A stretch of 64,000 bases of DNA from Polytrichum commune. Lineage: Eukaryota; Streptophyta; Polytrichopsida; Polytrichales; Polytrichaceae. The stretch lies in the NCBI GenBank assembly GCA_950295325.1, contig OX485808.1, positions 18,930,527-18,994,526 on the forward strand. Reading direction: 5' to 3'. The position numbers and the translations under genes were made by a program. The first letter of the stretch is position 1; each line of letters opens with the position of its first letter. Under the pieces are notes generated by a model that did no database searches, was not told the DNA's origin, and worked only from the letters and a program-made list of their open reading frames with translations. Shown here one piece after another: positions 1 through 64,000 of this stretch.

Positions 1-1037
1 GTACCTGCACGAAATAAACATCCAGCACACTACAAGGGTCCAAGCAGCGCAACCCACATCTGAGATGCAAAAAGAGTCCCGAAGTGGGGGGGTGTCCCCT
101 TAAGTACTCATCGTTTTCCCTTGGATCCGTTTTCCAACATAGGATACTCGCCACCAACTACGTCCTATAAATAAAAACCTAACATTACTACATTCCGAGT
201 GCCAGCCTTACAATGGAATGTGTATTCATAGTGGACAACATGCATAGACCATGAGTCCACATAATGACAAAGCAAAAGGCATCTATGTATTTATGGTGGA
301 CAACAAAGCAAATTGGCTAATAATATATGAGCATTGAACATTGTTGAGGTGTGGTTTATAATATTGAAGTACCTAATATTGAGAGGTCATTGTAGAATTA
401 GTAGACAGGACATTATAGTATCGTGTAAAAAATAAACCACAACAACAACAATAGTGCATGGAGTATAAAAATACATGTCATTCAAAATTAAACTAGCATC
501 CATTTTATTGTTTTGCATACAATGTAATGATATTCACTCCAATATCATGTTATCTCCTCTCATCTTGCATTTAATATCGTAATTACATTGGCCACCACCC
601 TAACATTTAACCCGTTTAATTTACCCACCTTTACACACCTATACATAATTGTATTAATACGTACACAAACTTTGAGGACATCTAAAGTAGCACATGAAAG
701 TAGCACATGAAAGTAGCACATCTATTGTCATAGGTACTATGGGTTGCATTAAAATCAATATTGTCAATTTCCTCTCTTAACCTTAGGGCCCCCTTCAATA
801 CATCAACATTTATTTCAAAAAAACTAATACTAGCCTTCTTCATGTACTATACGTGAGAAAAAAACAATTTTGAGTACCCCATGTACATTATCTATAGCAA
901 TGACTCAAACAATAGCAATTGTTGTTCAAAGTAACATTATAGAGAGAAGGGGAGGGTAGGGTATCCAAATATTATTAAGGCAAGCAATATTAAGTTGGTG
1001 ACAGAAGGGGGATACTCTCATTAGTTCATACGTGATA

Positions 1038-1062
1038 CCCTAAACCCTAAACCCTAAACCCT
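1038..1062. repeat. Short interstitial telomere-type repeat (CCCTAAA)n
   Basis: About three and a half head-to-tail CCCTAAA units, the plant (TTTAGGG)n telomere unit seen on the other strand. Degenerate relatives (AAACCCTAAACC) occur near 2930-2975. The tract is far too short to be a chromosome end and has non-telomeric sequence on both sides. Such tracts are common in plant genomes as repair scars or telo-box-like regulatory elements. Confidence 0.85.
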
Positions 1063-1332
1063 ATAACCGCCCAACCATAAACAAACACGAGGACATAGTG
1101 CAAGCATGGTTAACTGAATAACTTCCAATACGTGTCAAGTAATTCAAAACTATATGACTACCTTTAAATTTTGTAAAATAAAACCATAAACACTTCAAAA
1201 GTGAAGCAAATTTATGGGTAACCTTGCCTTTCATTATTTTAAATCTTTCTTTGGCTGGGTAAAATCTACCCCTTAGAGGCAAGTACAAGATTTAGACGGG
1301 ACTTGTTATCCTTTCATGTGAGCTAAACATAG

Positions 1333-1487
1333 CATTATTCAAATCCATAACAATGTTTTGTGGGATTGATAGTATTTTATAAAATATTCCTTGATATTCC
1401 CATATTAAGAGTGAATGTGGGAATATCAAGGAATGTTTTGTGGGATACTATCAATCCCACAAAACAATGTTGTGGATATGAATAATG
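1333..1487. repeat. Foldback (long imperfect inverted repeat), MITE-like
   Basis: The left arm begins CATTATTCAAATCC and runs through AATGTTTTGTGGGATTGATAG. The right arm is its reverse complement and ends GGATATGAATAATG. The arms cover almost the whole 155 bp, leaving a short loop near 1420. There are small unpaired bulges, and no clear target-site duplication was found. It could be a MITE-type foldback or a hairpin RNA precursor; nothing in the sequence decides between them. Confidence 0.7.
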
Positions 1488-4394
1488 TTATGAATGGCAA
1501 AATCCACCCTACATTGTTACGATGTCGTTGTTAAATTGTCCAAACATTACATCACATGTATCCATTAATTTTATGTTCTAAACCATATTTTACCATTGGC
1601 AATAGGCCCCTGTACTTTTGATGAAAGGTTTTGAAGATCATATATTGGTATTCTATAATCGAGTACTTAACACAACTCACCACCGAAACAAAACTCCAGT
1701 ATAAACAAGTTGGCTACTACTTATAAGCGATAATACAAGCTCAAGCCTAGGCGTGGATGAATCCCGAATGTTGTGTAATGTACATGAGGGATCTAAATTC
1801 AACAGATACCCATGCGTTTTGTTTTAATACAAGCTTAGACCTATGTGTGGAGGGATTGAATTAATCCGTAAATGTTGTTTAAGATATTATAAGCATATGA
1901 ATTCAACCCATATCTCGATGTTTGGGTTTTGTTAATTGCGTTTGAACTATGCTTAAATTTAAATATCATGCATAATGATACTCGCATCAAAGCATCCAAA
2001 GTGTCCAACTTCAATGAAGTTTGCAAGTGGATGATAGTATAATGTTTCTCAAAATGCCTTATCTTTTTTATTATTGAGGATATTTAAATGTTGACAATGA
2101 CATAATATACAATGAACAGTTATAGCATTCCATAATTCTAAATATTAAGCGATACTACTTACAATATTTAGTGTACTAATAATTTAAAGCCCGCTTACCT
2201 TTATATTACAACAACTCCACAAAGAAAATCTTACAATAATTGAGTTACTCAACCTCACATCCTATAATTTCAATACTTTTACGTTTCCTAGAATAATGAA
2301 TTCTTTCAGAGCTCGTATGAATATTTCACTCATTAATATCAAAAGTGAAGATTCTCATGTTCATGAAATGTTCATATAGGTCCCCGCAATTATGTTGACT
2401 ATTGAACCGTGATGGTTACCATACTTTTAAAAGACTATTTTGGTATCATTTAGGTGTCACAATTAAGTTTTATTGAAACAAACACATGATTATTTCACTT
2501 TATGTAGTGGTAACATTGACAATTAGATTATCAATTAGGGGTATAAACTTAAAAAATCTCTATGTATCAATACATGCAATGTTGACAACCACTCGCCTCA
2601 CTCTAATTACCCAAACAACAATCCGGCAGTGAGTAGGCCATTTACTTACCAAAACCGGGGGCACTTGGGTATAGTCCATACCCTTGCATTTAATTTAAAA
2701 AAATTAGTGTAACTTGAAATTTACAATGTAGTCAACATTAATCAAAATTGTTGACATTCTTAGATTAATTATGATTTTGAATTAAGTTGTCCTGCTATAG
2801 CCTTTTACCCAATCTTGGCCAACGTAATCAGAAAATTCATGAATTGCGTCAATAAGCTAAACCACATATTGACAATTATCACATGAGAAATCCCTCCTTT
2901 GTAACAATTCAATTCTTCTATGAGGCAAACCCTAAACCATGTAACAAACCATGTAACAAACCCTAAACCATGTAAACGCATGTTATGTTTGCAAATCTAT
3001 TAACGCAAAAATAATGAACTATGTGCTTTTACTTAATTTCATTCTAGACTATCGTTATCTTAATTATAGTCAATATGTACTAATGATGGCCCATGACACG
3101 TTTGGGAAACACAAAAAAGTCGTATTATTGAGGTGTCGTCTTCTCATTAATATTACAAATGGTGTAAAGTTGTCATATTATCGAGGGACAACAAAAACAT
3201 AAGTAATATGAGCTTTAAATACATATACAATGAGTTTAAGTAATATAGATGGTATGAAATAATAACTTATAACTCCAAACAAATATAAATGTTTTCAAGA
3301 CCTCTTGAAATAAGAGTATAAAGACCTCTAGTGTTGCCTACCCAAGTTAGCAATTGTCATCTTATCTAAATTCCCTACTAACTTTTGAATATTAATAAAT
3401 TCATTAACACCAAAATAGAAAGAGTTCTCTAATAAGAAACTAGACAACAATGATGCATGACGTTTAACAACATACTAAGCAGGAGGCCACTCTAATCCTA
3501 ACCATGCCCATTTTGCACTAGTAACCCTAATTCTCATTAAGTTCCCAATGGTAAGTGAAGTTCCCAAGTAGTTCCCAAGTGAAAATGAATGTATTTTAGA
3601 TGTACATAATGTGGATGAAAGGAATTTTAACATTAACTACCTCTTTAATATAATGAAACGGAGATTCTTAATGTCACAGTATCAAGTGTCGTAGTCGTAT
3701 AGAAGAGGGAGTTTGAACTAAAAAGTTTGGTCGTGCAAAATTGTGTCGTAATATCGAGGGTGTTGTATAAACGAGTGTCGTATCAACGAGGTTGGGCTGT
3801 AATGTCAAATATTTTGTAGCTAATAATATGTCTTGGATTGGGCACATGGCCGAGCTTTGTTGTCCCACACTGACATCTAATTTTAGTCTATGGGGAGGCC
3901 GGGTAGCCGGGCGAGCAGCTGTACAACCCAACAGAAAAGTGGTTGTCGCCAAGGCAAGTCATTGTGCAAGCTACAAAATACAGTGTAAACACATTTTACA
4001 TTTACCCAATGACAAGGTTGGCCTCAAGGAACCATTAGTTGAGAGCAACACTCATAAAAAACTTGCATTGTTTGGTGGTAAGGTAAGAGGGTTTTTAAAA
4101 AACACTTTTCTATTTGCACCCACTTCTTGTAGGATATGAAAAAAGTGGAAAACGTCATTAGTGCGATATGATTAGCAAATCCATTTCGTGCCTATAACAA
4201 CTTTCTTCATGAAATTCAAAGTTTGTTTAAATATCTCATCCATTGTCAAAATAAATATTCTCTCATCAGTTATCAAAAGATGATACAGGTCTACGCAATT
4301 ATGTTTGACTATTGCGTCTAGATGGTTAACAATTTTTGAGCATGTACTCCAATCTCTTCTCAACACACACAAACCACAGTGGCTAGGCGAATAG

Positions 4395-4510
4395 GGTTAT
4401 GCCACGTGTGGTGAACGCGTGGCGTTTGGGCGCGGGGTGATGCGACGTTTGGGGTCGGGGCGATTGGAGGCCCTCGTTCCTCATTAGGGTTTTAGGGTTT
4501 TCAGGAGCTC
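4395..4510 (+). promoter_or_regulatory. Probable promoter/5' end of gene 1a (G-box and telo-box)
   Basis: A GC-rich step in otherwise AT-rich DNA. It contains a G-box core CACGTG at 4403-4408 in the context GCCACGTGTGG, followed by GAACGCGTGGC, and then a doubled telo-box (TTAGGGTTTTAGGGTTTT) at about 4484-4501. In plants this combination is typical of core promoters and 5' leaders of housekeeping-type genes. No TATA box is obvious. Leader exons with good splice sites follow downstream. The assignment to gene 1a is inference. Confidence 0.45.
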
Positions 4511-5778
4511 ATTTTCGCCCTCCTCGTTTTCGTTTCTCTTCGCTCTTGCTGCTCCCTTTGTGGTGTTGCTTTTGCTGCTCTCTTTGTGTTGTTGCTCTTG
4601 CTGGTCTTGCTGGTGTTCATGCTCTCTTCGTTCCTGCTGCTTCGTGCTTTTGCTGGGATTCAGGTGTGGAGAAAACCTCAACCCATTTACATTCTAGAGA
4701 GCATACCACACCTTCCAGTGATAGATAGCGATGAGTGTTTATCTTCTTTTCTTTCTTGCTTGATCTAAATATTTTAGGTTGGTTTCAAGTTGCTCCTTGT
4801 TGAAGCTGAATTACATTAACAGTTGGACTGATTTATTGCAGAGAATATATTTACTTGTGTATGGTTTCTTTCGGCTACCCCATGATCTGCCAAAAGTTAT
4901 TTGGCACTATCCTTTGATGTACATAGGTTTCCACATATTTGCTCTTCAGGTAACCTTGTGTTCGCATACTTTTTGTTGCTCTTGCTGGTCTTGCTGGTGT
5001 TCATGCTGTGATCAACATGCTGGTCTTTTTGTTGCTCTTGCTGGTCTTGCTGGTGTAGAATGACATTGCAATTGCATTCTCCTTTGTCATTCTCATTCTC
5101 CTTTGTCAATGCTCATTCTCCTTTGTCATTCTCCTTTGTCATTCTCACTTTGTCATTCTCATTGTTCAATTTCATTGTTTTGGGGATCTTGTAGGCCTTG
5201 TTCATTTCTCTTCCTATTGAAATCTTTGCCTCTTCCAAGATCTAAGAAATCACATGTTTTGTTTTGAAAGGACACTTCAATGTGATGTCCATGTTCAATC
5301 CAGTTTAATGTTTGTAGTAGGGTTTTTTTGTGGTTTTGATGCAATTTAGGAGTACCATTGCATTACTCGAGGTTTCTAACCTCAATTATATTGTTGATTT
5401 GCAGTCGGTTTTACCTGCAGCACGAGCAGGAGTTGTAGTTTAGGAGCAGGAGAAAACATTCTACAAAGGTAACATTTCTATAACATTGCAATTGCATTTT
5501 GTATGATTGCACTCTTTGGTTGTTGTGGTTTAGGGCTTAAGGTTAGCTTCAAAGCATGTGAGCTCCAACAACCTTGAGAGCAAGTGAGATTCCACATTCA
5601 AGCAATTCTGAATTTGTTTGGTACTTTGCATATCGCCAGACTCTAAGAATCATTTGGTTTTGGACATGTCAGTGTTCTGAAAGGGTATAATTTTCTCAAT
5701 TTTGCAGTGCAGAGGTTGCTATTGCAGTGCTGTGCCATATTGCATTCTTTGGAGAGCAATACCATATTAGAAGACAAG
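4500..5778 (+). other. Predicted non-coding leader exons of gene 1a
   Basis: A chain of plausible GT-AG junctions leads to the gene 1a start codon. Leader exon ends lie at about 4663 (CAG|GTGTGG), 4841-4949 (TTGCAG| ... |GTAACC), 5405-5468 (TTTGCAG| ... |GTAACA) and 5708-5778 (TTTGCAG| ... |GTAAAA). The last intron, 5779-6698, ends TTTGCAG directly before the ATG at 6699. No long ORF runs through these exons, so they would form a spliced 5' untranslated leader. This rests on splice consensus only; transcript data would settle it. Confidence 0.4.
4585..5160. repeat. Short tandem repeats in the leader region
   Basis: Two simple-repeat families. GCTCTTGCTGGTCTTGCTGG-type units lie near 4585-4625, 4976-5000 and 5031-5056. 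CATTCTCCTTTGT units repeat about six times at 5078-5160. They create repetitive short frames (Leu/Ala/Gly or Glu/Gln-rich) on both strands, which I do not regard as genes. Confidence 0.7.
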
Positions 5779-5873
5779 GTAAAATCCCGAAAAATGCGGG
5801 TCATTAATGAAAACAACCTATTCCGCAAATGCTCCAGAATGTTTAATTTACAGTAACCAATAAACCCCTTAAA

Positions 5874-6643
5874 GTTTACGGACGTGCGTCCGTAAACTTT
5901 ATGGACCATGTGTGGGTGAGAAAGAAGACCATCACACAATGTATATATGCGGAGTTTACGGACGCGCGTCCGTAAACTTTATGGACCTTGTGTGGGTGAG
6001 AAAGAAGACCCTCACACAATATATATGCGGAGTTTACGGACGCGCGTCCGTAACTTTTACATAATTGTAAATAGAATAAACTTTTCCTGAATAAAATATT
6101 TGCAAAGTTTACGGACGCGCGTCCGTAAACTTTGCAAAATAAGTAATAATCCACTGAATAATATATGTGAGTAGTTTACGGACCCACGTCCGTAACATCA
6201 AAAGAATTGTAAGTAGCATAAACTTTTCCTGAATAAAATATTTGAAAAGTTTACGGACGCGCGTCCGTAAACTAGGCAAAATAAGTAATAATTCACTGAA
6301 TAATATATGTCGAGGTTACGGACGCCCGTCCGTAACATGTAGAGAATTGTCAATAGTATAAAATGATTGAAAACTTTACAGATTCACGTTCCTAAACAAG
6401 GCATATATGACAACTAATTCTGTATATAATATATGTGCAGAGTTTACAGACGCACGTCCGTAAACTAGACATATATAAGTAAGCACATCATTTTCTATCA
6501 TATATGTACAGAGGTCACGGACGCACATATAATGTACGCGATTGAGCATATAATGTACGCGATTTGCGTATTCACTATAACATTCTTTAAAAGAAATAAT
6601 TGATAGAATATGCAAAACTTTACGAACGCGCGTTCGTAAAGTT
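5874..6643. repeat. Palindrome cluster A in the leader intron of gene 1a
   Basis: At least ten copies of a palindrome built from the half TTTACGGACGCG and its mirror, at about 5874, 5954, 6032, 6107, 6174, 6249, 6314, 6374, 6442 and 6616, spaced 60-80 bp apart except the last. A half copy lies near 6513. The copies at 5954-5977, 6107-6130 and 6249-6272 are perfect over 24 bp. The copy at 6616-6643 (GAACGCGCGTTC core) is perfect over 28 bp. Spacers are AT-rich and partly repeated (TAAGTAATAAT, CTGAATAATATATG). The cluster lies inside the predicted last leader intron, ending 55 bp before the start codon. The same palindrome recurs in both coding introns, one exon and the 3' flank of gene 1a. 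Confidence 0.9.
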
Positions 6644-6698
6644 AGATCTACATCCATTGACCATAATTCGAACATGTTGTGTATGTGACCATTTGCAG

Positions 6699-9600
6699 AT
6701 GGCATCTAAAAAGAGACACGCAATTGAGATGTTCGCAGAGGCTCTCATTCCTCCGCTGCCAGAAGATATCAAAGACATCAGCCCCAATGACCACTATAAG
6801 CCACAAGATGAAATTGTAGATAATTGGACAGTACTGGTAGAGAAGGACGAGAAAGAGATATTTGTGCTTAGATTTGCATATCAAATTAAGTCGGACATAG
6901 ATGAAGCCGAAAAGTGGATAAAGCTTAAATCCTGGACAATAGAGTGTGCAGTGGCCCAAGGGGATTATGTAGTTATTGACCTTGAGAAGAAAGAAGATCG
7001 GGTCACATTCATTTTGCACGAATCCTACCACCCCTTCAACAAAAATGAGTGTGAAAATGCTAGTACAGATGCGGCTTGCTTCAATCTCCAGACGGAGTTC
7101 CAAGACTATGCATGCAATGCACCTTGGACGGGTAAGCGGCTTGGACGACTCTTGAACAATGTTACAAGAGTGAATGGGGCGTTGCTAGAGGCCAGAAAGG
7201 GGAAGGAGAAGAAGAAACAAGTCGTTTCTGAACGACCCAAGCGTGTGCCCAAACCTGTGCTAGAAACCTCAAGGCCCTCGCCGAGTGGTGCATCAAGAGG
7301 GAGCAGACAGACGAGTAAACGCTCTCACTCGCAGATGGAGTCATCTGGGCTAACAGAGGGTCCAGATGTCAGCTCCACACTAACTGTCGCTCCTCTCCTA
7401 AAAAAGGGTCAACGCCCTGACGCCGAACTCTCCACAAAGATCTTCCAAGAATTTGATGAGAAGACAAAGGGTTGCTGGCCGCTGGGCAGGTATTTCACTT
7501 TCGACGTAGATGTCTACAAATGCCACAAGGGCACCGAGAGTATGAATACCAGAGCGAAAGAAGAAAGCGGGGTATGGTGGCAAATGAACAACATCATGAA
7601 CAACCCCAAATTTGATAGGCAGACCATTTGTGTCACACCAAAGGATCCTATTGTAGAAGTGAACGAGAAAAATTGGCCAATTCTCAAGAATGGAGAGTTT
7701 TACATAGTCGACGGCCAACATAGTGTGATGGCTGCAAAAGCTCTCCTTGAAGACGACGAGTGGAAAAGCCCATTGAAGGAAACAATCCGATATTGGAAGG
7801 CATTCGTCGTGCATTCCAAGGACTCGAACCAGCTCATAACAATATCTGCTTTCATGAACCAAGGAAATAAAGTTAGGCAGTTCGAGGCTTCATGGGCAGC
7901 CAACATCGTGGCTGGGAGGACCTTGTGGGTGGAGCACGAATGTCCTCCAAAAGAAAGAGACAATGCAGTCGTGAAGAACCCCAAATGGCAGGTATGTCAC
8001 TCATATATATTTACGGACGTACATCCGTAAACCTGCCCCTTCTCGTCCCACTGCTTCAATTCTTTGAATTTAATGTCTACTAATTTCGATGTACTGATTT
8101 CTTGCAATTCATGCCTCTTGCAGACATTCAGCAATGCCATCTTGACAAAGTTCTCGAGTATAGACATGAAGACAAGCGGCATGAAGACAGTGCATGAATT
8201 AAAGGGTGAACTCAAGCTCATCACTGCAACAGAGGAGACGTGGGCAATATGGTTGCGACTCTTCGATGCCCACAACAACGGGGACCTTGTGAATCCAAAT
8301 ACGGAGAACACGTACAAGAGCGATTCAAAGATTAAGGTACCACCAATCCTGCGAGAGTTCTTTCGTCCCCTCCAAGGATTGATGGACTCAGAGCTGTACA
8401 GGGCAGCAGAACACATCCTTCTAGAGACTCCTAGAAGGACTCTGCCCTATCCTAAAATCTTTCTGAAGAGGCCGAAGCATATGAAGCCCTCTACGTACCA
8501 CATTAAGGAATGGTGCGATTACAGGAAGAAGAAGACCATGGCTATAAGGGAGATAAGCAAATTGCTACCCTCCCACAACCTCATAAATAGCGATGGTGAG
8601 ATCGTGTGGGAGAATTGGAGGAAGCTGAAGGGTGAATACCACATCAATGGCGTGTCCATGCGAGCTTTGATAAGAGGGGCATCATCCTTCCTGGCCCAAC
8701 AATCCAGAAGAAACGAAAAAAAGGGATCCATTGACGAGAGGGAGGCAGGGTTGTACGTGAACTTTCTCGATAGGAAAAAGAAAGCGAAATTCGGAGGGTT
8801 TGCGAGATTCTGCACGGTCACAAAGGGCCTGAAGTTCGGCACATGGGACACCCATGCTTCAAGAGCCTCTGTGAGAGATGACCCTCGGGGTTGCCCTTTC
8901 GCCATTTTTGATTTTCGTGCGATTCCCGGAGCTTGGAAACAAGACGTTGCGGGAACACCCTTCTACGACCCCTTTTTAAAAGCATTCAAGAGCTATCGCT
9001 CGCCTGCCCTCTTCGAGCCTCATGTGTGGTTATGGATTGTAGAGCAAGAGAGGTCCACATCCGTTGTCCATCTATACACATCAACGATGGACCTCGGATA
9101 CGATCTGTACCACAGCACCTACATCCCGGCGAAGACAGAAGGGATCACTGTTATTCAAGAGGCAAGGGGGGTGAAGCAAGTGGGGGCCGTGCAACTTTAT
9201 TTCTTGACACGCAAGTCTTCACCAACTGGGCGACTGCCTATTAAACCTCACGAGGTGTTCAGGAAAGTCTACTCGTTGTCCCTACCACACCCCAAGGAGC
9301 TTGTGGAGGAGACTATACATGCTGTCTACCCGGCGTTCGAGCTCCGGATGGACTTTTATATTGGAGTCTTGAAGGCTTTGACTGTCATGAGTGAGACAGT
9401 TTACAACGTCTTCGGAGGCACCAAGTTTGTTTATGCAGCATTGGTGAGTATTTGTTTGTCCTTACATCCAGTTGTCTTTTGCATGTTTAATTTACGGACG
9501 CGCGTCCGTAAAACAAGCCTGTCTCAATTGCATTGTAATTTACGACCGTGCGTCCGTAAATTTGTCCAACATCTTATGATTGGTGATTTTACGAACGCAC

Positions 9601-11111
9601 GTCCGTATAATGTGTTGATATGTAGCCCCATTTATATGCCATCATCACAATTGTTCCTATCTAATTTTCTTGTTATGGTGCAGATGCTTGGGTTGCAGGT
9701 GAATTCTTTTGTGGAGGATACCGACTACGATGACGCCCATACTCACAGGGTTATTGCCTCCAAAATGGATATCCAGGACATCATGGACGTCCTTACTCCC
9801 CATCCTGTGGTGCCTCTTGCTTCTAGAGAAGAGGCAATGCCTGAGATGGAGACAGACCCTGAAGAGGACCATGATCCCAGTTCCCCCAGAGCGCAGCCAA
9901 CCACACAGGAGCCTTTACACGGGCTTGTTCGCGACCCTATTAATCCAAGTATTTTCCTGCTGGGAGCGGACGACATAGATCCGCAGGATACGCATGTGAA
10001 CGTCACTCCCATAAGGGCCCAACATACCCCTATTCTGTCACCTTTTGGGACTCCCACCTCTCGAGTTGGCTTTCCTTCCACTGCTGGTCCATCTCGTGCT
10101 GCAGGTGTTATGGCGGAGAAGGAGGTGGACCTTGCGGCAGAAGCCGGATGCACCGCTTCATCTGGAGGGGGATCTCAACATTCAGACCTACCCCCTATGG
10201 AGGGGAGGGACGTGCTGGAGTTGATATTGAGGCCCGATATCTCTCTATATCGCGAGAATCGACGAAAGAGGAACAAGACGCCATACAACGAATACCCTGA
10301 AGGCGCGGTCTTGGAGCTCTCCGATGAAGACGAGGATGAGATTAGGATTCACAATGCCATCTCTGCCTTGCCTACGGAACCTGGCAAGGTGAAGAAAGAG
10401 CCGATGTCGGTGTCCGAATTGGACGAAAAGATGGAGAAGCGAATGAAGGAAGAGCTTGACCAACGGCTTCGAGAAGCTAACGAGGAGCACGCCAAAAAGA
10501 TGGCCGCCATCCAAGCTGAGATGGAGCAAGCTAGGTTGGAGTCTGCTCGAAGGCACGCCGATCTCATGGCCCAAAATCAACAGTTCTTGGCCCAAAGCCA
10601 ACAATTTATGAGCATGATGCAGAGCTTGCAGGCAAGACCCCCTGTAGTCTATACAACTCCCGATGCCGTCATGTCTATGCCCCCCACTCTCATGCGGCCT
10701 CCGTCTAGTAGCCATGCGGTGTATATACCCGAGCATGCTTATCCAGCCCCCGCGTTGATTGCCCCGCCCTCTCCCTATGTTGCCCCCCCTCCAGCGCCCT
10801 CCTCTAATCCTACAGGAGTGGAGGAGATACCGGCACGTGACACGGCAGGCTCCGTCGAGAGTGACGTCAATGAAGGCAACGCCCCCGTCGGTGATGAAGA
10901 TGTACATATGCGGGGCAGCCAAGACTCAACAGATGAGGGCCATCCTTACGTGGACACTCAAGGGTCGCAAGCGGCTGGAGACACGTTGTTGGTGGTCGAA
11001 GATCTGGACAATTTTGCGGACGCGCGTCCGGAACCTTTGCCCTTGGTGGGGCCTGGTGAGGGAGGCACTGCTGGCGCGGACCTCGCCGCTGAAGAGGTAA
11101 TCCACCTTTGA
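6699..11111 (+). CDS. Gene 1a: ParB/DGQHR-like plus permuted N6/N4 DNA-methyltransferase-like protein with coiled-coil tail
   Basis: Three coding exons (6699-7991, 8124-9443, 9684-11111) join in phase 0 through GT-AG introns and give about 1,346 residues with no break. The start was chosen because the ATG follows a TTTGCAG acceptor. Residues about 165-190 are basic (KGKEKKKQVVSERPKRV), a likely nuclear signal. Residues about 265-430 match the ParB/DGQHR type (YIVDGQHSVMAAK near 337). Residues about 690-875 resemble a beta-class methyltransferase with motif order IV then I: FAIFDFRAIPGAW stands where D/N-PP-Y is expected, and YNVFGGTKFVYAA resembles the FxGxG SAM loop. The poor motif IV makes methyl transfer doubtful. 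The tail has an acidic SIM-like VLELSDEDEDE, a VKKEP SUMO-type site, a coiled coil (about 1110-1190) and a Pro-rich end. GTAATC at 11095 could instead be a donor to further exons. In bacteria and phages, ParB-methylase fusions act on DNA. A nuclear DNA-binding role here is inference. Confidence 0.75.
8010..8031. repeat. Palindrome A copy in intron 1 of gene 1a
   Basis: A TTTACGGACGT half followed by its slightly imperfect mirror (ACATCCGTAAA), 18 bp inside the first coding intron (7992-8123). It is the only structured element in this 132-bp intron. Confidence 0.85.
9491..9610. repeat. Three palindrome A copies in intron 2 of gene 1a
   Basis: A perfect 22-bp copy at 9491-9512 (TTTACGGACGC half plus mirror), a near-perfect copy at 9538-9561 (ATTTACGACCG half) and a degenerate copy at about 9587-9610 (TTTTACGAACGCACGTCCGT). 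All lie inside the 240-bp intron 9444-9683. Their centre spacing of about 48 bp is tighter than in the leader cluster. The intron happens to stay open in the exon frame, so retention would insert 80 codons. Confidence 0.85.
11014..11033. repeat. Palindrome A copy inside coding exon 3 of gene 1a
   Basis: The core CGGACGCGCGTCCG (14 bp, perfect) lies in frame and encodes part of FADARPEP near the C-terminus. The outer bases are changed relative to the intron copies (TTGCGGAC ... GTCCGGAA), but the arms still pair over 14 bp. Confidence 0.85.
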
Positions 11112-11123
11112 GCATGCCTCCCA

Positions 11124-11145
11124 CGTTACGGACGCGCGTCCGTAT
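11124..11145. repeat. Palindrome A copy just 3' of the gene 1a stop
   Basis: TTACGGACGCGCGTCCGTAT begins 15 bp after the TGA at 11109-11111. The arms are perfect over 18 bp. It lies in the presumed 3' UTR or downstream intergenic DNA. A further degenerate copy (TTTTCGGACTTCCATCCGTA) lies at about 12761-12780, between possible exons. Confidence 0.85.
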
Positions 11146-11483
11146 CTTCCTTGTCTACCTCCTTCGTGGCGTGTGTATATTATCGAGTTCAATCCTCGAC
11201 TTCGCCCAGCGGGTGGATACAATTTTGTTAGTATAGATTCCATTAACTTCAGCACAGATTTTTTGACAATGTATATTATTCACGAAATGTATATCATCAA
11301 TTACGTTAATACCAAATTTTGGAACTGGACGGTTCGGATTATTTTGGCCTTATATTTCTTTGTTGAGTTTATCCATGCTTGTCAATTGGTTTTCATGGGT
11401 AGTACCATTCACCTAGATAGTATTTTCCATCACAAGGTCCGTCGGAGATATGTCGCAACCCCGCTGAAAGACCAAGTCGGCCC

Positions 11484-12203
11484 ATGAGGAAACCGTTCAT
11501 AATATTTGACCTCAATGGGGTGCTTTGTCATTCCATGCATATCTCCAATAGTGCGTCGAAGGGTCCCTTCCGTAGTCCACAAAACATGGATTACGGCGGA
11601 CAGTTCGATACTCTCATTAACAAGAAGGTTGTACGGGCCCGGCCGGGGTTGAGGTGCTTCCTTCGTGATGTCCTTGGCTTGGCCCATGTCATCATCTGGA
11701 GCTCTATGCTCATGGACAACACGAAGGCCATCGTCAGTTTCCTTTTCCGAGAACTCGCAATGCCATGCTTGCTTCTCGGTCAAGAACACTGCGATGACCT
11801 TTATGACCGTAATGGCAACATTGTACCCAAGGTCGGAGGAGGCCGAGGGCCTCAATTCCTAAAGGTACTGAGGAAGAACCTTTGGGTGGGCGTCCCTATG
11901 TTGGAGGGGGTGCCCCACGGTTGTTGGCCCACCCCGGAGAACACGCTCCTCATTGACGACAGCCCGGCAAAGAGTATTCTCAATCCCCCGGGCAGTTGCA
12001 TATTCCCGGATCCTTGGGAGAGTGATAGAAATGACAACTTTCTAGAATATGAACTAGGACCCTACATTAGGAGGCTTGCCTATCACCCCGGAAGTGTCCC
12101 GGATTTTGTCCTCTCCAACCCCATTGGCAATAGGCCTCTAGGCCCAAGAGATGAGGAATTTAGGAGGTTGTACGGCTATGCCAAACTCAATAAATTAATA
12201 TGA
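11484..12203 (+). CDS. HAD-superfamily phosphatase of the FCP1/NIF (CTD-phosphatase-like) type
   Basis: A single-exon frame of 239 residues. Near the N-terminus FIIFDLNGVLCH matches HAD motif I in the plant FCP1-like form, with the usual second Asp of DxD replaced by Asn. VIIWSSMLMDNTKAI fits motif II with its small hydroxyl residue. NTLLIDDSPAKSI near residue 155 is the DD-containing motif IV. The family dephosphorylates protein Ser/Thr, classically the RNA polymerase II C-terminal domain. With Asn at the general acid/base position, activity may be altered, though plant homologues often carry DLNG. The ATG at 11484 is the first in frame, 372 bp after the gene 1a stop on the same strand. It could be a separate short gene or a downstream coding block of a longer transcript. 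It looks intact. Confidence 0.7.
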   Translation: MRKPFIIFDLNGVLCHSMHISNSASKGPFRSPQNMDYGGQFDTLINKKVVRARPGLRCFLRDVLGLAHVIIWSSMLMDNTKAIVSFLFRELAMPCLLLGQEHCDDLYDRNGNIVPKVGGGRGPQFLKVLRKNLWVGVPMLEGVPHGCWPTPENTLLIDDSPAKSILNPPGSCIFPDPWESDRNDNFLEYELGPYIRRLAYHPGSVPDFVLSNPIGNRPLGPRDEEFRRLYGYAKLNKLI

Positions 12204-12291
12204 GAACTGCTTTTTGGGTTTGTACTTGGACTCTCCATGTTTATATCTAACATTTCTCCCCGTATTTTGTAAATGTATTTTTGTGTCTTAG

Positions 12292-13138
12292 TTGCCTCAC
12301 CAAGCATCCCAAAGTCTCGTCCATGGCATGTGTGCATCTAAACCGGGCCCAAGCTCCCCTTCCATCGGTGTGACCGACATTTCAATGCCTTCACTATTTC
12401 AATTTTCAGCCGTCGATGCCGCCTCTGCTGTTGATTACTCCAAAGACTCGGGGTTTGAAGACGGAGTTGTCGATAGCCCTCCTCCAAAGGTTGCAAAACT
12501 CAATTACGCTCCATCTCCATCTCCATCTCCTCTCTGCAATGAGAAGCACGTTCGAAACCCGCGGTCGACCAGACGCCTTTGTATGGATGAACCCCAAATT
12601 GATGTCCCGGCGTTTACGAGCGTCCCTGTTGTGCTTGTGGCCCCCCTCGATGTCCCAGAAGCTCAAACCACCGCCCCGCACGCCAAGGTGCCCAATTATT
12701 GGCATTCTCAAGTTTTTCCTTCATGATTTCCGTGCATTAGTGCATTTCATATTCTTGGGTTTTTCGGACTTCCATCCGTAAACTTATACTAACCCACGTC
12801 ATTATATGTATTTATGGTCATTGTTTCAGACCCCAATACACATGAATGTGGGCCGTTCATCCTCGACTTCGTCATTGGATAGGCGAACACTGAAGACTGC
12901 TTCTTGCGAGTCTGATCATTGTTTGGCCCTACGGAAGAGTGAAAGACGTTCGGTTTCCCAAACGCATTCGTATTCCACTTATTCGGTAGGGGGTCGGGAA
13001 ATATGGGCAAATGGCACATATTCGGGGTCGACAAATAGACAAGGTTACAGCCGCGGACCCGAGATCTTTAGAGCCATGGAGGCCATGAAAGCAAAAGACC
13101 GTGAAACGGCAGTAAATGCTAATAATAGTATTGCATAA
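12292..13138 (+). CDS. Possible two-exon hypothetical gene
   Basis: Two open stretches, 12292-12726 and about 12829-13138. A CTTAG| acceptor-like sequence precedes the first near 12290. TTTCAG|ACCCCAATAC at about 12829 opens the second, and a TAA near 13136 closes it. The first stretch is Ser/Pro-rich (SPSPSPLC, VDSPPPKVAKL). The second ends EIFRAMEAMKAKDRE. I recognise no domain. No clean donor joins the two: CTCAA|GTTTTT near 12713 is weak. A degenerate palindrome A lies between them. This may be a 3' part of the phosphatase or gene 1a transcript, a small unknown gene, or decayed coding sequence. Confidence 0.25.
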
Positions 13139-13159
13139 ACAAAAGTACTGAGTCGTAAT

Positions 13160-13968
13160 CATGATCCGAACGTATAGGCTATATTAACATACATGTAGTT
13201 GTGGAATTATGTTTCTAGGACTTTCGCCTAATATTGGATATTCCACTTGCATTTTGTACTTCAACCCCTATTCAATAAATATGATATTGATTTTCCATAT
13301 GCAAATGTTTTCATATATCCCATTTTCTTATTTTTATATGTAGTTCCATGCATTTGAGTCTCTTATTTGTTTCTAAAATTGGGAACATAGCATATTTTTA
13401 GTGTTTTCCTTCCTACAAATGTGAAAGCCACGTCCTTAAATAGTCTCAAAATCAACAAAAAGTCTCCAATTACCGAATATAGTGTTTTAAGTGTGAAATC
13501 AATTGGGTTATAAGTTGATAAGGTTGTGATGAGGCCTGAATCTGATTTAAGTGTGAAGTGAGTTTGGGTTATATGTAGCTTAGGTTGTGATTAGGCATGA
13601 ATCTGATTTAAGTGTGAAGTTGTTAAGGCTCATATAAGGCCTGAAATCAAATCTCTTAATGTTAGCTTTATTCAAAATAGTGTGTCTCGGTCCCGAGACA
13701 CCCTTGAGAAGGGTATTAAGTGGGCTGACTTAAGTGTGAAATCAATTGGGTTATAAGTTGATAAGGTTGTGATTAGGCCTGAATCTGATTTAAGTGTGAA
13801 GTGAGTTTGGGTTATATGTTTCTTAGGTTGTAATTGGGCCTGAAATCAGATTTGATTTTGAATTTAGTTCAGGCTAAATGTTACTCAGGTTGTGATTAGG
13901 CGTCAGCTGAATTGTGCATATGCGCTTATTTGAATTCGGGGAGCTTCTATTATATTTTCTTTCCACAG
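13160..13968. repeat. Degenerate about 70-bp direct repeats with one CGG/CCG palindrome, upstream of gene 1b
   Basis: From about 13485 to 13900, units containing ATTTAAGTGTGAAGT, GGGTTATA and GGTTGTGATTAGGC recur five or six times at roughly 67-80 bp spacing. At 13682-13701 a palindrome with arms GTGTCTCGG and CCGAGACAC flanks a TC centre. No coding sequence is visible, so the missing N-terminal part of gene 1b is not found here. 13160-13480 holds nothing recognisable beyond AT-rich DNA. Confidence 0.65.
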
Positions 13969-14965
13969 ATATCCGAGCAGGCTTCTATTATCTATGAAGA
14001 AACAGTGCGTCAAGATAGACTGGTTATCAAGTTTGAAGTACCCAGCGAGCCCTTATCCTTGGTTGCATACATCGAGGATTGTAGAATGAAGTTATGGGAC
14101 AATGCATTCCCCACCTTCTTTTGAGGGCAAGATGCTTTTAACAAAATTCACGAATTTCAGGGCTTCAAAGGAACTGACTTGATTGTGAGAAGAGTACTCT
14201 TTCGGTAAGATTTATCCTTCTCCAACTAGAATTCTTGTATTTGTCATATTGATTTGGTTGTTCACATGGCATGTATTTTGATTGCAAGGTATATAACGAT
14301 GAGGTTTTTTTTAACCCGCAGGTTTTTCAAGTACGAGCTCCTTGCAAAAGGAGCAATAACAAAAGAAGATCTCCCAATATTTCTCTCTACATGGCTTGAC
14401 AGGTCGAACTCAACGTGCATGTTCTCAGCAAATCAGCAGCGGACGTGGTCTACCTCGCATCTCACAGGAGGTGGATGGTACCTCGACTGTGCTCCTAGTT
14501 TCACTCCCTCCTTTGAAACTGAACTTAGGAAGTCGAGGGATGCAGTTGGTGAGTCTTGTGTTGAGATGGTTGATTTCCAGGGCATTGAAGACGAGCACGA
14601 GAGGGCAAAGGCCCTCTCGCGACGTCTAGAAGAAGATAGGAAGAAAACGCTTAAGGTGAAGGAAGCTGAGGAGAAAGCGGCCCAGAAAAATATGGCAAAA
14701 CTCCACAATTCTCTGGAGACGACTAACAAGAGGGGGAAGAAGAAGATGAACCCCCCTCCAGAGCCAGAATGTAAGAGCCCACCTGCGCCTAGTCCTACAC
14801 ATGACTCTGGTTCTCATGCTCCAATTCAGTCTAGAGGAACCAAACGCAATTCCTCCTATGAGCAGTTAAGCCAAGGAATCCCTGTTTTCACATCGGTTGA
14901 GGAGAATGATGGCCAAGTTGGGGAGTGGATTAAAAACTTCTCACTAGAGCAAGTCCTTGGTGGCG

Positions 14966-16714
14966 TGTGAGCCAAAAGGGTGCCCACATTTAGTCTTAGA
15001 CCCTTGAAACGTTAGTTGATGCACTTTGAAGTAGCATGTTACTTCACAAAAATATAAAAAGAGTGAAATGTTAGTCTTAGAAGTACCATGTTGTAAGAGG
15101 CTAGGATGTGAGTTGTTATTGTGTTTTTACCTTCGGAAGGATTTGAGTGAATGAGGATAGGTAAGGAGAACTTGGATTGAGTAGTTAGTGAGTAGGCTAG
15201 TACAAATGGATGGAGACAACCAAAGTGACTCAAGAGGCAAGTGCATTCGAATTGGGATGAATGGAGGATCACATGGAGCGCACAAGTGGACCACCTCATC
15301 ATGGCCACTTAATGGGGAAGGCCCAAGGAAGAATGCAAGGTGGAGGATAAGCAAATTCTCAAAGCACCAATCAAATCACGAGTTAAGCATCGTGGTTTGA
15401 ATTAAGTGGTGAGCGACGATTTGGGAAAGTAAGGGGAGAAAGTTATGGCGGCGGAAAGCGAAGGAGGCTAAGTTTGGGTTGAAGCATCCCAAGTTTGGTA
15501 AAGTGTGGTAGGTAGAAAGCCAAGGCTAGTTAAATGTTCGAATTAGGATCCTTGTTGATCATTTGAGGGAGGAAGACTTAGAAGATAGGATTGGCGCCTA
15601 CTAAGTAGGAGGAAATCTCAAGGGCTTATCGTGAGCCTTGAGGGTGCTCACCCCCTCAAGCTTACTATATAATCCCTCATTCTTCCCTCACTCATCCTCT
15701 CTTTCCTTTGTGCTCCAAGGCACCCCACGAGTTATAAGTGTGGGTGTGGGAAGCCATATTGGAGCACATGTGTGTGCTTAGTTTTTAGTTTGAGAGCCAA
15801 GGCTTGTTAGCCTTGAAGAGGGCTTGACCTCTTGGTAGAATTAGTGTTGACGTGAAGGATTTTAAAGTTAATTCATGATTCCAATTTGTGGTACTTTAAG
15901 TTCATGTTTTGAATACACGTGGTTGCAAGTTCCATGTTTAAGAGTTGAGCACTTGATGTTGTGATGAGTGCAAAAATATACTTGTGTGGATTAGTTAGTC
16001 TTAGTGAAGTTAGGAAATTCTCTCTCCCCCTCTCCTCTCTAGGATTTTAGGATTTTAGGATTAGAGAAGAATTGTGTGATTAGAAAGGGGTTGTTAGTAG
16101 AATTAGGGAAATTAGGTAGGAAGATTAGTTAAGGGCTTGAATAATTAGTGAGGTAGTTGGGGATTACAACTACAAAGTTGTGGGTTCATGAAGGAGCTGG
16201 GTTTATGAAGGAGCTGGGTTTGTTTAGTAAGAAAGTAAAGAGCTGGGTTTATGAAGGAGCTGGGTTTGTTTAGTTAGAAGCTAAGAAGCTGGGTTTATGA
16301 AGGAGCTGGGTTTATGTAATTAGAAAGTAAAGAGATGGGTTCATGAAGGAGCTTAGTAGATAGCCTACCTAATTAGCTCATAGACAAGTAGTTAGTTACA
16401 TTATGCTAGTTAGTGTTATGTGTGGCTTTCACAAGTAAATGTATTTGAGATTGACTATAGAGAATAGTGTTTTTTTTAACACTTGCATTCTCTCTTTAAA
16501 AATAAACCACGTGCACAACTTAATGGAGAATGTGGAGCACTCTCGCGATGGCAAGACAAAGGAAGCAAAGACCAAAGTTAAATCCAAGACCACTTGAAGG
16601 GTGAACCTTGCACTATGGACTCATCCAAGTCCAAATCCAATACCGCGGAGGAATGTGAGCCCAAACCCACTACTCGGACTACGGACGCTTAAGGGTGGGG
16701 GGTTTGGCCTCACA
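14966..16714. mobile_element. Solo LTR inserted in a gene 1b exon (TSD TGGCG)
   Basis: A 1,749-bp unit bounded by TGTGAGCC ... GGCCTCACA (TG...CA ends with a short inverted repeat) and flanked by the exact 5-bp duplication TGGCG at 14961-14965 and 16715-16719. It contains a TATA-like ACTATATAATCCC near 15665 and no internal coding domain, so it is best read as a solo LTR of a Ty3- or copia-type retrotransposon. The strand is suggested as + by the TATA position. The TSD is still perfect, which argues against great age. It interrupts the host exon 14322-16772. Confidence 0.85.
16190..16350. repeat. Minisatellite inside the solo LTR
   Basis: Units of about 57-60 bp built on GAGCTGGGTTTATGAAGGA and TTTAGTTAGAAAGTAAAGA repeat about three times, each containing the GAGCTGGGTTTATGAAGGAG motif. 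It lies wholly within the element at 14966-16714. Confidence 0.75.
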
Positions 16715-18639
16715 TGGCGACACGGGCAGCTTGAGTCCATTATATGACGAGTTAAAGAGCTTCATTTCTAAGGTACCATACTGCTCAACAACTTTGCTTT
16801 GTTTATGTTTTCATTCAATTCTAATTCTCAAGCTGCGGAGTCTCATGAATGAGTTCTCAAGTTTCTTTCAATCATTCGTAGGTCATCATTCTCATTACAA
16901 TGCCATCCAACACATTTCTTTGTTAGTTTTCATTGTATGAAAACTTCAGCACTTCCTTAAGTCGTTGACTTCTATCTGTTTTTGTATGTTATATGCGATT
17001 TCATTACATACACATCTCCTTCTCATGTATTTGATCTCGAAGTCAAGTAATTGATTCACATTAATTCAGAACGGTGTCAAGTTAGAATGTGTGCAATCTT
17101 TGATTTTCTTGTCGGAGTTTTGATAAATTTATTTTCATGCGCAGCACTCAAGTGACAAAGGCCGACACTACAAAGGATCTGCTGCGGAAGTACCCTGTGT
17201 GGACTTGATTCTTGCAGATCTTCCAGAGGGCCTTCCTGTTCCAGGAATTTCGAATCCACCTTCGTCTATTCCCGCCTGGAACATAGAACCTGAGGATTGG
17301 TTTCAAACAATCTTTGATTTCGCAGACCATCACCTCCAAGACGATGGGGCGATAATTTTGTTCCATCCTTTTCGAATGTCTACAAAGTCAATCATTCTTG
17401 GGCACTGTTCCACGTATGGATTTGCTGTTCGCAAAGAGTGGTGGGGGATGAACAAGCTTCATCTGACTTCACCAATTAATCCAGTCTTGACTGTGAGTTC
17501 ATTTTATGATATGACTTATTGCTAATTTGATTGATAGATGTATCTTATGTTATTAATCTTGTGAAACTAATCTTCCATTTCATTTGCTAGAATGTGCTTA
17601 ATGATTTTTATCTTATTTCGTAAGTAAAGTAATTAATTGTTTTTGTAATCTGCAGACCATGAGGTTTGGAATAACTTTAGTTGTGAGGAGCATTCCGGAG
17701 GTGCGTGCTTCCAGATTTTGCTTTCAACACATCCCTACACTAGACCGTCACGGGGTTGATGTGGCACGGGATGACATTCTCCAGAACCTGGTGTCAAGGG
17801 AGGATCAGTTAATGGATGGATCCACCCCTTGGCGTGGTCCTCGCAAAAAATCCCTCGCCCTTATACAGATGCTCATTCAGGCATCTTCTTCACCCGGGGA
17901 TATTGTTCTAGACTGCTCTACAACTACGGGTACGTTGAACATGTCTTCATGTTTAAGTAAATAACCGTTGACCATTTCATGTTAATTAATTTTTATGTTG
18001 TTTGAGAACTGAATTTCATTGTTTTCTTATTTTGCAGGAGTTTCTATTCATGCGTGCCGCAATGCGAACCGTCACATTGCGGCATTAGAGGCTGACAAGG
18101 CAATTTTTGAAGCCTTGATCGCTCCTCTAATTCGATCTGCTTCGGCCATAGAAGTGAAATCAAGAGATGTTGTCATGTCAGAGGATCCAGATAGCGAAAT
18201 CATTGTTGTTCAGAAGATCATGAAGAAGTCAAGGTTTAGTAAGTGAGTATAGCTACTATTTCTACTACTAGTGATATATTTTCTTATTTGCTTTCATATG
18301 AGGCGGTTTTATGACCATGTTGCCATTTGCATTTGCAGAAGCGGTAATTTGAGATACCCTTATCACCGCGCTTTTTTTTGTGACCCTAAGTTCTATCCAA
18401 GCCCTCCAAAGTCATGGCGGCTCCCTTCATACGCAAATGACGTTGCCAATGAATTAGCGGAAGGTTCATATCGTACTTTTAGACCTAAGGAGTTGATGCT
18501 AAGCGGTATAGAGTATGTTGATTTAGAAGCTGTTGAGTTTGAGGATGAAGGTTCTTCAGATGCAGATAGTACAGATTCTAAAGTCTCTGTAGCATTATCT
18601 GATAATTGTGATTTCGATTATATGTCTTAGGTAGAATTT

Positions 18640-20023
18640 TGTGTCTTATTGCTTGTATAATAATATATTTTTGCATTTGATTGTTAATTGTCCGTTTAGT
18701 GCGGTAATCTTCATGGTTTTCCTTGGACAGTGAATTATATTTTGTAATGCCTTCTTACACTCTTACCCTACACCCTCCTTGCACTTATTATTCAATAAGA
18801 CATAGAGGTAAACTACCTCATTATCCACCATAGCATCATCCATGTCACAAAATTCAAAACAAAACCCAAAAAACATAAAGAAATGTAGTTGTAAAAATAT
18901 AGATCAAAACATGAAACAAAGACTAAGGAAAACTAAACCAAAAAATTAAAGATGATAAGTATAGAATATCAATACGTTTTTTAGAATTACAAAAAATAAG
19001 AAGATAGACTGGAAGAAGAATGGAAGAATAAAAAAATCAGAAGATAGAATGGAAGAATAATGGAATAACCCAAAAAAGGCTTGTGCATAAAATATGGACA
19101 TCATCCTATGTTTTTGGTTCAAATCAAACATCAAACCCCAAGAAATCCGAGGCCATATCCAAAGTGGCCACTCCCACATGAAATCTGAACCACTTGGCAT
19201 GCCGAAACTCAACCTGAAACCAATGATTTCATGTCAAATTTATGGAGTCAGGTTGAATGTAGCTAAGCATGAAATCCAAACATGGCATGCCCACATTCAA
19301 CCGGAAACCATAAACTTTAATTCACCCTAAACATAAAGCCCCTAGGCCTTGTCCAAAGTGGCCATGCCGAGACCGAACATGAAATCTAAGCCATTGGGCA
19401 TGTCGATACCCAAATTGATACCAATGATTCGATTTCAAATTTATGGAGTCAGGTTGAATGTAGCTAGACATGAAACCCAAACATGGCATGCCTACATTCC
19501 ATTTGAAATCATAAACTTGACCTCAAATCAAACAGCAAACCCCAAGGCCAACAGACCTCGGATCCGAGGCCTTCTGCAAAGTAGCCCCTCCACTTGAAAT
19601 GCCGAGACCCACCCAGAAACCACCAACTTTATACACAATCAGAATTTAGGGGCTCAAGCCATGAGGCCTCGGGTCCGAGGCCTTCTCCCAGTGGGACTTC
19701 ATCCACCTCAAATGACAACCTGTAACCATCCGAGACCCATTCCCAACCTACAAACCTTATACCCAATCTGAAATGATACCGCAGCCATGAGGCCTCGGAT
19801 CCGAGGCCTTCTCCCAATGGGACTTAATCGACCTCAAATGACATCCTGTAACCATCCGAGAGCCATTCCCAACCTACAAACCTTATAAGAGAAGGTGCAA
19901 GCAAATACAGTATAGGTTCATCAACCACGGTTATAGGTTCTTTTTGTCAATAAAATTGTCAATAAATATTTCAAAAGTTAGCTCTACACCGCGGTCATAG
20001 GGCATGTTTCACCACACAAAATT
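18640..20023. repeat. Tandem repeats carrying GGCCTCGGATCCGAGGCC palindromes, 3' of gene 1b
   Basis: 18640-19080 is AT-rich with nothing recognisable. From about 19080 to 19890 there are degenerate tandem units. Two longer units (about 200 bp; shared TTTATGGAGTCAGGTTGAATG at 19240 and 19440) are followed by units of about 132 bp (shared CCATTCCCAACCTACAAACC). Palindromes with the core CCTCGGATCCGAGG occur near 19556, 19664 (one change) and 19793. They lie just downstream of the gene 1b stop at 18630. No coding sequence was seen. Confidence 0.75.
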
Positions 20024-22830
20024 TCAATATTCTAGAAAACTCACCACTCGCAAAATAGCTTTTCCCATTTTCTGTTGTAACAGGTGATTCGCGTCTTGTG
20101 GAGCGATGTGGCGACGTGTTCGATTTTTTTTGGTGGCAGACTGTTGTTGAGGTGCCGCTTCAGACTGGCTTCGGAGGAGCTCTGTCGCCGCTTCTTCTTC
20201 GGCGATTGGTTGGGTGGCTTCGGCGATCTGGTTACTACTGTTTTCTAAAGCTGTCGCAACCCTTGCTAGCTCCCTTAACAATCTTGCCAATTTTCGTTTC
20301 TAGCAAAGGTTACGAGCGCTAACCATTCGCATTCCGCCATGCTAATGGATAGCTCCTCTTACCCCGGACCAATAGTTCATAGGAGGGAACCAACCCTCCT
20401 ACTTTGCTTTCGAGACTCACCCCTTAATCGGTAACCCATTTCCCCAATGTGGACTTCCATCCATGGAAGTCCAATCCTATGTTGATCATCGCGTTGCCGG
20501 AGCAACACTACAACAACCCGAAGCATACTAGGCAACTATGGCCTCACAATAGGCCAAAGCCCATGGAGGCCTTGCCGTTCGGCCTCGGGTGGGTGAGGCC
20601 ACACCACCTCACCCATATAAGTCTCTAGGACTTCACGCGGGGCCCCTACCCCACCGTCAACCAACCTCTTGTCTCTCTACCAAGAGTTGGGGCTAAGTGG
20701 ACATTTTCCCTTAGCTGCTGGGCCTAGAACCCCCCCTGCAGCTTCAGACCATCATAACTTCCTTGTATGATGTCTGATCATAACCACCAACCACTCCATC
20801 TTCATCTACGTTTCACGTAGATGCCGATGGACTCCTCACTTGCCCCATTCGGGCAAGTATTGAGGAAGTTATGCCTGTTTGAACCTTGGCAGTCCCGGGA
20901 ATCACTCCCAGGCACTGCTGTACCAGGGCGCTGTCCCGGGACAGCGCCCCACTCAAATGGCCATAACTCCTAGCTCACACCTCCGATTGAGGTGTTCTTG
21001 AGCATTGTAGAATCACCACGCCATGAGCTACGCATAGCTTTTGGCTTCACCCTCATGCCTCCTAGTCTCCGTGGGTGGGGGCGTTCCCAACGCCCGGGGC
21101 CCTCACCCACACTAGGATCACTTGGGCCCTCTCACCAACGGCGCCACAAGTCCCGGGTGTCACTCCGGGGTCCCCCTTGTGCCCATGGTGTTTCGGCCAC
21201 TCCTCATGGAGAGGTGCGCGACAAAAGCGTTGTGTGTTGATTGTAGGGGCTCCGATTTCTGGCGAAGTCGGAATGTTTCTTCTGGTTCGATGACCATTTG
21301 TGCATCCCCTGTAGTCGCCTTATGGAGTGCAGGCTTGCGGTGCTGAAGTCGATTAGCTTCGGCCTCGACTGCTGCTGCAATTTTGTCTTGAATTCTGCTG
21401 GGATCTGCTGCTTGTTTTTGTAAGGTTTGGGCTTGGCCTCGGAAGAGTTCCTGTTGAGATTTATGCCCTGTAGTCTTAGTAATCAGAGGATGGTGGTCCT
21501 CTGCGGAGACAATTTTGTTATGTAATCCCCAATCTTGGATTTGTAATTTTGAAGGCTCTGTTTGTGAGTTGGGAGTAGTGTGGTTCAAATCTGCAATGAT
21601 TCTCTGCTTGCTTTGAACTGGAGTCAGATGTGCTCTATCTGCACTGAGTAGCTGCTGTTATCCCTTGCTGGTTGAGTTCAAAATATCTGTGATCCAATTC
21701 TCCAGCAGGTTGGTGGTGTTTCGAAATTCTTGTAGAATATTGCTCAACGGTGCTAAGTCTGTTTGCAGTGTGCCATTCTCCACTGTGCTTATAAGCACAC
21801 TTTTGTTTAATGTAGGCTCCTTTGCTACACTCAAGGTTTTGGGTATTTCTTGTTTCTTGGATGAGTCTGGTTTAACATGTAAGGGGTTTCCTAAATCAAT
21901 AATGATGCTAGGAGCTGGTATTGGTTTAGCCATGGCTGGTCCGGCTATGGCCACCAAAATCTGTGGAGGTTCTTTTGTTTTTGATGTTTCCCCTGTGGTG
22001 AGTTCCATTGGTTGGGTTTTCCTCTTTTTGGAAATTGGTTCCTCTATTAATTCCGAAGGCATAAGAATGCTGGCCTCTATTTCTTGCTGGACTGTAAGTA
22101 ATCCTTCACTAATTAGAATCATGGTAAGTGGGGGTCCCACTAGTGTCTTCAAACTAGTAGTCTTATCCTTGTATAGTGCCTCTTTGAGAGTGATGAATTC
22201 CGTTTTGATGTATGCATAGAACAATGCAGGCCAATCAACTTCTCTTCCATTTAGAGCATCTTGTATGTGCACTACTGCTGTGCATGGTATTGTATTGGCA
22301 CTGGTTCTTAGTAAAAACAATGAGTTGAAAAACTTGAGAGGTTTTCTTGCCTCAAGAATTGTGCAGTCGTTAATCTTGCATGTTCCAATCTTGGTCTTCA
22401 TTTTCTCCTTGATGTTGGGAAATATGTCTGCTGCATGTACCCTTGGCGTCCCTGGCTCCCTCTTGGCGATGAATGTGTTGAGAAAAAATACTCCTTTCAT
22501 TGTCTGCCTCCATCCCTTGCTGAAAATCAGAATCGTGTGTCCATTGAGTCTTGTTTGCATTGTGTCCACATCTAAATTGGTAATCACCTCTTGTATGACA
22601 CTTGCATTCATAATCTCCCATGTGACTCTTGTAATGAATCGATCTAACCCTATAAGCTGTAAGAAGGTTTCTTCTTCTCTACTCGGTTCGTAATCCAAAA
22701 CACCCATATTTGTGCTAAATGTAATATCTGCAATGGACCTTGTCATTGCTGCCTTTCCCTTCTCTTTGGCGGTTAAGCCCATTGTGACTCTTCCTAATCC
22801 AATCCCCCAAAAGCTAATTGTTTCTATCAA
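20024..22830 (-). other. Accessory ORF downstream of integrase in the Tat-like fossil
   Basis: A long frame of about 390 residues (22830 to 21658), followed by more Gln/Ala-rich low-complexity coding-like sequence on both sides of solo LTR 20252-21223. It has no recognised domain. It starts with a moderately hydrophobic segment (ISFWGIGLGRVTMGL), has basic KKRKTQP in the middle and ends Ser/Thr/Asn-rich. It lies 3' of integrase, where some plant Ty3 groups carry extra ORFs. It does not look like an envelope protein, since no clear membrane anchor is visible. Fossil; it looks broken. Confidence 0.5.
20252..21223 (-). mobile_element. Solo LTR A of the chromovirus family (TSD AAAGC)
   Basis: 972 bp beginning TGTCGCAACCC and ending GTGCGCGACA, with exact flanking AAAGC at 20247-20251 and 21224-21228. 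It is nearly identical by eye (about five differences) to the left LTR of the nested element at 28130, and shares the internal palindrome GCGCTGTCCCGGGACAGCGC. It lies inside the accessory ORF of the Tat-like fossil. The strand follows the orientation of the full-length copy. Confidence 0.95.
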
Positions 22831-23889
22831 CCTCTCAGCTAAAATTTATGACTCACTGAAATGAAGGTTGTTTTGCTTTTGATAAGTGCTAAGTAATCTC
22901 ACAACTCTCTTCAATTCTGTGTAACTGGTACATTGAAACACTGTCCTCGAATGCCTGGACCAAGCTAAAGACTTCTGTAGTTCAGACAGGCTCCTTACAT
23001 ATTTCTCTCTAAGTGGCTGTGAAAAAGAACTGAGACTGGGAAGCTCTTCGAAAGGTAGTCTTGGAAATTCTGTTGTTAGTGCCTGTCAGCAGTCTGATCA
23101 ATGATGCATTCAGGTAATTCTGTTACCCTTCTTGATGTGAGGTGGTTGTTCCAGCTAGGTCCTTTAACCGAGTAATTTCTGAGGTGGCTGATTGGTGGGG
23201 TTCTCATCCTTTTCCTTGTGTGTTGACAGGGTGAAGTTGGTTTATACCTTCCTGATTTAATGCCTTTTTGTGATATCTCTTTGTGATTTGTGATCCCCTT
23301 TACGTGTAAAAGGGTGAAGTGGGGTCTTGAAGAATATCATGTTGAATGTTTGGAACTGTAGTATTTGGATGTCTTAGGAGTTTCAGTGTAATTCTAGTCC
23401 CATTGAAATTTTTCGCAATTTGTGTGTCTTTAAAGTGTATAGTACCCTTTCGAATGGATGAATGGATGGATGTTTCCTTTGGTTGTAAGTACAAATTCTG
23501 AACTACGAGTTCTATGAAGATTATGTACCAAATCCCACACATGTGTTGTAACCACTTAGTGGTTAATTCGTTTGCCGTCTTATATTTTGAAGATACTTTG
23601 TACTTGTCATATGTGTTGTTGTTGATGGTCGTGGTTGTCTTGCATAATGTGTTTGGTCGTGAATTCTCCGATAAATATATGGATGGTGCACTCCTTTTGA
23701 AATTTTCCCCTTTTGTTGATAATTGAGTAATTATATTCTCAATTTTTCTTATTTTTCCATTGTTGGTAGATTCCTCTTCCAATATCCCTTGTTTCATTGG
23801 TTGTATAAAATAATATTCAAGCATCTTATGGTGGACTTCATCATAATCCGGGGATGTAAAAATCTTCATCCCATCTTGGTCAAAAGTGA

Positions 23890-24453
23890 CAATTTGGTTG
23901 GGATTAACCCAATCATATGGTAAAAAGTTCTTTGATCTCCATCGTCCCAATTGTTTTTTATGAACGGTCTTGATCTCAATGGTATCGTCATCATGGATTC
24001 TTGTGATGGTGTAAGGTCCCACCCATTTTTGTTGTTCAAAAGGTGTCTTGATTTGTATGTGTGGTAGATATTTGCTCACTACTTTTTGCCCTTTGTAAAA
24101 TCTGCATGGTCTTGAATTGCTTGATTCTCCATTATGGTGGTTGGTGTTTATAGATGAATATCCTTTTGTACAAGATCCAATTGTTTCTCCTAGTGATGGG
24201 ACTTTGGTGTCACCAACTTCCAAAGCATACGCCTTTGCCTCTAGAGGTTCATGGTAAGGTTTAATCTTACTCATGTTTACCCTTCCAAGAGGTTCTCCTT
24301 GTAAAGTATTCACATCCACGGTATTGTTGTCGTAAATTTCTTTAATTTTGTAAGGTCCACTCCATCGAATTCTAAATTTGCCTGGACCGGGCTTGTTCAT
24401 CCTTTGATGCCACAAAATCTTTTGACCCTTGTAAAATTTGGGAATTTTGTTTT
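23890..24453 (-). other. Two integrase C-terminal (SH3-like) modules in tandem
   Basis: Module 1 (about 24240-24453) contains KFYKGQKILWHQ ... WSGPYKIKEI ... GEPLGRVN and ends at KIKPY. Module 2 (about 23905-24111) contains RFYKGQKVVSKY ... WVGPYTITRI ... KKQLGR and ends at FLPY. Both follow the GPY-type C-terminal fold of Ty3 integrases. Family members normally have one. They are separated by about 40 residues rich in Ser/Asn. Confidence 0.75.
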
Positions 24454-24808
24454 CTTGCGAATTCTCCTTTGCTTGATGAGTGTTGTTAGTCTTTTCCTTG
24501 GTATCATAAGAGGGTTTCTTGCAATGTTTGCACCTCTTGCCTTCCATTAAAGTTTTATCTTGTCGTCTTTTTCTCATGGTTTGAGTATGCTCGATATTTT
24601 CCTCCGCTTCTATACGGGTCAAGTCTAATGTCTTTAATTGTTCCATTCTCCGTTTAAGAACGGGATGCCATTCTTGATTTATTTGGAGATTCTCCTCGTT
24701 GTAAATGAACGTTAATGGAAGTAATGCTTCCGTTCCAAATACCAACGAAAATGGTGTATGCTTGGTGGTGACTTTGTATGCCGTTCTATACGCCCATAAT
24801 GCCGCATA

Positions 24809-25306
24809 TAGTTTAGTGTCCCAATCCGTGCGATTGGCGTTTACCATTTTGGTAAGTGTTGTTTTAATGACTTTGTTGGTGTTCTCCGCTTGGCCATTAG
24901 CTTGAGGGTAGTAAGTTGTTGATTTACGATGCAAGACCATAAATGTCTTGGTTAGAATTTGGATTGTCTCGTTTAGAAAGTGACTCCCTTGGTCACTAAC
25001 TAGTTCAATCGGACATCCGAATTTGGTGATGATCTCCTCAAATATGAATTTCGCGGTAGATGCCGCGGTATTATCCTTAAGTGCTCTTGCTTCTACCCAT
25101 TTGGTAGTGTAATCCGTGGCGGTGATGATGTATCTATTTTTAGTACCTTTAGCGGGAGGATTGATTGGTCCTATAAAGTCTAATCCCCATCTTTGGAATA
25201 CTTCCGTAGGCATAATTGGGTGTAGTGGTTGTGCGGACTTGGCTACTTTTGGTCCCACTCTTTGGCATATGTCGCATTGTTTGCAATACATATAAACGTC
25301 CCTTTT
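24809..25306 (-). other. Integrase catalytic core of the Tat-like fossil
   Basis: RNase-H-fold integrase core with the family landmarks WGLDFIGPI, LVSDQGSHF and NGQAENTNK, which mark the D, D and E blocks at normal order and spacing. It follows directly on the fifth zinc-binding module, the usual position. Fossil element; only the domain is reported here. Confidence 0.85.
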
Positions 25307-25351
25307 TATAGTAGGCCACCAATAAAAAGCTGTCAATATTTTGTGTAATGT

Positions 25352-27132
25352 GATGTTTGCCGCAAAGTGTCCTCCTGCAATGCCTTCATGTGCTTCGGCG
25401 ATGATCGCCTCGGTAATTGGTCCGGAGACACAACGCCTTTTCATTCCATCAGCCCCTTCTTTGATCAATTGATCTCCATTGATTAATTGAAAGGACCTAC
25501 TCCTTATCGCTATTTGTTGCCTTTGAGAAGTTATTGCCGGTGTTGTCAATCTCCCATGCGATAAATAGTCAATAAATGGCGTTCTCCTATCTTCTTGTGG
25601 ATCGGTAGTAATTGCTCCGCATTGTATTTTCGTTGTTACTTTCTTCTTACATTTGGAACATTCTCCATTGATATAATGTTCCGTGTCTCGTGCTATGGTA
25701 GGCCACCAATAAGGCCCGTTGAATATTTGTTGAATAGTATCGTTTGAGTTGAGATGGTAACCATTTTGCTCATGTACCTTTTTTATTAGATGGTTGATTT
25801 GATCTTCCGCGATACATATTTTACTTTCTCCTTGATTTACTTCCTTTCGTAATTCTCCTTCTTCCATAAAGTAAGTTCCATTTTCTTGTTCAAATGGATG
25901 TCGATCCCCGGTTTTCCCATGGTTCAAATATTCCATTATTGGTTTTCTCCAATCGATTTTGGTTGAATCACTCCTTAGCGTAGTACCATTGTATTGCTTG
26001 ATAAAACTTTGAATATCGCGAGTCATCGTAGGCCACCAATATGGTCCTTGTGTTGCTTGTTTTATCATTTCTTCACATGTTTGATATTTTCACGAAGTTC
26101 CTTTAAAAATCCTTGTATCCGATTCTCCGAGATGCATTCTTTAGGTATCCCATTGGCGACAAATCGTCTCATTAGTTTCCCATTCATGATGGCGAAGAAT
26201 TGACTTCTATTCGCAATCCGTTTCTTCTCTTCTCCGGTTAAGTCATTGCTCATTACCTTTCCGAATAATAAGTATTCGATGTAAGGTTTTCTCCAATCCG
26301 ATGGTGACATTTGCTTTAATATAGTCACTTGTTTATCTTTTAGATTCATCTCTTCTTGCTTTCCGTCGAGTTTTAGTATGCATTCTTCACATTCATATTC
26401 TGCATGATATTTGATGTCCTCATCAATCGTAGGCCACCAATATGGACTAAAGAATATTAATTGTTTAGTCATGGGTAAGGTCAAGTGCTTACCCTTTCCG
26501 TTGTGGGTTGCCGCTATTATCTTTCCTCCTCCGCTTCGTGTGACGCATATTCGCGTATCTCCGTTGGATAGTAATCTTATCAAAGTTCCTCCGTTGAGAA
26601 TGAACCGCTTGCATTTGTTTGCCCATTGAAGTTGTTTTTCATTGGTAATATTTTCTCCACGTATTTGTCTATTTCTCAAGTACTCAAAATAGGGTGTTCT
26701 CCAATCCGTCACTTGGTTCTCTTCCGCGGTGGACTCGTCATCCGATACCGAGTCTAGTATTAGAGTATCATTTTCTTGTTTATGTATTCGTCCTTCATTT
26801 TGTCGTAAGCAAACCGGACATTCTTCGCAATAATTTACTACGTCCCTCTTCCTTGTTGGCCACCAATAAGGTCTACTTAATATGGTGAACCAAGTATTTT
26901 CGAAAGTTTGATGATGGCCTTCTTGTTCGTGTGCTTCCGCTATAATCTCCTCAATAAGTTGTCCCGCTGTACATGTCTTCGATTCTCCACTTGGGCTAAC
27001 GCGTATTAATTTTTCTCCATCCATGATGTAGGGTTCACTAGCCCTTCTTATGCGTGTTTGTTCATCTTCCGTTGTTCCTATTGTTAACAACTTTCCATAC
27101 TTGAGGTATTCTTTGAACGGTTTTCTCCAATC
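25352..27132 (-). repeat. Five tandem copies of the integrase zinc-binding (H2C2) module
   Basis: Modules of about 105-115 residues lie at about 26803-27132, 26380-26706, 25985-26298, 25649-25954 and 25352-25591. Each runs from a DWRKP-like start (DWRKPFKEYL, DWRTPYFEYL, DWRKPYIEYL, DWRKPIMEYL, RRTPFIDYL) through an NGxLIR-type segment and an H-rich helix to YWWPT, then a Cys-containing end (CPVC, CEEC, CSKC or CDIC in four of them). The fifth is the most canonical and leads into the integrase core. Ty3 elements normally carry one such module. The copies differ widely from each other, so the amplification is old rather than a recent tandem duplication. Confidence 0.8.
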
Positions 27133-28129
27133 TTCCGTTGGTTGAACATATACCATATACCATTCAAGGCATGGTATCACGTTTTCCTTTCCTTGTTCAT
27201 TTTCTTCACTTGTTGGTTCATTTTCTTCCATGTAATCATCTTCTTCTTCTTCTAGTACCTCCATACAAAATAAGTTGGCATTCGGTAGTTGGTCGTTTAC
27301 TCCGGTGGGTGGTTCTCCATTATCGATTCTTGAGAGGTGATCCGCCATCACGTGTCGTCTTCCGGGCATATACACAATCTCATCTTTTGCGCTAGTACCG
27401 CTCCAATGGCTATGTTTGATGCATCACAATGGACATGGAATTCCATTGACCAATTTGGAGCCATTAGTATTGGTGTCGTCGTGAGAAGTTTCTTGACTAG
27501 TTCAAATGTTTGTTGGCAATTTGTCGTCCATTCAAATGCTTCATCCTTTTTGAGGAGAGCATAAAGAGGTCTCATAATTTGTGCAAACATCCATATGAAT
27601 CTCCTATGGTATGTTACCGAGCCTAAGAATGCTCGTAAACTCTTGACATTTGTTGGTGGTGGTAAGTTTTGTATCACGGAGATTTTTTTGGGATCTATCA
27701 AAAGTCCCTCTTTGCACACCACGTGACCGAGTAATCTACCCGAGGTCACACAAATCATGCACTTCTCCGGATTAAGACTTAATCCACACTCTCTACATCG
27801 TTGAAGACAAAGCTTAAGGTGCTTGATATGATCCGCCTTGGTCCCATATATACTAAAATCGTTCAAAAATACTTTCATGAAATCATTTAGAAACTCCGCG
27901 AATATCGTCATCACTCCCCTTTGAAAAGTGGATGGCGCGCTCATTAGTCCGAACGACATCACTCTAGTAGCATAAGCTCCCCATTCCGTGATAAAACAAG
28001 TTTTCGGTTGATCCTCCGGTGCTACCCTCACTTGATTGTAACCACTAAACCCGTTTAGTAGTGACAACATTTCGTGTCCCGCTACCGTTTCAAGAATTTC
28101 CTCCGTGAATGGTAATGGAAATGGGTCAG

Positions 28130-31100
28130 TGTCGCAACCCTTGCTAGGTCCCTTAATAATCTTGCCAATTTTCGTTTCTAGCAAAGGTTACGAGCGCTAA
28201 CCATTCGCATTCCGCCATGCTAATGGATAGCTCCTCTTACCCCGGACCAATAGTTCATAGGAGGGAACCAACCCTCCTACTTTGCTTTCGAGACTCACCC
28301 CTTAATCGGTAACCCATTTCCCCAATGTGGACTTCCATCCATGGAAGTCCAATCCTATGTTGATCATCGCGTTGCCGGAGCAACACTACAACAACCCGAA
28401 GCATACTAGGCAACTATGGCCTCACAATAGGCCAAAGCCCATGGAGGCCTTGCCGTTCGGCCTCGGGTGGGTGAGGCCACACCACCTCACCCATATAAGT
28501 CTCTAGGACTTCACGCGGGGCCCCTACCCCACCGTCAACCAACCTCTTGTCTCTCTACCAAGAGTTGGGGCTAAGTGGACATTTTCCCTTAGCTGCTGGG
28601 CCTAGAACCCCCCCTGCAGCTTCAGACCATCATAACTTCCTTGTATGATGTCTGATCATAACCACCAACCACTCCATCTTCATCTACGTTTCACGTAGAT
28701 GCCGATGGACTCCTCACTTGCCCCATTCGGGCAAGTATTGAGGAAGTTATGCCTGTTTGAACCTTGGCAGTCCCGGGAATCACTCCCAGGCACTGCTGTA
28801 CCAGGGCGCTGTCCCGGGACAGCGCCCCACTCAAATGGCCATAACTCCTAGCTCACACCTCCGATTGAGGTGTTCTTGAGCATTGTAGAATCACCACGCC
28901 ATGAGCTACGCATAGCTTTTGGCTTCACCCTCATGCCTCCTAGTCTCCGTGGGTGGGGGCGTTCCCAACGCCCGGGGCCCTCACCCACACTAGGATCACT
29001 TGGGCCCTCTCACCAACGGCGCCACAAGTCCCGGGTGTCACTCCGGGGTCCCCCTTGTGCCCACGGTGTTTCGGGCACTCCTCATGGAGAGGTGCGCGAC
29101 AGTCACCCCCACCAAACGGAGTCGATGCCCTCATCGACTATACTCGTAGTCGGCACACCAATTCTCAAGTTGCCATCCTCTATGGTGCCGCATTGTGTTT
29201 ACCTTAGGGCGCGACCCCCACAATGCATCTTCAAATTTGGCATAGTCCCAAAGGTGTCGTTCCTAGGTGGTCCGTTAGCGACCTTGGATCTCTCCTCCTA
29301 GGACCTAACCTATACTAGACCCACCTACTTTGGGACTCACTTGGGTTGCCCCTCCTTTGGGGCCTCCCCCGTTAGGCTCCACTAGCCTAACGTGACACAT
29401 CTAGGTGAGACCTCAACGCTTCCACTAAGTTGTCTCGGTTGCAACTCCAAGATGGCTTTCCATTGTTAAGCCACACCTCGATCGCACGGGGGTGATGCCA
29501 AGTCCCGCCCGACTCGGTTCCCACTTTGCTCTTTCGAGACATGGGTTCATGACTCCCATGCGCCAACTTTCGTTTGCTCGCGTGTAGCACTTTTATGAGC
29601 ACGCGCCATCACCTTGTCCCCGCCCGGACAAGCCCACGGCTAAGAGGTTTCTTGGTTTTATCCAAGGCCCCTCCAAGCCATGGCCCCCAATTACTCGGCT
29701 TACCCAACCTAGTTTGGCATGTCTATTCCCCCTCTTCCATTAACCAAGCACAAGTACAAGACTAGGACCTCATCTCATACTTTTCTCTTTGCACCACTAA
29801 AGTTTGGACTTTATTCCCTCAAGCCAAAGAACAAGTTCATGTCGTGGAGCAATTAACCTCGAAGCTAAGTGTGCTACTAGCGTCTCTCCCCCACTAAAGG
29901 AGATTGATGTCCTCATCAATGCCTACGCTTCATTTTATTAGAATCCTTAGCCTTAGTTTCTTCAAAGTGCTTCACCAATTCATTGGTGTTGACCATGTCT
30001 CTTACCGCCACCCAAGCGGTTTCTTTCTCATGGTATCCTCACCATTTCACCAAGTACTCCTTTGTACATTTTCTTTCATTTTCACTTGGGCTTCCTACAC
30101 TTGAGGATGCCCTCCTACCTCATGTTCCAAGTGACCTCCACAAGGTCGGGACGTGGCCTAATCACTTGCTTGTGATCGGGCCACAAGGTGGCGTCCTAAA
30201 ATGACTTTCGTAATGAGACATGAAATGTCGGATGCACTTTGATCTCCGGCGGTAATTCCAACTTATACATGTCCCTGAACACTTGTTCCACAATGGAAAA
30301 CGAAGTTCCAATTTTGGACATGAACTTTTGAAGTAAGGCCTTTGGGCAACGTGAAGTTGTCCACATTCACCTTTTCGGCCCACCTCATACTCCACTTCGC
30401 GTCTTCCGGCATTGATTTGCACTCCGTAGCACCTTCGGGCTTTCTCCACCAACAACTTGGTCATCTCCAAGACTTGTTTACCATCCTTGGCCAAGTCCTC
30501 ACCATCTTGGTTGAACTCTAGTGTTGAATGTGCCCCCTCGAGAGCTAGGTTAATAGGTTGGAGCGCATCCACTCCATAAGCCACCACGAAAGACCACCCC
30601 TTGGTAGCCAAGTGCGTGGCTACATTGCAATTACACTCCGCTCGACCCACATAATCCGCCCAATCTCCTTGGTCCGCCCCCACCAAGTTCCTCAAGTATT
30701 GCTTCAAGACTCCATTCACACGCTCCGTTTTCCCATCCATTTGGGAATGCAAGGCCGTGCTAAACCTTAGTTTCATTCCGACCTCCTTAGAGAAATGCAT
30801 TGAAAATGCACTTGTGAACTTTGAATCTTGATCCCACACAATCACTCTTGGCAACCCGTGGTGCCTCAACCATCCTTTGAGAAAAGGCTATGCGGTCTCC
30901 AACGCGGTGGCGGTTCCCACAATCGGCACCATGTGTGCCAACTTGGCAAACCGCTCTACCATCAACAAGATGGCATCATACCCATGTGACTCCGGCAAAC
31001 TTGTGATCAAGTCCATGCACATACTATGCCATGACGCCGACGGGATAGGCAACGGTTGCAAGAAACCGCCTTGCTTTTGGTAAGAGGCTCGGTTCACTTG

Positions 31101-34100
31101 GCACTTTATTCACGCCTTCACAAAGTGGGTTATATCCTCCTTTATGCACCCCCAATGGTACCTCTTTGACACCATTCTATGGCGGTTGTTTCTTTCTCCT
31201 TTATGGCCGGCAATAGGACTATCATATTCCTCCTTCAAAACCGATAGCCTCAACTTGCCTTGTGGCACATACACCCAACTTTGCTTGCACTTGAACAATC
31301 CGTCCACCAACTTAGCCTCTTTGAGCACCTTGCTCTTGCGAAGCTCACCTAAAAGCTTTTGTGCTTTGGGGTAGTTAATTTACCCCTCCCGTATCTTGAA
31401 TGACAAGTTTCCTTCGCCGGCACACATTAGCCACAAGGTTTGGATGGTTCTCATTGCTTGGAACTCTTCCGGTCTACTTCGCGCATCTGGCACCACATTT
31501 CCACGGTCCGGTTTGTGGATCAAATCCACGTTCATAAGCGCCAAACTATCATGCCACCGCAATGACTTGGCGCTCACTTGCGCTTGAATGTCAAAATTCT
31601 TTTAGGACACATTGCCCATGTAGACCTTTGCTTTGTGCGACCCCAAATAGTATCGCAATATCTTCAAGCAATGCACTACGGCAAAGAAGTTCTTTGTCAT
31701 GAGTTGGTTGTCTTCTTTGACAACCATCGAGCTTCATGCTCCCATATGCAATGGCCATCCATCTTACATCAACAATCCGCCATTGGCAAAGTCATTCACC
31801 CCCGTATGCACCTCAAAAGGTTTGTCAAGCTCCGCGAACTTGAGCACGGGCGTCTAAGAACACTTGCTCTCAAGCTCCCCAAAGACTTGGTGGCAAGGCT
31901 CATCCCACTCTTGGAATAGCCATTTCTTCCACAAGTCGGATAAGGTCGGATAACCATCAAGCTTAACGCTCTCATATGCAATGGCCATCCATCTTATATT
32001 AACCATCCGCCAATGGCAAAGTCACTCGCCCCCCCGTATGCACCTCAAAAGGTTTGTCAAGCTCCGCGAACTTGAACACGGGTGGCAAAGACAATTTTGT
32101 ATTAAGCTCCCCAAAGACTTTGGGGCAAGGCTCATCCCACTCTTGAGATAGCCATTTCTTTCACAAGTCGCACAAGGTTTGACAACCTTTAAGCTTAATG
32201 CTCCCATAAGCAATGGTCATCCATCATGGATCAACATCCGCCAATGGTAAAGTCACTCGCCCCCGTATGCACCTCAAAAGGTTTGTCAAAATCCGCGAAC
32301 CTAAGCACGGGCGGCGAAGAGAACTTGTTTTTGAGCTCCCCAAAGGCTCGGTGACAAGGCTCATCCCACTCTTGGGATAGCCATTTTCCTCAATAAGTTG
32401 AATAAGGTCCTAGCAACCTTAGAAAACTCTCGAATGAAGTGGTGGGAGTAATTGGCTAGGCCAACAAATGACCTAAGCCATTTTTGAATGAAGGGCCAAT
32501 TCTCCTTTTGGATTGCCTTGACATTCTTCATGTTCGTCCACCAACTCCCTTTGTCACCAAATACCTCAAGAAATCAATCTCTTGTTGAGCAAAGTTATTT
32601 TTCACTCCTTGGCGGTAACTTTTTAGGCAACACATTGGTGAATATATCATTGTATCTCACCAACATCACACCAATGTTGTTTGGAGGAGGCCCATCTTTC
32701 CTAGCCTCCCCATACGTTCCTTGGAGTTGCTCCAATTGAACCACGACCATTATGCTTTCTATTTTTCATTTGGTCCATTAAGACCAAATTCAACTTAGGT
32801 CCTCCTACCATAGGAGTCCTTGTCAATTTGAACTTCAATTCTTTGCCATTATGACACATCATAATGCACCGCAAGCACACCGGCTTGCACCTCACATCTA
32901 TCATGTGAGTTTCAAAGAAGGCGGCCTTCACAATGACATGCATTTCATCTATTTCACTTGGTGTGAAATTTTGACAAAAATCCAATGTCCCACATTGAAA
33001 GGTTACATGCATCGCGGCCTCCTTTGTCTCATGCGGTTTGCCCTTTCCAAATCGCATCTTGGTGGGCTTGCCCGCTCTATCAATCGGCAAGCCCCAACTC
33101 CCTTGTGAGTTTTGGGCTCAAGAAGGAATGGCTTGCCTCTTTGTCAACCCATGAGACAATTCTCCCATTCATTTGACTCTCAAGGTACAAAAGACTTGGC
33201 CTTGGCCTTGGCTAAAGGCTACTAGCCTAGGCCACAATGCCATCGTCTTACATTCGGTCCTCGGCAACTTGGCTTGGCTTGGTCCGCAAAGCCAACTTTA
33301 AACATTTCGTCCGCGGGACAAATTGGTTTGGTGCCACAAAACCAATTTCTAATAGTTTGTCCGCAAAACAAACATGTTTTGCCTTGGTAGCACAAAGCCA
33401 CCTTCCACACTCCGTCCGCGGCACGAACATGAATTGCCTTGGTAGGACAAACCCACCTCCCAACATTCCGTCCGCGGCACAAGTATGATTTGCTTTGGAA
33501 CCATAAAGCCACCTTTCAACATTCCGTCCGCGGCTCTAACATGTTTTGCCTAAGTAAAATGGACCAAACAATTTGCACTCATTTCTTTGGGACCTACTTT
33601 GGCTAAAGCCACTTGTGGTGATGCGCCGCCAAACTTCTCTTTGGGACCATCGGCTTCAATGCTCTTGCAAACTTGATGGTCCCCACCATGTCCTCAAGAA
33701 GCCTTAGGGACTTAAACAAGGCATCCACCACCTGCTTTTAAAACCCCACCTAAAAGGATGCATTTCTTAGAAAACTCGTCCATTTTAGGTGTATCCTTCA
33801 TTTGTGCGTTTGAATAGCGCACATAGGCCTTAAGAGGCCCCGGGTGCCTCATTAGCACCAAATTCATTCCAACATCAATACCTTCCAAGCATTTCGAATT
33901 GGAATTTCAATCCAACATTAATGCCCTCCAAGGTTTTGGGTGCCTTCGGTATTGTAGGCCCCAAATGTTTTTTGAGGTTTAAGGGAGCCCTTTTCAAAGC
34001 ACTCCTCCATTTTCCTTACCAAATCCACCCTCATGCCCACCATTGTCATTAGAACCAATGGTATGGTCAAATTCCACTTGCACATGATCCTTGTTCCAAT

Positions 34101-35189
34101 TTGAGCCTCACAACCTTTTGGAAACCCCGGGCTCACCATCATAACCCGCATTTTTGATAGCCATGTCTACCTCAAAGTGTTAGCTCAAATATTGGAACCC
34201 TGCTCTGATACCACGTGTCGCAACCCTTGCTAGGTCCCTTAATAATCTTGCCAATTTTCAATTCTAGCAAAGGTTACGAGTGGCTAACCCTTCGCATACC
34301 GCCATGCTAATGGTTAGCTCCTCTTACCCCGGACCAATAGTTCATAGGAGGGAACCAACCCTCCTACTTTGCTTTTGGGACTCACCCCTTAATCGGTAAC
34401 CCATTTCCCCAATGTGGACTTCCATCCATGGAAGTCCAATCCTATGTTGATCATCGCGTTGCCGGAGCAACACTACAACAACCCGAAGCATACTAGGCAA
34501 CTATGGCCTCACAATAGGCCAAAGCCCATGGAGGCCTTGCCGTTCGGCCTCGGGTGGGTGAGGCCACACCACCTCACCCATATAAGCCTCTAGGACTCTA
34601 CGCGGGGCCCCTACCCCACCGTCAACCAACCTCTTGTCTCTCTACCAAGAGTTGGGGCCAAGTGGACATTTTCCCTTAGCCGCTGGGCCTAGAAGCCCCC
34701 CAGCAGCTTCAGACCATCATAACTTCCTTTTATGATGTCTGATTCCAGCAACCAACCACTCCATCTTCATCTACGTTTCACGTAGATGCCGATGGACTCC
34801 TCACTTGCCCCATTCGGGCAAGTATTGAGGAAGTTATGCCTGTTTGAACCTTGGCAGTCCCGGGAATCACTCCCAGGCACTGCTGTACCAGGGCGCTGTC
34901 CCGGGACAGCGCCCCACTCAAATGGCCATAACTCCTAGCTCACACCTCCGATTGAGGTGTTCTTGGGCTTTCTAGAATCACCACGCCATGAGCTACGCAT
35001 AACTCATGGCCTTACCCTTGTGCCTCCTAGTCTTTGTGGGTGGGAGGCGTTCCCAACGCCCGGGGCCCTCACCCACACTAGGATCACTTGGGCCCTCTCA
35101 CCAACGGCGCCACAAGTCCCGGGTGTCACTCCGGGGTCCCCCTTGTGCCCACGGTGTTTCGGGCACTCCTCATGGAGAGGTGCGCGACA
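28130..35189 (-). mobile_element. Full-length nested chromovirus (Ty3/gypsy), TSD GTCAG
   Basis: 7,060 bp with LTRs 28130-29101 and 34216-35189, TG...CA ends and exact GTCAG duplications at 28125-28129 and 35190-35194. It sits inside the reverse-transcriptase region of the Tat-like fossil. Reading leftwards: 5' LTR, primer-binding site, an eroded gag-pol part (with tandem repeats near 31690-32390 and 33220-33560), RNase H tail (31380-31577), integrase zinc-binding domain (31110-31328), integrase core (about 30500-31097), the VHPTFHVS C-terminal motif (about 30200) and a chromodomain-like block (about 29930-30100). It is heavily broken, with well over ten breaks. The two LTRs differ at about 4% of positions by eye, but see the mosaic finding before using that as an age. 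Confidence 0.92.
34202..34213 (-). other. Primer-binding site of the nested element (initiator Met tRNA)
   Basis: On the minus strand TGGTATCAGAGC begins two bases inside the 5' LTR edge (34216). It is complementary to the 3' end of plant initiator methionine tRNA, the usual primer of many plant Ty3 and copia elements. It fixes the element's orientation. Confidence 0.9.
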
Positions 35190-36749
35190 GTCAGATTTTG
35201 TCATTCCGTTGAGTTTTCGATAATTTACGCACACTCTCAACTTTCCATTCTTCTTTGGTACTATCACTATCGGCGAGAGCCATTCCGCTCTATCTACCGG
35301 GTAGATGAATCCGGCCTTGAGCAATTTGTCGATCTCCTCTTTCACCTTCGCCGCATAATTCGGATTTATTCGATATCTACTTTGCTTGATCGGCTTGGTA
35401 TTTGGTTTGAGCTCTATCTTATGTTCACAAATGTGGGGTGGTATCCCTTTCATGTCTTCATACGTCCATGCGAATACATCCTTGTAATCCCTTAGTATCT
35501 CAATCACTTGGTTTTCATAGGTCGGGTCAAGTTCCTTTCCTATTCGTACCATTTTGGGATCCTCCGTTGTCCCAAGGTTAATCTCTTTTATCATATCTTG
35601 ATCTTCGATAGTCCATCCGGCGATTGTTTTCCCTTTCACCGCTTCGGATGCCGGTGTTCGATCGATCGCTTGTTCTCCTTCCTTCATCTCATAAAAGTGA
35701 GATGGATAAACCGGTTTCTCTCCCATGTCTTCTTTTTGTTTTGGAGTTCATTCTTTGAGCTTAGGAACTTGTTTCTCCTTTTTCTTGGTATTCGTTTTAG
35801 GTCCCTTTTTGTTGATATTCTCCACATTTTCTCCTTCGATGCTTGTCATAACCATATTGCAATCGGTTTCATATAATTGCTTCAATCCATCTAGTTCCAC
35901 ATCGGCTATGTGGTGTAAGCTTGGATAAGCTTGATAAACTACTTGTTCCTCTTCATCGGTTAATCCGGCTTCCCAATCAAATCCTTCGATATTGATTGGT
36001 CTTGATGAATCCGGAAGCTTTGGTCTTTGATTAGTACCAATACATACATCTATTCCATTTTGATACAAAATTAGTTGACTCTTTCCCCAATCATGCTTGG
36101 CACGTGCTTGCTTAAGCCATGGTCGTCCAAGTAGCATTGAGTAGTTATTCTCTTGATTCTCCATCTTTATCACCGTCACGGTAATCTTAAAAGTTAATCC
36201 TCCAATATTTATTTTCAAATTCTTGATGATTCCAAGTGGCGTTACTTTTCTTTGATCCACCATTTTGATTGTAAATGGTGCCACTTCAAGTTGTTTTTCT
36301 ATTCCCAATTTGTCCATCAAAGTGTCCGTAATAATATTCACTCCCGATCCTCCATCGAGTAAAACATTGGATATTCGCCGATTCTTAGTCCATACCGCTA
36401 TCATCGGCATCTCTTCATCAAAGTCTTTTGTGGCTACGAGATATGTTTGAGGTACTTCCCTCTCATCTCGCCCGTTTGTGTAAATTGCTTCCATTATTTT
36501 TCTTTTGCAATAAGGGGCTATCTCCAAAAGTTGCCCTATTGTTATATTTGCTTGAGTTGAATCTAGTACTTTTCGAATAATTTGTCCTACTTTCGATCGG
36601 GGTTCTTCTTCCGTCGTTTTTCTCCTAGACGACGTCCGGTACTCTGCTGCAAGATCTTCTGGCTCTAAAAGATCTTCGCCCGCTTCCCGTTGTATCTTCT
36701 TGATCGTATTCGTTACTTGGCGGTGTATCTCCCGCTTCTTCTTCCATTC

Positions 36750-37030
36750 CGAGTCCTCCGGTGCATCCCGCACCTCCTGTGACTCATTTTCCTTTTGCCT
36801 CCTCCTGGGCTCATTTTCATTTTCACTAAGCTCTTCGCTTTCTTCATCGTGAATCTCCCGATTCTTCTTCCGTTCTAAGTCCTCCGGTGCATCCTGCACC
36901 TCCTGTGATTTAAGTTCCTTTCGCCTTCTCCTTGGCGTCTTCGCGTTTCCGCTTTCTCCATGGTGAATCTCCCAATTCTTCTTCCATGTTAAGTCATCCG
37001 GTGCATCCCGCACCTCTTGTGACATTTGCT
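36750..37030 (-). repeat. Three linker repeats next to the protease region of the Tat-like fossil
   Basis: Units of about 40 residues (roughly 115-123 bp) share SQEVRDAPEDxxxKKxREIH and lie near 36758-36790, 36881-36910 and 36997-37025 with their linkers. The stretch is strongly charged (Glu/Lys/Arg-rich) and sits between the second CCHC knuckle and the protease. Fossil. Confidence 0.8.
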
Positions 37031-37506
37031 CATCTTCACTATCATCATCCATAATCTTTATGGTGTTCTCACCATCTTCATCATCGCTATTCTCCGAGTC
37101 TTCGCTCTTTCTATCATCTCCGTTATCTTCATCTTCCGATTCACTCTCTTCCTTAGAGTTTTCCTTCGCCGCTCTTTGGGCTCTCGTCATCACACACACA
37201 CTTGGTGTCACTACATTTGCCGCCACCGTGGGCTTCTTCGCGTAATCATTCGCTTCTTCTTGATGTTTTCTAAACAATGAGCATTCCGGTTTTCTATGAC
37301 CCTGTTGATGACAATAATAGCACTCGTCGGCGTTGCCTTCCCGTCGCGGTAGGCCAGTGTACCCGATTCTCGGCGCGGCTTTTTGGCCATTGTTGTTCAT
37401 CACATCCCTGGGGTATTCCAATCTCCCGTGATTAATAGGTCCTCTAGGGCCGCCTGTAAAGGGGTATGCTTCTTCCCTTGGGTAGTATTGGCTTCGGTAG
37501 GGGTAT

Positions 37507-38482
37507 TGTCGCAACCCTTGCTAGCCCCCCCTTGACCATCTTGCCAATTTTCAATTCTAGCAAAGGTTACGAGTGGCTAACCCTTCGCATACCGCCATGC
37601 TAATGGTTAGCTCCTCTTACCCCGGACCAATAGTTCATAGGAGGGAACCAACCCTCCTACTTTGCTTTTGGGACTCACCCCTTAATCGGTAACCCATTTC
37701 CCCAATGTGGACTTCCATCCATGGAAGTCCAATCCTATGTTGATCATCGCGTTGCCGGAGCAACACTACAACAACCCGAAGCATACTAGGCAACTATGGC
37801 CTCACAATAGGCCAAAGCCCATGGAGGCCTTGCCGTTCGGCCTCGGGTGGGTGAGGCCACACCACCTCACCCATATAAGCCTCTAGGACTCTACGCGGGG
37901 CCCCTACCCCACCGTCAACCAACCTCTTGTCTCTCTACCAAGAGTTGGGGCCAAGTGGACATTTTCCCTTAGCCGCTGGGCCTAGAAGCCCCCCAGCAGC
38001 TTCAGACCATCATAACTTCCTTTTATGATGTCTGATTCCAGCAACCAACCACTCCATCTTCATCTACGTTTCACGTAGATGCCGATGGACTCCTCACTTG
38101 CCCCATTCGGGCAAGTATTGAGGAAGTTATGCCTGTTTGAACCTTGGCAGTCCCGGGAATCACTCCCAGGCACTGCTGTACCAGGGCGCTGTCCCGGGAC
38201 AGCGCCCCACTCAAATGGCCATAACTCCTAGCTCACACCTCCGATTGAGGTGTTCTTGGGCTTTCTAGAATCACCACGCCATGAGCTACGCATAACTCAT
38301 GGCCTTACCCTTGTGCCTCCTAGTCTTTGTGGGTGGGAGGCGTTCCCAACGCCCGGGGCCCTCACCCACACTAGGATCACTTGGGCCCTCTCACCAACGG
38401 CGCCACAAGTCCCGGGTGTCACTCCGGGGTCCCCCTTGTGCCCATGGTGTTTCGGGCACTCCTCATGGAGAGGTGCGCGACA
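37507..38482 (-). mobile_element. Solo LTR D of the chromovirus family (TSD GGTAT)
   Basis: 976 bp from TGTCGCAACCC to GTGCGCGACA with exact GGTAT at 37502-37506 and 38483-38487. It lies in the knuckle region of the Tat-like fossil. By eye it matches the right LTR of the nested element (34216-35189) much better than the left one. Confidence 0.95.
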
Positions 38483-39053
38483 GGTATGTCGCTTCCCTCC
38501 GGTAATTGTCGTACGGGTACCGATCTCCTCTTCGGTATTCCTGCCCGTAATAGGGGTATTCTTCATCCCTTTGCTTATCTCTCCCTTGATAGGGGTATCT
38601 CATATCTCGCTGATTCTCCCCAAACCGTGGTCTTTCTTCATCTCTAAAACTCGGAGGCTCGGCTCCCGCCCTTCTCCGGTTGTTGTTTAATTGTGGTTGT
38701 ACTTGATTCACTCCAAATCTCCTTTCTCGCCTTCTTCCATCATAAACGCATTCATTTGTATTGTGTGTAGTGCTATTGCAATTCGAGCAACTCTTTAATT
38801 GGCACTCATTTGAATAATGGCCTTCATTGCGGCATCTCCGGCAAGTGACTCCCGTCCTAAACTTCCGAGTGCCGATGGCTAGTTCCTCTATCTCTTGTTT
38901 AAGAGCCTTTAAATCATCCTTAGTAACATTGGCCTTCTTAGCCTTTCCCTTTTTCTTCCTTCTTCTTGCATCATCATCGGAATCGCTACTTGAATCTCCA
39001 CTTGATTCATCTTCCTTCATCCTTTCTTTCTTAGTCTTGCTCATCTCAATCTT

Positions 39054-40151
39054 TCATGCCGAAGCTAGTGCTTCCTCCAAAGTATCACTTGGTAAAATGT
39101 TCACATATTTTTCGTATTCTTTCCTTAGTCCATTTATGAACCAAGTTTTTCTAATTTGTTCTCCCGGTGCGGGTTGAATTTTAGCCGCCGCTACCATTAC
39201 TCGTTCATAAAACTCTTCCACCGATTCATCTTTCTTTTGCTTTACATGTGACAAGTTGTTGATGATCTCCCCTTCCGATTTGGTTGATCGGAATCGTTGG
39301 ATAAAAGTTGTCTTTAAATCGTTCCAATTCAAAAAGTGATTCGCGGGAAATTGAGTGTACCATTCTAGTGCCTTTTTCTTAAGAGTCACCGGAAACAATC
39401 TTAGTTTCTCCGCATCGGTTCCTTCTTGATTGGCATGACATATATTGACATACTCTTGTATGTAAGTGTCCGGATCTTCTTTTCCTTTGTATGTAGGAAG
39501 AGGTATCTTCCCTCTTCTAGGCGGGGGTGGTGCTCCTCCCGACATGGCTATAGTTCCACTTCCTCTTCCTCCTCCGGAGCTTCCAATATTCGTCCCTAAT
39601 GACGTTGTTCCGGATCTTGTTGTGCTATTAATTGGTACCCTAAAGTCAAATCTTTGTTCACTAGCCCTTACTTGTTGCAAAAATTCTTCAAATGTTTGGT
39701 TGACTTGTCTTGATGTTGGTTCCTCACTTTGAGTTGTTGTTGAATTTTCGTTCTCTACTATGCTTTCTTGTGTGTCTTGATCAAAATTAATATTCCGGGG
39801 TATCCCTTCTCTAGTGTTCGTTCCGAATGTTCCTAATGGAGTGACAGTGTCACCTTGCTCTTCTCTATTTATGTTTTCGTATTCATAGGGTGATGGTCGG
39901 TCTAGGTTATCGTTTGTTAGTGATGGGGACGGTGATCTAGATACATCAAGACCTTCGGCTCTTTGTCTTGCCCGTCTCTCGTATCGTTCCGTTCTCTCTC
40001 TTCTTTGCCTCTCGGCTCTTCCTTCCTCGCTATTGGGGTTTACTCCATGTTGCATACGGTTAATGTGCTTACGTTCGGCCTCGGCCTCTCTCCTAGATGG
40101 CGGCGAACGACTTCGCTCCCTAGTGTCTTCCTCTTCGTCGTACATTAACAC
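39054..40151 (-). other. Gag-type region of the Tat-like fossil
   Basis: About 365 residues. The second half is a retrotransposon gag domain (LPTYKGKEDPDTYIQEY, LKKKALEWYTQFP, WNDLKTTFIQRF, ESVEEFYERV). The first half is charged and low-complexity (REAEAERKHIN and similar). CCHC knuckles follow at about 38750-38845. Fossil. Confidence 0.8.
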
Positions 40152-40450
40152 TACTTAGCATGATCTTAGACCACCCTAGTCGGCCCTCCCGGCTTCAACT
40201 ATGTGCATTCTATATTCACCCTTTCGCTAGTACGGTTCTTAGGACACACTATTCTTCTTTACTCAATTAGTTTTCTCTTCCTCTTCGTCGTACATTAACA
40301 CTACTTAGCATGATCTTAGACCACCCTAGTTGGCCCTCCCGGCTTCAACTATGTGCATCTATATTCATCCTTTCGCTAGTACGACTCTTAGGACAAACTA
40401 TCTCTTAATCTAATTTCCTCTTCCTCCCGGGCCAATGGATTCTTAAAATT

Positions 40451-41498
40451 TCACTCGTTTAACTTGATCAACCCTCGCTCATTATTTTCCAATTTCTCTA
40501 GTCCGTTGTAAAGTTTTATCATCACCCTTTTGAAGTACAAGTTGTATAATAATCCCTCTTGTGGGTAGTGGTACCCTCTATGACTTGTGGTGCCTTTTGC
40601 CCGCCTTCCGATTCCAATTCTCCCGTGATTCCACACCTTTGAGAATATCTTTGCTTGTAGTTCTTCCGGTAGTTCGTAGATTCTCCTCTCAAACTCCGAT
40701 CGATAAGTAAATCCGATTTGTTTCTTGATGAAGTTCTTGGTTGCTTTTGTCTTATAAACTTTGTGCATGTTCCACATCAAATCATGGAACCTCTTTACTC
40801 CTTCATATTGAGTTAGTACCTTTTCGTCCCAACTAAACTTCAGGTACTCCCAAGGCCAATGACTCACAATTCCTTTAGTGTCAATGTCTTCTATAGTATC
40901 ATCAATCACGTATACTCCTTTCACGTTTGATCTCTCAATTTTTCTCAAAATTGCTCTTTCAACATGTGAGGCTTCAAGTGGTCCGATTAAATGCTTCTCT
41001 TCGGATCCTTCTTCTAATCTTTCTCGTAAGTTATCGCGGCAATGGATATTCTCAAACCAAGGAATCATTGATTGTAGCCGGTACCATTACTCGTGTGTAG
41101 TATAGGTCGTAAAGGAACCCTTCTAGATTATAATGGTACCCACTTTGATTTGTTGTTCCCGGCATGCATTCCCACAATGTATCCTTGCCTTTGTTCCACA
41201 CTTTAGAAAAGATGATGGCTTGTAATTCTTCGGGTAAGTCTTTGATTCTTCTCTCAAACTCCGATCGGTACGTGAAACTAATCCGTCTTTCTTCAAAACT
41301 TCTCCACGCTTGATCGATGTATACTCGGTTCATACATACCATTAAGTCAAGAAATCGTTTGGTGCTAATCCATTCTTCCGCTTTGTTAGATTCTTTGATG
41401 TAATCGGGATATTCCCACGGCCAACTTGATATTAGTTCCTTTTGGTCGTTCACTATCTTCTCCTTTGATTTATCGTTCCAATTTTGTTTGTTGTTCAT
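40451..41498 (-). repeat. Two related accessory ORFs upstream of gag in the Tat-like fossil
   Basis: Two adjacent frames (about 148 and 205 residues) share a block with FTYRSEFERRI, LPEELQA, IFSKVWN, GTT and GYHY, ending LY..RVM. The first lies at 41052-41498 and the second at 40451-41068. The sharing shows a duplicated module. Ogre-type Ty3 elements carry an extra ORF before gag, which fits the position. Its function is unknown to me. A third short frame at 41470-41682 has no visible relation. Fossil. Confidence 0.7.
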
Positions 41499-41859
41499 TG
41501 GAACTTTCTCCCGTTGTGTGCCACAATTTGTAAAGTAAGGACTCCTTAATCTCCACTTGATAGAATTTCTCTTGAGTTTCGGTCTCCTTGAGTATCGCCT
41601 TGCAAAAAGTGATGAAGTTTAATTCATTCAACGCATCACGTATCTCCCGGTCGTCTTCCGTATGTCTCTTCTCATTTGACATTCTTACTAGTAAGACACT
41701 TTATCTCCGAATCGTGTTAAGTTTCATTTGGTAGATATGACGTTGCGGTTGTCCGCTTTTCTTGGCGTAATTCTCCACGTGCTTAGTTAACGCATTCGCC
41801 AAGAACTCCGCTTTCGTCCCTTTCACACTTAAATCACCGAGACACATTAATGGCAAGAA

Positions 41860-41877
41860 TCCCCAGCATGGTCGCCA
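41860..41877 (-). other. Probable primer-binding site of the Tat-like fossil
   Basis: On the minus strand TGGCGACCATGCTGGGGA starts three bases inside the inferred LTR edge at 41881 (TGATGCACCC). It resembles the TGGCGCC...GGGGA primer sites common in plant Ty3 elements. The tRNA was not identified. Confidence 0.55.
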
Positions 41878-41880
41878 AAA

Positions 41881-43800
41881 TGATGCACCCCGTGGGTCGT
41901 TCCCTTGCAAATTAGCTCAAGAAGACTCACGGTGAAACATCACGTAAATTTATATTCGCTTGAGAACTACCGTGCCTCATTAATATGTTCGGTCTCGAAT
42001 TAATAATCCCTCTCTTCTCCTTCTGATATGAATATAATTATCAGAGTGAACACAATCTCATTATCTTAATTCTTACTTTCAATGTAAGGTATCATTGATA
42101 ATAAGAACCATTAGATTTAAGAATGCTTCAAGAGGTGTGACAATATCCTTGTTAATAATATAGTTTTCAATAAGTTATATGAATCCTTAAGATTCGGAGT
42201 TTATAAACATCAATCACATAAATGATAGTAATCTTATAATGATGAGGAAGATCTAATATTCTTGAGTCTTCCTTTTTAAGCTCAAGTGTTACTACTTATA
42301 ATATTGTAACTTGACATGTATGCATATAGTAGTTGTAATTTCATGAACACATCATTGATTGTTTTGCAATGTCACGTTTAACTTCAAAGTGTTTTAATGA
42401 CAAGAATATTTATAACTCTCTTGAGGTTTATTCAAGAGAAATAACTCCTCTTTGATTGTTAATGACATCCAACAACTCACAAAGTATCTTAAGAGAAGAA
42501 GCACTTTTACTACAAAGTGTTTCTTGATGACGAGAAGATTAGTACATCATTCTTACATTACTCTCTTGAGTGTTTGTTCAAGAGAGACAACTCTTTCAAT
42601 TTATAATGACATCCAACAACTCACAAAGAATCTCGAAAGAGAAAGAAGTTCTAATTTATGTCTTCATCATTCTTGTTAATCACAAAATAAGTTCGATACT
42701 CAAACATATGTTATATAATATAATATGTATAATACTTGTAAGTGAATTATGTAGTTTATGATAATAAGTTCCTCCTCTTTTGAAGGAGTTTGTAATCGTT
42801 AAGTTTCACTTAAATTATCCATAACATGCATATAATTCTTCAAACATACAATCACATGTATATTTATAATTCCCTTTTGAGGAGTTCAATGATAAGTTCC
42901 ACTTTAGAGAGTCAATCGTAATTCCGACGTTCAAGTCAAATTGTCGTTACTACTCACAACAACTACTCTCAAAGTTCTATTGATACTCCAACTCTTCTTG
43001 AGCGTTTTGTTCTCACCCTCGCACTAATACTTTGAGTTCTTTCTCAAAGCACCTATTCTTCTCTCGTTTAATAATCTCTTGAGTCACAAGTACCAATTGA
43101 CAACTCGTAGTTCGACTTGAGAAAGAGAGAGAGAAAGGTCACACGCATTTGTGGAAAAGATATTGTATTGCAAAAGAGCTCCGAGAGGAGAGATACAAAG
43201 AAACTCAAGTGTTTTTGACACTCAAATTTGTGATAACTTCGTTGTGTAGAAAATGAGGTAATAGTTTCTTAATTTGCTTCCCTTATATAGTTTTTTCTTC
43301 CTATCCAAAATCTATACTAAGAGTGGTTGTTAACTTCCACTTTTCTAGATGACTAACTATCTCCGACATATGTAGATGCTATCTATCAAAACGGTTATAA
43401 CCGTTTTTCCTCTCTAATGTTCGTATCTCTAAGATTCTACTATATCCTCATCGTGACTACATTACAATCCTTTATGAGATTTAAATCAAATCTTCATATT
43501 GATTGATTCCAATGATTTGTATTTAAAACATACTAGTAGAATCTAACTTTGTCCTATTGTCTTCTTAGTATCTTCATAATGCCCTTTTCAAAATAGTTCT
43601 AACTTCATATTCAATATTCCTATATGTTCCATAATCATGCTCTTCAAAAATCCTACATTCCTATATACTCCGTAATCATGCCTCTTCAATAGTCCTTTAA
43701 ATCCAAAACCTTACATTCCTATATACTCCATAATACTTAACACTAACTCCTTCATACTAATATAATAGCCTTCTACTTAATTCCTAAGTTCTCCTTCACT
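41881..43800 (-). other. Probable 5' LTR of the Tat-like fossil
   Basis: AT-rich, non-coding DNA starting TGATGCACCC next to the primer-binding site. It contains a minus-strand TATA box (CTATATAAGG, about 43279-43288) and many degenerate internal repeats (TTCAAGAGA, CATCCAACAACTCACAAAG, ATTCCTATATACTCC). The outer edge is not resolved. It is somewhere before about 43.8 kb, where gene 2 coding similarity begins. No second copy exists in the window to confirm it. Confidence 0.5.
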
Positions 43801-45771
43801 AAAACTCTGATTGTCCTATACCCGTGGATAAGGGACCCTATAACCGTGTGACTTCCTTGTATTCCCGTGACAGTGGACCCTATCACCGTGGCCGAGGTTC
43901 GGAGAGCTCTCTTCGGTGTTCTTCGGCATTCTTCTTTGTTTCGGTGATGATCTTCTTCCTCTTGGTGATGTTTAATGCCCTTAGGTGCTCTGTTGTGACT
44001 CATTTCTCTCTCATAATGTTGCTACTCAACAGGCACCCCGTCTTCCCTCATCGATTGGTTCTTCGCATCGGCAAAGCTGTTGAGCCAACCATCTCTCTTG
44101 AAATTATAACCCATGTCCTCGTAGTCCGAGGTCCGGACATTCAAAACAGATTCATTACGGACAAGCACCTTGATGAAGAACTTGCGAGTTTGCAAGAAAT
44201 GCGAAGGTTAGATTTAGGAATCCAAAAAAAAAATTGAAAGAAAGACAAGAATAAAGAAAGATGAGGCTAGAAAGCAATTACCAACTCGGAAAGATTAGTG
44301 GGCAATTGAAGATCGAGGTCATTCATGCCAAACCAATCTTCGGCAACGTAAAAGTCTTCTGTATAGGCCCAGTTGTGAATAGATCCAAACACCTCCGGAT
44401 CAGCCGCGTGTGCAAATACAAGAACATCATCGTCATGGAGGTTGGCGCTTGCGAAGGCAAAGAGAACCTCAAAGTACGTGGAAGAACGTTTGTTCCAAAG
44501 AGGAACATCTGACAATGATGAGGAGATTCTAGGCACACGGAGGTTCTCCGGCACATCTGCAAACAATAAATCTAGCCTTGTATGAACCTTAGGCTTCGTA
44601 TTGGGACGAGTACGGCCCGCTCCAACCTGCGAAGAGAAAATCCAATGCAAATGTAAGAAAAAAACAACCGGTGCAACATATCAAATGAAAGGAAAAACAA
44701 GAGAATGTCGTACAAACCTTGGTAAGGAATTCTTGGATGCGTCGGTAAGGTGGAGGGGGAACCTTTGACCGCATCAGATCCTCTATAAGCTCCCCCATGT
44801 CGACATTCTCAATCAAAGAGAGAGAAGAAGACTTCTCCGAAGAGGTTGCGGATGTGTCCGGAGCGACGGCCTTCCTCTTGCGCGGCATAGAGGGAATGGT
44901 GACAACGCTATGGGAAGGACCAGGAACAGGAACATGAGAAGGAGTTGCCGTTGGACTTCCAACAACCGTGGTAGCTGGAACAGGAGTGCGTTGAACGGAG
45001 GCCTTGGTGAAAGAACGGGTGGACACTTGACTAGAGGCCACCTTCTTACCTTTGCCCTTCGCCTTCACAGGCTGAACCTCTTTGTCATTCGTTGGAGGGG
45101 ATGGAATCTCTTCTTCTTCCGGCTCTTCCTCCAATTCAATAACTGCAGGAGTAGAGGAAGCGAGGCTGTTGTAGAGGGGTTCCTCTACATCGGGAACGAA
45201 CCCACGAGAACAATCCAAGTACCAACCACCCGCCACCAAATGCACGCGTGGAAATTTTACAAGTTGCATAGGCGTGTACACACAAAGATTTGAATTGTCA
45301 TCGATCCAATCTTGAAGGAATAATGGCAACGACGAAGAAAGAAGAGCATTTTTCACGACAAACTCTCGATGAATGTACGTACAAAGTAAACAAAATAAGA
45401 AAAAAGAAATGGATTGGAAAAAGTGAAAAGAAACGAAGATAAGAAGGAGACAAGAAAAACGAGGATGTTTACCGATAAGCAACACGCTTGATAGCAATGG
45501 GTCCTTCCTCGAACTCTAAGAGATTGAGCCCTTTGGTGAACTTCAAATCACCCTTCTCATCAAAATATACTCAGAAAGCCTTGTCCCACAAAATGAGCCT
45601 CCAATGCTCCACAAAATGAGCAGGTTGCAAAAGATCTTCGGTAGAAGTCCAGTCAAAGTCGATGGAGCATTCATTTTCAAATGACGCTATCTCATCCTCA
45701 ACTCCCTTCTCCAACTGAGAAGAGAGAAACCAAAAGTTAGAAATGTGGTAAGACTCTAGAGAGGGTAAAAC

Positions 45772-48700
45772 ACAAACAAACTAGTTGAAGCTAACGGCCA
45801 ACTAGTTGCACCAAACCATAAACACAAGCTAAGAAAATTAATTTGCAAAATCTGGTCCTACATTTCTAAACCAAGGCCCTCTCGGTTCCGAGAGGCTCAA
45901 ATTCTGGATCACAAACAAACTAGTTGAACCACACAACAAATTAGTTGTACCTATCCATACCCACAAGCCAAGAACCTTAATGTGCAAAATCTGGTCCTAC
46001 ATTTCTACAAGAAGACCCTCTCGGTTCCGAGAGGGTCAAATTCTGGATCACAAACAAACTAGTTGAACCTCACAATTAACTAGTTGGACCTATCCATACC
46101 CATAAGCTAAGAACCTTAATTGGCAAAATCTGGTCCTACATTTCCTACAAGAAGACCCTCTCGGTTCCGAGCGGGTCAAATTCTGGACCACAAACAAACT
46201 ACTTGAACCACACAACAAACTAGTTGTACCTATCCATACCCACAAGCTAAGAACCTTAATGTGCAAAATCTGGTCCTAAATTTCTACAAGAACGCCCTCT
46301 CGGTTCCGAGAGGGTCAAATTCTGGATCACAAACAAACTAGTTGAACCTCACAATTAACTAGTTGGACCTATCCATACCCATAAGCTAAGAACCTTAATT
46401 TGCAAAATCTGGTCCTACATTTCTACAAGAAGACCTTTTCGGTTCCGAGAGGGTCAAATTCTGGACCACAAACAAACTAGTTGAACCTCACAACTAACTA
46501 GTTGTACATATCCATACCCACAAGCTAAGAACCTTAATGTGCAAAATCTGGTCCTACATTTCTACAAGAAGACCCTCTCGGTTCCGAGAGGGTCAAATTC
46601 TGGACCACAAACAAACTAGTTGAACCTCACAGTTAACTAGTTGGACCTATCCATACCCACAAGCTAAGAACCTTAATTTGCAAAATATGGTCCTACATTT
46701 CTAAACCAAGGCCCTCTCGGTTCCGAGAGGGTCAAATTCTGGACCACAAACAAACTAGTTGAACCTCACAATTAACTAGTTGGACCTATCCATACCCATA
46801 AGCTAAGAACCTTAATTTGCAAAATCTGGTCCTACATTTCTACAAGAAGACCCTCTCGGTTCCGAGAGGGTCAAATTCTGGATCACAAACAAACTAGTTG
46901 AACCTCACAATTAACTAGTTGGACCTATCCATACCCATAAGCTAAGAACCTTAATTTGCAAAATTTGGTCCTACATTTCTAAACCAAGGCCCTCTCGGTT
47001 CCGAGAGGGTCAAATTCTGAACCACAAACAAACTAGTTGAACCTCACAATTAACTAGTTGGACCTATCCATACCCATAAGCTAAGAACCTTAATTTGCAA
47101 AATCTGGTCCTACATTTCTACAAGAAGACCTTTTCGGTTCCGAGAGGGTCAAATTCTGGACCACAAACAAACTAGTTGAACCTCACAACTAACTAGTTGT
47201 ACATATCCATACCCACAAGCTAAGAACCATAATGTGCAAAATCTGGTCCTACATTTCTACAAGAAGACCCTCTCGGTTCCGAGAGGGTCAAATTCTGGAC
47301 CACAAACAAACTAGTTGAACCTCACAGTTAACTAGTTGGACCTATCCATACCCACAAGCTAAGAACCTTAATTTGCAAAATTTGGTCCTACATTTCTAAA
47401 CCAAGGCCCTCTCGGTTCCGAGAGGGTCAAATTCTGGACCACAAACAAACTAGTTGAACCTCACAATTAACTAGTTGGACCTATCCATACCCATAAGCTA
47501 AGAACCTTAATTTGCAAAATCTGGTCCTACATTTCTACAAGAAGACCCTCTCGGTTCCGAGAGGGTCAAATTCTGGACCACAAACAAACTAGTTGAACCT
47601 CACAACTAACTAGTTGTACCTATCCATACCCACAAGCGAAGAACCTTAATTTGCAAAATCTGGTCATACATTTCTAAACCAAGGCCCTCTCGGTTCCGAG
47701 AGGGTCAAATTCTGGATCACAAACAAACTAGTTGAACCTCACAACTAACTAGTTGTACCTATCCATACCCACAAGCTAAGAACCTTAATTTGCAAAATCT
47801 GGTCCTACATTTCTAAACCAAGGCCCTCTCGGTTCCGAGAGGGTGAAATTCTGGATCACAAACAAACTAATTGAACCTCACAATTAACTAGTTGTACCTA
47901 TCCATACCCATAAGCTAAGAACCTTAATTTGCAAAATCTGGTCCTACGTTTCTAAACCAAGGCCCTCTCGGTTCCGAGAGGGTCAAATTCTGGATCACAA
48001 ACAAACTAGTTGAACCTCACAATTAACTAGTTGTACCTATCCATACCCACAAGCTAAGAACCTTAATTTGCAAAATTTGGTCCTACATTTCTAAACCAAG
48101 GCCCTCTCGGTTCCGAGAGGGTCAAATTCTGAACCACAAACAAACTAGTTGAACCTCACAATTAACTAGTTGGACCTATCCATACCCATAAGCTAAGAAA
48201 CTTAATTTGCAAAATCTGGTCCTACATTTCTACAAGAAGACCTTTTCGGTTCCGAGAGGGTCAAATTCTGGACCACAAACAAACTACTTGAACCTCACAA
48301 CTAACTAGTTGTACATATCCATACCCACAAGCTAAGAACCATAATGTGCAAAATCTGGTCCTACATTTCTACAAGAAGACCCTCTCGGTTCCGAGAGGGT
48401 CAAATTCTGGACCACAAACAAACTAGTTGAACCTCACAGTTAACTAGTTGGACCTATCCATACCCACAAGCTAAGAACCTTAATTTGCAAAATTTGGTCC
48501 TACATTTCTAAACCAAGGCCCTCTCGGTTCCGAGCGGGTCAAATTCTGGACCACAAACAAACTAGTTGAACCTCACAATTAACTAGTTGGACCTATCCAT
48601 ACCCATAAGCTAAGAACCTTAATTTGCAAAATCTGGTCCTACATTTCTACAAGAAGACCCTCTCGGTTCCGAGAGGGTCAAATTCTGGATCACAAACAAA

Positions 48701-51700
48701 CTAGTTGAACCTCACAACTAACTAGTTGTACCTATCCATACCCACAAGCGAAGAACCTTAATTTGCGAAATCTGGTCATACATTTCTAAACCAAGGCCCT
48801 CTCGGTTCCGAGAGGGTCAAATTCTGGATCACAAACAAACTAGTTGAACCTCACAACTAACTAGTTGTACCTATCCATACCCACAAGCTAAGAACCTTAA
48901 TTTGCAAAATCTGGTCCTACATTTCTAAACCAAGGCCCTCTCGGTTCCGAGAGGGTGAAATTCTGGATCACAAACAAACTAATTGAACCTCACAATTAAC
49001 TAGTTGTACCTATCCATACCCATAAGCTAAGAACCTTAATTTGCAAAATCTGGTCCTACGTTTCTAAACCAAGGCCCTCTCGGTTCCGAGAGGGTCAAAT
49101 TCTGGATCACAAACAAACTAGTTGAACCTCACAATTAACTAGTTGGACCTATCCATACCCATAAGCTAAGAACCTTAATTTGCAAAATGTGGTCCTACGT
49201 TTCTAAACCAAGGCCCTCTCGGTTCCGAGAGGGTCAAATTCTGGATCACAAACAAACTAGTTGAACCTCACAACTAACTAGTTGTACCTATCCATACCCA
49301 CAAGCTAAGAACCTTAATGTGCAAAATCTGGTCCTACATTTCTAAACCAAGGCCCTCTCGGTTCCGAGAGGGTCAAATTCTGGACCACAAACAAACTAGT
49401 TGAACCTCACAGTTAACTAGTTGGACCTATCCATACCCACAAGCTAAGAACCTTAATTTGCAAAATCTGGTCCTACATTTCTAAACCAAGGCCCTCTCGG
49501 TTCCGAGAGGGTCAAATTCTGGACCACAAACAAACTAGTTTAACCTCACAACTAACTAGTTGTACCTATCCATACCCACAAGCTAAGAACCTTAATGTGC
49601 AAAATCTGGTCTTACATTTCTACAAGAAGACCCTCTCGGTTCCGAGAGGGTCAAATTCTGGATCACAAACAAACTAGTTGAACCTCACAACTAACTAGTT
49701 GTACCTATCCATACCCACAAGCTAAGAACCTTAATGTGCAAAATCTGGTCCTACATTTCTAAACCAAGGCCCTCTCGGTTCCGAGAGGGTCAAATTCTGG
49801 ACCACAAACAAACTAGTTGAACCTCACAGTTAACTAGTTGTACCTATCCATACCCACAAGCTAAGAACCTTAATTTGCAAAATCTAGTCGTACATTTCTA
49901 AACCAAGGCCCTCTCGGTTCCAAGAGGGTCAAATTTTGGATCACAAACAAACTAGTTGAACCTCACAATTAACTAGTTGGACCTATCCATACCCATAAGC
50001 TAAGAACCTTAATTTGCAAAATGTGGTCCTACGTTTCTAAACCAAGGCCCTCTCGGTTCCGAGAGGGTCAAATTCTGGATCACAAACAAACTAGTTGAAC
50101 CTCACAACTAACTAGTTGTACCTATCCATACCCACAAGCTAAGAACCTTAATGTGCAAAATCTGGTCCTACATTTCTAAACCAAGGCCCTCTCGGTTCCG
50201 AGAGGGTCAAATTCTGGACCACAAACAAACTAGTTGAACCTCACAGTTAACTAGTTGGACCTATCCATACCCACAAGCTAAGAACCTTAATTTGCAAAAT
50301 CTGGTCCTACATTTCTAAACCAAGGCCCTCTCGGTTCCGAGAGGGTCAAATTCTGGACCACAAACAAACTAGTTTAACCTCACAACTAACTAGTTGTACC
50401 TATCCATACCCACAAGCTAAGAACCTTAATGTGCAAAATCTGGTCTTACATTTCTACAAGAAGACCCTCTCGGTTCCGAGAGGGTCAAATTCTGGATCAC
50501 AAACAAACTAGTTGAACCTCACAACTAACTAGTTGTACCTATCCATACCCACAAGCTAAGAACCTTAATGTGCAAAATCTGGTCCTACATTTCTAAACCA
50601 AGGCCCTCTCGGTTCCGAGAGGGTCAAATTCTGGACCACAAACAAACTAGTTGAACCTCACAGTTAACTAGTTGTACCTATCCATACCCACAAGCTAAGA
50701 ACCTTAATTTGCAAAATCTAGTCGTACATTTCTAAACCAAGGCCCTCTCGGTTCCAAGAGGGTCAAATTTTGGATCACAAACAAACTAGTTGAACCTCAC
50801 AATTAACTAGTTGGACCTATCCATACCCATAAGCTAAGAACCTTAATTTGCAAAATGTGGTCCTACGTTTCTAAACCAAGGCCCTCTCGGTTCCGAGAGG
50901 GTCAAATTCTGGATCACAAACAAACTAGTTGAACCTCACAACTAACTAGTTGTACCTATCCATACCCACAAGCTAAGAACCTTAATGTGCAAAATCTGGT
51001 CCTACATTTCTAAACCAAGGCCCTCTCGGTTCCGAGAGGGTCAAATTCTGGACCACAAACAAACTAGTTGAACCTCACAGTTAACTAGTTGGACCTATCC
51101 ATACCCACAAGCTAAGAACCTTAATTTGCAAAATCTGGTCCTACATTTCTAAACCAAGGCCCTCTCGGTTCCGAGAGGGTCAAATTCTGGACCACAAACA
51201 AACTAGTTTAACCTCACAACTAACTAGTTGTACCTATCCATACCCACAAGCTAAGAACCTTAATGTGCAAAATCTGGTCTTACATTTCTACAAGAAGACC
51301 CTCTCGGTTCCGAGAGGGTCAAATTCTGGATCACAAACAAACTAGTTGAACCTCACAACTAACTAGTTGTACCTATCCATACCCACAAGCTAAGAACCTT
51401 AATGTGCAAAATCTGGTCCTACATTTCTAAACCAAGGCCCTCTCGGTTCCGAGAGGGTCAAATTCTGGACCACAAACAAACTAGTTGAACCTCACAGTTA
51501 ACTAGTTGTACCTATCCATACCCACAAGCTAAGAACCTTAATTTGCAAAATCTAGTCGTACATTTCTAAACCAAGGCCCTCTCGGTTCCAAGAGGGTCAA
51601 ATTCTGGATCACAAACAAACTAGTTGAACCTCACAATTAACTAGTTGGACCTATCCATACCCATAAGCTAAGAACCTTAATGTGCAAAATCTGGTCCTAC

Positions 51701-53600
51701 ATTTCTAAACCAAGGCCCTGTCGGTTCCGAGAGGGTCAAATTCTGGACCACAAACAAACTAGTTGAACCTCACAGTTAACTAGTTGGACCTATCCATACC
51801 CACAAGCTAAGAACCTTAATTTGCAAAATCTGGTCCTACATTTCTAAACCAAGGCCCTCTCGGTTCCGAGAGGGTCAAATTCTGGATCACAAACAAACTA
51901 GTTGAACCTCACAACTAACTAGTTGTACCTATCCATACCCACAAGCTAAGAACCTTAATGTGCAAAATCTGGTCCTACATTTCTAAACCAAGGCCCTCTC
52001 GGTTCCGAGAGGGTCAAATTCTGGACCACAAACAAACTAGTTGAACCTCACAGTTAACTAGTTGGACCTATCCATACCCACAAGCTAAGAACCTTAATTT
52101 GCAAAATCTGGTCCTACATTTCTTAACCAAGGCCCTCTCGGTTCCGAGAGGGTCAAATTCTGGACCACAAACAAACTAGTTTAACCTCACAACTAACTAG
52201 TTGTACCTATCCATACCCACAAGCTAAGAACCTTAATGTGCAAAATCTGGTCTTACATTTCTACAAGAAGACCCTCTCGGTTCCGAGAGGGTCAAATTCT
52301 GGATCACAAACAAACTAGTTGAACCTCACAACTAACTAGTTGTACCTATCCATACCCACAACCTAAGAACCTTAATGTGCAAAATCTGGTCCTACATTTC
52401 TACAATAAGACCCTCTCGGTTCCGAGAGGGTCAAATTTTGGACCACAAACAAACTAGTTGAACCTGGAAACCCATACAACCTAACAACATTGTTGCGCAG
52501 AACCTGGTCATATATTTCCATCCCAAGACCCTCTCGGTTCCGAGAGGGTGAATGTCTAGCCCCAAACTTAACCATGTGAACACAAGAACACTAGTTGGAC
52601 CTATCCACACATCGAAGCTGGAAACAATATAGTGCAAAATCTGGTCCCATATTTCTAATCTAGGACCCTCTCCGTTCCGAGAGGGTGAAATTCCAGTACA
52701 TATGCAAATTCTGGTCCTATATTACTCCTTGATGTTGAAAATCTCTTGCTTCTTTACTACACATTCATCCTCTCGGCTCCAAGAGGGTGATATTCTGGAA
52801 CACAAACAACTACTTGGACCTAACGACGAACAATCTAACAACCTTAATGTCCAACTTAAGGTTCCGAGAGTGTGAAATTGTAGACAACAAACAAACTAGT
52901 TTAATGTTGACGAACAAGTTGAACCCATCCACTCATACAAGCTTCCAAACTTATGGTGCATAATCTGGTGCTACATTTCTATCCTAAGACCCTCTCGGTT
53001 CCGAGAGGGTAAAATTCTGGACCACAGCCAAAATAGTTGAACCAAACGACCAACTTCATGAACCCAGCCGAACATACAAGCTTTAAACATTATAGTCGCA
53101 CCTTTGCCCACCTTTGTATCCTTAGACCCTCTCGGAACCGAGAGGGTGAAATTGTAGACCACATACAAACTATTTGAACCTAACGACCAACTAGTTGCAC
53201 ATTTCCACACATACAAGCTAACAACTTCAATGTGCAAATTTGGTCCTATAGAAGTAAACCAAGACCCTCTTGGTTCCGAGAGGGTCAAATTCTGGACCAC
53301 AAACAAATCAGTTCAACCTCACGACCAAGTAGTTGGACCTATCCATACCCAAAAGCTAAGAACCTTAATGTGTGAAATCTGATCCTACATTTCTACAAGA
53401 AGACCCTCTCGGTGCCGAGAGGGTCTTATTATGGACCACAAACAAACTAGTTGAACCAAACGACCAACTAGTTGCACATATGCACACCCACAAGCTTTAA
53501 GCAATTTGTCCCATATTTCTATCTTAAGACCCTCTCGGTTCCGAGAGGGTGAAATGCTAACCCACAAACACACTAGTTGAACCCATGTGCACAAACAATC
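45772..53600. repeat. About 139-bp tandem array (about 56 units) filling an intron of gene 2
   Basis: Head-to-tail units contain AACAAACTAGTTGAACC, TAACTAGTTG, CCATACCCA, AAGCTAAGAACC and AAAATCTGGTCCTACATTTC, then the palindrome with arms GACCCTCTCGG around a TT centre. Nearly every unit carries one intact palindrome plus two AACTAGTT octamers. Units are very alike from about 45.9 to 52.4 kb and degenerate from 52.4 to 53.6 kb. Blocks of several units recur (a marker AAAATGTGGTCCTACG near 49195, 50019 and 50853), so there is higher-order structure of about 0.83 kb and recent segmental duplication. The array lies inside the intron 53663-45715. Confidence 0.95.
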
Positions 53601-55479
53601 CTCTCCTTCCTTGCATCACTAAGAGCCTCTCAACAAATATAACAGTGGATGACAATGGAGTACCTGTGCCCAATAAGAAGCTTTGTTAAGCCAGTCATCG
53701 AGGACTTTCTCGCGAAGAGGAAGAGAAGAGGGGAACTTGTTTTTGGTTTTGACATCGGTGGGGGAATTCCACCACCGAAGCCACCTTGCCTTAAAGGAAG
53801 CATCCACATGTGTTGTTGCCACCTTTTGGAGTTTCTCAATAGTCATATCCGTGACAAGGAAGGTGGAGAAATGATGGTCAATCTGATAAATAAAATAGTA
53901 TTATGTGAGAAAATGCACGAATACAAAAAAATTGAAGCAAAAACAAAATTGAAGATGTGAAGTGATTACCTCTTGGAAAAAGTCATCGCCGTTGTCCTTG
54001 TGTGCTACGGAGATGAATTTTTCAAAGCTCCGAGATCTAATACTTTTGACCAATCTTTCCTGTGCTTTGGTCATAACATCCCAAATCCCAGTAGCAGTTC
54101 TACGAGCCTCGGGAGTGGCCTCGCGGTATAACCGTGCAGCGGTGTCCGCGGCATTGGATATCTCTCTCTACAATAAACAAACTTGTGTGTAAGAATACAC
54201 GCATAGAACATGACAAAGGAAACCAAAAGGATCGAGGAGCATAAATACCTTGTACAAGAACTTGACGAAGACATCCAATGTGAGCGGATACCAAGTAGGA
54301 TTCTTCTCCATCTTGGACTCGCACATCTTGTAGTCGTCAACATAAATGAGGTCCTTGAAATCCTCAAGCTTCATTTTTCCAAATGTCCGAATCTGAAGCA
54401 ATTTGGCTGGGAGGTTGTCCTTGACATGATCATGCTCCGTGGACCTAAAATACCAAGTAATGAGAATCATAGTAGCACACATAAGAAACAAATAAAAGAA
54501 ACAAGGAAAATAAAGCTCATCTTACCAATTGATGTCATTCATGGCATTCAAGAAGACTGCGGTGGAATTCCTTGGATCCACTACAATACAGTCAACTGAT
54601 ATATGCCAATCTTTGTCAAGCAAGTGATGCTTATTTATGTGCCTCCACCAAGCTGTCAAACGATGGTTGCCCTCCCATACGTAGAACATCTTTCCAGCAA
54701 GGTGTTCAAGGTCAGGGTCATTTTGGAGCATGGCGTCGAATTGGCCTCTTGCCATAATTTACTCCAAGAAGCTTGAATGTCATCGGAGACATGAAGTACC
54801 TCATTGAGGTTGTTGTAGGGAGATACATACAAGGCCCGGTCACCGTCACGGTAACCCATGACGAACTCATTTTCCAAGCGAGCGACATCAACCTCGTTGA
54901 TGGGACGAACAAGTGGAAGACATCGCAAGCGGCACAATGGAATACAAAACCGCGACTTCAGAAGAGGCTTCATTCGAACCCAGTGAATCACAGCATTGGA
55001 GTCTTCTTTTTGCGATCTCCGAATCAAGAGCTCAGTCTCTTCTAGATTGGACTCATCAAGAGGACGCAAAGAGTCGGTTCCCACAGGTGCATCATTCTAC
55101 AAGGGTAGCCACAAAAACATTTTGTAGTGGCCAAAAAATTCAATACACGACCAACCCGAGGTATAATCAAAGAGAAAAAGGGAATTCAGTAAATGACGCA
55201 TATATTCTCAAAATAGATGAAGCTTTGCCCTATTCATACCACATGAACCTCCACTTCAACATTATGTTCCTCCATTGAGGGCTCCTCCGATTGCATGACG
55301 TCCATGGATTGCAATCCCTGTACAATATCATGACACAATGAGTTTCTGAACCTATCTGAATTTCTCCAGTCCCCATACACTCTAATCCGACCTATATACT
55401 ACTTATTCCAACCTATATTCACATACAGGCCTTCAGCATTCAAGATTAAACTCATGTTCAAGATCTGGTCATATATTCC

Positions 55480-57930
55480 CCCACTTAGACCCCATCGGAA
55501 CCGACAGTCCAACCTATATTCATACTACTCCAACCTATATTCACAAACAATCCTTCCACATTCAAGATTAAAATCTGGTCCTACATTCCACATGTAAGAC
55601 CCTCTCGGTTCCGAGAGGGTCCATTCCAGTCCACTAGTCCAACCTTTATTCCTACTTCTCCGAACTATATTCACATACAAGCCTTACACATTCAAGACTA
55701 AAATTTGGTCATACATTCCCCCTCTAAGACCCTCTCGGAACCGAGAGGGTCGAGTCCAGTCCACATACACACTACTCCAAGCTATATTCACAAGCAAGCA
55801 TTCAACATTCAAAATTGCAATCTGGTCCTACACTCCTCTACTAAGACCCTCTCGGAACCGAGAGGATCCATTCCAGTCCACATTCATACTAGTCCAACCT
55901 ATATGCCAACAAACACTATGCATATTCACATACAAGACTTCCACATTCAAGACTAGAATCTGGTCCTACATTTCACATGTAAGACCCTCTCGGTTCCGAG
56001 AGGGTCCATTCCAGTCCACTAGTCCAACCTCTATTCATACTACTCCAACCTATATGCCCAAACAAAATCTGGTCACACATTCATCCATTCCAGGCTACAT
56101 ACTTAATACTAGAACCTATATTCCCAAACCCTATGCATATTCACATTCCCCCTCTAAGACCCTCTCGGAACCGAGAGGATCCATTCCAGTCCACATACAT
56201 ACTAGTCAAACCTATATTCCAACAAGTCCAGCCTATATTCACAAACAAGCCTTCAACATTGAACATTAGAATCTGGTCCTACATTCAACATGTAACATCC
56301 TCTCGGTTCCGAGAGGGTGCATTCAAGTCCACAAATCCAGCCTATATTCATACTACTCCAACCTATATGCCCAAACAATCCTTCCACATTCAATATCAAA
56401 ATCTGGTCACACATTCTTCAACCTAGACCCTCTCGGAACCGAGAGGGTCCATTCCAGTCCACATACTTAATACTAGAACCTATATGTCCAAACCCTATGC
56501 ATATTCACATACAAGACTTCCACATTCAAGACTAAAATCTGGTCCTACATTTCACATGTAAGACCCTCTCGGTTCCGAGAGGGTCCATTCCAGTCCACAT
56601 ACACACTTCTCCAACCTATATTCACACTACTCCAACCTGCATTCACAAACAAGCCTTCCACACTCTTATTCAAAATCTGGTCATACATTCTTCAAGGAAT
56701 ACCCTCTCGGACCCTAGAGGGTCCATTCCAGTCCCCAAGTCCTACCTATTTTCAAACTACTCCAACCTATATGCCCAAACAATCCTTCCACATTCAAGAT
56801 CAAAATCTGGTCATACATTCTTCAACCTATATTCATACTACTCCAACCTATATTCACAAACAATCCTTCCACATTCAAGATTAAAATCTGGTCCTACATT
56901 CCACATCTAAGACACATTCTTCAACCTAGACCCTCTCGGAACCGAGAGGGTCCATTCCAGTCCACATACTTAATACTAGAACCTATATGCCCAAACCCTA
57001 TGCATATTATCATGTAAGCCTCCCACATTCAAGACTAAAATCTGGTCCTACATATCACATGTAAGACCCTCTCGGAACCGAAAGGGTCCATTCCAGTCCA
57101 CCGACATACTAGTCCACCCTATATACCAACAAACCCTATGCATATTCATACACAAGCATTCCACATTCATGTTCACAATCTGGTCCTACATTTCTCATGT
57201 AAGACCCTCTCGGTTCCATTCCAGTCCACTAGTCCAACCTTTATTCATACTACTTCAACCTATATGCCCAAACAATCCTTCCACATTCAATATCAAATTC
57301 TGGTCACACATTCTTCAACCTATACCCTCTCCGAACCGTGAGGGTCCATTCGAGTCCACATACACACTTCTCCAACCTATATTCACACTACTCCAACCTG
57401 TATTCACAAACAATCCTTCCACACTCATGTTCAAAATCTGGTCATACATTCTTCAAGGAATACCCTCTCGGACCCTAGAGGGTCCATTCCAGTCCACATA
57501 CTCCCTAGTCCAACCTATAAACCCTAACCAGCTTTCAACTTGCCCATGCATAATCCATTCCCCGACTAAGACCCTCCCGTTTCCGAGCGGGTCCATTGCA
57601 GTCCACATACCAACTAGTCAAAGCTATATTCGCCAACAAGCCTCCAACTTTCGCCCGAGAGGGTCCACTCCAGTCCACATACAAAGTATTCCCGCCTTTA
57701 AACCCTAATATGCTTTCAACCTCCCCATGCAAATTGTTTTCCTTCATTCCTCAACTGAGACCCTCTCGGAGCCGAGAGGGTCCACTCCATTCCAATTACA
57801 AAGTATTCCACCCTCCATACACAAACTAGCTTTCAACCTTCAAGTTCAAAATCGTGTCCTGCGTTCCTACACTAGGACCCTCTCGGAACCGAGATGGTCC
57901 TCTCCATTACACATACAGAGTTTTCCAACC
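55480..57930. repeat. Degenerate relatives of the 139-bp repeat in intron 1 of gene 2
   Basis: About 17 palindromes of the same GACCCTCTCGG type, in both orientations (TT or AA centre). The spacers differ from the main array but share AAAATCTGGTCCTACATT (CCATTCCAGTCCACATAC and CAACCTATATTCACA are new). The units are more diverged and irregularly spaced (about 70-260 bp). They lie in the intron 58040-55318. Short frames across this region are made by the repeats and are not genes. Confidence 0.85.
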
Positions 57931-58370
57931 TATATACAATGTTTCTTCCATATTTAGAGAATTGAATTTCCATTCTTATATTTCCATATTCCTAATACTT
58001 GTCGTACCCCTTGTCCATATGACCTCAACAACAAACTTACTGTAATAGTCGTATTGTCCTTTGTCTCCTCGCGAGACCCACTCTGATTAGAACTGTTCCG
58101 ATGCTCGCTCTCTGCCATAGATGGTGTTTGTGATCCACTGTCCTCCCCTTCTTCGTCTATCGACTGCAGATTCGACCCTCCCTTGTCCACTGCACACGTA
58201 TTCTTCGACTCTGATGGGATCGCTCTTCCTTCTATGCACGTTTCCTCCTCCTTCTTAAGCTCTCTCCGTCTCCTCTGTTTCGAATTGCTGAAACTCGTGC
58301 CTCCCTTTCTCTTCTTCCGCTTCTTTCCTGGATCTATTGTAGAGACTGTATTTTGGTCTGGTTCCTTCAT

Positions 58371-58576
58371 GTGTGCGTAGAAGTTTCCCTCCCTTGCTCT
58401 CTCTTGCGCTCTCTACTCTCTTAGCATTCCTGTCCTTCACTATGAAAATGACCCCTCTCCTGCTTCTCATACCTATATATTACTACTGTTGAAAGTTTAG
58501 GGTTTCCAATCGTCTGGTCGCCTTCACTCCTGTTCCTTTTATTGGATTGTTTTCTTATTCGTTCATCTCTTTGTCC
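58371..58576. promoter_or_regulatory. Shared divergent promoter of gene 2 (-) and the MULE gene (+)
   Basis: 206 bp separate the two start codons. A TATA-like ACCTATATATTACT lies at about 58469-58482, about 100 bp upstream of the plus-strand ATG at 58577. CT-rich DNA (CTCTCTCTTGCGCTCTC) lies near 58400-58417. No matching TATA was seen for the minus strand. The bidirectional arrangement is seen in the sequence; its function is inference. Confidence 0.4.
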
Positions 58577-61500
58577 ATGGCTTCCTCCTCCACTGTACCT
58601 TCTTTTACGGAAATGGTTGAGCTCCGTGCCACTGGCGTGGGGATCCCCCTTCTTTTCCCCATAGATGCGAACAGTTTTGCATCTGTCTCTTCCCTAGATC
58701 TTAGTATCAGATTTTCGTTGCAAGACACTACAATATGGGTCGAGCGCGAGATTTATGATAATGCTACTTCTCTTTTGTCATTGACCATGCGTGAGAATCC
58801 TAGGGTTGCCGACAACGGATCTTCAATATGGGAACTCTGCACTGGTAAATACAGGGTGTACGGACTCCCAGGTCTTTCCACGAATGTATCCACGGTTATC
58901 CGTACCCCTCCCCATTCCTCTGCTTCCACTTTCCATACTCCTCCCTTGGTCAAAGTTAAGACTGAACCCGGTACGCACATTGTCATACATCTTTCCGATT
59001 CCTCCGACGGTGATGAGCCCCCCGTATCCACTCCCATTCACAAGCCATCCCCATCATCCATCCGTTCCACCTTTGTTACCCCGCCTCATCCGTCTCCTAT
59101 ACATCCCTTTCCAGCCAAACCCCATAACTCCATTCTTCAATTTCTACGTTCTCTTGCTTCCATGCCCGATAGGAAGAACATCCTCAAGAAGTTGGATTAT
59201 GACACCTTACAAATTCAAGAGGTTAATTACCTACCGCCTCGCTTTGATGGTGATCTCATGTTTGTCCTACCCCCACTCGGTGTCTCTTTCTCTCATAAGA
59301 AGGCCCAATCTATGGACGGCATGGACAAACGACATGACGGCCATGTTTGGACTAAGACTCAGACCACCAATATCACCAATGACATGGGCCTTGCTTTTCG
59401 CTCCTCCAATTGTGTTGGCCACCTCGAATGCCAAAATCCTCAGTGCGATTACCTACTGTGGTACTTTTGGGCCACCCCCTTTTGAGGGAGCCTAAAAGTA
59501 TCACACAAGCCCTTCGGTGAAGGTGGCCTGCATTTGCAGGCGCCCAAGCCGAACCCGGATGATATGTGTATAACGTGAGTAGTTAGATTTTTAAGGGAGA
59601 TTAAATATGCGTCGTAGTACCTCCGGAGGTTGGGCCTTAGTTTTTTACTAGTGTGGCTTTAAACTCCACTAACCAATTTCATATCTAGTTCTAATCTTAA
59701 CCTACAACCTATTCTACGCGCAGACGCACCAGCCTTGAAACCAAGGCAATCCTAATTTGTGAATTGGGATGGTTCTGATACACCCAACCGGGTGTGACTC
59801 ATACCACCCTAACTCAACGAACGGAATAACGACAATTTTGATGGACCATTCAATTCTTCCTATTTCTTTATTTAGTTCTATTTAGTTTTCTAAGCGGGGG
59901 AACTTGGTCTAAGTCCCACCCTTCACACAAATTTCTTCTTAATTACTTACTTTTGTTTGCACGTCTTAACTCACTACATTAACATATTAGGCATCACCCC
60001 TTACCTGGTTGGTGCACCCCTTATCTCGAAACCTTCTAAGGCCTCGTGCAGGTCCTTTGAAGGTCGAGTAACATCTCAAACCCTTCGGACATCAATGGTT
60101 CGAAGGGTGGTGTCACTCTACCGAATTAAGTTTCCAATTCGGATCTCTTGCCAACAAGGGTTTACGATTTATTTTGTATGTTTTGATTGTTAAATGTGTT
60201 TACACTGGATAGACTACGAAATGCAACTCAATGGGACCAGGGTGACGGGCAACCTGTAGGTTCAACCTGTTGCGCAATCTTCATAAATTGGGGCCATTAC
60301 TCCCAATCTATGGGGCCAACAACATAATAGTGGATTCGCGGGTCATTAACCCCACCTTTCCACCAACAACATTCAGAGTGGTCGTGTCGGTGATTAATCC
60401 GACTTACCACACACGAAACTTGCTAATAAATGAAGCTACTACCACAAAACATACCAAGGGCCCCGAAAACAATGGAGTTGGGTATTCCCTTGGCGGTCAA
60501 GTGGTCAAGCCACTTGACCTTACGAGATATGTGAGTGGATTTATAGATGCGTACCTTAGCCGCGCTCCCTCCAACCCTAAATGGAAGACTAACGTTAGTA
60601 AATTTACCTCAATTCTCCTCGGTTGATTTGGGTTCGATGTAGGCCGAGCCGCTACCTCCTTCCTTGCTCCACTTCCCTAGCGTCGACCTTGCCTCCTTCT
60701 TTGTAACTAGTTTGGTAGTAAGCGTACCTTAGTTAACAATTAAAATATAAGGTATTTATTCTGCACTGTAATTTAATCCTAAGAATAATATTTATACTTA
60801 GTGCACCTAATTATCTTTCCAATGATCTAAAAATCACTTGAATCGGATAAGAGATGCAAAAGTTATGAGGGTTGGAAGTGTGAGGTCGATTCAACCGACC
60901 CTTCCAACCCACCTATCTAACTTCTAACTTCAAAAATTCATAGCACATTCCTTACTACTTGGGTCTAGGCTTTCCTTATACCATTAGAAAGCTATGAATA
61001 TGTTCTAACTAGGAAAATTATGACATTAGCATGTTAAGCTAATAGAAATTCAGCAGATTCCTTGTAACACAGCAGTCAATCAAGAAAGCTTAAACTATGT
61101 ATCTCGCCTTCAACAATTCATATCTAATTCAAATCTTATTCAAATCAAACGTTCTATATGACCCTGGAGAGATATTAAAAATATGTATTTGATAAAAATA
61201 TGCGATTAGAAAGGTAACCCGAAGTGAACCCAGCAGATCCTCTGTAATGCAGCAGTCAACCAAAAGTTCTCAAACTATGTGTCCCATCTTGCACAATTCA
61301 TATCTAATTCAAATCATGCTCAAATCAAATATTCTAAGACATTTTGGAAATCTATACAAAAGTTATACTTGGGAAAAATATAACTTCTTGGAATTAAAAT
61401 TCCTATTGGGCTTGCAGGTCTGATCCAGCAGCCGCTACCCACAAGACCACCCAGTTTTTTCTACTCCATCTTTGAAAATCCATAACTAATTGTCATCTTA

Positions 61501-64000
61501 ACCAAATCACAAATGGGAAACGGCTATGGATAGCTATAGGAAATCTCTCTAAGAAAAAAATGATAAGTATCTTGTTCTAGCTTTTGAACTAAGCCTTCAG
61601 GGCATTGGCAGATGAGGTCTATAATGCCTCTACTCAAAACTCTACCATCCAACCTACCTCTACAAAAGAAGGAATAATTTTGTTGGTGTGTTAATAAACA
61701 CACATTCTAACTAGGAGAGAGAGTAGAGGAGGTTCTCAAGCCTTTCTTTTACGCCATTAAGAATGCATGCTAAAGGATTTTTTCCTAACTACATCGAAGC
61801 AGGGCTTCGCCCAAGCATTAGAGGAAGACAGAGTAGAGGAGTTTCTCAAGCCCTTGTCTTAAGTCATTGAGAATGCATGCTAAAAGATTTTTTCCTAACT
61901 ACATTGAAGCAGGGCTTCGCCCAAAAACTAGAGAAAGAAAAAGTCCTACAAGGTGGAAAGAGGGGTTTTTAAACCCTCTCACAAAAGGGTTGGACCCCTC
62001 CTCCACCGGATCCATTTTCCAACTCTTTCCCGAAATTTTGGCTCGGGGGTTTTCCTGGTTGAGGTTGCCACCCTCTCACCGAGGTGGCTCCGACGGAGAA
62101 CCTAGAAATCTTTCTAATTTTTCGCCATCGAGTTGGCAAGGGGGCAAGTGGGCAAGTAGCCCCCTTGCTCTCTTTCTTTTTTGTCTTCAAAAGTCTTCAA
62201 GCCGATTTTGTCTTCTTACGTAAAACACCTCCAATAGTCTTGTGTGCCTCACACTAACTAATAAACTAACACTTGTTTAGCTAGCATTTACTAACATTTG
62301 CTTAATAGCTAGCATCTACTAATATTTGCTTAGCTAGTTGTTTTTACTAGCTAGCATATTTTTTCTACTTTGCTATCTTCTAGCACTACTTAGTTTCATT
62401 TTGACCTTCCTTCTTCTAGGCTAAATGCTAAATGAACTAATTTTCCCTAAATTCCCTATCAATTCTAACTTTTAATGCTAACATTCTAACTAAAAGTGAT
62501 CCCGCAGAGTGGTGGACCATTCAAAGGGTTCACACCTACAACGTGCTCATCGGACTTCCCCGGTCAATTATACTGATTTCGACGGTTTCACCAAGGATCC
62601 CTTCCCCGTTGGTGGACCCTTGCCTTTGGGATCCAGTCTAATGTGCCGGATATGTAAGGAGCCTCCCAAATGCATTGCACCATGTCATGCGAGAATCTTC
62701 TATGTCCACGGCAAAGGCACCACTCAGCGTGCCTGTATTCATCTGGGCAACCATCATCATCCTGTCAAGGTTGGCAATTGTAGAGATAGCCAACAGCGCA
62801 TCGACTCCCTCATCGAGGAGCACGTCGAGCGAACGCCCCAAGCCACTCATAGCAAAATCGTCCTTGAGGCCAGTAAGGATCTTGTGGGTGAGTTCCTCCT
62901 CCGCAATGATACTGATCCTCATAAACTCCTTTCCTTGGAAGAACTTGAGCCCATTTTTTATCGTTGCAAGGAGTTGCATTCCCCCCACCTCCAAAACAAG
63001 GTTACCACTTTCAAATACTTACGTAGATTGGGGGTTATGGGTGGCATCGCCAAGCTTCGAGGTGTCAGCACCTGGGCCTATGTCCAGCGGAATCAATTCC
63101 CAGGCCAAGGTGACGCTACGGACAAGGTTTTCGTTTTCAAGATGTCCGAGGTCGGCCCTGGTAGTGGGGTCGACTTGGTTAAGCGCATGCAACCTGGCAA
63201 TGATCTCGAGCATGCTTGGATCATGTCCGACCATGTCAAACGCGTCGCCAAGTGGACCACCATGGCCTGCCACGTATACGACGGTACCTACCAGCGCGTC
63301 ATGACCATCGCTTGCTGCGACTTCCAATCCGAGGACAAGGATGCTCAAGTTCTTTTCTGGCATAACCTCAACCATGTCATGGCCCGCCATGGATTCCCCA
63401 AGCCCCACTTCAAAGGCTTCATGGCCGACAGTGCCCAAGCCAATTGGAATGCCATGAGGATTGTTTACGGGTCCGGAGACCCAAAGGTTCCCATCGATGG
63501 GCGTGAGAGAACGTGCTACTTCCATTGGACCCAGTCTTTGGAGAAACACACCAAGCTATATATCAAGCATGACTTGCAAGACCAACACAAGCGTCTCTGC
63601 CTGCAGTATCGCGACGCATCCTCTATGCTTGAGGCGGAAACGAGGTACCTCGCCATCAAGGCCTGGTGGGCTTCGTCTAACTGCACCTCCAAGGAGGAGC
63701 TGAAACACCTTCAGCTTTGGCTAGCCTTCTGGCACTTTCGTTATCGACAATGGGGTGGCTTCATGGAATTGGTGCGTCTTTAGTGTTATTGCTCTTTGTT
63801 TTTTGTTCTATATTTTTTTTCGAGTTTTTCTTATTTCTTGCACACCCTTTCCATTTCGCAGGAGAAAATCATGACCGCCGAGGAATTTGCACAAATGCCC
63901 AATTGCAACCTTGCCGAGTCCATTCACAACAAATGGCTCCAAGCGTCCGGCAACAAGGGTGGCGATCTATACGTGGCCACTGTGGATGACTATATTCGAG
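58577..64000 (+). CDS. MULE-type transposase gene, interrupted by an insertion and running off the window
   Basis: Coding parts 58577-59456, 62540-63771 and 63862 to the window end; intron 63772-63861 is GT-AG and phase 0. The first two parts give 704 residues. The N-terminal third has a SUMO-type VKVKTEPG and an acidic SIM-like IVIHLSDSSDGDE. Then come a Cys cluster (CVGHLECQNPQCDYL), a second one (MCRICKEPPKCIAPC) with the His-rich HLGNHHHPVK, and the MULE catalytic region: VMTIACCDFQSED (first Asp), FKGFMADSAQANWN (second Asp) and CYFHWTQSLEKH. After the intron, MPNCNLAESIHNKWLQ is a conserved C-terminal block. MULE transposases cut and paste DNA with long terminal inverted repeats. None were identified here, so this could be an element or a domesticated host gene. 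The frame is otherwise clean. The 3.1-kb insertion at 59457-62534 lies in codon L/Q of CDYLQRAHR. Confidence 0.85.
59457..62534. mobile_element. TG...CA element of 3.1 kb in the MULE exon (TSD CCTAC)
   Basis: 3,078 bp starting TGTGGTACTTTTGGG and ending AAGGGTTCACA, with exact CCTAC at 59452-59456 and 62535-62539. The ends and 5-bp duplication are those of an LTR retrotransposon. No internal LTR pair and no gag or pol domain is visible, so it is a long solo LTR or a non-coding LTR-type derivative. A frame of 118 residues at 60270-60626 has no recognised domain. The perfect TSD suggests a moderate or young age. Confidence 0.8.
61051..61940. repeat. Two internal duplications within the 3.1-kb element
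   Basis: First, a unit of about 180 bp (CAGCAGAT..C.TGTAA, then TTCATATCTAATTCAAATC) occurs at 61051 and again at 61231, well diverged. Second, a unit of 110 bp (GAGTAGAGGA, GAATGCATGCTAAA, AGCAGGGCTTCGCCCAA) occurs at 61721 and 61831 with about 85-90% identity by eye. Confidence 0.75.

What the first reader, a model, noticed from the sequence alone, without database searches (positions are those of the whole stretch)
5874..57930. Each ParB-methyltransferase-like locus carries its own amplified palindrome
Seen in the sequence: gene 1a carries about 18 TTTACGGACGCG-type palindromes in its leader intron, both coding introns, one exon and the 3' flank. Gene 2 carries about 70 GACCCTCTCGG-TT-mirror palindromes in introns 1 and 6. 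Gene 1b has one TGTCTCGG-TC-mirror upstream and GGCCTCGGATCCGAGGCC repeats in its 3' flank. The arms differ between loci but all have a CGG...CCG core. Known: bacterial ParB proteins bind palindromic parS sites and many methyltransferases use palindromic targets. Inference: the proteins may recognise the palindromes at their own loci (autoregulation, spreading, marking or selfish maintenance), with protein and site diverging together. Alternatives: hairpin or small-RNA sources, or mutational amplification without function.
Basis: partly seen in the sequence, partly recalled or inferred. Interest (0 to 1): 0.88.

Follow-up and report, generated by a model that had tools for sequence, protein, structure and literature searches.

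The report
Plant transposons with private palindromic addresses
These genes turn out to sit in large jumping genes of a moss-like plant, and several jumping-gene lineages carry many copies of a palindromic DNA word of their own, probably an address by which a protein they encode recognises them.

Summary
In detail: 17 palindromes at gene 1a, 72 at gene 2, almost none in shuffles. Gene 1a lies in a TIR transposon of about 17 kb (4-bp target duplication in 4 of 4 copies read at both ends) with a divergent DUF7869 gene (proposed transposase, unproven) and a phosphatase gene. Five palindromes occur in two DUF7869-type lineages and in a second group (gene 2, gene 1b); four have 1,310-3,138 genome sites (control 0), the gene 1a half-site 1,181+1,157 (control 5+5). 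In held sequence each stays with its lineage, except at gene 1b, which has two kinds. A prediction held: 2 of 2 leaders chosen from protein hits carried the expected palindrome. Between diverged copies arms are 91-100% identical in 13 of 14 comparisons, flanks 64-82%. Best reading: a convergent analogue of VANC/VANDAL anti-silencing. Binding and function are inferred; 'ParB' is weak by profile, though gene 1b matches the DNA methylase family. Palindrome-to-gene linkage is well supported only for gene 1a; for gamma and epsilon it was not seen in capped lists, and 3 of 12 gene-2-like loci lack a palindrome.

The parts
1..13486 (+). Right 13.5 kb of an alpha transposon copy; its left end lies at about C6:18925096, 5.4 kb before the window
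   Evidence: Left boundary shared with copies C, E and F, right boundary with C, D, E, F and G; TIR and 4-bp target duplication TTAA on both sides
13459..13486 (-). Right terminal inverted repeat AACACTATATTCGGTAATTGGAGACTTT
   Evidence: Exact match in the window, 0 expected; 117+117 exact matches in the genome, control 0
5875..6640 (.). Ten alpha palindromes (0-5 mismatches) in the leader of gene 1a
6699..11111 (+). Gene 1a, exons 6699-7991, 8124-9443, 9684-11111; 1346 aa, ParB-like motif FYIVDGQHSVMAAKAL, methylase-like C-terminal part by eye only
   Evidence: Open joined frame; weak profile hits of its 73%-identical relative P0001: DUF6551 E 0.03, PHROG ParB-like E 0.096; 67 scored exon-2 copies in the genome
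8010..8031 (.). Alpha palindrome in intron 1
9491..9609 (.). Three alpha palindromes in intron 2
11013..11034 (.). Alpha palindrome in coding exon 3; core also found in copies D, E, F and G, not in the piece of copy C
11125..11146 (.). Alpha palindrome 3' of gene 1a
12761..12782 (.). Degenerate alpha palindrome (3 mismatches) further 3'
11421..12200 (+). NIF/SCP-type phosphatase gene carried by the transposon, also in copy F (L028:2016-2795)
   Evidence: PF03031 E 1.8e-12 and 4.4e-13
13679..13704 (.). Beta palindrome TGTCTCGG-TC-CCGAGACA in the repeat that hosts the alpha insertion; three more lie left of the insertion in L031
17145..18630 (+). Gene 1b methylase-like part, exons 17145-17492, 17656-17929, 18038-18242, 18339-18630
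   Evidence: PF01555 N6_N4_Mtase E 2.4e-8, 34.7 bits against cut-off 26.7; 223 matches in the genome
19664..19810 (.). Two delta-type palindromes AGGCCTCGG-NN-CCGAGGCCT, 3' of gene 1b
44025..58412 (-). Gene 2, limits approximate: ParB-like part in frames at 54525-55096 (motif VWEGNHRLTAWW; frame changes at about 54757); methylase-like end at about 44270-44680 by eye only
   Evidence: Frames; 280 matches to the ParB-like part, listed rows outside the own locus 64-97% identical
45771..52465 (.). Tandem array, 48 units of 139 bp, with gamma palindromes, intron of gene 2
52471..53700 (.). Eight gamma palindromes
55400..57940 (.). Sixteen gamma palindromes in the leader intron of gene 2; repeat units only about 69-83% alike in most rows
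58493..63783 (+). Gene divergent from gene 2, frames 58493-59485 and 62500-63783, with a further frame in L032:3-1319; looks like a Mutator-type transposase by eye only (recalled motifs)
   Evidence: 282 relatives, none of the 120 listed with a Pfam domain; no Pfam match above cut-off

Best explanation
The palindromes are family-specific address sites of DNA transposons. SHOWN: gene 1a belongs to a TIR-bounded transposon of about 17 kb. In two DUF7869-type lineages (alpha, epsilon) a ParB/methylase-like gene and a DUF7869 gene stand head to head, and one palindrome type lies both near the DUF7869 gene and in the ParB-like gene's leader. A second group (gene 2 and relatives, gene 1b) uses three further palindromes (gamma, delta, beta) in leader, introns and flanks. 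Arms are conserved; flanks, and in most families the centre, much less. INFERRED: the ParB/methylase-like protein binds the palindromes as a dimer on the DNA of its own family and, by coating or spreading, keeps element chromatin open or unmethylated and controls the promoters, as the unrelated VANC proteins do for VANDAL elements. The methylase-like part may be a non-catalytic DNA-binding scaffold. A new lineage would arise when protein and site change together, the inner core staying (CTCGG-NN-CCGAG in gamma, delta, beta; G(A/T)CG-NN-CG(T/A)C in alpha, epsilon) while the outer arms change.
For: Element: TIR 117+117 exact against 0 control; 4-bp duplications ATGG, CACT, TTTA, TTAA in 4 of 4 copies read at both ends; 25 of 32 gene 1a copies have an inward-facing exact TIR within 20 kb, mostly 11-14 kb on one side or about 4 kb on the other, chance about 0.01 each. 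Layout: 10 of 49 epsilon ParB-like loci have a divergent epsilon DUF7869 gene within 20 kb, 0.1 expected. Site counts and controls. Specificity: exact motif counts over 38 held loci and 6 window parts keep each motif to its family, except around gene 1b, in the nested locus L031 and at the far end of L022. Prediction met: 2 of 2 leaders fetched from protein hits hold the epsilon palindrome. Constraint: arm against flank identity; information concentrated in the arms, and one-sided changes outnumbering paired ones, 163:48, 142:14, 30:2, 12:4, 8:6. The same kinds of place (introns of element genes including the regulator, upstream of the transposase gene) hold VANC21 motifs in VANDAL21 (PMC5735166, parts 1-2 of 6 read).
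Against: No binding, methylation or expression data. ParB-like assignment weak; the fold model is useless (mean pLDDT 37.8). Profile comparison found no homology between the gene 1a alignment and the gene 2 or gene 1b proteins, so the two groups may be unrelated proteins. 3 of 12 gene-2-like loci have no palindrome in the 2.9 kb read, 2 of 12 only imperfect ones. Gene 1b carries beta and delta types; a 93%-identical methylase copy at C1:2.49 Mb has delta sites but no exact beta site nearby. 0 of 4 gamma and 0 of 9 epsilon clusters at the start of C1 coincide with a listed gene hit, though the lists are capped. 7 of 32 gene 1a copies have no exact inward TIR. Sites were chosen by likeness to the consensus, which raises arm conservation; paired changes are not absent there and were not tested against expectation. 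One of 14 diverged comparisons (3 sites) gave arms 72% against flanks 64%. The window's 139-bp array is plain tandem duplication.
Confidence: 0.55

Rival explanations
1. The palindromes are read by another element-encoded or host protein (the DUF7869 protein as transposase, or a host factor); the ParB/methylase-like gene only travels with them.
For: Alpha and epsilon palindromes also stand upstream of the DUF7869 gene; DUF7869 proteins are lineage-specific too.
Against: In alpha the palindromes are internal, in leader and introns of the ParB-like gene, not at the TIR ends where transposase sites usually lie. The gene-2 group has palindromes at the ParB-like gene beside a different putative transposase without a DUF7869 match.
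Confidence: 0.2
2. Mutational amplification without function: tandem duplication by slippage or unequal exchange happens to spread palindromes.
For: The 139-bp array with 48 units, 94% matches; regular spacing at many genomic arrays.
Against: Flanks carry little shared information while arms do (sites chosen by consensus); arms resist change between diverged copies; sites recur at unrelated places including a coding exon; each lineage has its own site.
Confidence: 0.12
3. Hairpin or small-RNA source: transcribed palindromes fold and feed RNA silencing.
For: Sites lie in leaders and introns that are probably transcribed; some paired changes occur in the arms (48 in alpha).
Against: Arms meet with 0-2 bases between them, and changes in the arms are more often one-sided than paired.
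Confidence: 0.08
4. A parS-like partition or episome-maintenance site.
For: ParB-like motif and palindromic sites at the own gene.
Against: Alpha sites are in chromosomal TIR transposons; a ParA-like gene was not sought.
Confidence: 0.05

Closest known systems
VANDAL transposons and VANC anti-silencing proteins of Arabidopsis (PMC5735166, parts 1-2 of 6 read; PMC10398659, abstract and outline)
   Same: Transposon lineages with a regulatory protein beside the transposase; short motifs repeated in non-coding parts, in introns and upstream of the transposase; motifs amplify by tandem repetition and differ between related lineages.
   Different: Protein unrelated by Pfam; sites are palindromes of about 18-24 bp, not 9-base motifs arrayed in one direction; alpha and epsilon use a DUF7869 gene, not a Mutator transposase (that VANDALs are Mutator elements is recalled); no methylation data here.
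Bacterial ParB-parS and ParB-methylase fusions (PMC5512222, passages)
   Same: ParB-like motif, methylase-like part, palindromic sites at the own gene (parS palindromes recalled).
   Different: Plant transposon genes with introns; ParB assignment weak; long arrays of sites; no partition context.
TnpA of En/Spm (recalled, no call)
   Same: Transposon-encoded protein that binds repeated short motifs of its element and counteracts methylation.
   Different: Those motifs are subterminal and serve transposition.

Membership tests
TIR DNA transposon (alpha element) | Terminal inverted repeats | tested here: met
TIR DNA transposon (alpha element) | Target-site duplication | tested here: met
   4 bp in 4 of 4 copies read at both ends
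TIR DNA transposon (alpha element) | Catalytic DDE/RNase H transposase | tested here: inconclusive
   [not shown]
VANDAL/VANC | Family-specific motif repeated in non-coding parts of the own element | tested here: met
   shown for alpha and epsilon, with exceptions in the gene-2 group
VANDAL/VANC | VANC domains DUF1985/DUF287 | tested here: not met
   No such Pfam match in P0001, P0002 or frames holding gene 1a exons
VANDAL/VANC | Mutator-type transposase | tested here: not met
   For alpha: DUF7869 instead. For the gene 2 neighbour: likeness by eye only, no Pfam match
VANDAL/VANC | Protein binds the motif and demethylates the element | not testable with these tools
   needs ChIP or DAP-seq and methylation data
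ParB/parS | ParB/Srx domain | tested here: inconclusive
   For P0001: E 0.096 PHROG ParB-like, E 0.03 DUF6551; none for P0002 or the gene 2 piece; fold model too poor
ParB/parS | Partner ParA | not tested
   not sought
N6/N4 DNA methylase | Profile match | tested here: met
   Gene 1b, PF01555 above cut-off; no such match for the gene 1a relatives P0001 and P0002
N6/N4 DNA methylase | Catalytic (D/N/S)PP(Y/F/W) motif (recalled) | tested here: not met
   Gene 1b reads DLILADLPEGLP at that place, judged by eye

The most novel reading that the evidence does not exclude
Several transposon lineages of one plant genome (five palindromes seen) each evolved a private palindromic address read by their own ParB/methylase-derived protein, a eukaryotic, selfish counterpart of ParB-parS that spreads from the sites to keep the whole element open, with new lineages arising by joint change of protein and site.
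Probability: 0.25. Interest if true: 0.92.

Novelty: new variant of a known kind. Interest (0 to 1): 0.8.

Why it matters
It would be another, independently evolved case of transposons that recognise themselves by a sequence-specific protein and an amplified private motif, with several diverged protein-site pairs in one genome. That makes protein-DNA specificity change directly testable, and would offer long, palindromic, orthogonal DNA addresses for aiming chromatin effectors.

Tried and rejected
Rejected: alpha palindromes spread at random (the 8 clusters among the first 100 of 2338 listed places lie in alpha elements); long terminal repeats as source (the LTR-like repeats at 20.2-38.5 kb hold three other palindromes, once per copy); an RNA stem as main constraint.
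Full report
WHAT IS THERE. The palindromes are real and far beyond chance: 17 of the gene 1a kind, 72 of the gene 2 kind, one beta and two delta sites around gene 1b. The genome held for the window has 408 Mb in 64 contigs. Named relatives of its DUF7869 protein in the listing are from Ceratodon and Physcomitrium, so the host is probably a moss or near relative (inference).

GENE 1a IS PART OF A TRANSPOSON (ALPHA). I took 8 palindrome clusters on C1 from a DNA pattern alone (first 100 of 2338 places). 6 of 8 held gene 1a in the first fetch. With flanks, all 8 lie in one repeat family of 17.35 kb in copy F: B is a left-half fragment, and H and G are taken as the two parts of one element split by an insertion. 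The ends carry inverted repeats starting AACACTATATTCG(T/G)TAATTGGAGACTTT, with 4-bp duplications ATGG, CACT, TTTA and TTAA in the 4 copies read at both ends. The repeat occurs 117+117 times exactly, control 0. Of the 67 scored gene 1a exon-2 copies, 32 lie where the capped TIR list reaches (C1, C2, C3 below 48.5 Mb); 25 of these 32 have an inward-facing exact TIR within 20 kb, mostly 11-14 kb on one side or about 4 kb on the other; 7 of 32 have none. The element carries, from the left, a DUF7869 gene on the minus strand (PF25273 E 4.5e-40), palindromes, a stretch of several kb, palindromes in the leader, gene 1a, and a NIF phosphatase gene. The window copy starts 5.4 kb before the window, ends at 13486, and is nested in a repeat that bears beta palindromes on both sides.

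A SECOND DUF7869 LINEAGE (EPSILON). Beside copy F stands a related DUF7869 gene, 67-71% identical in DNA over the aligned pieces, with ten copies of a different palindrome, GGTTTGGGTCG-NN-CGACCCAAACC, just upstream. The alpha layout predicts a ParB-like gene on the far side. The search with P0002, a 33%-identical relative of gene 1a, placed one at C1:36936638-36939487 on the minus strand, as predicted. 10 of 49 P0002-like loci have a divergent epsilon DUF7869 gene within 20 kb, 4.6-15.6 kb away, 0.1 expected; one more has such a gene near but not divergent (49 of 1905 and 88 of 1688 candidates had been scored).

THE GENE 2 GROUP (GAMMA, DELTA, BETA). The ParB-like part of gene 2 has 280 matches, the listed ones outside its own locus 64-97% identical (122 of 2497 candidates scored). 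I read 2.9 kb upstream of that exon in 12 representatives. 7 of 12 carry a family palindrome: GACCCTCTCGG or CACCCTCTCGG type at 80-89% protein identity (L033, L034, L036 with only two sites, L044), GAGGCCTCGG type at 70-71% (L038, L039, L043). 2 of 12 (75-76%) have imperfect CCCTCTCG variants. 3 of 12 (82, 81 and 64%) have none. So where present the palindrome sorts with protein identity: the six CCCTCTCG loci are at 75% or above, the three GGCCTCGG loci at 71% or below. L039 and L043 carry a further palindrome, CCCACGGGTG-NN-CACCCGTGGG. Gene 1b matches PF01555 and bears beta sites upstream and delta sites 3', so one locus can have two kinds. For this group I did not determine element ends.

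SPECIFICITY. Genome counts, the control being the pattern read backwards: alpha half-site 1181 forward and 1157 reverse against 5 and 5; palindromic sites gamma 2064 against 0, beta 1310 against 0, delta 2137 against 0, epsilon 3138 against 0. Exact motif counts over 38 held loci (L009-L046) and 6 window parts show each motif only with its own family, apart from the gene 1b region, the nested locus L031 (alpha and beta) and L022 (alpha sites of its element and one beta site at its far end).

CONSTRAINT. Of 14 comparisons between alpha copies whose flanks are 64-82% identical, 13 have arms 91-100% identical; one, of 3 sites, has 72% against 64%. In closer copies arms and flanks differ little. 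Some of these comparisons may pair different units of one array. Around the sites information is concentrated in the arms (mostly 1.0-2.0 bits, outermost positions less; flanks mostly 0-0.7) and drops at the centre in gamma, epsilon and beta. One-sided changes outnumber paired changes in each of the five families, 163:48, 142:14, 30:2, 12:4 and, barely, 8:6 (sites with at most 6 mismatches, identical stretches counted once; not tested against expectation). The core of the coding-exon palindrome is also found in copies D, E, F and G, but not in the piece of copy C. This fits a dimer-bound site better than an RNA stem or passive duplication, although the 139-bp array of the window (48 units, 94% matches) is itself plain tandem duplication.

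RESULTS AGAINST. Direction palindrome to gene, from the first hundred listed places on C1: delta 3 of 5 clusters lie within about 3 kb of a listed ParB-like or methylase hit; beta 2 of 5 lie within 5 kb of a listed methylase; gamma 0 of 4 (2 arrays, 2 single sites); epsilon 0 of 9 below 4 Mb. Those hit lists were capped by the tool, so this is untested rather than negative, but it limits the claim outside alpha. The ParB label rests on the GQHS / GNHR motif by eye and two weak profile hits for one relative. No homology between the alpha and gene 2 or gene 1b proteins was found. The fold attempt failed. A transposase fold for DUF7869 was not confirmed.

MECHANISM. Anatomy (sites in the regulator's leader and introns and before the transposase-like gene), lineage-private sites and dyad symmetry point to an element-encoded dimer that marks its own family. 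VANC proteins of Arabidopsis do this with unrelated domains: VANC21 binds motifs in introns and other non-coding regions of VANDAL21, motifs amplify by tandem repetition and differ between related lineages, and VANC21 expression causes loss of methylation (PMC5735166, parts 1-2 of 6; PMC10398659, abstract). Bacterial ParB-methylase fusions exist (PMC5512222, passages) and are a plausible source. I put the anti-silencing or self-marking reading at 0.55. That gene 1a is part of a TIR transposon, and that its palindromes belong to that transposon, I hold as near certain.

Noticed in passing
window 11421-12200; L028:2016-2795: A NIF/SCP-type phosphatase gene is carried inside the alpha transposon and is also present in copy F: possible captured host gene or element-encoded effector on transcription.
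   Followed up: partly
window 20252-21224, 28130-29101, 34216-35189, 37507-38482: Four copies of a repeat of about 970 bp (LTR-like) around Gypsy-type frames (reverse transcriptase, H2C2 and integrase, gag); each holds the same three palindromes once, unrelated to the arrays.
   Followed up: partly
L039, L043: A second palindrome, CCCACGGGTG-NN-CACCCGTGGG, mixed with the delta palindromes: possibly a site for another protein or an emerging new address.
   Followed up: no
G000:C4:41.5-58 Mb: Many listed gene-2-like and gene-1b-like copies crowd on this part of C4: perhaps a sex-linked or pericentromeric stretch.
   Followed up: no
G000:C1:21542854-21550412: A 7.6 kb TIR-bounded alpha derivative with no alpha half-site listed there: a likely non-autonomous form without palindromes.
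   Followed up: no
[not shown]
   Followed up: partly
window 58493-64000 and L032:1-1319: The gene divergent from gene 2 has 282 relatives, none of the 120 listed with a Pfam domain: an unclassified, probably transposase-like family.
   Followed up: partly
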